From the NCBI GenBank assembly GCA_963930775.1, contig OZ005689.1:26782058-26846057 (forward strand): 64,000 nucleotides of DNA, read 5' to 3'. The first letter of the stretch is position 1, and each line of letters begins with the position of its first letter. The position numbers were made by a program, and so were the translations under genes. Source of the DNA: Cliona cf. orientalis. Lineage: Eukaryota; Porifera; Demospongiae; Clionaida; Clionaidae. Positions 1 through 64,000 of the stretch are shown here, piece by piece. Below the pieces are notes generated by a model. It was not told the origin of the DNA, did not search any database, and worked only from the letters and a program-made list of their open reading frames with translations.

Positions 1-630
1 TCGTGATTCTGGTATGGAATCTGATGAATCAGCAAAAATCAATCGTGACTCAGATCACCGCTCAGATGGTTCACTGTCCTCAGAATATGATGATAAACAT
101 GAAATGTGGTACACAAAAAGCGGTAGTAACCAATCTATTACAGTTTATTCCCCTACTCTACAGTGGTACACTACAAAAAATTGTTATCTCAAATACATAT
201 CATTAATTCAACAAGCAGATGTTTACTTTAATTTAAACATATTGACTTATAATTTCAGAACGGTTAAAATAGCCGCTACTATCAAAATAGCATCAGCTGG
301 TTGTAACAACCAACTTCTAAACTGGTTAATATAACATATAGTACTCAAAACGTTTCTTGTTGTTTTAAGGTTAATCTAATCAAAATAAATATGTTAACAT
401 TGATATAACCAAGTAGCAGTCATTAATATAAATATTTCATAAAATTAAAATAACGAATTGTATACCTTATTTTAATAATCAATTTTGAAAGTTAACATAA
501 TACACGAGAGTAATTCAAACAACTTTTCTTGTTATTATAACAACTATATCAAAATAACACTTACATGAACATCAATACAATCTACATGCATGACATGTAG
601 TATAGCAATGTAAGTTTAAAAATTGTATAG
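1..630 (+). other. AT-rich edge region with an acidic exon-like stretch
   Basis: Bases 2-115 read open and encode a Ser/Asp/Glu-rich peptide (SDESAKINRDSDHRSDG and onward) of the sort seen at the amino terminus of transposon proteins elsewhere in this window, but the reading then runs into AT-rich sequence with no recognisable domain. From about 240 to 560 the DNA is rich in GTTAAAATA/GTTATTTTAA words, also found at 44515-44900. No gene can be named here. Confidence 0.3.
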
Positions 631-1134
631 CTACTATAAGTTAATTGACAGTCTTGGTTCTAGATGATATTCAAGGCAAATCAAGGTAAGATTTTCATAT
701 AAGAAAGCTGTACGCTTATGATAGCTGGTATAATCCTTAAGGTTGTCTAATTTCACTAACTTGAAGTCTGCAGTAGCTTCAACCATGTAAGAATGAAAGT
801 GACGATAATAGTATAGAGTAGTGTAAATCTGAGCAAGGAATATGGCAATAGTATCATCAATGAGGTACATGTCTATTATTTTGGCAAATGAAGGTTGTTT
901 GTATTCAATTCAACACTCAGAACAACAAAGCAATCAGTTGTACGGAATTCGCTACCATTAATCTTGATCCAGGTTGGCCAGGCCAATGTTGAATCCATAC
1001 GAATGGTTTCAGCTTTCTCTAAATACCTTGAATCGCATTGGTGGGCTCCTTTAAGAAACCAGCCTTTACATTTGAAGAAACATCAATGCAAGTAGTGTGC
1101 AAAGCAGCCTGGCAGCCTGGTTGTAGTAACAGAG

Positions 1135-1325
1135 TGTAATGTATGCATGGTTATTATGTTGAGTTATGTAATAGTATCACGTGCATTGTATTGGATCATG
1201 TGATTGTGTATGTATGATTGTATATGTATTCTACCTCGTGCTAAAGTATTAAATAATCAGTGTCAATCTGCCATCTGGAACTAAACTACTACTAGCGTGC
1301 CTCGTGTAAGCAGCTAAACACGACA
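1135..1325 (+). repeat. 5' LTR (191 bp)
   Basis: Begins TG and ends CA. Every base matches the right LTR at 5361-5551. It holds a TATGTAATAGTATCACGTG stretch and AGTATTAAATAA near the 3' part, which may serve transcription and polyadenylation, but no promoter can be proven by eye. Confidence 0.95.
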
Positions 1326-1329
1326 TATT

Positions 1330-1342
1330 TGGCGACAAGGAT
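1330..1342 (+). promoter_or_regulatory. Primer-binding-site-like sequence of the gypsy element
   Basis: TGGCGACAAGGAT lies four bases after the left LTR. It starts with TGG, the complement of a tRNA CCA end, and sits where minus-strand DNA priming occurs in LTR elements. The cognate tRNA was not identified. Confidence 0.65.
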
Positions 1343-1362
1343 CAAAAGGAGACCTCACGACG

Positions 1363-1581
1363 ATGGCAAAGCACGGGAGTATCGGCGAGTACAAGTCAGA
1401 GGTCGAGGAGTGGCCTGCCTACGCCGAACGCCTTCAACACTATTTCGCTGCTAATGACGTGACCAACGGAGACAAAAAGCGAGCTATCCTACTCAGCATC
1501 TGTGGCCCACAAGCGTATGGACTAATCCGCAGTTTGGTTCAACCGAAAAAGCCCTCCGAATTTTCGTACACAGTTGGTTGA
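1363..1581 (+). pseudogene. gag: gag, N-terminal part, ended by a frameshift
   Basis: The ATG at 1363 lies just after the primer site and opens a 72-codon frame whose end (RSLVQPKKPSEF) is typical of Ty3/gypsy capsid N-termini. It runs into a stop at 1581, while the capsid continues without loss of similarity in the frame that opens at 1574. The two overlap by only 8 bases, so one indel near 1565-1575 separates them. Family members normally carry a single gag or gag-pol frame here, so a mutation is more likely than programmed frameshifting. Confidence 0.75.
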
Positions 1582-4500
1582 GAAAGTCAAGAAGCACTAC
1601 AACCCCCGCCCATCAGCCATTGTCCAGCGTTTCAAATTCTATTCGTTGAAGAGGCAACCCGGTGAGACGGTTGCGCACTATGTGGCTGAACTTCGGAAAC
1701 TGACGGAATATTGTGACTTTGGCGAAACGTTAGACGATATGCTCCGGGATAAGCTAGTTTGGGGGATCGAAGATGCTCGCACGCAGGAAAGACTACTGGC
1801 AGAGGATAATTTAACCTTCAAAAAAGCTCTCGATCTCGCTCAAGCCCTAGAGGTGGCAGCCCAGGATTCTAAAGAGTTGTCTGCCAGTACCCCAGCCGTG
1901 GTGCACAAAGTACAAGGGTCTGCACCGGGCCGTAGTAACAAATCGCAAGGACGGAAGTCTGCAGGAGCTATATCCAAACCCCCATCACCTTGCTACAGAT
2001 GTGGAGGTCAACACTGGGCTGCTCGATGCCGCTTCAAATCAGAAAAGTGTCGAGCATGCGGCAAAGTCGGACACATAGCTAAGATGTGCCGAACTAAGGG
2101 CAAACATGAACACACCACACACAGGGTGGATGATGAATCAACGCCCGCTGACGAGTACACCTTGTACGCTGTAGTCACGCAGAAGGCTGCAGCATCATCA
2201 CTCCGCACAACAGTCCTAATCGACGAGCGCCCATTGGACATGGAAGTCGACACAGGTGCAGCATTTTCCCTCATCAGTGAAGCAACCTTCAGCAAGCTTT
2301 GGGGCTCAGATCCTACACCACCACTACAGCCCTCTGGACTCCCATTGCGCACGTATACAGGGGAGCCAATACGAGTATTGGGCTCTGCCATGGTGACGGT
2401 GAAAGATAATGAGCAAGAAGCCAAACTACCCTTGTTGGTGGTCGGAGGTGATGGCCCTAGCCTACTGGGACGCAACTGGCTCTCAGCAATCCGCCTGGAG
2501 TGGAAGAAAATTTTTTTGATTCGTACGCAACAAGGTTTACAGAGTATTTTGGAGCAACACAAGGATGTCTTCAAGTCTGAATTGGGTACACTAAATGGAG
2601 TCGAAGCGAAAATCCATGTAGATCCGCAAGCGAAACCCATCTTCTACAAAGCAAGGACGGTCCCGTTAGCGCTGCGACAGAAAGTTGAACATGAGCTTGA
2701 AAGGCTTGAGAAGCAAGGGATCATCGAACCAGTCCAGTTTTCGGATTGGGCTGCACCCATCGTACCGGTTGAAAAGCGTGACGGAAACATCAGAATATGT
2801 GGCGACTATAAGCTGACCGTTAATAGGGCCGCACAGACAGAAATATACCCTATCCCTCTCATCCAGGAAATCTTTGCATCACTTGCCGGTGGCAAAACCT
2901 TTTCCAAGCTTGACTTGTCGCACGCCTACCAGCAGGTCAGGCTTGAAGAAGCATCACAGCAGTACGTGACAGTGAACACGCACAAAGGATTGTTCCGATA
3001 CAAGCGACTCCCCTTTGGCATATCATCGGCACCAGCGATTTTCCAGCGCTTGATGGAAAACCTCCTTCAAGGTATATCACAAGTATGTGTGTACATTGAT
3101 GATATCATTGTCACTGGGAAGACGGAGGAAGAGCACCTTCAAAATCTGAATGAAGTTTTGAGTCGATTGGAGAAGGCAGGAATGCGATTGAAGAAAGAGA
3201 AATGTAAGTACATGGTGCCAGAAATCGAGTACCTCAGCCACAAGATCAACCGTGAGGGACTGCAGCCATCCGACAGCAAGGTTGCTGCTATTGTGGTAGC
3301 TCCGCCGCCCACGAATGTGTCTGAACTCAAATCCTTTCTTGGTATGGTGAACTACTACGGCAAGTTCCTTCCCAACCTCTCTACTACTTTGACACCCCTT
3401 TACCAACTACTGAGGAAAGAGACCCCCTGGCGATGGGGTGACGAAGAGCAGCAGGCTTTCGACAAAGTGAAGGAGTTCCTGCAGTCGCCCAACCTCCTAG
3501 TACACTTTGACGGGGAGAAACCAATAGTGTTGGCATGTGACGCCTCACCCTATGGGGTAGGTGCAGTCCTTTCGCACCGCATGGAAGACGGCACGGACAG
3601 ACCGATCGCATTTGCATCAAGGACTCTAGCGCCAGTCGAAAAACGCTACTCGCACTTGGACAAGGAAGCTCTTGCTATAGTGTTTGGCGTGAAGCACTTC
3701 CATCAATACATCTACGGTAGATCATTTGTGTTGCTGTCGGACCACAAACCACTGATGCACATACTCAGCGAATCCAAGGCAACACCAGCAATGGCCTCTG
3801 CTAGACTGCAGCGATGGGCCCTTCTACTAGGAGGGTACGATTACCGGATCGAATACAGGGCAGGAGCCGAGCAAGCCAATGCAGATGCCCTCAGCCGGTT
3901 GCCATGTCGCTCACAACCGTCCAGTGTGCCAATTCCACCAGAAACAGTTCATCTAATGGAACACTTAGCTTCCACTCCTGTAACAGCATCTCAAATCAGA
4001 GCGTACACAAACCGTGATCCATTGTTGTCTAAAGTGAGACAGTTTGTCCAACAGGGTTGGCCAGAAAGAGTGGAAGGCGAGTCAATCGACATACAACCTT
4101 TCGAACGACGCAAAAACGAGCTCAGCCTACACGATGGATGTGTACTTTGGGGAGGCCGAGTAGTTATTCCCCTGCAACTCCGTGACCGCGTGATCGATGA
4201 GCTACACGAAGCTCATCCTGGAATCGTCAAAATGAAGGTCTTGGCCCGTCGGTATGTATGGTGGCCAGGAATAGATGCACAGTTGGAGAAGAAGGTAAAA
4301 AGTTGTCACAGTTGTCAGTCTGTTCGTCAAAACCCAGCCCAGGCACCACTCCACCCGTGGGAGTGGCCACAACGACTGTGGTCGAGAGTTCACGCAGACT
4401 ACGCCGGTCCCTTCCTGGGGAAGATGTTTCTTGTCTTAATTGACGCACACACGAAATGGATCGACGTGCACATGACCTCATCCTCGACGACTCAAGTGAC

Positions 4501-4828
4501 GATTGAGAAAATGCGAACCACATTTGCCACACTAGGAATTCCTGAAATGTTGGTGACAGACAACGGGACAGCGTTCACGAGTACCGAGTTTGCTCAGTTC
4601 GCCAAGCAGAATGGCATTCGACATGTGACTACGTCACCCTACCACCCCGCCTCGAACGGGTTAGCCGAACGCGCAGTCAAAACCTTCAAGGAAGGAATGA
4701 AAAAGCTGTCAACCAGATCACTGGAAACTAAGCTGTCAAGGTTTTTGTTCAAGTACAGATCAACTCCGCAGTCGACGACTGGAGTGTCACCCGCAGAACT
4801 CATGTTTGGAAGACCTCTGAGATCATAG
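1574..4828 (+). CDS. pol: gag-pol polyprotein: capsid end, nucleocapsid, protease, RT, RNase H, integrase
   Basis: This 1084-codon frame carries, in order: capsid C-terminus (residues 1-100); two CCHC-type zinc knuckles, CYRCGGQHWAARC at about 140 and CRACGKVGHIAKMC at about 159; an aspartic protease with DTGA at 226; reverse transcriptase with YIDDIIV at 507; RNase H with DASPYGVGA at 656 and SDHKPL; the integrase zinc-binding H2C2 region from 881; and the integrase core with Asp 942, Asp 996 (TDNGT) and Glu near 1032. It replicates the element through an RNA intermediate in a virus-like particle. The 1574 ATG is internal; translation should start at the gag ATG. The frame ends at an in-frame TAG at 4826-4828 inside the integrase C-terminal region. 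Confidence 0.93.
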   Translation: MVEKVKKHYNPRPSAIVQRFKFYSLKRQPGETVAHYVAELRKLTEYCDFGETLDDMLRDKLVWGIEDARTQERLLAEDNLTFKKALDLAQALEVAAQDSKELSASTPAVVHKVQGSAPGRSNKSQGRKSAGAISKPPSPCYRCGGQHWAARCRFKSEKCRACGKVGHIAKMCRTKGKHEHTTHRVDDESTPADEYTLYAVVTQKAAASSLRTTVLIDERPLDMEVDTGAAFSLISEATFSKLWGSDPTPPLQPSGLPLRTYTGEPIRVLGSAMVTVKDNEQEAKLPLLVVGGDGPSLLGRNWLSAIRLEWKKIFLIRTQQGLQSILEQHKDVFKSELGTLNGVEAKIHVDPQAKPIFYKARTVPLALRQKVEHELERLEKQGIIEPVQFSDWAAPIVPVEKRDGNIRICGDYKLTVNRAAQTEIYPIPLIQEIFASLAGGKTFSKLDLSHAYQQVRLEEASQQYVTVNTHKGLFRYKRLPFGISSAPAIFQRLMENLLQGISQVCVYIDDIIVTGKTEEEHLQNLNEVLSRLEKAGMRLKKEKCKYMVPEIEYLSHKINREGLQPSDSKVAAIVVAPPPTNVSELKSFLGMVNYYGKFLPNLSTTLTPLYQLLRKETPWRWGDEEQQAFDKVKEFLQSPNLLVHFDGEKPIVLACDASPYGVGAVLSHRMEDGTDRPIAFASRTLAPVEKRYSHLDKEALAIVFGVKHFHQYIYGRSFVLLSDHKPLMHILSESKATPAMASARLQRWALLLGGYDYRIEYRAGAEQANADALSRLPCRSQPSSVPIPPETVHLMEHLASTPVTASQIRAYTNRDPLLSKVRQFVQQGWPERVEGESIDIQPFERRKNELSLHDGCVLWGGRVVIPLQLRDRVIDELHEAHPGIVKMKVLARRYVWWPGIDAQLEKKVKSCHSCQSVRQNPAQAPLHPWEWPQRLWSRVHADYAGPFLGKMFLVLIDAHTKWIDVHMTSSSTTQVTIEKMRTTFATLGIPEMLVTDNGTAFTSTEFAQFAKQNGIRHVTTSPYHPASNGLAERAVKTFKEGMKKLSTRSLETKLSRFLFKYRSTPQSTTGVSPAELMFGRPLRS

Positions 4829-5296
4829 CTTGATCTACTGCGCCCTAGTGTTCAATCTAATGTCATTCATCGTCAGGAGCAGCAGAAGTATGGTCATGAC
4901 CAGCGAGCGAAGGAAAGAGACTTCAAACCAGGAGACCTTGTCTACATTCGAAACTTTGCACAAGGAGCAACTGTTACTTGGTTACCTGGGGTTATTGAGC
5001 AAGTTCGTGGACCTGTGTCGTACTCTGTGAGTCTGGAAGATGGAAGAGTAATGAGACGCCATACCGATCACATCCGATCTCGAGCATTGCCAGAGACAAC
5101 ACTGAACAAACCAACCAACCCTAACTGGGACAACACTCTCCCAGCCGCACCATCTGCTGACGATGAGCCTGCCTCTGATTCAGGAGGTGGAACTGATGAC
5201 ACACAGAGTGATGATACTACGTCTGGTGGCCTTAGCCAAACACCGCTGCGACGTTCGAGTCGTACTCACAGATTACCGGATCGGTTTTCGAAATGA
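4829..5296 (+). pseudogene. pol: Integrase C-terminal domain, beyond a premature stop
   Basis: The sequence after the TAG at 4826-4828 stays in the same frame as pol and is open to the TGA at 5294-5296. It encodes the GPY/F-type integrase tail: GDLVYIRNF, TWLPGVIEQVRGPVSYSV and RRHTDHIRSR, then a Ser/Asp-rich end. Because the frame is unchanged, a single base substitution to TAG explains the break. Without readthrough the integrase would lack this DNA-binding tail. Confidence 0.85.
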
Positions 5297-5350
5297 ACGT
5301 ATTGAATGAACTTGAGAACTGAACAGTATGACTGTGTTGTTTAAACTAAT

Positions 5351-5360
5351 GGTGGAGGAA
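5351..5360 (+). promoter_or_regulatory. Polypurine tract of the gypsy element
   Basis: GGTGGAGGAA directly abuts the right LTR, the expected place for the plus-strand DNA primer. The single T makes it imperfect. Confidence 0.7.
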
Positions 5361-5551
5361 TGTAATGTATGCATGGTTATTATGTTGAGTTATGTAATAG
5401 TATCACGTGCATTGTATTGGATCATGTGATTGTGTATGTATGATTGTATATGTATTCTACCTCGTGCTAAAGTATTAAATAATCAGTGTCAATCTGCCAT
5501 CTGGAACTAAACTACTACTAGCGTGCCTCGTGTAAGCAGCTAAACACGACA
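5361..5551 (+). repeat. 3' LTR (191 bp)
   Basis: Identical to 1135-1325 as read base by base, and followed by the right copy of the CAGAG target duplication (5552-5556). Confidence 0.95.
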
Positions 5552-7121
5552 CAGAGCCAACCCTGATGTCGTTTAGCTACCGTCTGTGCTACATTTTTGA
5601 AGTTACTTTGTAATCCAGACTGTTTGAGGAGGCTTAACTTAGCCTCATGTCGCATCGTCCAACATGTAGCCAAAGGACCAAGGGCAAGAATTTGGGAGGG
5701 ATAGTGCACCATGTAGTGCATGTTTGGTATAACATTGAAGTGGGGATAAAGGTCAGTGGAATTTAGATGATGCTCTTCAATAAGAATCCGCAAGTACGAT
5801 ACTGTACTTTTACTGAATTTCAGTGATATGGCTATTTCAATTATGTCAAGCAGCATCAGATAACACTCCCACTGTTCACACTCCTCCGGAATTTTATCAC
5901 CTATAACAAAAGGCAAGACCCTGGCTAGGACTAACATTCTCGATGCCAATTGCTTGACTTTTCCATCATGATCAAATGTAGTGGTAGTCGACAAGACAGG
6001 CGTAGATCCCACTTCAGAATAGCCAAAAGCAAATGATTGTAACCTATGATTGATAAGGTCTAACTTGATAAGATTTTCAGAAAATAGGTATTTAAGCAAA
6101 GCTTTAATCTCAAGGGGAAGGACACTTAAAATATCGTGCATAAAATCGTGAGCTAAAGTTCTCTACCAGCAACAGAAAAATGTTTACATCTTCCAATATG
6201 GACTTGCGATTGACTCCATACTTAGTGGAATTTCTAGTACTGTCTAAGTGAATCACACTGTACAGCATGCTTTGCTGGCATTCTAAGTTCAAAACTTTCC
6301 TCAACAAAGTTTGATTTTATGGTGTCCTTTGTAGCCACGCATGTTCGACGTATTCGCAATGCCCATGACATAGATCCCTAAAAACCTAAGTTGGTGGCTA
6401 GCCAATATCTGCTCAAGAAGATATGATTGTTATTACTGACACAGTATGAGCCTCTACGATATTAATAGCCAGTAGAGCCCCATGGAAGGTCTTATCTGTA
6501 CCATCAATATTAATTGTGATACCATTATCTGTAAGCTTGTTGATATCACAGACAAAAGGTTGTAAGATCCTATCAATGCCATACTTTTCAATGACTGGTG
6601 CAGTTGCTATGGCGACAAGATACATAGCCTTCAGAGAGGAACGGAATTTAGGATGCACATTTCCTAGCGAAAATATATATACACCCAATCTTGTGTGTTT
6701 TTATGAAGCAACCTATGGGATTAGCTATTTCAAGCTCATCACAATACAGAATTATCTGCAGTACATGTGGGTCATTTGAAAAGAAACTAAGGACCCATCA
6801 CAAAAGTCACTTAAGTCGGAAGATGCAGAGCTATTTCGGACATTTAGTATCTCATCATAGACACTTCAATCCTTAAGTAAGCTGGTAAGGGAATCGAAAA
6901 GAGGAACATACTGAAAGGAATCATACCCAATCACTTTAGTTCTTTTATCACCATAGCCTTGATAATCGTAAGTCTCCCAGCTTCATCTCAACAGGATCCT
7001 GCAACGTAGACAAAATTGCAGCATGTCATGAACCACTCTCACAGTTGAGTGAACCACTATTATAGAGCAGGCTCTATCTGAGTCACTAGAGGGTGGGGGG
7101 GGGGGGGGGGTACTGCGATTA

Positions 7122-7555
7122 CCGTATTGTCTCTAATTTAATGGATATCTCTAATTATCCGGACACCATTTCGAATTATTCTTTTACCTCTAATTACACA
7201 GGACAGTCAATGAAGTTTGAGTTTTTGTTGTTCTAATTATCTGGACATCGTTGGACAGCTCGCGCTAGCGTGGTACTGATCGAGCAAAATTTGCAATGGA
7301 CAGCTGCTTCTTTGGTGGTACTGAAGGAGGCGACTTGTTCTCATTCCCACCATGAACAGGGAGCTCCAGGTACGGTCTCATTTTCTCAATCTCTGCAGCT
7401 GCTCAATCGCACGTCCATTTGACCGAATGCGCATGCGTGAAAGCTCTAATTCATCGGACACTTCAAACGCCGGCTATTTTCGTGTGCTCTAATTATAGCG
7501 GACATTGGCCAAAATAATTATTTTTCTGGTGTCCGTTAAATTAGAGGTAATACGG
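7122..7555. mobile_element. MITE with CCGTATT termini and TA target duplication
   Basis: The left end reads TA/CCGTATTGTCTCTAATTTAA and the right end, reverse complemented, TA/CCGTATTACCTCTAATTTAA, about 25 bp of terminal inverted repeat. Inside, the word CTCTAATTA followed by CGGACA-like sequence recurs about six times. There is no coding capacity. TA duplication and the CCGTA end suggest a Tc1/pogo-type transposase in trans. A run of 16 G lies just upstream at 7095-7110. Confidence 0.8.
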
Positions 7556-7717
7556 TATGTCTCAAAATAAAGTGACACTTAGCTGATATTATTTTGTTAT
7601 TTGTGTATGATATACACGTATACATAATATTACCTTTTCAAAAACTGGGTGAGGATATTTAATTAGGGATTCCAAGTACAATTATGGACTAAATTAGGCG
7701 GAAGAGGACAAACTTAA

Positions 7718-7922
7718 AGGGAGGCTCTCACTCAAAATATAAAGTATTTTGTTATGATATAAAAATGTTGTATGTGGGGTGTAGATAATACAGAATTTTT
7801 TCTAAATTTTTTGGTTCAATATTATGCGAGATATGCGACCTATTTTCGCGTGATATCCTTCCTGCAAACGTTTTCCGCTAATGGGGTGTGGTCAATGATT
7901 TCGTCATCGGTTGAACGGAAGT
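7718..7922 (+). repeat. Left terminal inverted repeat of the Kolobok-like element
   Basis: It pairs with 12765-12967 on the opposite strand almost base for base, for example TTGTATGTGGGGTGTAGAT against the complement of ATCT/ACCCCACATACAA. The inner edge is ...GAACGGAAGT, about 50 bp before the transposase ATG, so promoters of both genes probably lie in the repeats. Confidence 0.9.
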
Positions 7923-9722
7923 GTACTTACAAGAACACAGCGCTATCAGCTACACTGGGCAAGCGAACGACAAGATGGTGAAGCGTGTTGCCGCCGGCTG
8001 TTCGAATACCAATGCCGACGGTGTGAGCTTGTACAAGTTTCCGAAAGACGAGGCTCTTCGATCTCAGTGGATCAAGCAGGTTCAAAGGTTCAGAGCTGAG
8101 TGGACAGCAACATCCTACTCGGTGCTCTGTAGTAAACACTTCAACGATGACTGTTTCGAGCCTGATTCTAAGATCGCTGCAACGTTTGGAATGCAGAAGG
8201 CTAAAAGGCTCAAGTCTGGCCTGGCGCAGTACCAACGATATTTGATAGACCTTCATCATCAGAAGAGGTGAGAAGAGAGTTGCTGAGCCTACATCTTTGG
8301 TGAGTGGCACAAAGAAAAGAAGTGCTTATGAAAAGAGAGAGAACTACAGGGTAAGATTGAACAAACTAGCTACCGTACCTTATCATGATTCTATATGCTC
8401 ATTGTTCTACGTACAGATAGTTGAAGAACTTCTTGCTACTGCACCAAGTCAGGCTAGCCAAACTAGTGAGACACAAACATGTGAAAGTGATGATGCATGT
8501 GCGTCTGGTGTAAGTGTTACGGAGCAGGAGAATGTGATACAGAGTGGATTAGAGAGTGTGACTATCTGTAGTGGACAAACCAAACGAACATGCCCGTGTT
8601 CAAGCTCGTCCTCAAACTAAATCAAAAGGTAAACCTTGCGATACATCAGGTTATCAGTCACCAAGTAGAGTTTGATTATAATATTTTAGGTACTCAAATG
8701 AATTTCCGTCCAAGTGTTAAAGAAGCTGGTATTCAGTGTGATCTTCCCATAAGAATGGTCTCTTTGATCCCCTTGCGAGAGGAGTGTATAGCTTCTGAAT
8801 CGGATTTCTCTGATATTGAAGGTCACAATACTAGTAAAGTATCAAGTCAATATGTGCCATCTACCAGTCAATCGTAAGTCACTTTTTATTAGTTGCATGC
8901 TCTGTGGTTGAAAATTCTGTATGTATGTATAATTGTCGCATACAGGTCACAGTCTGAATCAGAATCTGATGCTGTCTACGCTACTCCTCCTGAAAAACAG
9001 ACGACCTACATAGTGTTCGAATCTGCTCTTCTCCTCCTATTCAGTGCGTGTATATATTGCGGTAAAGTCACTACTAAGGTGAAGAAATTCGTGAATGGAT
9101 CCTTCCTCAGAGTTACCCAGTGGTGTAATAGGTGCAAGCGAAAACGTGTGTGGGAAAGTCAGCCGTTTATCGGGGATGTGCCGGCTGGAAATCTTTTAAC
9201 GTCGACTGCCATACTTTATGCTGGAGCACTTCCAGCTAAAGCGCTTCGTGTTTTTTCCACACTTAACTGTGCCACTATAAGGTATTCCACCTTCTTCCGT
9301 CATCAAAGCACCTATCTTATTCCAACTGTGAATCGTGTGTACCAGCGTCATCAAAGGGCTCTTTTAAATTCTCTGAAGGATATTGGTGGGTTGGTTGTTG
9401 CAGGTGATGGTCGAGCAGATAGCCCTGGACATTCAGCGAAGTACGGTACTTACTCGATGATTGAACTGACCATCAATAAGGTTGTGGATTTCCAGCTAGT
9501 TCAGGTATACTCCATAATAGTTGACTTGCACTTTGCTCATGCAATTATCATCATGATGTGTTTCAAAACTATGTGGTTACTTATTTCCTTTCAGAGTAAT
9601 GAAGTTGGAGGCAGTTATTATATGGAGAAGGAAGGTTTAGAGAGAGTGATTGCTTTTCTGCAAGAAAATGGATTGAGCATCAATGTGATTGTGACTGACA
9701 GACATCGGCAGATTGACAAATG

Positions 9723-10154
9723 TGACAGGATATGAGAAAAGGGACCACTTCGCGCATTTCCCGAATTTTCATTTTAAAACGCTTATATCTCTGGAACCAT
9801 AGTAGCTATGAACTTCAAACCTGGTATGAATATTCTTACATCATCCTGCTTCTTACATCATCCTGCTACACTCGCTGCAAATCGCGAGCCCCGCCCACAT
9901 CCGGTGTGGGCGGGGCGAGCGGCCGCGTCGATCTCGTTCGAAAATCGCCGTTTTATGCCTCACTTTGGCGGCTCACCGCTCGGGACAGGAGGCTTGCTGT
10001 AGCTTCTAACGTTGGATCTGTGAAGTAGAAGGCCCAAACTGCTTATAAATCAAGTCGGAAGCCTGGGGCTCTTGAGGCCTTGAAATGGTGACAGTTTGAA
10101 AAATGGCAAAAAAACGCGTTTTGCGCGAAGTGGTCCCTTTTCTCATATCCTACC
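9723..10154. mobile_element. 432-bp MITE inserted in the transposase exon
   Basis: The termini are TGACAGGATATGAGAAAAGG and, on the other strand, TGGTAGGATATGAGAAAAGG-like sequence, giving about 33 bp of inverted repeat that also includes GGGACCACTTCGCGC. ACAAATG occurs on both sides (9716-9722 and 10155-10161). Deleting the element and one ACAAATG restores an open frame from DRHRQIDK into WIRETYTD. The interior has a GC-rich hairpin (CCGCCCACATCCGGTGTGGGCGG) and no coding. Confidence 0.85.
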
Positions 10155-10664
10155 ACAAATGGATTAGGGAAACATACACTGATATGGAGCACTACTATGA
10201 TGCGTGGCATGTTGCTAAAGGTAGGATGCATAATATTGTACATACACAGTGTGCACTCAAGTACCAAATATATATACAGGTGTCCGGAAGAAGATTGAAG
10301 CTTTGGCGAAGCAAAAGGACTTGCAAAATTGTTGGTGAATGGCAGAAAATTATCTTGAATCACTTGTACTGGTGTGTTGCATCATCTCCCAATGGTGACA
10401 GTGAACTTGTGCAAGCCAAGTGGCTCTCATTAGAGAATCACATTCATAATGTACACCGTGGCCATAGTAAAAATTTTCCTAAATGTACACATCCCCGTCT
10501 GCAAGCTTCTGAACGCAACAAAAAGTGGCTGAAGAGACGTGAGTACCACATTATCGTCATTTGCTCATCTGTTTGCATGATGGTGCACTCGCATGCTGAT
10601 ATATAAAACAGTACAGTATTAATATTGTTGTATGTACTCACATTAGACACAAAGGCAAGTGAAA

Positions 10665-10667
<3 letters not shown>

Positions 10668-10703
<36 letters not shown>
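10668..10703 (+). repeat. 36-base poly-T run inside a transposase exon
   Basis: The run lies between KASEKL (splice acceptor at 10646) and TRLSPSYQTSS, in one frame, and would add about 12 phenylalanines where other family members have ordinary sequence. It is also close to a pyrimidine tract for the alternative acceptor CACTAG at 10709. Confidence 0.7.
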
Positions 10704-11405
10704 CACTAGACTATCGCCATCGTACCAGACTTCTTCCTTAGAGTCTTTTCACAGTGTGATCATCCACTACGCCCCAAAATCTTGTGCATTTTCGTATCAG
10801 GGAATGAAGTGCAGGTAATATATAGTACTATGTGTTACACTATAAGTATATTGAATTAATGGTTCTTAAATACACAGGTTGCAGCTTGCAACTCTTCACT
10901 TAAATGAGAATTCTAGCCATGAACAGGCCGTAACAAGGGAAGGAAAACAATCATATGAAATAGTTTATCCCAAGTACAAAAAGGGAGGATATGTTGTGCG
11001 GAAAGTCACAGTGGATCCCACATACAGTAAGTTTCAACTAGTTCTACTGTAATATTTAAAAAATTTTATGCATAATAATGAATGTGTACCTGCAGAGTAT
11101 ATTCGTGAACTTCTTACTGAGACGGTGAATAAACATCCTACTCAAGATACCTCATCCGACCCTGTTCAAAAATCAACCCCTAAGCCTTTATGTAGTGGTT
11201 TCGAAAGGCCAAGCAAAGAAGCTGCCATCAAGACTTACAAAAGTCGGTTTAGCTTGAATTGACACACAATAATATTGCACATCAATGACTATTAATAATA
11301 TTGTATAACAAGAATAATTTGATCATGTGGTGGGATATTTAAATCCAGCGTATGATGAGGAAGGGAATGATTCTCGGATTCTATTGACAGCACAGCTGGG
11401 TAGTA

Positions 11406-12041
11406 CCGTAGAGTCTGGTTAATAAGCGCATGCGCTTATCACTCTCGGTGGTAAGGAAACATGCGCCTATTAGACGATGTGCGCTTAACAGAGAGTGAAG
11501 TTTTGGCCCCGCCCACTGCCTGCACGTTCGAGCGTTCAATCACAAAGCTAGCAAGTTATGAACACAGCGATTCTTGGACTAAGCTCTGTAATAGTTCATG
11601 GGAGTATGATCGGAAGCCATCGCTGGATGAAAACCGTGGAAAAATAGCCGATTTCTTTGGCGAGACTCGCTTCGGTCGAGGTCAAGAGTCCGAACCCGTC
11701 TCAGTGGAACATCGCAGTGTCGAGTATAGATCTCGTGCAGCTGGCTATCCGAAAATAGAGACTCGCTTCGGTCGAGGTCAAGAGTCCGAACCCGTCTCAG
11801 TGGAACATCGCAGTGTCGAGTATAGATCTCGTGCAGCTGGCTATCCGAAAATAGGTTGGTAAAATTAATTAGTTCTAGCCATGTGGAGCATGGAACACTC
11901 TTGATCGAACGATGACTATTACTGTCGTCTTTATTGGGCGCATGCGCTTATTAGACAATACTTAATAACAGGAAGGAAGCATGCGCTTATTAAAAAATAT
12001 GCGCTTAATAAGCGTGTGCGCTTATTAACCAGACTTTACGG
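11406..12041. mobile_element. 636-bp MITE with CCGTA termini in the cysteine-rich gene
   Basis: The ends read TA/CCGTAGAGTCTGGTTAATAAG and, on the other strand, TA/CCGTAAAGTCTGGTTAATAAG. The TA at 11404-11405 and 12042-12043 is the duplicated target; removing the element restores the RKVRVV-LPSCAV frame of the host gene. Subterminal ATGCGCTTATTA words recur near both ends. A 133-codon ORF (11461-11862) is a by-product of a 96-bp tandem duplication and has no recognisable domain. Confidence 0.85.
11662..11853 (+). repeat. Exact 96-bp tandem duplication
   Basis: Two adjacent 96-base copies (11662-11757 and 11758-11853) begin GAGACTCGCTTCGG and look identical. Being a multiple of three, the duplication keeps the spurious ORF open. 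Confidence 0.9.
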
Positions 12042-12764
12042 TACCACTCGAACCTTCCTTCCCAACCATCCCCAGCACCAACCTGTGAGCTGGCGATAGG
12101 CCATGAACCTGTAGCGCCTATAGGGAATGCATTCATGTTATTAAAACATATCGACACAGCATTAATAGGTAACTTACTCATGAATTGGCCGATCCTCGCT
12201 GCCATACCATTCACGATACACAAAATATGCTGTTTGAAGCACCCATCTATTCAGGCAAACAGGCTCAAATCCTTCATGATTTGTAATGCAGCTTATTTCT
12301 GTATCATTCTCAGACATTTTGTCCATCATCTGTCCTATTTCTTGGCAACATACACACTCAATAGCGGTATCCATCACTATACAGTGTCCACATGTACACC
12401 TACAGTTTCATTGCATGTAACAAAATAATATCCAAACTTAAAATAATAATCCCAAATCCTTACCAGTTCGTGTCAAGAAGACGTCCACTGTCTTTGGATT
12501 CATCCTCTACCGCACTGATATCGTCACCTCCAGACGCGGAATCATGATCACTTGCCAGAGGCTCGTACATGTATGGCTCGACAACAGCATCTGACGCTGA
12601 CTCCAACGAGCCGTCCGGGTCTGAAGCACTGCTTTCGACGTCAGACAAGGAACAAGAGAGAGATAAGTCGATGGAACTTTCGTCAGAACTCGAGGACATA
12701 GTTCGCTAGACCATGCGCTCACTATCTGGCCATGCCATGTGTACCCGGTACCCTAGGCCAACGT

Positions 12765-12967
12765 ACTTCCGTTCAACCGATGACGAAATCATTGACCACA
12801 CCCCATTAGCGGAAAACACTTGCAGGAAGGATATCACGCGAAAAAAGGTCGCATATCTCGCATAATATTGAATCAAAAAATTTAGAAAAAATTCTGTTAC
12901 CTATACCCCACATACAACATTTTTATATCATAACAATATTTTTTATATTTTGAGTGAGAGCCTCCCT
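12765..12967 (-). repeat. Right terminal inverted repeat of the Kolobok-like element
   Basis: Complement of 7718-7922 with a few mismatches and short indels. It lies 66 bp upstream of the start of the minus-strand cysteine-rich gene. Confidence 0.9.
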
Positions 12968-13124
12968 TTAAATGTTAGAAAGCATGCACTATATATATTG
13001 CGTGATTCTCTCACAAAAGGTGTCTTTATGGCAGTTGCTATGGTAACTGCCTCTATAGTGACACGTACATCTTACGTGAGAGGGCTCCCATAACATTAAA
13101 GTTTATATTTTATTTTATAAAAAC

Positions 13125-13785
13125 GTGACCGGATTTGGGAAAACCCTCCGTATGGGATTTTTTCTGAAAATTGAGTTTGATGCATGGTTGATAAGCTCTA
13201 CCATAGAGCTAACCCGCATTCAAGTCTTAGGCCGATCGTATGCTTGGTTGTGGAGATACAGCGCTTTGTTTGCGATCGCGCCACACCCCCAATAATCGAG
13301 AAATTACGGTCTAAAGGCGTTGCTATGTACGTGTATGGCGTTTCCGAATACTACGCGTGACCCGGAAATCAATTAAATGGACCTGGGCGGAGCCGTTCGA
13401 AATGAACGTAAAGATCGAGCAAGAGTTGAATTTCGTTGTTGACAACAACAGACTATTGTTCTTAGATGCCCAAGAAGCTAGAAAGGTGAGCAAACATACA
13501 GTAGTTCGATGAATCTAGCTGTATCTAGGTAGAGAATTCTAATTACCGCCCATAGCAACGGGCTCCAGGTACGGCAGCTGGGCCAACTAGGTGGGTCAAA
13601 ATGAAGGCTTATTTCGCCTTTGTATAGATCGACTAGCCTCCGTAGATGGCAACAGTTAGAAGGATTGTTCGACATGTATATGACAAAATCTAGACTTTGA
13701 CAAATTTTGACCTGAGATACTAAAAATGCGCATTGCGCGAATTGCGCGCGGATCCCTTACGGAGGGTTTTCCCAAATCCGGTCAC
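13125..13785. mobile_element. GTGACCGG-ended MITE, copy 1 (complete)
   Basis: The left end GTGACCGGATTTGGGAAAAC and the right end are inverted repeats over about 33 bp, including CCCTCCGTA. The interior matches copies at 13911-14481, 50124-51403 (interrupted) and 60872-61209. There is no ORF of note. The flanks AAAC and AAAT fit a degraded 4-bp duplication, the size shown by the copy at 50124. Confidence 0.85.
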
Positions 13786-13910
13786 AAATGTCAACATAGT
13801 GAACACTGGAAAGTCATTGAAAAACTTACAAGTGAATTTTGTCTCGAAAGTACTTCTCTTGCATATACGCTGAATTTAGACGGGCAAAGGGGTCGTGCAC
13901 ATCTTCAAAT

Positions 13911-14481
13911 GTGACCGTCTATGGGAAAACCCGCCATATGGGATTTTTGTGAAAGTTGAGTTTGATGCATCTATGATAAGCTCTACCATAGAGCTAATTC
14001 GCGTTCAAATTCTAGACCGATCATGCGCTTCGTTGTGGAGATACAGCGCTTTGTTTGCAATCGCGCCACACCCTCAATAATCAAGAAATTACGGTCCAAA
14101 GGCGTTACTATGCACGCATATGGCATTTCCGCATACTACGCATGACCCGGAAATCAATTAAATGGACCTGGGCGGAGCTGTTCGAAATGAACGTAAAGAT
14201 CGAGCAAGAGTTGAATTTCGTTGTTGACAACGACAGCCGATTGTTCTTAGATGCCCAAGAAGCTAAAAAGGACGAGCGAACGTACAGTAGTTCGATGAAT
14301 CTAGCTGTATCTAGGTAGAGAATTGGTGTTCAACTGTTAGTTCTTTGGTAGCTCAGGTCGAAATTTGTCTAAGTCCAGATTTTGTCATATACATGTCGAA
14401 CAACCCTTCTAACTGTTGCCATCGTCTACGGAGGCTAGTCGATCTATACAAAGGCGAAATAAGCCTTCATTTTGACTCACC
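13911..14481. mobile_element. GTGACCGG-ended MITE, copy 2 (rearranged)
   Basis: It starts GTGACCGTCTATGGG and follows copy 1 to GTAGAGAATT near 14323. From about 14345 the sequence AGCTCAGGTC...GTCGATC matches the right part of copy 1 in inverted orientation. It stops in GACTCACC, so one end is missing and part is flipped. Confidence 0.75.
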
Positions 14482-14816
14482 TTGAGAAGGTGAGTCATTG
14501 TATTAGGGAGGGATAGGCCACACCAAATCCTGTTCCTCACCAGCCACTACCCCGGGTTATGGCAAAATTTTCAATAGAACATAGCTAGCCAATATCTGCT
14601 CAGTTCGCCACCAAACTGCTGGCTCATTTCTGAAATTCTAATTAATGCCCACAGTTGATGTAATATTTGGCAAGGCCCACGAGCATCACAAATGCTTCAT
14701 TTCGTCGAAGTGCTCTATTATAAGCACCACATACATACATCGTGTGACTCAAAATATCAAATGATATGCGTAACTATGTGATATTTTATGTATGCATGCA
14801 TAATGGGCATAGGTTT
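14482..14816. other. Unassigned spacer
   Basis: A small hairpin, CTCACCTTGAGAAGGTGAG, sits at the left edge. The rest is AT-rich and shows no ORF, RNA gene or recognised repeat. Confidence 0.4.
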
Positions 14817-15000
14817 CCCTACTAAAAAGTTTGCCAAGATCTTGGTAAAATCTTGGAGTATTACATGCAAGATTCTTGCACGATCTTGGGTTAAATTTGC
14901 CTGAATTTCGAAGACTATTGAACATGATTCACCAAGATCATCACAAGAAATTTGCATAATCATACGAAATTATGTGCAGTTCTTACATGATCATATGAAA
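14817..15000. repeat. Candidate BEN-side terminus of element A with CTTGCAAG-type words
   Basis: Begins CCCTACTAAAAAGTTTGCC and then carries repeated CCAAGATCTTGG, GCAAGATTCTTGCA and related words. The outer end matches the reverse complement of the sequence ending at 42851, which also lies beyond a BEN gene. It may be the transposon end of the TNP2/BEN pair at 17640-23650, with the Penelope-like element inserted between. Confidence 0.5.
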
Positions 15001-15105
15001 TTTTGTAAGTTTCTTATGTATCATACATGATTGTATGAAGTGACATCGTTCTCAGTTGCTCTGCATGAATAAACGGAGATTCTTTTCGGACAACTTAACT
15101 GTTCG

Positions 15106-15140
15106 GTTAAACTTGCCGACGTTTCGACTAGATGCTCTAG
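15106..15140 (-). ncRNA. Hammerhead-like core motif, minus strand
   Basis: On the minus strand the order is CTGAGGA (CUGANGA box), a GACTAG/CTAGTC stem, then GAAA and CGTCGG. Penelope-like elements are known to carry hammerhead ribozymes in such terminal regions. One extra T after CTGAGGA, and a third helix that I cannot pair convincingly, leave cleavage activity doubtful. Confidence 0.4.
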
Positions 15141-15199
15141 TCATCCTCAGTGCAAAAGTGAAGCAAGGTGCGAAAAGGGTGGTGCTCTTATAGGCGTGG

Positions 15200-15601
15200 C
15201 TACTGCGCTCGCGCACCCATGCGGCTGGGTGCAAGGGGTGGAGCGCCGGTGCGATTAGCACTAGTGCGGTTGCCCCCACCCCCTAGTTTCTTCATTGTTG
15301 CGATCCAACAGCCTGGTAGCTCGTAGCCCCCGTCTCGATTAAGCCTGTTGTTTGCCGGGGTCTTCTCAATATGTAAGGCTTCCTTTACCTTTAGCTGGAC
15401 AGGTCTGGTGGCCCTGTCCAGCACTCTAGTTGCGTCCCAATCCACTTGATGTTGCTGGTCCCACTGGTGCTCGGCTATGGCAGACTTCCACGTGTCCCCC
15501 TTGTTGTATGCATCCCGATGCTCTTTGATCCGCGTCTCTAGGCGCCTCTGCGTTTCCCCAGCGTACACCTTACCACACTGGCAGGGGATCTGGTAGACCA
15601 C
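15200..15601 (-). pseudogene. GIY-YIG endonuclease domain of the Penelope-like element
   Basis: The frame encodes VYQIPCQCGKVYAGETQRRL, then TRIKEHRDA and HIEKTPANNRLNRDGGYELPG. The Y-x-C, YxGET, R-x-x-x-R and N-R-x-G pattern is the GIY-YIG nuclease of Penelope-like elements, preceded by their usual cysteine motif. It nicks DNA to prime reverse transcription. It is separated from the RT frame by a shift near 15610. After the domain the ORF runs into Pro/Arg-rich tail sequence. Confidence 0.85.
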
Positions 15602-17040
15602 ACCTGCCAGTTTCTCCTTGGGGAGGGGTCCTTCACGTTGGTGAGCAGTGAGCGGAGAGTTGGGCCCAATTTGAAGATTACCCGTAGGTCGAACTTCTCA
15701 CAGGCCTTCCTGATCCACTCACTCACACCGCTCACGTATGGGATGACTGCCAGTGGTGGTTTCCTCTCCTCCTCCTGGGATCCTTCATCGTCTGATTCCT
15801 CATCCGACTCCTCTGGTGGCATTGGTGGTTCCTGTGTGGAATAGGAGATGGCACGGATGAACGATAAGGGATAACCGTTCTGTTTGAAAGTGGTGGTGAG
15901 GTGATCTTCCTCTCGCAGGTTCTCCTTCCGTAGAGTGACGTTCCTGGCCCTGTCGAAGGGACTCCTGACGGCTGCCCTCTTTGCACTTGCTGGGTGGTGG
16001 GAGCTGAAGTGCAGGTACCTGTCTGTGTGCGTAGGTTTCCTGAAGACAGTCACACCCAGAGCGCCCCCTCCCTTCGTGTTAGCTTAGTATCAAGGAAGGC
16101 AAGGGAGCCGTCCTTCTCCAGCTCCATGGTGAACTTGATGGTGGTGCGTACACTGTTGAGATGGTTGAGTAAAGGCTCAACCTCATCCTTCTCCATTATG
16201 CAGCATGTATCATCCACATACCGCTTCCAGAACCTTGGTCTCGAGGGAGCCGACTGTAGTGCCAGCTCCTCGAAGAACTCCATGTACAAGTTGGCAACTA
16301 CTGCAGAGACGGGGGAGTCCATGGCTGCGCCCTGCCTCTGCTCATAGAACTCACTGTTGTAGCTGAAGTAGGTTGTCTTCAGACAGAGCTGAAGGAGCTC
16401 TGTGATCCTCTCTGCTGGTAGTGGGGTCTGTTCCACCAAGCCCTCCTCCTCCTCCGTGAGTTTCCTGTGGATGATATCTACTGCTTCATCGATGGGGACA
16501 TTGGTGAACAGTGAGGTGACATCAAAGCTGACGAGAACCTCCTCCGCCTCCACACGCACATCCTTCATCATACCTACAAAATGCTTCGAATTCAAAACGT
16601 GTGAACTGGTCTTCCCAGCCAATGGGGAGATAACTGATGCGATATACTTGGAATGTTTGTACGAAGGGGCTCCTATGCATGAAACGATGGGCCTAAGTGG
16701 GATGTGTGGTTTATGTATTTTGGGTAATCCATATATCCTAGGGGGGATGAACCGGTGGGCCTAATCCTGTTGTATATGCATTTAGTTACCTCCCCATTGT
16801 TGTGTAGCCGTAGTAGTATCCTGGTTTACTGTGTGGCGGTGGGGTCCTTTAACCTCTTGTAGGTGGTGGTGTCGTCCAGCATACCCCTCATCTTCTCGTC
16901 GTAGTCATTCCTCATCACCACCGTCGCGTTCCCCTTATCGGCCGGCAGGATCACCTCATCCTCCAGACTCCTGAGCTCCTTCAGCGCCTTTCGGTGATCC
17001 TCAAGTTGTCTTTGGGTAGCCTGGCACTCCTCAAGATGAG
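15602..17040 (-). pseudogene. Penelope-like reverse transcriptase, frameshifted
   Basis: Minus-strand blocks in order: 17040-16850 with LEDEVILPADKGNATVV; 16760-16615 with PRIYGLPKIHKP and RPIVSCIGAPSYK; 16622-16050 with VSFDVTSLFTNVP, AMDSPVSAVVANLYMEFFEE and the catalytic RYVDDT; then 16053-15640 with VFRKPTHTDRYLHF. These are the hallmarks of Penelope-type RT (TERT-related). Shifts near 16800, 16055 and 15612 break it. The start codon is missing because the 5' end is truncated. Confidence 0.85.
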
Positions 17041-17545
17041 TGTGGTAAGGTGTACGTTGGGGAAATGCAGAGGCGCCTAGAGACGCGGGTCAAAGAGCAT
17101 CGGGATGCATGCAACAAGGGGGACATGTGGAAGTCTGCCATAGCCGAGCACCAGTGGGACCAGCAACATCAAGTGGATTGGGACGCAACTAGAGTGCTGG
17201 ACAGGGCCGCCAGTCCTATCCAGCTAAAGGGAAAGGAAGCCTTACACATCGAGAAGACCCTGGCAAACAACAGGCTTAATCGAGACGGGGGCTACGAGTT
17301 ACCGGGCTGTTGGATCGCGACGATGAAGAAACCAGGGGGCGAGGGCAACCGCGCTAGCGCTAATCGTGCCGGCGCTCCACCCTTCGCACCAAGCCGCATG
17401 GGTGTGCGAGCGCAGTAGCCACGCCTATAAGAGCACCACCCTTTTCGCACCTCGCTTCACTTTTGCCCTGAGGATGACTAGAGCATCTAGTCGAAACGTC
17501 GGCAAGTTTTACCGAACAGTTAAGTAGTCTGAAAAGAATCTCCTT
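17041..17545 (+). mobile_element. Inverted second 3' end of the Penelope-like element
   Basis: It begins within the GIY-YIG domain (CGKVYVGEMQRRLETRVKEH) and continues to the same 3' terminus as the minus-strand copy, ending AAGAATCTCC..TTATTCATAC. ORF 17050-17418 is the nuclease remainder and stays open to MGVRAQ. It differs from the other copy by scattered substitutions, so it is not a very recent duplicate. Such inverted partial copies are common in Penelope-like insertions. Confidence 0.82.
17468..17502 (+). ncRNA. Hammerhead-like core motif, plus strand
   Basis: Same motif as 15106-15140: CTGAGGA, a GACTAG/CTAGTC stem with AGCAT loop, GAAA, CGTCGG. Its conservation in both copies supports function, but the core has the same extra T. 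Confidence 0.4.
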
Positions 17546-18756
17546 TTATTCATACGTGATTGTACATGAGTGAGAATGTTGAATAATGTACATGGCCTAA
17601 TTAACATAATAAGTACAGTATAAGTCTGCTCATCTATTAGCGTTCAGTTTCCATTTGTCCTAACTTGTCTTCGCCGTCTCCTAGCCCTTTCTTCTGCTTC
17701 CGTAGTTTTCGGGCAGCATCTCGACAAGTTTAATTCACTTTGTCCCGAAATGTGGTTATGTCCCACTGGTCATCTTTGTAGCGTTTGTCCATTGCATCAA
17801 AAAACAGACATAGTTCAATCTCTATCACACAGACTAGATGTAAACTACTTATTAAGCATTTTTTCAACGCAAATAGGATCCAATCCAGGCTTGGTGCAAT
17901 TGTGGTCTTTCTTTGATGTAAACAACAAGGAGCGAGCCAGCTGCTCCTGGGTGAAGAGGGAGTGTAGCAACGTCAGCCCATAGGAATAAGCATCCTTCGA
18001 CTGAATTCTCATCATCTTCATCTGCATAACATTAGAATGCCACATTAAAATTAAATAATTATTGTCATCACCCTAAATGAGGGTATTATAGAGGTTTAGT
18101 TGTTATTGACGAGGGTAAAGAGGGTGCAATCTTATTATAATGATGGTTCAAGTAAAAGTACATGGGCCTTATTTACTTGATTTTAGGACAAAAATCAGAG
18201 GAGTCTGCCAGTAGTAATATTATTGTGAACATACATTGATGGTGCTTGAGTTTTATCCTGTTTTACTGCCTTCACTCGTACTTTCTTCCGAACTACAAGC
18301 ACCCATTCTCAGTTTACTAGATCCACCACCATCCGAAATCTCGATGCCTTGTGGAGAGCAACTCACACAAGGGAGAGCTCCAGTTTTCAACTTTCTTTCT
18401 GCACTCGTATGATCTCTTACACTCACAAGGATCTTCTCTACTCTTTTCTCCATACTTATCTGCCGTCTCTTGATATTCTCCACCTTCTCTACCCTTATCA
18501 GCAGCTCCTAACGAACATAATAGAGATTGATCATCTGCAAACACTTTATTAACTTCTAAGTGAACTCTCTCTCCAGGGAAAGATCTCTCACCATCACGAT
18601 CAACGATTGATCCTTGTGATAGGGGAGTACACACGTCATCTTGTAAGTGATGTGACTGAGTCCCAATCTTCGGTTTCTTTGTGGGAGGTTTGCCTTCATC
18701 ACGATCTAGCCTAATATTCTGTATAAAATTCAAGTTTGATATGCATATAATCTTAA

Positions 18757-19406
18757 CCGATTATACGCCATAGGCGCGTTTTCGTGTCATGCATGCAAAC
18801 CGCCATAGGCGCGAAATCGCGCCAGTAAAGCTGTATTAGCGCTATGGCACCGCCTACATTCCAAAGAACGAGAAGCCATAGGCTTGGCTTTCTGTCTATG
18901 ACTACTAGGGGGCCTCCCTTACATACCTGTGGCGTGAGGTCACCTTTGGCCCAACCCACCACTCGCTACTAAAAATGATTTTGTGAAGATCGACGATAAT
19001 GGTGATCGATCCGGGTACGAAAGTGGTACGTTTTCTACCACAGGGCAGGAGGTACAGCTCTGTCGCTAAGTATATAGCTAGACTAGGTCTATACCTACAC
19101 AGATATGACGAGCTTTTCGACAGAGCCAAGCACTTACCTGGGAGTGACTCAAAGATGGCGGCCATTATGGACGTAAGTAAGCTTATAAGCTTTTGTGTGT
19201 TTGTAGCTTATAGTATGTACAGTAGCGCCCTAGCGGCATACTAGAACGATGTAGCAACCTATCTTACATATCATGAAGGCCTGTACGGCCTGTGTAGCTG
19301 TGATACTATGCTGTACAAGACACTTTATTTGTGTCGCTATACTTTCTTGAATAAATTTCAGCGTTGGCCGTACGTATGACGTCATGACCTCTTGGCCTAT
19401 AATCGG
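18757..19406. mobile_element. TTAA-flanked MITE, copy A, in a BEN-gene intron
   Basis: The termini CCGATTATACGCC and GGCCTATAATCGG are inverted repeats, with TTAA at 18753-18756 and 19407-19410. The interior matches 35986-36559 in reverse orientation (shared text such as AGACTAGGTCTATACCTACAC). No coding. The TTAA duplication suggests a Kolobok- or piggyBac-type transposase. Confidence 0.85.
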
Positions 19407-19969
19407 TTAAAGAACATGAAAAATGCAGTGTATAGCAGGAAATCTTTGCCTGATGCACTATTATAATAGTAATACTTCTATAATAATATATTGTACAATA
19501 CCACATCCATACCATACCATACCATACCTCTTTGTCATTTTTTGCTCGTAACAGTATTGATTTCTTGGTGGTGTCCTGCTTAGAACCATTCTTCTTTCTT
19601 CCTTCTGATACCTTTCTCCCTTTATCTACAGTATCATCCTTTGTTGTCTCTGTAACATCATCGTCTATGGAGATAAAAAATTAAGATTATGGTATGAAAC
19701 TTTGCCGCATAGCCATTCTTAAACAAAATTCTAATTCAACAAATTACCTTTATATCTCATAAACTGAACCGGATAAAAGTTCCCCTTGTGCTCAACTAGA
19801 AGTGAAGCTCCAGCCTTGAAATCATATGCAGAAAGTGGGTGACCATCTTCCCGAGATACATCTTTTACCTGAGCCATCAGGAGCTTTCCATTCTGTGAAC
19901 ACTTCAAAATAATCTTCCCTATAATAGTTTTCGGCAATAATAATTACATGTGCATTGTTTGTAGCGTAC

Positions 19970-20420
19970 TTGAGGAGGGGAGGTACAAATGTATGGTAAA
20001 TAAATTTTGAGAGGACCTACAATAGATTTTTTAATGCCTGTTAGAGTACTCTAGCCTAGGCAAGGGGGAGTGGCATTTTACATTTTGATAGACACCTATT
20101 AGTCTAAAAGTAGAGTATTTTGGGACGGGAGAGGTATTTTAAATTTTGAAAGGTGTTACTGTTAGTGTACTCTACGCTGAGGGGAGGCATGTTACATCTA
20201 ATAATTATTTAAGAGGTGTTAGAATACAGTATCGAGAGGTGTTAAAACAAGATCAGCCTAAGAGTATATACTTGAATAACAGGTGTATTGTAACACCTCT
20301 CAGGGAGGGGGGGTACATTTTAAGAGCTAGATGTTCAGTACTCAAGACAGAGGGGAGGCATTCTTAATCTTGAGGGGCTTACTACTAGAGTACTCTAGGC
20401 ATATTTTAAAATTTGAGAGT
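19970..20420. repeat. Degenerate tandem repeats in a BEN-gene intron
   Basis: About five diverged units carry GAGAGGTGTTA, GTACTCTA and GGGGAGGCATTTTA-like words roughly every 70-90 bases. Copies are too diverged for exact unit limits. Confidence 0.5.
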
Positions 20421-20911
20421 TTATACACATACAATATATACTTTATTTATAATCTCAATGATGCCCAAGTACCCTAGCTGTTTAAAATATATAGTATTAC
20501 CATATGCACATCTCATAGCTAGATCTGATCGATGCAAGAGGACTAATTATAATTCTATAGATAAATAGCTAGCTAATCCAATCAAAGATCGATCCATAGT
20601 ACGTAAACATACGGATGGTATACACGCATGCACAATAAATTTAATAAGCCATGTAGTCTAGTTAGTAGTATATACTATTGATCACATGCAGTGCTTTGAG
20701 CTAGCTAAGATTTTAATATGATTGAATACATACTCAACTGATCGTGATCCAGCTCCTCGAGTGTCATTGCCGTCTCTAAGTCTTCTAGTATTTCTCGCAG
20801 CTTCGGAGGCAACCTTTGTCTTGTTGGCCGTTCGGCAGGTACATCTAGAGATACACTAGTGGGAGATGGAGATGAAGACTCGTCTTCAGATGAAGAAAGG
20901 TAGCCAGCCAT

Positions 20912-21170
20912 TTCACTCGATCTTCAACTTAGATTTGTCACCTCGATCATCGAATAAGTTTAACATACGTACATACAACGTCGACGTGCGCGTGCACGTG
21001 TCAGCATCATAATAATTATTATCATGCATATGGGCGCGCGGGGCGCGGAATTAACTATAACCGGCTGGCCACATGTTTGGATGGGCGTGGTTTAACGTTA
21101 CGTTCTATATGAAGCACACTAATACTTTCAGTATCCGGTGTCAACGTTGCTGTCGCTAGCGCTTCGTGTC
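20912..21170. promoter_or_regulatory. Shared promoter region of a divergent gene pair
   Basis: This 259-bp gap separates the BEN gene start (minus, 20911) and the transposase start (plus, 21171). It has CpG-rich words (GACGTGCGCGTGCACGTG, GGGCGCGCGGGGCGCGG) unlike its AT-rich surroundings. No TATA box is obvious. Confidence 0.5.
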
Positions 21171-23650
21171 ATGGAAGAGACACCGAAAAGAATCGGTCCA
21201 CTAAGAACCAGGGGTCCATATCGGCGATATCTCCGTGATGCCTCGGTCCCAATTCCACGATCTACTTTGTGGCATCTTCACAAGGAAGGCCGGTAAGCCT
21301 CATTATAGGCCAGTTTTCATATTATGCATGTCGATCAGTGCATGCCTGCATTATTAATTCAGTAGTGTTCAGAATATGTAGATACACGAGCAAGCCTTTA
21401 AATTAATACTTTCCAGATCAGTCAGCTAGGATGGAAGTGGGTGTGGTATACCCAATGGTTTTGCACCTCTCCCCCTCTCCCTCCCTCCCTCCCTCCCTCC
21501 CTCTCTCTCCCCCCTCCCTCCGTCTCTCCCTCTCACTCCCTCTCCCTCCCCTCCCCCCACTCTCTCGGAGGGGACCTGGTCAATGCATAGAGTTTTAACA
21601 TATATACACTACATCATCACCTTTGCAGACTTATTGTGAATGCTGATTCAGCCTCACTACCACAGGATGATGGACACCGATCATCAGAACTATCAGGCTC
21701 ACTAGAACAGTCCCAACATGACAGATCTTCCCCTTTATCTTCTGAACACTCATCATCGTCACTCTCCCTCAGTGGTTCACCATCTCCTTTATCCCTTGGT
21801 GGCGATGGGCACCCCTCACCACCGTCTCTTGGTGATACACTGTCTCCCCTGTCATTAGGTGGTGATGGACACCCTTCACCATCTGATAATCCCTCTCCCT
21901 TGTCGTTAGGTGGTGATGGTCACCCTTCATCAGTCTCCTAGTCGTACTCCTTCTCCCTTGTCGTTAGGTGGTGATGAACACCCCTCACCATCATCCACTG
22001 GTGATATTCCCCCTCATGGTGATGGACTGCCTTCATTTGAGCAAGTATTTGAAAATAAGGAACTATTTGAACCTTTGTATGATGGAGCAGACATCGCTAT
22101 CTGTGGGGCATATACTGTTATATTATGCAGTTCACTTCATCTAACAACCTTTCTTTTACTGCCATATCTGAGCTAATAAAGCTTTTGCATATCTTATGCC
22201 CTGTACCAAACAAGCTTCCTTCAAGCTTGTACATGCTGAAAAAGTTTTTTAAGCAATTCAACGTTGCTTTCAAACACCAACAGATTTGCACCACATGCTC
22301 AACCCTAATAGAGACTAGTGATTGTAACTGCCCTACGTGTACAGACAACGCTGTCTGTAATCCTGAAGCTGTTGGTGACCTCTTGCACATTCCCATTCAG
22401 AAATCACTCAAAACAGTCATATCTAGTAAGTTACTCTACTTTGTTGTATATGCTGATAAGTAAACCATGCATTTTACACATAGATCACTGGGAGGTCCTT
22501 CAGGAGAGTCCAGCTGCATCATCGTCTGAAGATTCTTTGAGTGACGTTTGGAGTGGTGATTATCTTCGGAGGCTATCTTGTGAGGGTCGTTATTTTTCAA
22601 ACAATGACAATCTTGCCCTTGTTTTCTCCGCTGATGGTGTACCGCTATTTAAGTCCTCTTCCATATCCCTTTGGCCAGTCTACTTAATTATACTCAATCT
22701 GCCCCCAGGTATACGCATGAATTCAGAGAATGTTGTCATGGCAGGGTTATGGTATGGCAAAAAACCACCCATGAAACATTTGCTATCTCCCATCATGGAA
22801 AGCCTTAGTCAGTTAAGCATCCTTGGAATAAGCATCAGCACGTCTCATGGTTTAAGAACCTTTTGCACAAAGCTTGTCATGGGTGTGTTTGATTTGATTG
22901 CCAAACGAGATGTCCTTCATGCTAAGCAGTTCAATGGCAAATATGGTTGTTCCGTTTGCCTTAACCCAGGAACAGTCATTTCAGGAAACACACAAGCTTA
23001 TCTTCCAAGTGATTTTGAAGTGCGTACTCACCGTGCAGTAGTTGCTGCCGCAAAATATAAACGGCTGATTGAAGTGTTTATTTCACAGTCGTTCATAAAA
23101 AATTTTTTCATCAATTGCTATTCAATGTTGATATCAGACAAACACTTCACTTTGTTCACCATACATTAGCTAAGGTTGAGAGTGAGCCAACAATCAACTT
23201 TGTGCAATCCTCTTTCAGGCAAAATATGGTGCAAATCGATTCCCATAGTTACATTTTGGGTCAGTCGAAACTTGTAGAAGCTACAGAATAGCGGAAGAGT
23301 TTGCTTGATACTGATGGACCAATTGAAGTGTTCTCTAGACTTACATGCGGGGGAGTAAGTATACCTCAAAAAATTATGCTAGAGGGATAAGTGGAAAACG
23401 AAAGGACACTGTGTGTGTTTTCAGAACTGATGATAACGACAGCAACTACGGTGAAATCGAAAGTTTCATTAACATGTCCCCACCGCAAGCAATCATTCAA
23501 GTTTTGCGTGTACAAGGACAATCAATTCTACAACAAGCTGGACATCCTTGTAGACCAGCCTTGAACTTATCAAGGAAATTGACATTTTGAAGTCGTTTAT
23601 TGCACGTGTTGTGTGTACTGGACCACTAGCTGCAGTTCCCCTTGAGGTCC
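21171..23650 (+). pseudogene. TNP2-like (CACTA-type) transposase gene A
   Basis: Exon 1 (21171-21292) starts MEETPKRIGPLRTRG and has the YRRYLRDASVPIPRSTLW block. After a CT-rich intron, exon 2 from 21629 has Ser/Pro repeats (GGDGHPSPSDNPSPLSL), then EQVFENKELFEPLYDGA, the KLLHILCPVPNKLP region and a cysteine cluster (CTTCSTLIETSDCNCPTC). The exon from 22484 carries the core: LVFSADGVPLFKSSSISLWP, MAGLWYGKKPPM, GVFDLIAKRDVLHAKQFNGK and YGCSVCLNPG. A C-terminal block lies near 23400-23650. Cut-and-paste transposition is the expected role. Frameshifts near 21930, 22118 and after 23090 break it. Confidence 0.75.
21470..21570 (+). repeat. CT-rich low-complexity tract
   Basis: CCCTCCCTCC/CTCTCTCC repeats fill most of intron 1 of the transposase gene. 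Confidence 0.9.
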
Positions 23651-23740
23651 AAGGCAGTGTTTCTCTGCATAAATGACTTGTTTTATGCTATCAAACTCCC
23701 GAATAATTATGAACATCATTAGTAATAGTGCACAATGTTA

Positions 23741-23995
23741 TAACCCAGCTAAAATGGACTTGCAAGAGCCTGCAAGAGTCATGCACAATACACAAGATCT
23801 TGCAAGACTTGCAATTGCAAGATCTATTATACAAAAATCTTGCACTTTTTTAGGCAAAATCTTGCACACATTCATGCATGATTTGCATTCTTGCACACAT
23901 CTTGCAAGTCTATATACACATGACATATGCATTATAATATAATACTATTATAACTCGCATGTATCTTGCACACATCTTGCAAATAGTTATCTGAC
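23741..23995. repeat. CTTGCAAG-word array, copy 1
   Basis: Starts CCCAGCTAAAATGGACTTGC and holds about a dozen TCTTGCA, TGCAAGA and CTTGCAAG words in both orientations. It lies just beyond the transposase gene A. Dense short words in both orientations resemble subterminal transposase-binding sites of CACTA elements, or a MITE whose right end I cannot place. Confidence 0.55.
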
Positions 23996-24061
23996 AGTAA
24001 TTGGGGTGCATGCATGAGATGCATGGTCGAATGCACCCCAATTACTGTCAGATAACTATTT
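23981..24061. repeat. 31-bp perfect inverted repeat
   Basis: AAATAGTTATCTGACAGTAA and onward (23981-24011) pairs exactly with 24031-24061 around a 19-base loop. A second, 12-bp pair (TGTTGGTAGTTG / CAACTACCAACA) brackets 24062-24165. Confidence 0.88.
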
Positions 24062-24369
24062 TGTTGGTAGTTGATCTCTGTTCATCATTGACCTACTGAC
24101 GCACCCCCTTCCCATAGGCGGCAAATTTCCTATAAAAACTTTGGTTGCTAAGCAACTACCAACAAGTCTCTACATACACATGACATTGTATACCGTATAG
24201 CCAGAAATTTTCGCCTGGAGAAAATTTTCGCCTTTTTCACTCAGGCGCGTCGTGGGCGAAAATTTTTTCAGCAAATTATTTTACCCAGTGAAAAATTTGT
24301 CACACTGGAACTTTTACACGTGGCGGCCAAGCTGTACTAGTAGTGCCTCGATCAGCTGGTATTCAAACC

Positions 24370-24600
24370 CAGGGCCGTAGGAAGCAAAAATGTAGTAGTC
24401 AGGCTCATAATCTATGATGATGAGAGAATTAGATAAAGTAGATAGTACAAGGAGTTTGGTGGAAGACAAGAGTTGTACAAATAGTCATGATTGGATGGGA
24501 AAAACTACTGCGCATGCGCGCAAGGAAGTTATGACGATCTTTACCTAAAAATCGATCAAAAAGTGGCCAGGCCATGGCCTGACCGGCTCCTACGGCCTTG
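24370..24600. mobile_element. 231-bp hAT-like MITE inside the pogo-like element
   Basis: The left end CAGGGCCGTAGGA matches the reverse complement of the right end, TCCTACGGCCTTG. CAAACC flanks both sides (24364-24369 and 24601-24606). CAGGG..CGTA starts are typical of animal hAT MITEs, although 8 bp is the usual hAT duplication. Confidence 0.7.
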
Positions 24601-24632
24601 CAAACCTCATCTTTTTCGATCTGCAGTCTAGC

Positions 24633-26170
24633 TTGATGTTGCTACTATCGTACTTCCACGTTGCTCCTCGGGTTTTGCCCGATCCTTCCGGACCCCTATC
24701 GGCGGAGCTGTCCCCTTCCGCCATCACAGAGGCCAATGCTGTTGTGAACGGCGTGCAGCAAGCGAAGACTAAGGGAAATAAGAAGCGAGGGACGTACATC
24801 AAGTACGATGAGAAAATGAAGATTAAGATGGTGAAATATTCGAGCGAAAATGGGATCCACGCGGCGGCGAGGCACTTCTTCCTCGAGCTAGGAATATCAA
24901 CCCAAGCACTATTCGTGGATTCAAGAAAGCGCACCTTCAGGAGCTGAATCGGAAACGAAGAGCCGAGGAAGATGATCTCACTGTCACCAGCCTGCCTACC
25001 AAGAAGCGCGGTCGCCCTCTACTATTAGGGGAGGAATTGGAGCAGAAGGTACAGCTGTATCTGAGAGCGATTTGGGAGTCAGGCGGAGCGGTGAACACGG
25101 CCATTGTTTTAGGTGCTGCTAGGGGTATCATATTGAAACTAAACAGGACTATGCTAGTCGAAAATGGTGGACATGTCGACCTAACCCTAACCAAAGCTTG
25201 GGCCAAAGGTTTGCTGGGACGGATGGATGGGGTACGTGAAGAGAAGGGGAACAACAAGCAAGAGCAAAAATCTTGTTGAGAACTTTGAAGAGCTGAAGGC
25301 ATCATTTTTGGAGCAGGTGTCGACAACAGTGATCATGGATGAGATACCACCCGAGCTAATTCTGAACTGGGATCAAACTGGTCTCAACCTCGTTCTCTCA
25401 TCATCTTGGACCATAGAGCAGAGAGGAGCCAGACGTGTTGAAATCACAGGCTTGAATGACAAACGTATGATCACTGTCGTATTCTGTGGTACACTCTGTG
25501 ATTTCGTACCCTTGCAGCTTGTTTATCGAGGGAAGACCGAGAGATGCCATCCAAAGCACAATTTCCCCGAAGATTGGCATATCATACATTCACCTAACCA
25601 TTGGTCCACAGAGGAGACGATGAAGGATTACCTCAATCATGTTCTGTTCCCCTACATTGACAAAATAAGAGCCAGCTATGCCCTAGGTGACGTGACGACT
25701 ATCCTGCCTTAGCAATTTTTGACAATTTCAAAGGCCAGATCACCGAAGATATCCTACACCTACTCGAGGATCACAATGTCCATTCAGTCAGGCTTCCAGC
25801 AAATCGCACCGATCGCTTACAACCGATGGACATAAGCGTCAACAAGGCAGCCAAAGACTTTATTCGGCAAAAGTTCAATGAGTGGTACTCGGAGAAGGTA
25901 GCTGAACAGCTTGAGATAACACTGATGTGGAGCAGCAGCTGATAGAACCACTGAACCTCACAGGTGTGGTATTGAAAACTGTTGGAGCGAAATGGCTGGT
26001 CCAAATGCATGAGTACCTTCAGGACAACCCAGGACTCGTCAATGGTTTTCGGAAGGCAGGTATTCAAGAAGCTGTCGACTCCACCAACGAAACCGTGACA
26101 GCTAACGACTCCCTCGAAATGGTGACAGCTATCAACTCCACTGACACTGTGATCAGCTCATCCGACGAAG
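24633..26170 (+). pseudogene. Pogo/Tigger-like transposase (DDE_1), frameshifted
   Basis: N-terminal part: YDEKMKIKMVKYSSENGIHA, a helix-turn-helix-like region, then KKRGRPLLLGEELEQKVQLY (24990-25060). The catalytic core 25290-25720 has LNWDQTG, ITGLNDKRMITVVF and VYRGKTERCHPK; the second acidic site is IFDNFKGQ near 25720, and RTDRLQPMDISVNK near 25810 gives the third, a D-D-D set. Shifts near 24895, 24950, 25225, 25712 and 25915 break it. The homologous fragment at 31229-32071 (minus) has the same N-terminal half. Confidence 0.82.
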
Positions 26171-26352
26171 TGATCGAGATCAACTCCTGATGACAAAAGT
26201 ATTCTGACTAAACTCACTAGCTACATTATTATACCTCATTTCACTGATTCATCTCATCACATGCACAAACTACATTTTAATATCATTATTGTACAGCATT
26301 TTTTACCCCAGTCTTGAATGATATGGTAATAATGAAGCACAAAATGAACACA

Positions 26353-26703
26353 CTAAGTAAAAGTACGTTTTAATTTTTTCAACTTGTTTAGCTCCTTAGA
26401 TGATCCCTTTAGAAGCAATACACATGGTATCTCTAGTCCTTGTGGTAAGTCACTGGAGTGTCGCCTTCTGCCTGTCACGCGGCATACAATGACACCACCT
26501 CTCATAAACAGTGTGTACAAACGTGAAAATTTGCTGGGAAGATGGCCAACCACTAAATCGTTCTTCATCACAGCCACAGCGTACTGGTCATGGGCATTGC
26601 TTCGCTCAGGCCGACATACAAGGTCTTCATCAACAGCAGCCTCCCAAATATCTTGGTAAACATGGCAGCCACGAATGCAACACTCGATTTCTTGTGTTTC
26701 CAT
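26353..26703 (-). CDS. HIRAN-domain protein carried by the pogo-like element
   Basis: This 116-codon ORF is intact from the ATG at 26703. It has the HIRAN pattern: CRPERSNAHDQYAVAVM, VVGHLPSKFSRL, GGVIVCRVTGRRR and LEIPCVLLLKG. HIRAN domains, known from HLTF and Rad5, bind the 3' end of single-stranded DNA; here there is no helicase attached. The ORF starts about 230 bp inside the right terminus and runs toward the transposase tail, convergent with it. It is unbroken although the transposase has at least five frameshifts. The small size could mean a single-domain protein or one exon of a larger gene. Confidence 0.8.
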   Translation of the reverse strand: METQEIECCIRGCHVYQDIWEAAVDEDLVCRPERSNAHDQYAVAVMKNDLVVGHLPSKFSRLYTLFMRGGVIVCRVTGRRRHSSDLPQGLEIPCVLLLKGSSKELNKLKKLKRTFT

Positions 26704-26930
26704 TGCTTTTCCACACCTCCAGAGATAGATTATGCTGAGGATCGCGCGCGTGCGAATACGGTACCAGATACTCGGGCGTGGCGTACCGCGTGTTCATTCG
26801 AGAGCTCCACCCACTACTTCCTGGTGAGCAACTCACTCTGTGGGCGAAATTAAATTCGGCGAAATTTTTGTGCCAATACAAAGCAGCATTGAGCGAAATT
26901 TTTATCCAGCAAAAATTTTGTGCTATACGG

Positions 26931-28249
26931 TATTATATAATATATCACATAGTATACAAGTATGTATAATGTCACAACAATGTAACTATGCACTACAATA
27001 ATGATATTATGCATGGGCTGACTATAATTATTTGGATCAGCATGACTGTTACAGTATTCAATAATTATTAGAAATGGATAAAATTTTATGTCATGATGTT
27101 TTAATATATGAACCCATTCAAGTCAGTATCTCAACTCAGATAGTCAGGGTTGCTCCTCAATGTTGTTAAAGCTTGAAACTCCATATTGATTGATTGATTG
27201 ATTGATTATTGATTTGGCCCCTGAAAGGGAGTGGCAAGCCACACAGACACACACACAGAATAACATAAAAAACAATGAACTGGCTACGCACAAATCAGGG
27301 AGAAAAATGGTTTGGATATCATTCAAAAGAGAACAGTGGAAAGGTTCTGCGGTAGAAACTCCCTAGCACAAGGCTAGACAGACAAGGCACTTAAATGTAT
27401 GCGCATGCGCAGACAAACGGATCTGTAGGCCACACCCCTCACTGCAGGTGGAGCCAAGAGACTTAGCTCCACTCCAGCATGGATACTATAGTACCGGTAT
27501 GACAGCGAACAGTGAACTCGCCTCTTCAGTCTTGCTTTGCAAGAAGCATAGATATGCGAGAAGTCGGAGACTTTGGTGGGCCCAGCTTGCGAGTACAACG
27601 ATGACGTTCTCACTCCACTCAAACCGGCGTCGATGCTGGCGCCGGCGCAAGATCAAGAGATTAGGGTTCTAGGCTATAGCTAGCTAGCTATACTGCAGCC
27701 TAGGCCGAGGGCCGGCCGGCCTCATGCAAGGCTGTACTCGTAAGTACTCGAGTACTCGAGTACTCGAACTCGCGATCGATGGCCGGCCGGCCGGCCGGCC
27801 GCGCCGAGCGCGCGGCGCTTCGCGCCTCGTGCATCTCCGGCTCCATGGTTACCATGTTTTTTGCACACGGCCCTACCGTTCTGACCAATCGGGTGCGTTA
27901 TGACACAAAACGACACTTTCTGAAACTATTTTTCGTTGTATATAGTATAATTATTATAATATATTACAATGTCATGTATACATATATATATATAACTCAA
28001 TATAAATTAATATTATACTATCATGCATGCATACAGTGCATGCTATATTAAATGAAATGTTAGCACACTAAGTTTCTTAACGTATAATTATTTCCAGGAC
28101 ATCCATTAATGAACTTATACAATAATTCATAATAACAAGCATAAACAGTATACGGGAAATATCTTTCAAAAAGTTATTCACATTCAATATAGTTGACTAG
28201 GGGTGTTAAGACATTCTGGTCATTATATGTAGGATTGAAACATTTAAGG
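26931..28249. other. Spacer with simple repeats
   Basis: It contains a (TGAT)n run at 27185-27210, CACACAGACACACACA at 27240, (CTCGAGTA)n near 27745 and a (GGCC)n palindromic run at 27780-27805. ORFs here are short, overlapping and unrecognised. No gene is supported. Confidence 0.5.
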
Positions 28250-29051
28250 TATGTATAAAAATAAACCTTTTTGCTCCTTCATAAGTAATATAGTCTTCAA
28301 AGAGTACTGCATGATTATCATCAGATATGATGCCACTAAAATTATGTGGTGGACCAGCTTGCTTTATGACACATTGCTGCACTAGGGCCAGGTTATAAGA
28401 GTTTGTAACCGAAATGAACGTTTCGACAATGCCATAGCAGGATGAATGATCAAGTGGATCTTCAAAGGCAACTGTATACGAGTTTCGCTTCTTTACTCGA
28501 GTGTATCTTCAACTATAAAAGGTTATCCCCAGGGCAGAAGCCTTGTCATAACTCCGTACAAGTGGGGTCTCAAGACTGAACGAGCCATCACATGAAAGCA
28601 AAAAATTTACTTGTTGCATTTCCTCATCATCCAGGTGGTACATCCTACCCCTTCCAATCATAGTGGTAGATGGCCTATTCCTTGCACTAGTACTGAAACA
28701 TAATGCATTGTGTATGCATATTATATTAGATGACACTAAATGTGACAGCAGATATAGTGCCATAGTATAGAATACCTTTTCATAAAGGACATGGTCACAG
28801 CAGATGATTTGCATAATTTCTCCCTTTCTGTACGCAATGTTTGACCAACCAAGTGAGTTAAGACAATGTAGAATGTAGAAGGACAGGGGATAATTATCGA
28901 GTTGCTAGCGACATTATTCAGTCTGTCCCAGACCCATCCCTGCATGCAAGGAAAAGGGTCAAGAAACATACTTCAAATGAGTTTTGGTACGACACAAAAT
29001 TTAGTTGTTATTTCCGGATTGCCAGTCTTCATATGTGATAGTGAACAAGTA

Positions 29052-29569
29052 CCGTATACTCCCGAAAATAAGCCCCCTCCCCTCTTTGACCTTCAAGTTC
29101 TTGCACAGGTATGTTTGCCTCGATTATAAGCCCCCCTCCCACCAAGTAGAGTGCACATATACACGCGTGCGAGCATGTACGTACGTACGTAACCCCGCCC
29201 TTCAATTGACGACGAGTACAAAGACAGAGGATGGTGGTGGCTTTTAGAAAAGCCTGTTTTGAAGTCATTCTGTTATGATGGCACTTCTAGCTTGGCGAAG
29301 ACACTTATGAGCCGATCAAGATGCTTTTACTTTCCTCTAAAGACATATACACACGGTACTGCCGTCTACTTGACAGGCCATCTTGCTGCCGCTCTTTTGG
29401 AGAAAATAACAGCCAACTCGGGATATTTCCTGCAGTACGTGACCAACGATGGTGGCTAAGGGGGAGCTTATATTTGAGGGAAAGTGCATATTCGAAAATC
29501 AGCCCCCTCCCCAGTCTAGGTCATGTCTACTGCTGAAATAGGGGGGAGCTTATTTTCAGGAGGATACGG
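29052..29569. mobile_element. MITE with CCGTAT termini (518 bp)
   Basis: Ends CCGTATACTCCCGAAAATAA and, reverse complemented, CCGTATCCTCCTGAAAATAA, both continuing AGC(C/T)CCC. TA flanks at 29050-29051 and 29570-29571. No coding. Confidence 0.82.
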
Positions 29570-29574
29570 TAGTA

Positions 29575-29948
29575 CCGTAGAATCCCGCGATTACGCCCCC
29601 CCCCTTTGTGCATGCTAGGATTGGGCAAAAGTGGGAAAGGGGGCTTATACACGGGATCCTTACATTTCCGTGTGACGACCATTACCGACCGTCGAATGCC
29701 ACGTGGGCGCGCGATCTCTGTACTTTCTCTGGCTGTTTGGTAGGCAAAACTCGAGAAAAACGACAAAGTAAGGCATAATATGACTAGTTTGCTAGTTGTA
29801 GCTACTGTTTTTGTTGATTTATGGGCTCCATTTTACAGTCAGGGAGGGGGGGCTTATACGCGAGACAAAACTACCTATGCAGGAATTTGAGCTAAAAATG
29901 GAGGGGGGGCTTATGCGCAAGGGGGGGCGTAATCGTGGAATTCAACGG
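29575..29948. mobile_element. MITE with CCGTAG/CCGTTG termini, abutting the previous one
   Basis: Left end TA/CCGTAGAATCCCGCGATTAC; right end, reverse complemented, CCGTTGAATTCCACGATTAC. It begins 5 bp after the preceding MITE. The right flank lacks a clear TA. Confidence 0.65.
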
Positions 29949-30791
29949 GATCAACAAGCACAGTACACACGAGCCATATATATATATACATGGAGTATAC
30001 GTTTCACTATGCCACTACGCAACGTCACACAACATTTTGTGTCACTACGATAGAGTCAAAGCACACCACACCCTAATCCTGTATTTACAGTGGATACATA
30101 CATGTGCATACCTGCTTGTCTATCCCATGTGTTGCATGTGAGTGGCGAAGAAAGTTTTGCATCTGTCCTTCAAAACCAAAGGCGGAGTGTGTCCACATAG
30201 GTCCAAAACATCAGACAGAATACGTCAGATGTATCAGCTGATGAACATTAATACCAGTTCTTTAGCCCTACAAAGATCGTTAATGGGACAATCAAATATG
30301 CCTACATACAGGGTAAGCACTTGACTATAATAATATTATGTATCATCATATATAGTGTATCATGTTGGTCTCAACCCCATACACATAGTACTTAATGCAA
30401 ATGAAGACATGCATACACAGTGTAAATGACGTGTACAGTTGCACATTTTACGACATGCACGTAATCCAATAATACACACTGTACTCCAATATGTGTATGT
30501 ATGTACGAACCATAGCATTGTTCCTGCCGTTTATAAAACTTCTTTAGTAGTCTTTCTGCTATCACCAGCTTAGCAAGGAGAATGTGGTCACATAACAGGA
30601 TCCGTATAGCCTTCACAAGTAGCATGAAGAGCAAGTAATACTCATCAGGGAGTATTCCATACAGTGTAGCTGGTGCATAGTAAACCAAGAATGCTTTCCA
30701 CTCACTAGCTGTAAAGTGATGTTTAGAGTTTACACCCATGCATACTTCAACCTATACAGCGGGCAATATTCAAGGGTGAAAACTTTCGCAC

Positions 30792-30990
30792 ATCACAGGG
30801 GCGTAACTAGCCTTTTTGGAGACAGGAGGCACCACTGTAGTTTAACTGTAGCCGAAGGCCACAGCAAGCTAGGGGGGTCTGGGGGCATGGCCCCCCCCCC
30901 CCCCCCCCCCCCCCCCCAGAAAAATTTTTAATTTTAGACCCTCTGAGAAAGATTCTGATGCACTTCCTGGCACATTAATTTTAGTTTCAA
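30792..30990. mobile_element. hAT-like MITE fragment
   Basis: Starts CAGGGGCGTAACTAGCC and includes GGGGGTCTGGGGGCATG, a long C run and TTTTAGACC. These match the 49095-49526 element. The second terminus is not found. The C run spans about 30888-30917. Confidence 0.55.
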
Positions 30991-31228
30991 TACTTTAAAA
31001 TTTGCCACGTCCAAGTACAATTATTTACCATTCTTGTGCAACTTCCGAAAATAGCTGGTGATAGGGCGACTCCCACTCTTTGCTGCCATCACAACTTAGA
31101 ATCTAGGCCAAACAGCTGTCAACTTGTCACACACGTACACTGGCTCCTTTCAGCACGTGTTAACGCATAAATACTGTAAGGATCACGGTACGGTAAGGAT
31201 CGCAATAATTATAGGTAATGATCGTCAC

Positions 31229-32071
31229 TTACAGCTTACTCAATGATGTTGTGGCCTTCCTTTGCACGAAATTCATTCTCTTTAACAAAGAATGTGCCCA
31301 ATGTCTGTTTAATTGTATTGGGCCACCATTCTCAGCCAGCATTGATTGGTTGCACTTGCGCAAGATTCCTCGTGCAGCTGCCATAGCTATCCTGGCAGAT
31401 ATGGCTCCACCTCCTTCCCTTACTTTTCTTAGATACAGCTGCACTTTCATATCCAGGTCTTCTCCAAGTAAAACCTTCCTGCCTCTCTTCTTGGCAGGAA
31501 GATCTGAGATTTCCTGATCGCTTTCATCATCACAGCGCCTTCTCTTGCGTAGCTCTTCCTCGTACACCTTCTTCATCGATTTAGCAGTACTGCGACTCAC
31601 AGATTTCTTCAGCTTATGAGAAAAATGTCGCGATGCTGCTGTCGCTCCATGTTGAGAGGCATACTTTCCAATCTGTGAACGCTCGGATGAAGTGTATGTC
31701 TGGTAATGTCCACGTTTTCCACCAGCTACGCTGCGAGTAGCTTCCTCGACTTCTTTGTTCATTTCTGCGATAACATCTGGAGAAATCGTAGTTGAAAGTG
31801 ACCCTTTTGGATCGGGAAGACCATTGGCAGATTTGAAGTAACGCAACAAAGCCATTTCAACCGACAAATTCCACGGTAGCTGCGAAAAGATCAACACCTC
31901 CTTTCATACAGCACCGTATACACGCAGTAAGTGCATCTGCTCCAATTATTCATCACAGAAAAATTTCCACCAGCTGTAATTATTCAGACTGAAGATTTTT
32001 CGCACGTTTAATTTTCGCCGCTTAAGCAACCGGCGAAAATTATTTAACGGCAAAAATTTCCCGATCTACGG
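31229..32071 (-). mobile_element. Truncated pogo-like transposon (N-terminal half)
   Basis: The outer end at 32071 reads, on the minus strand, TA/CCGTAGATCGGGAAATTTTT. ORF 31897-31229 encodes a 222-residue transposase start with the basic motif GGKRGHYQTYTSSER, SQIGKYASQHGATAASRHFS, KKRGRKVLLGEDLDMKVQLY and NGGPIQLNRHWAHSLLKRM. It is uninterrupted but lacks the catalytic domain. It sits in an intron of transposase gene B, after LPPILR. The left limit is uncertain. Confidence 0.75.
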
Positions 32072-32203
32072 TATTCTGGTGCCATTGTAAGGATTAATAC
32101 ACACACTTTATCACCTTAAAATCGGTGGTAGTTCAATGATGTGTAGCTGAATCGGCCAAATCTGCATATTTGATGACTTGAACTTCGGTGCACCATCATA
32201 ATT

Positions 32204-33776
32204 CGCCGTTAAGCCAGTGGTCCAATTGTTGCAGGTGAATCTGGTGGCACATTCCAGTGCATGCAATTTTTGCCGTTTTTTATCTATTTTTCTTACTCGT
32301 TCTATCTAGGCCATCTTTCACTTGTAGGACTCCAAACAAAGACCAGAAGACAGAGGAACTCTTCTACTTTCTGCTCGTTCAAGTCCCATAACCCGGAGAC
32401 ATTATGAGCTCCGTGGCAAGCACTTTTGTGCATGCTACTCGCAAGCGCTCACAAAAAGTGCCTCGCGCAAAAAGTGGTACGTTTTGGTTCCCCTGGATGG
32501 ATTCCCAGGATTCAAGCACCATTCAATAGCTCTTGTATTGCTCTACAATATAAGACTGGAACGAAGTTTTTCCATCGAGCTGTTTCAGAGTTACACAGCA
32601 TCAAAAATCAGAAAATTTCAGTACAACCGCGTGGTATTTTCCATATCTTCTCGAAGGTTTATGGAGTCTGCCTAAGAACAAATAGTAAATGACAAGAAAA
32701 AGAGTATTCCTTGTGTACTGCCAAGCTTCTAGGGAGGAGGCATCATCATCCAGATGGACGGATTCCTTCTCTATAGTCAAGTAAGCATATCTGAATGTTG
32801 GCCACAGTGAATAATATTAACATTATCATGACAAAGCGTGTGTGAGGCGAGTGTATCAGCGTAAGTCCAGGGATGGGGGTGAGCCTTACCAGTGTACATC
32901 AGAGGATGAGCCTGTGTTAAAGCAGCTCACATCAAAGCTGAAGACTAGTCTCGCGCACCAGGCTGGGGACAAGACTAACTGAAAACCCCGAGCGTATACT
33001 TGCAACTGGGAGGTAGCTAGTACTTTACTAGTATTTTTTTATCTGTGTCCCTCCCTCCTTCTCTCCCACTCTCTCTGTCTCTTTCCCTCTCCCTCTCCCC
33101 CTCTCTCACCCTGATCCCATGTAGGTACACAATAGGTGATGTTCCCGGCTGTGATCAGATTACCAACTATATAAAGAAAGTGCTTTCTGTCAACCATAGC
33201 TGTGATGATGGAATAGGAGACTGATTGTGAAAGCTCCAACAACCTTCAGCAAAACTTCAAGATGGCCTTTGATAGCTAGCAGCAACATAGCTAGCTTGTA
33301 CTATGTTTAATGTCATTGTAAACGTACACAGCAAAATAGTAATTTTTGTACTATTTGTAACAGCGTGTAACTTTGGAACCGCTCGATGGAAAAACTTTGT
33401 TCCAGTCTTATATTCTAGAGCAACACAAGAGCTATTGAGTGGTGCTTGAATCATGGGAATCCATCCAGGGGAACCAAAACGTACCACTTTTTGCGCAAGG
33501 CACTTTTTGTGAGCGCTTGCGAGTAACATGCATAAAAGCGCTTGCCGCGGAGCTCATAATGTCTCCGGGTTATGGGACTTGAACGAGCAGAAAGTAGAAG
33601 AGTTCCTGTCTTTTGATCTTTGTTTGGAGTCCTAGAAATGAAAGATGGCCTAAATAGAACAAGTAAGAAAAATAGATAAAAAAAGGCAAAAATTGCACGC
33701 ACTGGAATGTGCCACCGGATGCACTTCCTGGATCTGCAACACTTGTACGTATTTTGGACCGCTGGCTTAACGACTG
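32204..33776. mobile_element. Foldback-like element, 1573 bp with arms of about 400 bp
   Basis: Left arm 32204-32615 pairs with right arm 33350-33776 (for example CGTTAAGCCAG and GTACGTTTTGGTTCCCCTGG on opposite strands). AATT flanks at 32200-32203 and 33777-33780; deleting the element and one AATT rejoins FTLN to YDGAP in the host transposase. The 730-bp centre has a CT-rich tract at 33040-33110. ORFs in the arms (for example LLLSARSSPITRR) appear in both orientations and look incidental. Confidence 0.87.
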
Positions 33777-35287
33777 AATTGAGGGTGAATGACACATTGT
33801 AGCGACCACAAAAAAATGCTGATGCATCACCATAAACTTTACCATCATAAATATTACTTAAGTGGCCTTCTGGGTGCTGACGCTCAAAACGATACTGCAA
33901 CTGCTGCAGAAAGTGTGTGTCTGTGAATAGTATTTCATTATTTCAAGTTACTAGCATTGGCTTTCTACCTCAAATTACCTTGAAATAAGTTTTGTAGTTG
34001 TTTATCAATAAGCACCTGAACAAAAGTGGCTTCACCAGCACTGGCTACTACGCATTCAGTACGAGAGCATTTTGACCCAGCAACAAGCAGTTAAGAGCAA
34101 AAGTTACAACATCGATGCACAACTGTGGAGCCTTCATAGTTGATGAATTGATTAAAGAGCAGATGTTTTGAGTGAGGAACTGAGTTTGGAAAAGGTAGTG
34201 CCGAAGTAAAAAGCTCAAGGATGTCAGATAAACAAGCATACGTCAAGCTATGCTTAAGGAAGATGGTAAGTAGGCATGTAGAGAATTCTTTGTTAGACAT
34301 TTGGGATCCTGAATACAATTCAGTGTGATCGACAACTGTTTCAGTATCTTCCTCACCACTAGCAGTATCGTCAGAACTAAAGCTCAAGATATCACCTGTA
34401 AGTCAGAATCAAAGTTAGGGACTAGTTAGTAGTTGGGTGGCCATTACAGGGACCCACACCACTGATCAATGACTAGCAGGGGACAGTAAATTAAGTGAGA
34501 AGCCAATTAAAAGCTCATGGGTAGTCAGATATGTAGGCAAGTTTGCATGGGGGGGGGGGGGGGGCGCATGCTTTTGCCAGAGGTGTCATTACCTAAAGTT
34601 TCCTCTCACCATGGACATTACTATTATTAACTAAAATCAATTCAGTCATACTCGGGTTCACTCTCACCACCAGTCTCTTCCCCACTAGAGTCTTCAGAAT
34701 TCGAGCGGGTGGTATCTTCACCACCACTTGAAAATCCTGAGGCACACGCCGAATCAAGTTGCAATTCTGAATCAGGATGATGATCGCTCTTCTGAGTTAA
34801 CCTCAACCTCCGAGTCAACGTGACTGACGTCATTGTTGTCATCAGCCTCGACCTCTGCCTCATTCTCAGAGCTTGTTGAACCTTGAGCGCCGAGAGACTC
34901 CGATTGAGACCCAGACTTAAATCGCTTCTTGCGTATTTCTTCTTCTACTAATCGCTTGGCGACGTTTTGTCGCACACGTCTCCGCTGCTGCTTGCTAATA
35001 GTCTTGGCTGTCAACATTTCCAACATGAGTTACGTACTAAGTACGTACGTACATGTATACAACTTAACTTGAACTGCGTGCCGCGCCCACATCAAATTAT
35101 GCATATGCGGCTGCATTGTTCACGTGTGCGCGCCACGATTTATAATTATCCCGTGCTTATCACGTGCGTACAGTAAATGAGCGCGGGCAAAAAGGACAGC
35201 ATGCACGCACTGGCCGCTGGCAGCTGGAGCTAGCTGTGTCGAACGAAGCCTACTGCACGTTTATAGTGGTCGATCGTGACTGTCGAT

Positions 35288-35377
35288 GTTAACAGACTTA
35301 CAAGATGCTCCGTATACTGGTAGCAAGATTAAGAGTAGAAGGCAGCAAGAGAAGACAAAAAGCAAGGCTACCAAAGG
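35288..35377 (+). CDS. Possible first exon of BEN gene B
   Basis: An ATG at 35288 opens MLTDLQDAPYTGSKIKSRRQ and about 10 more codons up to AAAG/GTACC, a usable splice donor. It is 261 bp from the divergent start of transposase gene B at 35026, mirroring the 259-bp gap at element A. No domain is present, so this is inferred from position. Confidence 0.35.
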
Positions 35378-35459
35378 TACCGCCATATTTCTCACTGTAT
35401 TATCCATTCTGTACCCTCGTGCTACTGTATGTCAGTGACTAGCTGCTTATGTATATTGG

Positions 35460-35830
35460 GCTTTTCCATTTTAGCAAATACCCCCTATTGAGGAGCAAAT
35501 TGTGAAATGACCCCCCCCCCCGGCCAGGAACAAATTAACTCGTTTTGCCCCCCCCCCCCAAAGAATAAGTAATTTGGACAATTGAACCCCCTAAGATCAA
35601 TTAAATAATATTTATCTGAAATACGTACTCTCTGGAAATTAAGAAGTGGTTGCTTGACCCCTCCAGAATCTGCTTTTTGGTAGAAATACCCCACAGGATT
35701 AATTAAAATCATAAAAGAGGCCCATAAGAACCAGTTAAATTGCCAAAAGGACCCTCAAGAAACTCATTAAAAAGCCCCCTCAGGATCACTCCTCAATGGG
35801 GGGGGGGGGGTGTATGCCTATTAAATGGAA
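35460..35830. repeat. Degenerate tandem repeats with C runs
   Basis: About nine units of the type ACCCCCTCAGGATCAATTAA, roughly every 35-45 bases, with C runs at 35510-35521 and 35551-35560 and a G run at 35800-35811. Confidence 0.6.
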
Positions 35831-35985
35831 GAGCCCATTCAGTATTCTCACATGCTAGCCTTACCTGCTCAAAAAGAGAGAAAGGGTTTGGTAAAATGCA
35901 TGTTCATGGCGATCCAGGTGTGTTAAATGGAAAGTAACTGCCGGTTAATAATGTACCATGTGCACAAGATGTATGTGTCAATTAT

Positions 35986-36559
35986 CCGATTAGAGGCCAA
36001 GACTTCATGACATCATCCATATTGCCAACACCGAATTTCATTCAAGAAAGTATAGCAACGCAAATAAAGTGTTGTATAAAGCATAGCTACACAGCTACAC
36101 AGTCAGTACAAGCTTTAGTGACAAGTAAGACAGGTAGCTGCAACGTTCTAGTACGCTGCTAGGGTGCTACTATACATACTATAAGCTACAAGCATACACA
36201 AAGCTTATAAGCTTGCTTACCTCCATAATGGCCGCCGTCTTCGAGTTGCTCCCAGGTAAGCGTTTGGCTCTGTTGAAAAGCTCGTCATATCTGTGTAGGT
36301 ATAGACCTAGTCTAGCTATATACTTAGCGACATGCAGAATTGTACCTCCTGCCCTGTGGTGGAAAACGTACCACCCTCGTACCCGGATCGATCGCCATTA
36401 CCGTCTATCTTCACATAGACAGGAAACCAAAGCTATGGTTTCTCGTCCTTTAGAATGTAGGCGGTTCCATATAGCACTAGTATAGCTGTACTGACACCAA
36501 CTGACGTCAATGGCGGTTCGCATGTATGCCGCCAATTGGCGTCAATGGCGTATAATTGG
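35986..36559. mobile_element. TTAA-type MITE, copy B
   Basis: Inverted relative to 18757-19406, with termini CCGATTAGAGGCC and GGCGTATAATTGG. The right flank is TTAA, the left TTAT. It lies between the candidate first exon and the main body of BEN gene B, as copy A lies in BEN gene A. Confidence 0.78.
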
Positions 36560-36562
36560 TTA

Positions 36563-38540
36563 ATTGTACATACATAAGTATGGACCAGTTGCATTCCAGT
36601 TAACCACATCTGTCAGTGACTGGTCCGTGTGCAACCCTTTAGGCCAGACCCTGTATATATAAGGTCAGGTGAACTGAATTCACAGTTGATCGTCACTGCA
36701 CACATGAATTTTCAGATTTTCTCTAAAACGTTAGATTTCATACAGTAACGCTTTGGCCCCTCCCCCTGTACGCTGCGATTGAAGAGTGACAATTGCTAGT
36801 ATGAAATCTAAATAATGACCGCCCCATTCGTATGCTGACCAAACCCCACATATATGTGTACATGTACGTGTATACATATCTGTGACGGATGACCCTTCCA
36901 AGATATCTGTAGATGGGGTGTGCAATGTGGACCCTACATGCTTCGTATGCCAGTGCAGTAGTGACCAGTGGAATAACTCATGTACTATAATTAACCACTG
37001 TAACAGTAAGTTTGTATACTATGCTTACACCGCTACAGTATAAAGTCATTCTGTGGTAATGAACCTCGTGATCATGCAGCTGTCCATGAAAACACCATGT
37101 AGTATAATATGCATGTGTACAAGTGATAGTGATTGCAAGACTTTTATTGATGGGCTATATATTTTCACCATCAGTAATCTCAGAATATCTTCTTTTTCTA
37201 AAATCTGATGCGGCCATGTGCTGTATGCAAAGCGTGTATGCATATGTCCTGCATGATTCAACCACTGAGATACTGTTTTTTTTGTGTGGTTTTGTGGTTG
37301 GAGATCAATGCACAGTTCTTGAGCCTTGAAGTTACTATATTATTGCCATTGCAATTCACTTGTGGACATGAGTTGTTCGCATCAGCAGCCTTAATTTTAG
37401 TGTCAATTTTGAAGACTCAATCAGAGTTAAATAGTAGGCATATTATGTCAGCTGGTCGAAAATGTCTTTTGACTCCACATGTTTGCTCACTCCATAGAAG
37501 CTTTAAAGGTCGAAAATTGGGTAGCTAAGGCAAACAAGACACGAGATGAAAACAAAACTTTTCAATGGAAACGTCTTTTCAATGAGAGACTCCCTCCATG
37601 ATTAATACCTCCAAGTGGGATGATGATGATGTACTAGGAACTGAAGTACAAGCCATCACCTTCAAAAGGTGTGCCATGGATACCTTATGTACATGATATT
37701 ATTCAAGAAAGCACCACTATCTTGTTACACACCATCGGACAGCTGAATGTCAGCAAGTATCTTGGGAAGTTCATCTTTGAAGCATCCAACAACAGCAGCA
37801 ATGATTTTTTTGTTTGGACAAGTGGCCTCGTTCGAGATAGCTGTTGTAGCGTGGCAGAAATATACGTGTATTCTCATATCCGCTGCACTAGCTGTAATAG
37901 GTATTTTGACTGTAGAGGAGGGTGATTACGTCACACTCATCAATCAGATCATCACCAAACGGAAGACTGAAAGTGAAATCTTCTGTCGCTACGTGCTAAT
38001 GGCCTTGCTAATGTCTACTTCATCCCATTGTTCAAAATCATGCAAGTTTTTTTTTCGTGTACCTATGAAGTCTCCGTATGGGTGTTTCCAGTATTCTGCC
38101 ATATCCTGAATACCTTCAGTGAAGTCTATATCCTCCAAGAGACACGCATCGGCTATAGCAGCCTCCACAGTAGCATTTGGCGGATCCTGAGTCGTAGAAG
38201 TGATAGATGGCTGGTTGAAAAATTCTCCGGGTGCATAGCTATGTTGTGCTGGCATTGGTCAACCAAAGATTTGACAACGTATTGTGGTTATGCAAAATGT
38301 AAAAGTCTATGATGATCAACTGTCAATTTAGTTTGCCACTCTTAATTGTATACGTTATGTGGTATATATGTGCTATATATGTTGTGCCTATCATGTAAAA
38401 CCTATTCTTTATGTTACACTTACGCACGTGATTGTGATTACGATTGCATTGCCTACCACAGTGTACGGTGCATTTTTGCTACAACAAATAATATTATACT
38501 CCATATTTAAATATATTTCTATCACGTCATAAATTCTCTA
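36563..38540. other. Unassigned stretch, possibly intronic
   Basis: A cysteine-rich open stretch at 36900-37010 (DPTCFVCQCSSDQWNNSC, then a GTAAG donor) looks like an exon. Other ORFs (37123-37528, 37671-38109, and 38255-37989 on the minus strand) have no recognised domain. Whether these belong to BEN gene B or to other debris is undecided. Confidence 0.35.
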
Positions 38541-38543
38541 TAG

Positions 38544-41500
38544 ATACATACTTCCTTATAACATGGTTAGAAGGTACAGGTGGTGAAACGATGTATGATG
38601 TCGTCAATGCTAGTAAGACAGTGGTCCCGCCAGAAGATAGTGGCATCCTTGATGTTGTGGCGGGAATGACCTGTCGAGTTTCCTATACTGATGGGTGTTA
38701 CTACAAGGCAAAAATTGTGGACAAAGGTAATTGATTGCTATATTATACTGTTCATACATGTAGTATTGCATTTAGGTAGCAACATCGAGTTGCGAAAGAA
38801 ACAAAAGCAAATGGAGAAAGAATTGGATCAGGAAGCTGAGGTATTAAATAATAGTTACTATTATGTGTAGTTGATACAATGGATACGTGTATACAATTAG
38901 GATTATAATACTTAATGTAGGAGGATATCTCTCAAGCTGACATCCCCAAACAGGTCTCACGTCTCAAAAACCTGATTTACCGCTAGAGACTCCATCACGG
39001 CCAAAGGTTTCCCGTGTCAAGAAGGCTTCAAAGACAAGTATGTTAGTGAACACAAGTGATCATCCTTAAGTCAGACTCTGTGCATGATCTTTGCAGAGCC
39101 AGTCCGCAAAATACCCTCTTCTACCGACGTCACTGACAGTGAATCAGATGGTATGTTTCTAACCTAACAGTGTTGAGGGTACCTGTTACACTAATATTTT
39201 ATGCATATAGTGGATAACCAATGTGAAAGATATACTGAGAAAGAGCCCAAAAAATCTCCAAAAAAAAAAGAAAAAAAATAGTGAATATGCCATCAGGCAT
39301 TTAGTGTTCATACTATTACACAATTGTATAGATCCCATCAGCATCTTATCCAGTTCAAGTGACGAAGAAGGTAGCCAATCAACTCTTTTTTGTGGTATAA
39401 TACTACTATGATGTAATTTTTGTAGAGGAGACCCGAAAGAAGCGAATAAAGTCACCCAAAAAAGTATTCCCAAGTAAAGCCTGTGCCAGGAAGTGTCCAG
39501 GAAAGAGAAAATCACCAGCTAAGAAAACAAAAAAGGTGCATGAATATAGAATTATGGCTCTCGCACTTTTTATGTACCCAGTGAATATATTACCCTCTAC
39601 GTTAATTGTATTATTTCTCACGTATTTAGTGTCTGGGAGTGCTTCTGCTCGTATACTTCAGGTATCTAGAGGTAATTGACATTATTTAATAACTGTAATT
39701 GATAATTAGTGATCTATGTAATAATAGAATTACGAACGACAATAGATGATGACATTGCAGGTATTGTGAATGACCGATATATAGTGCCATAATTATGCAT
39801 TGTTGGTATAGGTGTAGTATGTTATGGTAAAACTGATATTGTAATGTCATATTGCACTCCCATAGAAAACCCATAGGGCCTGGAGCATATAGTGAGCAAA
39901 GTGACGGCAGAAACGATCGATAAATGATATGGTAGTACATGACAATGTCATGCATGCATCATTTTTTGCACCCTACAAGCTCGTCACTGGACCTTTACAT
40001 ACGAGCTTCTCAAGATTTTTATTGTCTTCGAATGCATTTATGGAAAGAACTATATTGCACAATGCTCATCCCTATAGGGTCACATCACTCTGAGGCTTTG
40101 ATGCAATAAATAATTTATTGCATGATTGTCTGTGCATTTATTTGGATTTGCCCTACAGATACTCCAAGTGATTCTGGCATTCTGGATCCATCAGGTAATT
40201 AGGTGACTAATAGAAGTAAATACTTCTGTTAACTACGTAATTACTAGATGAGGAGATGAGCAAATCAAAGCCAAGAGGTGGTAGTGGCGGTAAGAAAAGA
40301 AAAGCTATGTGCTGGTATTTTCATGTGTCCACATAGGAGCTGGTTCCAAAGGTCAAGCTAGGATTGAAAAACATGCACGACAGGAATGGCAAAAACTGCG
40401 GGTTAGGCTGTAGGCTAGCTAGCCTTGTACCATTGAGACTTGATAAGATGCTGATATGACATTTTATTTGTGTGTGTGCATGCAGTTCCCCAGCCTGACA
40501 CCAAGCTTGGCCTACGAGGATGTGAGTTATGCCTAGCTAGAATCATGATATAATTTATAATTGCTATGTACTTGTGAATTTTAATTTAGACTGTCCAGCG
40601 CTCACAAGGATTTGATACAGTAAGTTATTAATCCTTATATTCATTTTCATTTACATGCACCTGTGTGTGTATACTAGGGAGCAGCAGAGCTAAGCTATAT
40701 CAAGGATAATGTACGAGAGTTGGAGGTATGCATGTGTAGTCGACATGGTGATTAAATTTTGTGTTGCATGCTATATACTTGCATGTCTAATGTAGGAGAC
40801 AACAAAGAAGCTTAACTCGAAGGTGAGACGACAGGAAAAGGAGATTCTCGAGCTTAAACGGAGGACTGAAACTCCCTCATCTGCTATGGAATCGGCATCA
40901 GATATTTCTCCTTTCGTACCAAAACAGCGAAAATCGATTGTCAGCAGTCTGTCAGGACAGATCGAAATGGATATTTGAGGATGACTTCATAATTTATATT
41001 ATGCTTAATCTATGTGGGGGGGGGGGGAGCATACTTAGTAATGCAGCATGATGGATAAATATTAGGAGTGGACCATGCATGCAGTATGACAAGTTGGAGC
41101 TCCAAAATTATTTTGATCTGTTTGTGCTCAAATTAATTAGGAATGTTACATATTTTTGTTGCATGCATATGTTCCTAGGAGCATATCTTGATCAATTCGC
41201 ACAAAGTCAATAGGCTGAAGTTGCAATCTGCCAAATTACAACCTGATGCAGCTAAATGTGCCCTGCAGTTGAGTTGTCTCTTCAGAGGAGCTGGTAAATG
41301 GGAACCCTTCAGGTACAACAACTGCGAGAGATGAAGTCCGCAAACAAACAATAAAAAAGTTAGATCCAGTTAGGATGAACTACATAATAGGTACATATAT
41401 TTATTATTGTACTATTGATATATTGCTGATGTATTACAAGGTTTTGTATGCATGCAGATTACATTTCCAGCAAATAGCCAGATGCCCTTATCAAGGACAA

Positions 41501-41588
41501 GATTATTAAGAAATTAACACAAAAGTGTACCAACTTATATTCGAGCCGTAAGGAACTACGACACATGATACATGCTAGGAATGAATAA
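38544..41588 (+). pseudogene. BEN-domain protein gene B, many small exons
   Basis: Exon 1 of this body ends at 38727 and has WLEGTGGETMYDVV and CRVSYTDGCYYKAKIVDKG, a Tudor-like strand set. Small exons with GT..AG borders follow: LRKKQKQMEKELDQE, PVRKIPSSTDVTDSESD, Lys-rich CPGKRKSPAKKTKK (39425-39535), DTPSDSGILDPS, then coiled-coil-like ETTKKLNSKVRRQEKEILEL (40797-40975, ending in TGA). Beyond it, 41180-41395 and 41458-41588 encode SSEELVNGNPSG, KTIKK-like LDPVRMNYII and KIIKKLTQKC, the second half of a BEN domain. In-frame TAG near 41474 and a shift near 41280 damage the domain. Architecture matches BEN gene A. Confidence 0.6.
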
Positions 41589-41779
41589 TATCTGAATTTT
41601 GACTATAATGCATGTACATGTGCCAACATGCTGTGCCTATATTTCACATGATAATCATAATTACACTGACATACAGTGTTCATTCATTAATTGTTGATTC
41701 CATATTTTTAAAAATAGGTATATTATATAATATATACCTTTTATCTATGTATATACTGTAATTATGACATTTCAACATG

Positions 41780-42118
41780 CAAGATTCTTGCAAAGGGATT
41801 ATATATTATAATAGCCTAGCTCAGGCCATTTATTGCAATGATCTTGCCAGATCTTGCAATTATCTTACAGAATTGGTAATTGGTACTCTTGCACTATTTT
41901 TCTTGCAAGATAGATATCAATCTTGCAGTTCTTGTATCTATCTTGCATAGTGTTTCTTGCAAGTAACTTACATATTTACAAGATAGTTGTAAGATATATG
42001 CAAGAAAACGGTCATATTTCTTGCATGTACAAGATTTATGCAAGAAGCTTGCAAGTCTTTCATAGCAAGAGTAAGCAAGGAACGTTCAAGATCTTGCAAG
42101 TATATTCTAGCTGGGTAT
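41780..42118. repeat. CTTGCAAG-word array, copy 2
   Basis: About twenty TCTTGCA/TGCAAGA words in both orientations. The right end ATTCTAGCTGGGTATAA is the reverse complement of the start of the 23741 array (CCCAGCTARAAT). It lies just beyond BEN gene B. Confidence 0.6.
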
Positions 42119-42689
42119 AATTAATGTACAATGGATGTCAATTTCTTGGTTTCTTTTACTTCTTACTCTTTCTTTTTTTTCCTGTCCTCCATTTTGTATT
42201 CTTCGTAGCCTTCCATGTCTACGTATCCCTATTAAAATTTAATAATCAACATTTCAAAGATAGTTTTATAATATTGCATGGATTGCTCATACCCCACGAG
42301 CCAGCTTGAAGCCCATTAGTGTTAACAAAATGTCACGATGACAGCAAAAATTCCCCCGTCAAGGTACCACTGAGGAGAAAAAACTGCACAAGATATTGTA
42401 TCATACTAATAGCAAGCAGTAAAATCAACTAGTACAATGTCATGCACCGTTTACCATAAATGGTGGTTCCCTGTCCATTTTGGCACTAGCTAGCTAGTTC
42501 AAAAGTAGACTGAAAAAATCAGGCAAAATACTGAGCACAGCACAAAATAGATCACTGGCTAGCACAGATACACTGGCAGGAAAAGCTACACGTGGCATGA
42601 ATTGTATTATGGGTTATAGTGCACACTAATTCTTGTATAAACACCATGTTAATAGTATGCAATGAGTACTATCTTTTTCCATTATTTTT

Positions 42690-42851
42690 CAAGAATCGTG
42701 CAAGATCTGGTGAGTTCTCCAGACATTGCCAACATACATTGTCACTTCTTGCCACTGTGTGCATGATCTTGGCACATTGTGTAAGACCATGCAAGGGATT
42801 GCAAGATCTTGTTATACTTACGTAAGATCTTGGCAAGACCGTTTAGTAGGG
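42690..42851. repeat. CTTGCAAG-word array with TTTAGTAGGG terminus
   Basis: Words such as GTGCAAGATCTGG, GCAAGATCTTG and AAGATCTTGGCAAGACC lead to TTTAGTAGGG at 42842-42851. Reverse complemented, it matches 14817 onward over about 30 bp, which makes it a candidate BEN-side end of element B. Confidence 0.5.
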
Positions 42852-44285
42852 TTCTGGTATTAAGGATAGGATTGAAGAAACCCATTTCAAAGCTAAGGAA
42901 AATCTTGAGCCCTCTACCAGCTCTACTGCACCATCGACCGTGTCGGCAAGCTCTGCAGGTTCTTCTGCCTCTGAAGCTGTATTGAATCCAGAATTGAAGG
43001 GATTTCCTAGGCCATTCCCGACTCCTCTGAAATGGTCTGCTTCTACGTCAAGGCTATAGTGTCTGGCAAAATGACACACTTAGCTAGAAAGGAAATAACA
43101 CAGACGTGTGTCACACTTATGATAGTTTATTGATGTGGCCAAGGATCTGGTACGAAATTATCCACAGATAGGTGATCCTATTGGGGAAGCTTATGTAAGG
43201 TAATCATGCATGCTCCAAAACCATTGCAATTACTGTGCTTTTTGTAAGGTTCTTGGACCGAAAAGATTGTTCAGCGTGTTGACAAGATCAAAAACATGAA
43301 GAAAGCTGCTGGAAGATCAGGTGGTGATACTACACAAACCAGAAAGAGGCCTCGGGTTGCATCTTCTGGAAAGCCTCATCTACTTAAACCGCTATCCGGT
43401 CAATGTCGTGTCTCGTGAGCAAATATCAGCTGACGCATTTAAGGAGGCTGAGTGTCCTTTAAAGGAAGAGGAAGAAGACCCCAATCCAGATCCTCAGGTT
43501 TACCTGCCACTGATGAAATCAACATTTGATTTTCGTAGGCAGTATGTGGTTTCAGAGGCAGAGAGTGCATTCGAAATCATGGAAAAGTATTCATTTTTTT
43601 GGCTCGAGGATGTGGTAAGTATTGTGTACGTGATGTGCTTTATATAGAATACACAACTTATTTTATAGCTTGATCAAGAATTGGAGCTAATTATTCAAAA
43701 GGATGGTGTGAAGAAAAATTTGTGGATGTTTGGAAGAAGTATTTGCCGGCTATTTTAGATTATGGTCCATCTACTGGCAACAGGAAAATAGTGGACACAA
43801 TGGAGCTTTCTGATCCACAAAGCATGACTTATTCTTATTGACAGAATATTTTGTATGCATGCAGGTGATGAAGAGAAACAACTGTGTGCTCTTAAGGTTC
43901 TCTTTTATCCAAAAAAGACAGAAAACTTCATTTGTATTTATGTATACGAAGAGTACCCTGTAAGTCAATTTACCCTCCTATTGAGTTACACCATCAATGC
44001 AGGTTGCTACCCTATGGAAGCTGCATCACAGGCCACCCCAAGTCACAACATTCCTAGGATTGCAGCCTTCAAAGGAACTGAGATGAGGCAATATTTCATT
44101 TTTGTTGAGCAGTCTGTGTTGTGTGAAGCACTTGATATCCAGTCAGCTCTCTGTGGTTTGCTGCATTTTGTGTTTAACCTTGAGTATGACAAAAATGCCA
44201 AGCACCTTAGCTTATTTTTTCAAGATGTCATCCTAGGATTACCCGATACAAATAAGCAGGGAGCATCATGTTACTATTATTTCTG
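42852..44285 (+). pseudogene. SAMD3-like multicopy protein, relic with introns
   Basis: Blocks in order: KFLRPF-like LNPELKGFPRPFPTPLKW (42990), DVAKDLVRNYPQIGDPIGEA (43132), WTEKIVQRVDKIKNMKK, KRPRVASSGKPHLLK, then from 43395 YPVNVVSREQISADAF, EEDPNPDPQVYLPLMKSTF and YSFFWLEDV before a GTAAGT donor at 43613. After introns the C-terminal part has FIFVEQSVLCEALDIQSALC and LHFVFNLEYDKNAKH, ending at 44285. From memory this matches unnamed fish and cnidarian proteins annotated as SAMD3-like. Shifts near 43270, 43390 and 43720 break the frame. Biological role unknown. Confidence 0.5.
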
Positions 44286-45016
44286 ACCTTAAGGCTAGAA
44301 TCAAGTGACTGTGATAACATGCCTTGTCCATTGCTCCATGTAGCTATATACACATCTATGTGTAGATCTATGTGTAGAGCTGTTATTCATCATCCTTATT
44401 TATTCTTGGTGATTTGATACTGATATTCATTATGGTGATTTAAAATATAATTTGTATTAATCGATATAATTGTTAATATGTGTTTCTGATGTGTACTGTG
44501 ATATGGTAGTACACAAGTTAAAATAACATTGTGATTTTGTTGAAAGTATTGTGTAGGTGTAGAGGTGGGGGAAACAACGAAATAGAGGAAGGATTAAAAT
44601 AATCATTGCGTTAAGTAGGGATAAAATGACTAGACCTGCAAGGGTTAAAATAACATGAATTCAGTTGAAACAACTTTTTTGATTACAATAATGAAACATA
44701 CCAATAGGTTATTTTAACCGTTAATGAAGTTTTAACTGGTGTACTGCTCAGTTGTAACTTGTGCTATAGCTGGTTATTACAACAACATATGGCTGACTTG
44801 CATCAACTGTGAACTATTGTTGAAACAAATATAAATCTTGGTTGCCAGGGTTGCAGTTGCAGTCAATTCAAACAAAAATTTTTGGTTATTTTAACGATAT
44901 TATTATTTTTGCATATATATGAACAAAATAAGTACTACTACTATTTCAAGGTGGCGTGGTCACCAATCTGTCCATGGATAAGTCCCTTCAGGTATTGCTT
45001 CTGGGCGTCATCAATC
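44286..45016. other. AT-rich spacer with GTTATTTTAAC words
   Basis: From 44515 to 44900, words such as TTAAAATAAC, GGTTATTTTAACC and GTTGAAACAAC recur, as in 240-560. No coding or RNA gene is seen. Confidence 0.45.
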
Positions 45017-45019
45017 CCC

Positions 45020-45547
45020 ACTTCAGCCTATGTTGAAGTTTCCAGGACGTTCATTTGGTAGTGGTCGACCAATATCATTCAATTCTGGATGGCACGCAAG
45101 GTTTCCATGGATAGAATACTCAGTAGAGTGTGATGCTGCCTTTTGCTATCCATGCAGGTTCTTTTATGTTGGGGTTCGTAGAGGTGATAATGCATTTACC
45201 CATATTGAATTTTGAGACTGGAAGCATGCAATAGGGAAACGTGGAATTATTTCGGCCCATGATAAATGCTCTAGTCACAAGCAAGCTATGGCTTATTGGA
45301 ATGAGTATACAATCAACCTTGTGAAGCATACTTGTGTTGCTCATAGATTGGAAACAACTCGTGAGCAGGTGGTCAAAACCAACCGCCATTACATAAAAAC
45401 ACTAGTTGAGATATTACTTTTGTGCACTAAACAGGAGATGCTTTGAGGGATCATAGAGTTGGCTGAATCAAGAAACCAAAGCAATTTTTTGGAGATATTG
45501 AAAATAGTTGCAGACCATGATGCTGTCATAAAAGAAAAAATACGATA
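45020..45547 (+). pseudogene. hAT-type transposase N-terminal fragment (TTF zinc finger)
   Basis: One frame encodes FPGRSFGSGRPISFNSGW, FPWIEYSVECDAAFCYPCRF (the TTF-type zinc finger block), DWKHAIGK and SSHKQAMAYWNEY, then TLVEILLLCTKQEML and LAESRNQSNFLEIL. This is the start of a hAT-like protein of the kind annotated as zinc finger MYM-type protein 1-like (TTF finger plus DUF4371). Two in-frame TGA codons, at 45213-45215 and near 45443, break it, and the catalytic and dimerisation regions are missing. Confidence 0.75.
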
Positions 45548-45832
45548 ATCCCCATAATGTAGACCTGGCACAATATAAGGGCATGAAAAGTGAAATTTCG
45601 TAACACTAACATGGTATATAACCTAATGAATGGTTATCAATTATGCCATGTTATACTGATTGTAGCTATAATATTATTATAATGTAGAACTGCTATGGTA
45701 CTTATGTTATGTACTATGATTGTTATACTATATTATTATGAATGGTTTAACTTGTGGTTATGAGTGGATATATATTGGGGTCTATAAGCCCTTGATATAG
45801 ACTAATGGTAATAGATGGTTATGTTATAGTTA

Positions 45833-45966
45833 GACTATAGCCTTGAGTGGTTTATTTGAATTGTACGCGAGAGGCGGGCATTTAAACCACGAGGCGAAGC
45901 CGAGTGGTTTAAATGCATGCCTCGAGCGTACAATTCAAATAAATCACGATAAGGCTATAGTCTAAG
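45833..45966. repeat. Large imperfect hairpin beside the minisatellite
   Basis: Arms such as TTAGACTATAGCC / GGCTATAGTCTAA, TTTGAATTGTACGC / GCGTACAATTCAAA and CATTTAAACCAC / GTGGTTTAAATG close on a loop near ACGAGGCGAAGCCGAG. Confidence 0.8.
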
Positions 45967-46169
45967 TGGCTTGTACTATGACCGCCAACCGTGGTATATG
46001 GAAGTTATACCACAGCTCTATGCCCATAGTAAATACACGCGTTATCTGCCAGCTGTGGTATATGGAAGTTATACCATGGCTGTGGTTACTCCACAGTTTG
46101 CACAGTTGGCAGATGGTGGTTTACATTGTATATTATACTACAGGCGGTGCCTTTGATCTTTACTCTAGT

Positions 46170-46935
46170 CATAGTACAAAGTATAGTTATACATGGTCGT
46201 AGATGGTTACAGATCGTTGTGGATATACATGGTTATAGATGGTTATGAACAGTTATACATGGTTGTGAATGGTTATTAGCGGTTATACATGGTTGTATAT
46301 AGATGGTTATACATGGTTGTAGATGGTTATAGATGGTTATGAACGGTTGTACATGGTTGTAGATGATTATGAACGGTTATACATGGTTGTAGATGGTTAT
46401 AGACGGTTATACATGGTTGTAGATGGTTATAGATGGTTATGAACGGTTGTACATGGTAGTAGATGGTTATGAACGGTGATACCTAGTTGTAGATGGTTAT
46501 AGATGGTTATGAACGTGGTTATACATGGTTGTAGATGGTTACTAGAGGATGTACATGACTGTAGATGGTTATGAATGGTTATACATGGTTGTAGATGGTT
46601 ATTAGACGTACATGGCTGTAGATGGTTATGAACGGTTGTACATGGTAGTAGATGGTTATGAACGGTGATACCTAGTTGTAGATGGTTATAGATGGTTATG
46701 AACGTGGTTATACATGGTTGTAGATGGTTACTAGAGGATGTACATGACTGTAGATGGTTATGAATGGTTATACATGGTTGTAGATGGTTATTCGACGTTG
46801 TACATGGCTGTAGATGGTTATGAATGGTTGTACATGATTGTAGATGGTTATAGATGGTTATGAACGGTTGTACATGGTTGTAGATGATTATGAATTGTTA
46901 TATATGGTTTTAGATGGTTATGTACGGTTATAATA
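46170..46935 (+). repeat. Minisatellite of ATGGTTGTAGATGGTTAT units
   Basis: Variants of TACATGGTTGTAGATGGTTA(T) with ATAGATGGTTATGAACGGT inserts repeat for about 760 bp. A higher-order block of about 185 bp occurs at least twice (near 46440-46560 and 46625-46750 share long identical text). Confidence 0.9.
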
Positions 46936-46945
46936 TATTATGATT

Positions 46946-47079
46946 ATAGACGTTATGTTATAGTTATAGCACGGGGCCAGGGATTTATGGCAGTAAACCG
47001 ACCCGAGTCCAAGGGCGTAGCCCGAGGATAAGGGCGGTTTACGTCGCCATAAATCCCTGGCAACCGTGCTATAACTATT
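46946..47079. repeat. Second large hairpin flanking the minisatellite
   Basis: TAGTTATAGCACGG, CCAGGGATTTATGG and GTAAACCG pair with CGGTTTAC, CCATAAATCCCTGG and CCGTGCTATAACTA. Confidence 0.85.
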
Positions 47080-48220
47080 ATAATATATCCCACCTGATTG
47101 GCTAAAAGTCACGCGCACCATAGTCATAGCAACAACCGTTCTAACCTAGCAACAATAGTTCTGAACAGAAAGAGAGTTGCACAGTAAAAACAAACCAGCA
47201 AAGAAGCAACCGATGACGAATGGCTTGAGTCACGGAACCATGGCTAGTTAAATCAACCAGTGCTTCAGCTTTCCGTGAACTGAAGACAGTCAGGTAGCTT
47301 TGAAAACAAATAGAATAGTTTCACTGTTCAACAAACTCGGGCAATGGCTATTGAGACTTGGACCAGCAGCTAATACAGTTCACTTGCAGTTGAACGTGCC
47401 ACGTGGTAGAACTGACAGATCGAGTGATAGCTAATTGGTTCCTGATTAGTGTCAATTAGTGTGCATGTGTTTCCGTGTCTGTGTCAACAATGTCTACTGC
47501 CTATGTACAGTGGAGTGTGTGTGCAACCATGGTGCAATCAGTAGTGGCACTGTGCTAATGCACACGCAATATAGTAGGTATGATGATGTGACTGCTTGTG
47601 TGAACTAAAACAATGGCTCTGATTGGTCAAAGTAATAGCCAGAGGGAGGAAAATATGGATCATATTTTCCCTGGCCTTGTACCCCTCAGGGAGGGAAAAT
47701 ATCCTAGTTATACCCCGGCTGATATAATACTTAGGTATACTTAGGTGGGATATATAGAGGGTCATGTAAAGAAATTCTATGATGTACAGAATGATATGAC
47801 AGGGCTATAGATGCATTGTAATAAATAATGAATATAAAGATTCTAAAGCAGGTAAGCAATTGAAACTATAAGAAAAATAGTATAAAGCTAATTTGAAACG
47901 AATTCCGTAATAAAAGGTGCAGTGTTCCCTAACAGTTAGGGCATTTTCAAGTTGATAAAGCTTTGGCAGTCAGTCCAGCACAAGAGCAGTGAAACCATTG
48001 ATGTCATTGATCACATTTGATCCAAGTTGTTCGGTATGAAACTCGTTTAATTTTGCACCACTTTTTAGGACATTTGGACTTTATAGTCACTGGGCATGCT
48101 TCGGATATGACAGGGCATAACTGCTCCGCTGTTTCGCTTTGTTGAGATGAAATGTTTAGTTTTGGAAGACTGAGTTGCAGAAGAAAGTGCTTTTTAGAAT
48201 TTTGGCAATTAACTTATAAT
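47080..48220. other. No gene recognised
   Basis: A 15-bp inverted pair (ATATATCCCACCT at 47082 and AGGTGGGATATAT at 47742) brackets 670 bp and could be a MITE, but other end features are absent. Short ORFs here are unsupported. Confidence 0.35.
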
Positions 48221-48221
48221 G

Positions 48222-48622
48222 CATGCCCGGGAGAAAAGGAACGCGTGCGCGCGCTGTTTATTGTTGAAAATACCCGGTTTTTACGCCAAATTTCGCGCGT
48301 ATTACCGCACGGTACCACCCCAAACCGTTCACTTCCGGTGCGATCGAAAACAAAGTTAAGAGAGGAGCGCTTCGATTGTGTGCACGTTCGAACCTTCAGC
48401 TACTAAGCTTCAACGATCCTGAGTATCGCCCGCTACAAGCTTGCTTGAACGTCAAAACGCTATCGTCGTTAATTTTTGAACCGCTTGCACCCGCGCGTTT
48501 GGGCGTGACTGGACGTTGAACGGTCAATATTTCACGTATTTCCGCGGATATCCGCATTGTACCCACCAACGCTCGTGCTAACCACGTATTTGCGCGGTCC
48601 TTTTCACCCGGGTGGGCATACT
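48222..48622. mobile_element. Possible GC-rich MITE
   Basis: The left end ATGCCCGGGAGAAAAGGAACGC resembles the complement of the right end (ATGCCCACCCGGGTGAAAAGG) over about 20 bp. No convincing target duplication was found. Its GC content is well above the surroundings. Confidence 0.4.
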
Positions 48623-49094
48623 AAATTGAAAGTATAACAGTCAGTAACACTTACTATAACAATATAGATGGTTGCTGACTTGGATAGCCTTCCTGCTGGA
48701 TTGAAGTGTCCAGGTCTCCAGATGAATCTGTGTTTAGAGTGTGTTCAGCTGCAGTATAATTGCATGCAATTAACATGCATGTACCATGCATCATTATAAA
48801 GAGTGAGATGGGCATAGAGCAGGCAGTGCCTTCCAAAGGTGAATTGCTAGTAGAATCACTGTCTGATAGGTGATCACTGACGATGGAACTGCTAACCAAT
48901 GTTGCTCCTATTAATAGTGCATGGTACATGTTGCTATGATGCACACCTTTTTTTTGTTTATTAACCTTCAAAATCTGAGCAAAAGGATTCGTAGTTTGGG
49001 ACACTTAGATCATATAATTTATCTGTCGTGCTGCCATCCATATCACAGTGGTTACAAACTGTATCATAGAACTCTGAAGTAGTAGCTATACAAA

Positions 49095-49526
49095 CAGTGG
49101 CGTAGGAAGATGTTTTTGAGCAGGGGGGCTGAAAGTAAGCAGGTGAAGACTTGCCTTACGCGTGCATAGAGTGCGAAAGCTAGGGGGGTCTGGGGCATGC
49201 TCCCCCAGGAAAATTTTGGAGTTTTAGACCTGAGAGCTTTTCTAGTACATTTTCGAGGACATTCTGGACTCTTAGCTTGTCACATGTGAACACAGATCAG
49301 TAGTGACTACTGATCTGTGTTCACATGTGACAATTATTGATACCTACACACCGTGGGACTAAGATACACCACAATCATGAATAACTCAACCCTGATTGTG
49401 GCAACAGATGAAAAAGAAAAGTGCAAACCTCAGAGGGTGAGCCCCACCCCCTGGCTTGTACAGCAGTCTAAAAATCAGAGGGGCTCTGCCCCCCCCCCCT
49501 CAGCCCCCCTGGTTCTTACGCCAGTG
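49095..49526. mobile_element. hAT-like MITE with an internal palindrome
   Basis: Ends CAGTGGCGTAGGAAG and, reverse complemented, CACTGGCGTAAGAAC; both continue to GGGGGGCTGA. ACAAA flanks at 49090-49094 and 49527-49531. CAGTGGCGTA ends are typical of hAT MITEs, though 8 bp is the usual duplication. Confidence 0.75.
49277..49333. repeat. 57-bp near-perfect palindrome
   Basis: Two 27-bp arms (TTGTCACATGTGAACACAGA and onward to AGTAG) around a TGA spacer. Confidence 0.93.
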
Positions 49527-50123
49527 ACAAAATATTCATCATGCACTTACACTTGTCCAATAGCTTCAGTGGTTCAGGAGGAACCTTGCTTCTGGGAGGC
49601 TGGAGCACTGATCTTGTATTTACACCCACACCTGGATTGCTTTTCACATCTAAGGCTTGTGAAGTTGTGCTCAAAATGAGTCCTGAACAGTTTACCTGGC
49701 CACCTACCTACCCTTTTCACTGCTTGCTTCACCTCCTGTTCAAATTCATAAGTGAACTGACAACTCAAATACTCCTTCAGCATCGGTAAGTAGAGTAGAA
49801 GAACACGGGTTCTCTACACCAGGGATTTTCCTCTTTACATGTGAGCGCAACATGCACAGAACCTATGTCAATTAAATAATAATTAAGTAAGTGTACGTAT
49901 GTATGTGTATGTAAAGAAACTTTAGCACGTACAGAGCAACGCAAAACAACGTTACTTCAGTACTCCGGCCAGCCAAACAGTCCTACTTTCAAAGGTTGAA
50001 CCCGAAGAAGTCTAAGGAGTTCTGGACAGCAATGAAGTACTTAAACAAGCAACAATCCACTATTCCAACACTTGTGGGTGTAAACAATGCAGAAGCTACC
50101 AGTAACCAAGAGAAGGCAGATAT

Positions 50124-51403
50124 GTGACCGGATTTGGGAAAACCCTCCGTATGGGATCCTAGTCTTGTGACCCAGCCCCCTAAAACGCACGCGAAAAAGG
50201 GGTCTGGTAACATTGTGCATAACGAGTTGTCCCAAACTCTGGAATGTGGCGCGACCAATCAGATCACTCCGTTTGCAATTAACGCGCAAAGCGCACAATT
50301 TATCATGAAAATAATTTTTTACGAAGTGCCGCTCGAATATGCCATATGGTGGCGCTCGTGTCCAGAACATGCCAGAAGGGCTCTATGGCGACTTCAAACA
50401 GGCAGAAGACATGGAATCAGTCCAGCAATCACCTCTCCGTGATATTAGAGCGATACTGCGCCATCTGTTGTCTACAGCGAACAAACAAGGGCTATAGAAG
50501 CCTTCCCTAGCTCTTGCTTGTTCGTTTTTAAGCTTCAAGCCTTCATTGGAGGTAAAGATGTGTTGGTTAGCTTTACTGGCTATGGAAAGTCACTTTGCCT
50601 TGCATTGTTACCACGCCATGACGAGAAGAGTGGATATTAAAGCCATCAATAGTCTCTTGCGCAAATTTTACGTGAACGTTAATTACATTCCAACGTGTCT
50701 ACGTAGGTAATTATTGAATTCCGCTGCGACAACTCGTACACAATGTTACCAGACCCCTTTTTCGCGTGCGTTTTAGGGGGCTGGGTCACGAGACTAATGG
50801 GATCCGCGCGTGATTCGCGCAATGCGCGTTTTTAGTAGCTCAGGTCTAAATTTATCAAAGTCCAGATTTTTTCATATACATGTCGAATAACCCTTCTAAC
50901 TGTTGCCGTCTTCTACGGAGGCTAGTCGTGCTATACGAAGGCGAAATAAGCCTTCATTTTGACTCACCTAGTCGGCACAGCCACCGTACACGGAGCCCGT
51001 TGCTATGGGCGGTAATTAGAATTCTCTACCTAGATACAGCTAGATTCATCGATCTACTGTATGTTCGCTTACCTTTTTAGCTTCTTGGGCATCTAAGAAC
51101 AATCGCCTGTCCTTGTCAAGAACGAAATTCAACTCTTGCTCGATCTTTACGTTCATTTCGAACGGCTCCGCCCAGGTCCATTTAATTGATTTCCGGGTCA
51201 CGCGTAGTATGCGGAAACGCCTTTTGACCGTAATTTCTCGATTATTGGGGGTGTGGCGCGATCGCAAACAAAGCGCTGTATCTCCACAACCAAGCATACG
51301 ATCGGCCTAAGACTTGAACGCGGGTTAGCTCTATGGTAGAGCTTATCAACCATGCATCAAACTGAAAAAATCCCATACGGAGGGTTTTCCCAAATCCGGT
51401 CAC
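50124..51403. mobile_element. GTGACCGG-ended MITE, copy 3, inside the LINE
   Basis: Inverted relative to copy 1. It begins GTGACCGGATTTGGG and ends CCCAAATCCGGTCAC. ATAT flanks on both sides; removing the element with one ATAT rejoins the LINE frame NQEKADM-LNSFFIKCF. It is itself interrupted by 50160-50796. Confidence 0.9.
50160..50796. mobile_element. Mutator-like MITE nested in the GTGACCGG element
   Basis: Long inverted termini (about 60 bp) start TAGTCTTGTGACCCAGCCCC and TAGTCTCGTGACCCAGCCCC. A 9-bp duplication, ATGGGATCC, lies at 50151-50159 and 50797-50805. Nine base pairs and long repeats fit Mutator-like elements. No transposase. Confidence 0.87.
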
Positions 51404-52945
51404 ATATGTTAAATTCATTCTTTATCAAATGTTTCAATCCCTCGGGTAGCCTAGAGGTGAATGACGGCAGCTGCACTGAATCATCAGATGAGGGTATCGA
51501 GGACCTCTTTTGCGAAGTAGAGCAAGTTGAAGAGCTGCTTCTTAAGCTGGATACGTCAAAGTCTAGTGGACCAGATGGCATTTCTGGATTTCTGGGAAGA
51601 TGTTCAAATGTACCGCTGCTTGTATAGTACCTTCGTCACTCACCTCTTCAATCTTTCAATTAGGCAAGGAAAGCTCCCTGACACCTGGAAAGCATCTTTT
51701 ATTGTGCCTATTCCAAAATCATCCAAGAATCACCTTCCAAGCAACTACAGACCCATCTCTCTCTTGTGCACCTTGAGTAAAGTGTTGGAAAAGCACATCT
51801 TTTCACTGATAGTCGAGCACCTGGAAGGTAACTACCCACTCTCCGACTGTCAGTGGGGATTCCGACCAGGAAGGTCAACAGTATCTACACTGCTGTCAAC
51901 TACTCATAAATGGCTCCAGCAACTTGAGTCTGGACACGACATTTGTGCAATTTTCCTGGATTATAAAAAAGCATTTGATAGTGTGTCTCATGTTCCACTG
52001 ATCAATAAGCTACCCAGGATTGGACTTCATGTTGGTTTGCTGGAATGGTTGACGGACTATCTCACCTTGCGAAAACAAGTTGTGGTAAACCGAGTTTAGC
52101 TTCAGTTACATCCCGAGTTCCACAACGCTCAGTACTAGGTCCACTATTATTCTCCATCTATATCAATGACATCACTGAGGTACCCTTGTCACCAACTTCA
52201 TCTCTGGTAATGTATGCTGATGATATTGATTAATCCGAGACACTTGTGGATTTGAAGAAGTCCAGTCAGATGTAACTAAGCTGGAGGAATGGTCTGATAA
52301 TCACCTACTACAGCTTAACCCACAGAAGTGCAAGTCTATGATCCTCTCTAAGAAGAAGAAGGGATGTCCAACAACCAGATCTGTGTCTCTTTACTTGCGT
52401 GGGTCAGAGCTAGAAGAGGTGGAAATCTTTAAATACCTTGGTGTGCTCTTCAGCAGGAATCTTTCTTGGTCAGATCACATTTCTGAACTTTGCACTAAAG
52501 CAATAAGGATCCTAGGCCTAATGTATAGGAAATTTTATGACAATGTTGATCTAGCCACCCTTAAGCAGCTGTACATTAGCCTAGTCCGCCCTCACTTGGA
52601 ATATGCATCGCAAGTCCGGGACCCCTATGAGGAGTTGGTAAGCATCACTGCATCACTGACGTACCAAAACTTGGTGAGCGGCGATTTCACCTGAAACCTG
52701 CACAAGTCTTCAAGATTGTTCATGGCCTCTGCTATTTCCCTGATGAATCTTTATCACACAACTCTCCCACTCCAGTAGGCTCGCAAGATCAGACACTACT
52801 ATGTCCGTTTGCTCGAACAAACTATTATTTTCACTCCTTTGTTCCAAGCTTGATCCGAGCATGGAATTTGCTGAACGAAGATCAGGTCACAATGCAGACT
52901 CTCAGGTCTTTTAAAATAGCATTTCAATGCCTCACAATTAACTTG
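51404..52945 (+). pseudogene. LINE reverse transcriptase, frameshifted
   Basis: Blocks: LLKLDTSKSSGPDGISG (51535), IRQGKLPDTWKASFIVPIPK and NYRPISLLCTLSKVLEK, WGFRPGRSTVSTLLSTTHKW, IFLDYKKAFDSVSH, then VPQRSVLGPLLFSIYINDI (the usual Gly after PQ is Arg) and the catalytic MYADDI near 52215, LEEWSDNHLLQLNPQKC, KYLGVLFSRNLSWSDHI and LVRPHLEYAS. Shifts near 51590, 52095, 52230 and 52650 and a stop break it. The tail ending SLIRAWNLLNEDQV is the normal LINE C-terminus. Confidence 0.87.
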
Positions 52946-52990
52946 TGTGTCTGCTTTTCTTTTTCGTTTTATTACACCTTTACATAGGTT

Positions 52991-54038
52991 TTTTGTGCAT
53001 ACTTGATTATAATTGTCGTAACTATCTACATACCTACGTGTTGCATAAAGTATTATAGTTACACACTAAGTAGAAAAAAAGTAACGTTTGAGACTGACAA
53101 AATTATTGATATGAGCATGCAGAATGGGTCAAAATTAGAAGCTTCTAGGAAGCGGAATTTTGATTTGCACTTTAGAATTAAAGTTACGGCCCTTTGAAGT
53201 TTCCCCAAATGTTTGTACAGGGAAGCCATACGTTTACAATATTTTCCGCCCACGCGCTATGCGAAAAACGGGGAATACCCGTGGTGTGCATTATTTAGAA
53301 AATTTTTCAAAATTGGAGTATACTGTACTCCAATTTTGAGAACTTATCAACCGGGTTGTTTGCTTTGTATGGCTCTACTGTGCATCCTAGGTGTATTATG
53401 TGGTTTTCTGGACAATTTTTTTCTGCTTAGTGTGCACAATAGCTTTTAAAAAAGGCATCGACCGGATGTATACCTCATAAACCTCAAGTGTGTGTGCACA
53501 TGTATGTATGTGTATGTATGTATGTATGTGTGTGTATGTATGTGTGTGTATGTGTATGTATGTACGTATGTATGTATGTATGTACGTATGTATGTATGTA
53601 TGGTCCAGTTGATTTTCTTCTACTTTAAAATTTAAAAGATGTATCCCACAACCAATTGATCAATTTTTAAACAGAGAACATCATATTCTGTTTTAACTTT
53701 GCTCAAAATTTAAACGTGAAGGTTGGGCATAAATAGAATGCGAGGATAGCGCGAAGTGTGCTTGCAAACACGATCGTGAGGTTGCGGTATAAAAGGGCGG
53801 TACCCTGGGCAGGTCAAAGTTCACAAATGGCATAGCGTTTTGAATTCAAAAAGCTGGGCGCTCTTTCTATACGCCTGTATACACCTGCGCGCTCTTACTA
53901 CATACACTACTACACTCTGCACTGTAGCTATATAGCAAGCTGTATTCATAGCACCATGTGCACCAGTCATAACCACGTGGTAACTTCCTGGCTTCCGTGG
54001 CTAGCAGCTGTGTAGCTTCCTTCTGACAACTGTTTGTG
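52991..54038. other. Spacer with TATG microsatellite
   Basis: A (TATG)n/(TG)n tract spans 53499-53602, and a short palindrome AAATTGGAGTA/TACTCCAATTT lies at 53312. The last 200 bp include a GC-rich promoter-like stretch (GCGGTATAAAAGGGCGG, a good TATA-box match) near 53785, about 250 bp upstream of the ATG at 54039. Confidence 0.5.
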
Positions 54039-54851
54039 ATGGCTTCCTCTAGCAATTCTGGTACAGAACAGAAAAAGGTATGTTATAGCTACAATACAAA
54101 AAAATAAGAGCATAAAAAACACTGATATGAAACAGATCACAGTTCAATCCACTGCAATTGTGCCAGCATCCTTTGCATTGAAAGTAGAGAGATTTCTGAA
54201 CAAGCACAAGCCTCCTCATTTTGAGTTTGAGTTCCAATGCACTGTTGAAGATCAACCAGCTCTCAAGAGACGACGCAATCATTTGCACCCTACAGGTGTT
54301 CTGAAAGTGCTATTTGCATGGTACAATTAGTTTTGGTAACACTATGATGTCGAATCTTTAGGAACTGCCCAAGAGGATACACTGATGAAGTACCTCGGCC
54401 CCAGTTGACTGACGATAATGGGAATGGTGGATGTCCTCATTGCCTCTGTAACCCTTGTGTGACAAGCATGCCCTCTAGCTTCTTAGTAGAGGATGTGGAC
54501 CTCCTCACTTGAGGAATATTGAGAAGCGGTACAAGTTGTATAAGAAGCTTTGGGAGATGTTCACTGACATGAGGCTGTGGGGACACCCCATATACTTGAC
54601 ACGAAAGCAGGCAGTCACGTCTATCATGGACCAGAGGGAGATATTGCCTAAATGTGTTGTGAAGGTATGATGTGCATGTATGTACAGATCAACTATAAAA
54701 TGTACCTGTATACAGTACTGTATTTTAGTTACCAATGAGGCTATGTACTTATAAATTTTAGGATGTACGTGACCGCTATCCAAACCCTCCTGGGGTACCC
54801 TATGTAGGATACATACCTACGTCCGGACTTGAACTTGTGTTGGATGAGTGA
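54039..54851 (+). pseudogene. Cysteine-rich protein related to the P2X7-tail-like gene
   Basis: ATG at 54039 (MASSSNSGTEQKK, donor 54078), then 54136-54295 (ALKVERFLNKHKPP), 54362-54664 (CPHCLCNPCVTSMPSSF, EKRYKLYKKLWEMF, REILPKCVVK) and 54762-54851 (DVRDRYPNPPGVPYVGYIP). The order W/Y-rich block, LPxCxV, R..YP, YxGY parallels RYRFMAYR..LPSCAV..IRESFP of the gene at 11323-12699. A phase mismatch at 54295/54362 and a shift near 54500 suggest decay. It is convergent with the transposase at 55853-57960. Confidence 0.55.
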
Positions 54852-55030
54852 ACATTTGATCTTAGATATCCAGGGACCTGTATTGTATTTATCATGAGTG
54901 ATTGCTATGGTTATCAATGGGGCTATGTACTTATAAAATTTTAGGATGTGTGTGACTGCTATCCAAACCCTCCTAGGGTACCTATGTAGGATACATACCT
55001 ACATATAAATCGGGGATTGAACTTGTGTTG
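54714..55030 (+). repeat. Tandem duplication of the last exon (period 182 bp)
   Basis: 54731-54850 and 54913-55030 share ATGTACTTATAAA..TTTTAGGATGT, CTATCCAAACCCTCCT and GTAGGATACATACCTAC with about ten differences. Only the first copy keeps the open frame. Confidence 0.85.
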
Positions 55031-55852
55031 GCGATGTAGATACATGGTACATGTACATACCCTGTCACATGCATGTTCCTCTTCATGTACATAGACCAAA
55101 CATCATCGATAAACCTAAAACCCTTGTCCACCAGAACTTTCAGTGGGGTACGTCTATTTGGCCTCCGAAAGTCTATGTACGTACGCTCACTAGTGTAACC
55201 TCGCTGAACATTCTCATTAACCCTCGGCGCATGCACGAGGGGTATGGTAGTTATTCTGTGTGTGAGTGTGTGTGTGTCTGTTATCACGCCAGCTGCTACA
55301 TACCTGGTTAATACGATGCAAACAAGGTGTCATTAGGCTTTTTGCAGCATTTTCAAGGTCTGAATTGTGTGGATTTCGTTGAAAACGCTTCGTTCAAAAG
55401 TTCTGGCGATATTTGCTGACCACCATGGACTTCTTCGCTTCTTGCGAGCTCTTGATCGATGAAAGAGACAGTGATGGCTTCATTTCAAGATTAGTAGTGT
55501 GTATCTCTAGCGATAGTTCTTAGAACTTGACTGATTCTTCACCGATCTCAGTAGGCTATCAACTACGCTTCTTGGCTTTACTTTGTAGTAGATCTGCTGA
55601 TCTGGCATGCATGTGGTACTATTACGTAATACCATGCAATCCGCATTCTTATGGCTATTCTATAACCAGAGCTCTACAACTACACTGTATAGTATCACTG
55701 TTGCTTGGCTTACATTGTAGCTTGCAAATTTGCAACTTGCAGACTTGCTATTGCTATTGCGCCTAGGGTTTTGCACTATAGTGCTTCATTGTACAAGTAA
55801 TTGCATACACAAGTACATACATACATGTAAAACTGATGGCGATGAATCATTA
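55031..55852. other. Spacer between convergent genes
   Basis: ATG at 55425 opens a 32-codon ORF (MDFFASCELLIDERDSDGF) of unknown meaning. Otherwise AT-rich; nothing recognised. Confidence 0.35.
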
Positions 55853-57960
55853 CCTAGTCAAGTACAGCGAGATTCATGCGCATCTTGAATGTCTGGGAAC
55901 CAAAATGGATGCGCTTAGGAACATACAGCAGCATTTGATGGTTCAGACACTCAACCCAGAAAATGTCGCGGCACTGTAAATTAATGTCATGTGTATATGT
56001 ACAAATGTATGTAATAGAATTTACTCGACAATATGATTCTGCATAGCGATAGATGCTTGTTGACTGCAGAGATTTCTCATATGCCTCAATGGTATTCTTA
56101 TCTGTGAGCTGCACTTTCATGGGAGCGTAGTTGGCTGACTGGCAAAGAGTCACAATGGCAATTACCACGGATTCCCTGAACGTGTGGAATGGTGTGAATC
56201 AATTACATTAATTGTACTAATAATAAAATTATTATACCTGGTAGTGCTTGCTAATGTTCATGATACTTGCCCTAAGATTGTCAGGAGATTCGCCACAGTT
56301 ACGCATGCACCAGTATAAATGTGTCTTGGTGCTTTTGCCTATAATCATACATTAGTGTAGATGATGCTAACCAGGTTTATATTTCAATATTGTACGTTTA
56401 TCTGAAAGTTGGCGAAACCAAGTAACTCCCTCAGAACGAGCTGCACCCTTAGCAATCTTGGCGATCAGTTTTGCCACGTTATTAGTACCTGATCACGAGT
56501 ATACTTAATTGTGCTGTGTTAGTTTTGTGCCTTGTACTTACCATGCCATGTATCATATGAGTTTATCAGGCCAAGCTCGTTAACAATGTATTTTTGTACT
56601 TGAGCTTGGTAGTCATGAGCGATCTCGACCACATTTAGTCCTACGTAAGTATTCAATATACATTTATGAAAACATTCAAATACGTACTCACCACGTCCAA
56701 TAATTTCAGGGAGAACCATCTTGGTGCATTGAAGCTCTCACGTCTGAGTAGTACCATGCTCTCATCGTGATAGGGTTGAGATACCCACAACCTTCTTTGT
56801 ACTATTGTATCATAACATTCATCAGTAAATATTAGGGTGTGCATTCATTTTAATGTACCTCCCAGAAAGGCAAGGCACTGTGGTGTGAAAGGCATTGCTG
56901 GTAGAGTCATGGCGAGCATCTGTGATCACCCACTACACAATACAACACATCAAAATTAGGTACTATATATGCGCACAAATTTGTACTTACCTCTTTACCA
57001 CGCGATTTCTCAGTTGCCTCTTTCACTGCACTCACCATAGACTGCTCAGTTACAGCTGCCACTGTTTCCTATATACCCTTTGTCTTTGTATACTATAATA
57101 TAGGATAATACATGTACATACTTCTAAGCGACATGTCGCTTGATTTTTACCTTTACAGATGTACCACTTGCCAACAGTTCCAAGTCCAGCAAAGACACTG
57201 AAATGGATGTACTGACGTGGCAGCATCCTGGCACAAGTGAAAGCATGGACTAGCATATTCAATGAAACGAAACATGTTTCAGGACACCATTCGTGGATGG
57301 CTTACTTCTGATTCACAAGATAGCGTCCTCCAAAATGTCTGGAACTAGCCCACACCTGAGACCTGTGGCAACATCCACATTGAAACGTAGCTCGCAGAAC
57401 ATGTCCTTTCTGTAAAATTCCAAGGATAGTAATATTATTTTGTGTTTGGTGTACATCACCATGTGTGGGAGTACCTGTACAGTCTTGTCCAACTACCATG
57501 GAGCACCACTAAAATGAATAATATGAGCAAGGTTTTACCAAGCTCTCACATAGGTGCTTGAAGGCCTTCTGTTCAACAATGAACATGCCTTGATAACTGG
57601 GGTCACTGTCTTTAGTGAACACTCATAGTTTATACACCATGTATAATATTTTAGTTCGGTTGTACTTCATGGCATTTTATGTATGTACCTGAGAAGGGCA
57701 AAAAGCCTCTAGTACATGCAGTAGGTGCTGTAGAGGTAGAGCTAGGTGCAGTGCTGCGCCTAGAAGCCCGCCGCTCCACGAGGTCAAACAAAGCCACCAT
57801 CACCTCTAGGCTGCGAGAGTAGGACCGCCTGGAGAAGACAATAGCCTTTTCACTGAAGAAAGCCTGTTGCTGAAGGCCGTCCTAGCCTCCTCGCTGGGCA
57901 AAGGAACCTCTAGAGTGAACCTCCTCACACGCTTTCTTCACTCGCCATACCGGTAATTTG
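55853..57960 (-). pseudogene. DDE-type transposase related to the Kolobok-like one, multi-exon
   Basis: Minus-strand exons in order: 57960-57700 (FTLEVPLPSEEARTAFSNRL, then SLEVMVALFDLVERRASRR in another frame); 57420-57305 (CGCCHRSQVWASSRHFGGRY, LVNQK); about 57260-57140 (VHAFTCARMLPRQY, GLGTVGKWYI); 57060-56880 (ending in DARHDSTSNAFHTTVPCLSG); 56830-56690 (Leu-Pro block); 56640-56545 (GLNVVEIAHDYQAQVQKYIV, NSYDTWHG); 56490-56400; 56350-56240 (TKTHLYWCMRNCGESPDNLR); 56170-56040; 55975-55855 (CRDIFWVECLNHQMLLYVPK). DARHDS, AHD and YDTWH are laid out as GDGRADS, TDRH and YDAWH in the Kolobok-like protein. At least one shift, near 57830, breaks it. Confidence 0.62.
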
Positions 57961-59269
57961 GACACCGTGCCTCGCGCTTTTTTCTTAGGTCGTGAAATAT
58001 AGCACAGGGACATTGCAAACCTTCCAAATAGCGCTAAAATAGCGACAAATATAGATGTAGTGCTTAGCTATAGCAAACGCCATTTTGCGCTTGTTCAAAA
58101 CTATTGGAAACGCCATCTTTTTACCAGGCCACGCCCCTTTTATACTTCGCCTCCTCGTTTAAGGACAGAGAAGAATCTTCTGATTCAGTTTCATTTCGGC
58201 ATTAAAATTGATTCAGGATTCTATTTTCAATTAAAAAAAAATTGAACTCGGCATTCGATTTCAATTTTCAAAAAAATTGAAAATTGAATTCAGTATCCGA
58301 TTTTCAATTTTTAATTCCCTCACAAACGATTTTCCGTTTTTGAGCTCTGTACCAAAATTGAATATTCAAATTGTCAATTTTTAATTTTCAGTTTATTTCC
58401 CTGACTTAAGGGCACTGAATAGGGGTGGATACATTATTCACATGCACATCACATAACTAAATATTCCAATTAAAGCACTCCAGTGTTACATGTTTCGAAG
58501 TTTTATTATAGCATAATAAAGTTTAATCATTTCTGATGAATCAAGAGTTCTGAACTGATTGCAGCTGTAAACAATTGAATAAAATTGAAGGATGAAGTAG
58601 GGATGGCAGGGTCAAAAAGTACACAAACAAGAATGTAGGGATAATCACATCCACTACATCCCTATGCTTGCTTTCACCATGGCAACACATTGTAAGCATG
58701 CGCACTATCACAAAATGGCGTATCTTGGGCACACCCAATCGTTAACGCACGTTACACACCCACGACTACGTAGCTGTAAAGATAACGGAAAATTAGCGTG
58801 ACACTGCACTGCGCGCTACAAAATGGAGTGGATTTATACGAGAACTAAGGCGAGCGGTCCAGACAGTCTTGAGTTAGCCCTGATAATGAAAAAAAAAGAA
58901 AGAAAGAAGGAAAGAATGAGAAATGGGCTATTTTTCAAACATCTGGTTCTGGCATGTACAATTGTTTTGATGAATGATCTTGGTCTTGCTAGATGCACAA
59001 TTTGCTGGAGATTCTGATTTTCACACTTGGAAATTTCACAAAATTACCTGTTTTGAGATATTTGGGTATTTGTAATGTATTACATATATGGAGCTCAACT
59101 ATTATTCGTCTTTGATTCATGTGATGACCTCAAATGTTATCACAGAGTCGGTAGACTCTATAAGTAGGGATGGCCCGTGATAGGAATAAGCGATCATTGT
59201 AGTAACAATTTTAATCACCGTATATGACTATATATACATGTCAGGGACTCAGAAACTGAGTGACGATGT
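57961..59269. other. Spacer, low complexity in part
   Basis: 58190-58400 is rich in TTCAATTTTCAA and AAAATTGAAAATTGAA words. ORF 58541-58738 (minus) and 58823-59017 (plus) are unrecognised. No gene is supported. Confidence 0.4.
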
Positions 59270-60010
59270 GATGTAGTATAATAGTCGTCATCCCGATCTC
59301 CGTCATCGTCTTGAGGAGTACCATCCAGAAGAGGCACAATGCCAGTCAGAAAATCATCTAGCCCATTCAACTTACACGTCTCGACATAAGCACGGTAACT
59401 TCTCTACACTTGGGACGGTCCTCATTTGGCCTTGTTCTCCAGGTATCCACGCACTCGTGGCAGCCGAGGACACTCCTGCAACACTTGGCAAATATCCCTG
59501 GAGGTACCATGGGTGTCGATTGACAGATGCTGCACTTGAAGGTGTCGTGGAGGAGCTGTCGCAGACCCAACGGAATGGCCATGTTCGTGGTGAGTTTAAA
59601 GATATTGGAAACACTCTCCTTCATCTGCTTGACATCGTTTGAGATGACTGCCAGCTTGGCAGCCTCGGCAGAACGCTGGTGTCTAACTAGGGGTATCACC
59701 AGCTCATCATCAGAATCTGAAGAAGAAATATTGATGATATTTGCCGCCGAACGCCTTTTCGAATACTTCATATCCGACTGCTTCACTGCGAATAGCTTCC
59801 TGCTCCCCATCTTCTATAATTGTGGCCTAATATTGATATGTAGAGAGCTTAATATAATTCAATACACGTTTGTTAATAAACTATTACTCACCCTGAGTTC
59901 CGGAACTGTCATCCAGTTGCAAACCGTCGGAAGTCACCAGCAAGTGATCTGACCCCCACCTCTGCTGCACCGCTGCAGTTATACAGTTGGCGTTGGCCGT
60001 CACTTCCGTG
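59270..60010 (-). pseudogene. RING-like zinc finger protein gene
   Basis: Upstream exon 60000-59893 encodes a short domain ending LLVTSDGLQLDDSSGTQG with a donor at about 59892. The next exon, 59815-59370, has KLFAVKQSDMKYSKRR, an acidic SSSDSDDE stretch, then CSICQSTPMVPPGIFAKC and LGCHECVDTW..CR, a cysteine/histidine layout of a RING or U-box-like finger. After a frameshift near 59385 the sequence continues VETCKLNGLDDFLTGIVPLL. From memory it belongs to a multicopy metazoan family. E3 ligase activity is possible but not shown. Confidence 0.6.
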
Positions 60011-60175
60011 ACATCCACAAAAGTCTGGTTGTGTGGCACAAAATCTAATTTTCCATTGATTTATGCATTGTGAGTTATAATCTTTTAGGAATAAGTTTGT
60101 TATTATTGTAATGTGTGAGTACACCAGGACTGCCTCGTGTGCTGGTTGTGTCCTATTGCTGTGATTAGGGGTTGG

Positions 60176-60441
60176 ATAGCCTCGTACCCAGGCCCTTCAA
60201 GCGGAGGAGGAGAAAGGGCCTGGTACACACTGCGGGTGCATGCGCCGGGGTCTCCTTAGTGACCAGCTAGTTGTGTTACTGTAGTGATTTTTCACGGGTT
60301 TAACATCAGATGCAGTTCTATGGACAATAAATAATTATTGAGAGTATACAATAGTATCCAATTACCTTCTGGGGTCCCCCAGTGCATGCGCGTGCAGTAT
60401 ACCAGGCCTTTTCTCCTCATGAAGGGCCTGGGTACGAAGCT
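60176..60441. mobile_element. 266-bp MITE with about 75-bp inverted termini, 9-bp duplication
   Basis: Ends ATAGCCTCGTACCCAGGCCC and, reverse complemented, AGCTTCGTACCCAGGCCC, both running on through GGAGAAA..GGCCTGGTA. AGGGGTTGG flanks at 60167-60175 and 60442-60450. Probably mobilised by a Mutator-like transposase. Confidence 0.85.
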
Positions 60442-60871
60442 AGGGGTTGGGATATATTATGGCCACATTTATCACAATGTCATGTTAGTATGACTATAAT
60501 ACAGGTACTGGAATAACTGGTAGATGTGTGCTAATTGTATACCAATCTACAGGAAATTGGTTCAAAAATATGAGCTGTGGACTCAAATACGAGTAGACAA
60601 GGGGAAGGAGTGGTATTTGATGTTATTTATATAGCAGAAGTTAGCATCTTTCCGAAATGATACCTCGAAACCATCATTTCTTCAAATACCGTCCAAGCAG
60701 GTATGCAATGTTATGTATAATGTATCTCACTCAATCAAGGACAATTAGACACACCTGCTTCGTCCCCCTGCCAAAATTTAGATACGCAGTATGTGCTATA
60801 GTATACACAACTATGTACACATAGCACGTGTTTTATGAAGTATATTCACATTTATCACTGTATCTGACAAA

Positions 60872-61209
60872 ACCCGGCATACACGCGCTATTCGCGCAAT
60901 GCACGTTTATAGTATCTCAAGTCAAAAAATGTCAAAGTTGAGTTTGTCATATACATGCCAAAGAACCTTTCTACTAACCGTTGCCGTCTACGGAGGCTAA
61001 CCGTAAGTTACAATGGCGAAATAAGCCTTCATTTTGACCTACCTAGTCTGTACAGCTACCGTACACGGAGCCTATTGCTATGGGCGCTAATTAGAATTCT
61101 CTACCTAGATACAGCTATATTCATCGAACTACTGTATGTTCGCTCACCTTTTTAGCCTCTTGGGCATCTAAGAACAATCGGCTGTCGTTGTCAACAACGA
61201 AATTCATCT
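60872..61209. mobile_element. GTGACCGG-ended MITE, copy 4 (truncated)
   Basis: Matches copy 3 from CGCGCTATTCGCGCAATGC through CTAGATACAGCTATATTCATCG to TTGTCAACAACGAAATTCA. The left terminus is replaced by AAACCCGG and the right half is missing. Confidence 0.78.
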
Positions 61210-61210
61210 A

Positions 61211-61390
61211 TGTCGTACGCAACCATCGATGATGCAGTAACTATGATATTGAAGAAAGGGGGCGAGACACAATTAGCCAAGGTAGACTTGGAAAGTGCAT
61301 AATATAGAATGGTGCCAGTCCATTTGGAGGATCGTCAGTTGTTGGGAATGGAATGGAAGGGACAGTGGTATGTGGACGCAGCCCGGGCAA
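61211..61390 (+). pseudogene. DIRS-like reverse transcriptase fragment
   Basis: One frame encodes MSYATIDDAVTMILKKGG, AKVDLESA, then a TAA, then YRMVPVHLEDRQLLGMEWKG and WYVDA. This is the start of the RT palm region as found in DIRS-type tyrosine-recombinase elements. The stop falls between two motifs that are normally adjacent. It abuts the truncated MITE, so the original insertion is largely lost. Confidence 0.6.
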
Positions 61391-61871
61391 GTGGAAACGG
61401 AGGAAACGGAAAACTGGAATGGAAAGCTGAGACCGAAAGGCTGAAATCAGGAAGTGGTCGTCAGAACTGTAGGCTGGTACTACCCCCTGGCAAGCCGCAC
61501 CCTTCAATCTCCAGAGATTGAAGGATGTGGCTTACAAGACAATACGCTCAAGTCTTTTGGCACTATGACATTGTAGCTATGCCTTTCTTTATACTCTACA
61601 GACACTATCTATGATGTTAAAAATATAGCACTTTCCTGAAGAACTTCAACTACACCAAAACTCTGTAGCGCTCTCGAGTACAAGCACTGGGATGAGCGGG
61701 CGTGCGCTATAACTTACAATAGTGATTGAATTTCATGATCAGCTATGAATAAACTTATATCATGATAAAATTGAGCTTATACATTAATTTTAATTGTCTA
61801 TAACTATACTCCTGGGCCTCGGAAGTGGATGGGGAACTTTCGTTATTAACCATCCTGCTCACGAAAATTAA

Positions 61872-62215
61872 TTACCGTAGTCTCCCGGGTAAGCGCCCAC
61901 TCCCGGTTAAGCGCCCAGGTAACTGTTTTGCCCAGTCGAATAGTTAGCGCCCACTCCCGGGTAAGCGCCCAGGTAGGCTGCGCCTAGAGCAACATGGCAA
62001 GCGCCCATCAAGATAAATTTACAATATCACTGCCTGTACATAGCAATATCAAATACACAAACTCTAACGCAGTCGATGCGTCTGAAGATCACTTCATTCG
62101 AGAAGAAATCCCAAGGGATCTCGAGGACGGCAACGATGAAGCCGATCAGGAGGGTGCTGGCGAAGATGACGATGTCAACGATCTCGATCCCTTCTCTGTT
62201 TCAGATGGCTAGCTA
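61872..62215 (+). other. CCGTAG terminus and short acidic ORF
   Basis: TA/CCGTAGTCTCCCGGGTAAGC at 61874 has the CCGTA signature of the TA-flanked elements. The motif CCCGG(G/T)TAAGCGCCCA recurs three times before 61980. ORF 61994-62212 (MASAHQDKFTISLPVHSN, ending acidic DDDVNDLDPFSVSDG) has 72 codons and no known domain. No right end was found. Confidence 0.45.
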
Positions 62216-62899
62216 ACTTTCACTGGCAGCTTGTGTAGTTCAAACTTTTATCTTTTTATGCATCTCATGGTACTATGGTGTTATCCAGTCACAAATCCAC
62301 ATCCTTAGTAGCAATTTGAAACAAGCAATATATTATATTTGCCCAGTAAGGGTTGTGAAATTTGGTACAGATACAGATGAATATGACAAATGGTTCGATA
62401 AATATTATTTTAAAGTTCGTCATGTTTTCATTTTCAAGTTATGCCACTTTAAAGCAATTGAGGATTAAGTAACATTGCAGACCTTCAGTACGCTCAATGT
62501 CATAATTATACATATAATTATATAGAGTGCTTACCACGAGTCTAGCTTACTGCCATGCCCACAAAAGTAGCCCCGCTTATTTCAGTCAGTTTTTGCGCTC
62601 GGGATTCTACATAGAGCCCTTTGGTCTTCTAAATCACGTAGAAACCTCCTAAACAGTGTCTAACTAATATATAGTGACCCTTTACCATATTTTACTATAG
62701 TATTTTACTATAGGAATATGGTCATTGATTCTGTAAGCAATCCTGATTTTAATTCAATTTAATTTAGAATGACATTTCAACACACAATACTTAAACTGTG
62801 ATGAATCCAATAGACTAGTCTAAGAGTATTTCACTGAGTTTGATGAGCTCGAGTTTACTGATTAAGAAATGACAGACCAAATTCACCAAGTAAATAGGC
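62216..62899. other. AT-rich spacer
   Basis: No ORF above 60 codons, RNA gene or repeat recognised. Confidence 0.4.
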
Positions 62900-64000
62900 A
62901 AAGTGTACTTGAGTCAGTTTAGATTTGACATCGTGACTGATCTTTAGAGCCTTCTTGGGATCGAAATGGGCACTGCACACTAGCATGATAATCGACGTTT
63001 CTTAGATCACCTGACATCTGGTACATACCCGTGTGGGGGTTTTCAAAAATCACATGCTCCTTGTGCTGAATGCAAGATCGTAAGGCGATGATTTTGGCAT
63101 CCCATCCTCTCCACGCAAGTCACGTTTACCACACCCATTGCACCTTGAAATGTTTCCTCGCACAAACTGCAACCAAAATGTGTCTTGGTCCACCAATGAT
63201 GGCATGGAAACAACAGGAGCATATACTACATCAGCACTAGGAGAGTAGGCCATTGATACTTGCTATACAAGAGGACCAGAAGACACTAAAGGTGGAGGGG
63301 GAGGTTGTAATCTTAACTGGTCTAGTGACTGGTCGTAATCGGATGATGAAAGGGGAATGCACGTGGCAGTGGAACTGGCAGAGCAGTCAGAGCACAGTGG
63401 TGGAGGACACGAGTGTGAAAATGATAATTCAGAAGGTCCAGGCATATCATCATGCATTTCTGGAGTGTGCACTTGAGTGTACTCATGACTGGAAGTGACG
63501 TCTTTGATATTCCTTTTGATTCTTGGAGTAAATTGCTCACTGTCTGCTTCTGCAACAAGTTCCTTAATACGTTTAGTAGCTGCCTTTGATGAAGATTGAC
63601 GGTGTCCATTCGGCTTCTTCCCAGCCCCCTTGGGCATATTTGCATTGGCCAATACCGATAAGCTAACATTTCCTCTGTATTTCTGCAACCACGTCAAATA
63701 CTTTTGGGAAGATTTTGTATGGTATGCAACAGCAACCGAGTATGAACATATCTTGCATGAACAGTACAGCATGCATGATTTTTCACATAAAATCTGTCCA
63801 CTATCTTTCATTTCAACAAAGTAGGGATGCCTATGCTTCTCTTTAGAACTCTTCACTAGCCACTCTTTGCTGTTAGTACACGCTGGTGAAGGCAAATTTT
63901 GCTTGGATTGCTTTTCAATACTTCCTCACACTCTTTCCAGATCTTTTCAGCAATGTGTGATGGAATGTCCAGCTGCAAGAGCGGATTTAGTGGTAAGAAC
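62900..64000 (-). CDS. SWIM-type zinc finger protein, C-terminal part, runs off the window
   Basis: ORF 63895-63263 and its upstream reading (to 64000) encode IPSHIAEKIWKECEEVL, HRHPYFVEMKDSGQILC, then CEKSCMLYCSCKICSYSVAV, a SWIM-like Cys pattern whose final His is replaced by Ser, followed by ANANMPKGAGKKPNG and a Pro-rich tail. A later block, 63190-63080 (FWLQFVRGNISRCNGCGKRD, then SPYDLAF), and 63050-62950 (NPHTGMYQMSGDL) belong to the same family in other frames or exons. SWIM fingers accompany Mutator-type transposases and other DNA-binding proteins. The 5' part lies outside, so the class cannot be fixed. Confidence 0.6.

Follow-up and report, generated by a model that had tools for sequence, protein, structure and literature searches.

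A transposase gene and a divergent BEN-domain gene that move together in CACTA-like elements of the sponge Cliona cf. orientalis

Back-to-back genes for a transposase and a BEN-domain protein form a two-gene package that moves together in the genome of Cliona cf. orientalis. We analyzed a window of 64,000 nucleotides (the whole stretch of DNA studied, C1:26782058-26846057 of the 217-Mb assembly, whose genes bear introns) and found in it two dead elements, A and B, with B nested inside A (Table 1). On balance, both are probably members of the animal (TRC-type) branch of the CACTA/EnSpm cut-and-paste transposons, carrying divergent genes for a tnp2-like DDE transposase and for a BEN protein that serves the element as its own DNA-binding helper, in the manner of the plant TnpA. 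The original prediction had described two copies of one gene pair. Two pairs are indeed present; they belong, however, to two diverged elements, one lying within the other.

Table 1. Features of the nested elements and location of their relatives. Coordinates are those of the window, except in the last two lines.
Feature	Coordinates	Strand	Remarks
Element A (CACTA-like, CCCTACT ends)	14817..42851		own DNA 14817-23743 + 42116-42851; both ends align to relative A'
BEN-side terminal region of A	14817..15036		starts CCCTACTAAAAAGTTTGCCAAGATCTTGG; TCTTG repeat-rich
BEN gene A	17643..20911	-	six matches
BEN gene A, first part	20911-20711	-	
BEN gene A, Tudor-like	19919-19743	-	
BEN gene A, Lys-rich	19698-19528	-	
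BEN gene A, coiled coil	18513-18406	-	
BEN gene A, BEN domain	18045-17848 + 17807-17643	-	Pfam BEN
Divergent promoter region of A	20912..21170		259 bp
Transposase A (tnp2-like), broken	21171..23719	+	
Element B	23744..42115		inside A; own inverted ends CCCAGCTA / TAGCTGGG (also given as CCCAGCTAAAATGGACTTGCAAG / CTTGCAAGTATATTCTAGCTGGG)
Transposase B remnants	30106..35026	-	candidate start 35026 (original prediction)
Transposase B piece	34294-34097	-	45-53% identity to relatives at three other loci
Transposase B pieces	32272-32114, 30715-30491, 30252-30106	-	
BEN-type gene B	35288..41600	+	candidate start 35288 (original prediction)
BEN-type gene B, Tudor-like piece	38549-38728	+	
BEN-type gene B, coiled coil	about 40.7-40.98 kb	+	by eye
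BEN-type gene B, degraded BEN-like end	about 41.2-41.6 kb	+	
Transposase-side terminal region of A	42116..42851		ends CAAGACCGTTTAGTAGGG; 92% to A'
Relative A'	C1:26054154-26061591		7.4 kb; both A ends, without B
Family C copies	C6:4601906-4608767, C11:3107582-3114431, C1:24261143-24267941		6.8-6.9 kb

The nested elements of the window

The extent of A can be read from its relative A', which aligns to the window in the same order: the BEN side to 14817-15036 and 17550-21001, the transposase to 21056-23741 and the transposase-side end to 42122-42852. Since this last stretch shares 92% identity with that end of A', both CCCTACTAAA termini (14817 and 42851) belong to A. They had been interpreted before as a matching pair, each closing the BEN side of one element (A and B, respectively), a two-element reading that the order of the alignment in A' rules out, and the transposase-side termini had gone unrecognized, one of them having been assigned to B as its BEN-side end. 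Element A is flanked by a 2-bp target duplication (TT/TT) and is broken up by B plus smaller insertions. Element B is absent from A', where the sequence runs uninterrupted at 26054865-26054868. The flanks of B are TATAA/TATAA (5 bp), or ATA/ATA (3 bp) if its ends are read as ACCCAGC...GCTGGGT, and show no 2-bp duplication. A search with one B end as DNA query found no second copy of this element.

Both genes of A start where predicted, BEN gene A at 20911 (window match 20711-20911, at 92% identity with the protein of A') and transposase A at 21171, and the divergent arrangement and the spacing between them hold as well. The first exon of transposase A matches a protein of Halichondria panicea at 83% over 24 amino acids (window 21198-21269). 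The stretch between the two starts (20911-21171) has one other match in the genome, at 72%, located within A'. Three of the six matches that make up BEN gene A contain stops; one of these, close to the C-terminus, falls within the coding part, and the remaining ones, at the edges of the matches, were taken as intron. Both transposases are broken, a point absent from the original prediction: transposase A has a premature stop (seen by eye), shifts frame several times and is missing residues 213-406 of the A' exon, and transposase B is in pieces. For element B, the gene starts at 35026 and 35288 are possible ones. The exons of both genes are open, with no stops, in A' and in the copies of family C described below. 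When A and A' were compared, dN/dS was 0.41 for the BEN gene (21 differences, 221 codons) and 0.65 for the transposase (19 differences, 191 codons), both small samples, drawn from four stretches of BEN exon and one of transposase rather than from whole genes.

Joint mobility and pairing of the two genes

A two-gene DNA transposon carrying a BEN protein had been proposed from the window, to be recognized in other copies by common ends and short target duplications around both genes. Exactly this pattern appears in three dispersed copies of another family, C, in which the 2-bp duplications are TA, TG and AA. Over their main alignments (6.6-6.9 kb) the copies are 98.4-99.7% identical, and the similarity breaks off sharply at CCCTATAAAAAATACC and CCATCTGATAGGG, which are inverted termini, with unrelated flanks beyond them. 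Each copy contains a transposase with an open exon of 617-618 codons and a divergent BEN gene, and between two of them the BEN coding sequence is identical (1068/1068 nt). The contrary case named beforehand, that of transposase copies with consistent ends excluding the BEN gene, was not encountered, the C ends enclosing both genes. Specifically, the genome searches with the C ends, in which the best candidates are scored, gave four matches at 99-100% for each end, all in the same four two-gene loci, and therefore no high-identity copy with C ends and without the BEN gene was found among them. At the fourth locus (C1:22.12 Mb) both genes are present and the match to the BEN-side end amounts to 123/169 bases. 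Two more matches to the transposase-side end (72-74%) correspond to other sequences, one of which (C1:26183157) adjoins a paired locus.

We extended the comparison to the whole assembly. A tnp2-like transposase was located at most 8 kb away in 23 of the 32 BEN-gene loci, always in divergent orientation (23/23), and no transposase was present within 8 kb at the other nine. Random placement produced a mean of 0.46 pairs, and at most 4, in 1000 trials (BEN points placed on their own contigs, with an assumed length of 9.5 Mb, and 37.5 Mb for C1). The number 23 overstates the independent lineages, because copies of the same family (four of C and other equal-score pairs) are not independent. The 32 loci come from tblastn searches that were then merged: the C BEN protein gave 57 matches merged into 25 loci, the A' BEN protein added three (two weak, E 0.07, with the right place and orientation, and one transposase-less, E 0.2) and the Tudor-like piece of B added four, on this piece only. 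Six minus-strand BEN rows were left out of the structure alignment. As for the transposase, 82 matches were merged by hand to 76 points for counting BEN relatives or 74 for the pairing test, where six of the seven points from the search with the B piece (the seventh was merged) raised the total to 80.

Starting from the transposase, a BEN relative was found at 17 of the 26 top-ranked points, plus weak ones at two (each E 0.07), and none was found at seven, suggesting that BEN may be dispensable for some relatives. More distant tnp2 families were mostly without a detected BEN relative, which may be absent or too diverged. A protein search with the C transposase gave 333 matches; among the 120 listed, three carried a source name, namely LOC135330772 of Halichondria panicea (about 51% identical), a protein labelled as Thioglobus and a "hypothetical protein". 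No loci of other species matching the transposase alignment were found in the viral and genome contig collections searched.

The BEN protein and the affiliation of the elements

BEN domains are chromatin and insulator modules of animals and are also found in viral proteins. The protein encoded here has an acidic N-terminus, a putative Tudor-like small beta domain, a Lys-rich linker, a coiled coil and a C-terminal BEN domain; it differs from BANP, Insensitive, BEND3, BEND6 and NACC1 in being transposon-encoded and in its putative Tudor-like N-terminal part. Against the curated Pfam BEN cut-off of 23.2 bits, the domain of A (18045-17643, with X typed at one stop) scored 29.4 bits and that of A' 25.0, both above, while the C protein scored 25.1 bits as a single exon and 22.2 as a whole, just under. 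A further sequence, P0001, that comprises most of a BEN protein, stayed under the cut-off (19.4 bits). These matches in A, A' and C answer the doubt, raised in advance, that a profile search could come out without any BEN. The claim that both BEN genes end in this domain stands for A; in B the match is weak (16.1 bits, E 0.013, under the cut-off and across frame breaks). The C protein also gave a fold match to BEN structures, and a protein search with it yielded two matches. The single-exon Pfam BEN search of the assembly provided 51 matches at E up to 1, none of them inside the window, which is why spliced models and tblastn were used. The AlphaFold2 model of P0001 was poor (pLDDT 49.5), with only the N-terminal part usable, and the VIA structure comparison of this model gave no BEN chain; a PDB sequence search with P0001 and the BEN end of A' returned no BEN chain and nothing meaningful.

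The transposases reach 51.4 bits (C) and 43.6 bits (A) with Pfam Transposase_21 (cut-off 28.6). In the C protein we located D52, D139, C158xxC161, H363xxxH367 and E387, among which the catalytic residues are putative assignments; the C/H pattern applied is that of section 3.1.5 of PMC12730594 (here and below, PMC12730594, PMC1636069 and PMC6317261 are cited for excerpts of these papers). The termini (CCCTACT, CCCTAT and CCCAGCT) do not have the CACTA core. Instead, A, A', B and C all present the CCC core described for the animal TRC branch (PMC1636069). Of the six elements for which both ends were read, five (A, A' and three C) had a target duplication of 2 bp, B having 3 or 5 bp. Subterminal repeats at both ends, a trait of CACTA/EnSpm elements, are found in A, A', B and C as TCTTG/CAAGA.

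CCC ends and 2-bp flanking repeats were already known from animal CACTA elements (PMC1636069), as was an accessory TET/JBP gene from fungal EnSpm elements (PMC12730594). A literature search on titles and abstract openings, with most subscription papers and Repbase/Dfam outside its scope, found no report of a BEN gene in a CACTA element. One of the close parallels is SmTRC1 of Schistosoma, with its Transposase_21 transposase, terminal repeats starting with CCC and 2-bp flanking direct repeats, but no second gene comparable to the divergent BEN gene is described in the excerpt of PMC1636069. The plant En/Spm element resembles ours in its subterminal repeats and in having two proteins, a transposase-type one and a DNA-binding helper (the role we infer for BEN). 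However, TnpA and TnpD are made from a single unit by alternative splicing (PMC1636069), in contrast to the two divergent genes and the BEN fold found here, and the ends here are CCC and not CACTA; the comparison concerns the layout of the system and not TnpA itself. Fungal EnSpm and other elements with TET/JBP likewise bring along an extra gene with a proposed action on chromatin or DNA marks, although in our case it codes for BEN and not for a dioxygenase, the host is an animal and the duplication is of 2 bp versus the 3 bp of the EnSpm cases (PMC12730594).

Possible roles of the BEN protein

The terminal sequences of A, B and C differ, and the TCTTG subterminal repeats are common to all. 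Counting TCTTG and its complement, the terminal regions of A, A', B and C had 15-52 per kb, versus 2-3 per kb in element interiors and the window flank (end lengths of 220-730 bp, picked by eye). CTTG(N0-2)CAAG dyads numbered 3-7 per end in B and C and 0-2 per end in A and A'. The persistence of this motif in ends that are otherwise divergent suggests that the elements have a binding protein in common, either BEN or the transposase. The plant protein TnpA binds subterminal repeats. The BEN domain of Insensitive acts as a dimer on a palindrome, to which it binds, and Insensitive forms multimers by way of its C domain and its coiled coil (PMC6317261). Transposition in maize requires the products of both tnpA and tnpD, and TnpA switches a methylated promoter back on but represses one that is active (PMC1636069). 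Given the kept motif, the palindrome binding and multimerisation of Insensitive and the behaviour of TnpA, a helper role as counterpart of TnpA appears the most likely reading. The BEN protein would bind the TCTTG/CAAGA repeats as a coiled-coil multimer, would bring both ends of the element together for the transposase and would act on the common divergent promoter, possibly preventing its silencing. Joint movement, the fold and the repeated motif are observed; binding, synapsis and anti-silencing are what this reading proposes. Several points weigh against this helper role. The transposase itself could bind the repeats, and perfect CTTG-CAAG dyads are rare in the ends of A and A' and common in B and C. 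Besides, there are the nine BEN loci of 32 with no nearby transposase and the seven of the 26 top transposase points with no BEN relative, the weak BEN of B, the whole C protein and P0001 just under the Pfam cut-off, the lack of a 2-bp duplication in B and the few differences behind the BEN dN/dS.

More tentatively, an animal CACTA lineage may have recruited a BEN protein and become a TnpA-like two-protein system, with TCTTG binding, synapsis of the ends through the coiled coil and de-silencing of the divergent promoter; among the BEN genes of animal hosts, some may derive from such elements or have passed through them. With BEN regularly present in DNA transposons that moved recently, these would be a candidate source of BEN gene expansions, and an animal counterpart both of plant TnpA and of the fungal TET/JBP elements. 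The prediction is that the transposon BEN protein binds its own subterminal repeats.

Another possible role, to which we give rather little credit, is that of an anti-silencing or insulator factor opening or bounding the chromatin of the element, outside the cut-and-paste complex, as proposed for TET/JBP in fungal transposons. The Tudor-like and Lys-rich parts weakly suggest chromatin contact, a boundary factor of flies is a BEN protein (PMC6317261) and the TET/JBP genes do travel in fungal EnSpm and other elements (PMC12730594), but the crowding of TCTTG at both ends fits a protein that binds the ends. Actually, helper and anti-silencing roles are not mutually exclusive.

A BEN gene captured from the host and merely carried along as a passenger, without a part to play in the element, is unlikely in view of the divergent layout of every close pair, the diverged A/C and B groups included, the stop-free BEN exons of A' and C and the dN/dS of 0.41 (few changes), even if the genome has many other BEN genes (the 51 Pfam matches) and some tnp2-like elements have no detected BEN relative. 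Finally, that the pairs are domesticated host genes or segmental duplications that do not move is highly improbable and largely refuted by family C, whose ends are sharp and inverted and whose flanks, apart from the 2-bp duplications, are unrelated; A and B are seen as single decayed loci, but B is missing from A' at the matching point.

Insertions and rearrangements in the two elements

Alignment of element A, the CACTA-like transposon with a BEN gene, against its relative A' on contig C1 showed that, besides element B, A' lacks two smaller sequences. One is an insertion at 15037-17550, on the BEN side of A, with a reverse transcriptase ORF (RVT_1, 26.3 bits, below the cut-off of 29.6 in the profile search) flanked by inverted arms of 515 nt at 94% identity; the insertion looks like a Penelope-like element. 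The other is the MITE-like copy between the BEN exons, related to that of the nested element B through inverted repeats I5, I10 and I15 (81-93%). The inverted duplication in the transposase B region belongs to the decay of this gene. The stretch 27165-27941 is one more dispersed repeat, being 96% identical to C1:26051692-26052477, immediately outside A'. As for the pogo/jerky-type ORFs inside B, one matched DDE_1 at E 0.067, below the cut-off, and the second gave no DDE_1 match in the same profile search.

Other features of elements A and B (window positions) and further BEN domains (contig positions)
Feature	Position	Strand	Remarks
MITE-like sequence	18757-19397		element A; inverted repeats
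MITE-like sequence	35982-36415		element B; inverted repeats
Inverted duplication	32216-32596, 33365-33743		86-94%
Pogo/jerky-type ORFs	24549-25712, 31229-31903		mutual likeness judged by eye
HIRAN-domain ORF	26353-26793	-	inside B; profile search, 27.7 bits, cut-off 24.7
BEN domains	C1:29350131, C1:37291144, C14:6093989, C4:4003935; also C5:7336652, C3:3666359, C3:8982977		Pfam BEN search of genome

BEN domains remote from transposases

Each of the further BEN domains is part of one long uninterrupted reading frame (287-728 aa). Several places share the same or almost the same score, and the closest tnp2-like transposase is at least 89 kb off. These loci are possibly a different type of BEN-carrying mobile element.

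Transposase load of contig C1

Genome-wide tnp2-like transposase matches, merged to points, placed 49 of 76 on C1, a share far above the 17% of the assembly that its 37.5 Mb represent. C1 is a repeat-rich or unusual chromosome.
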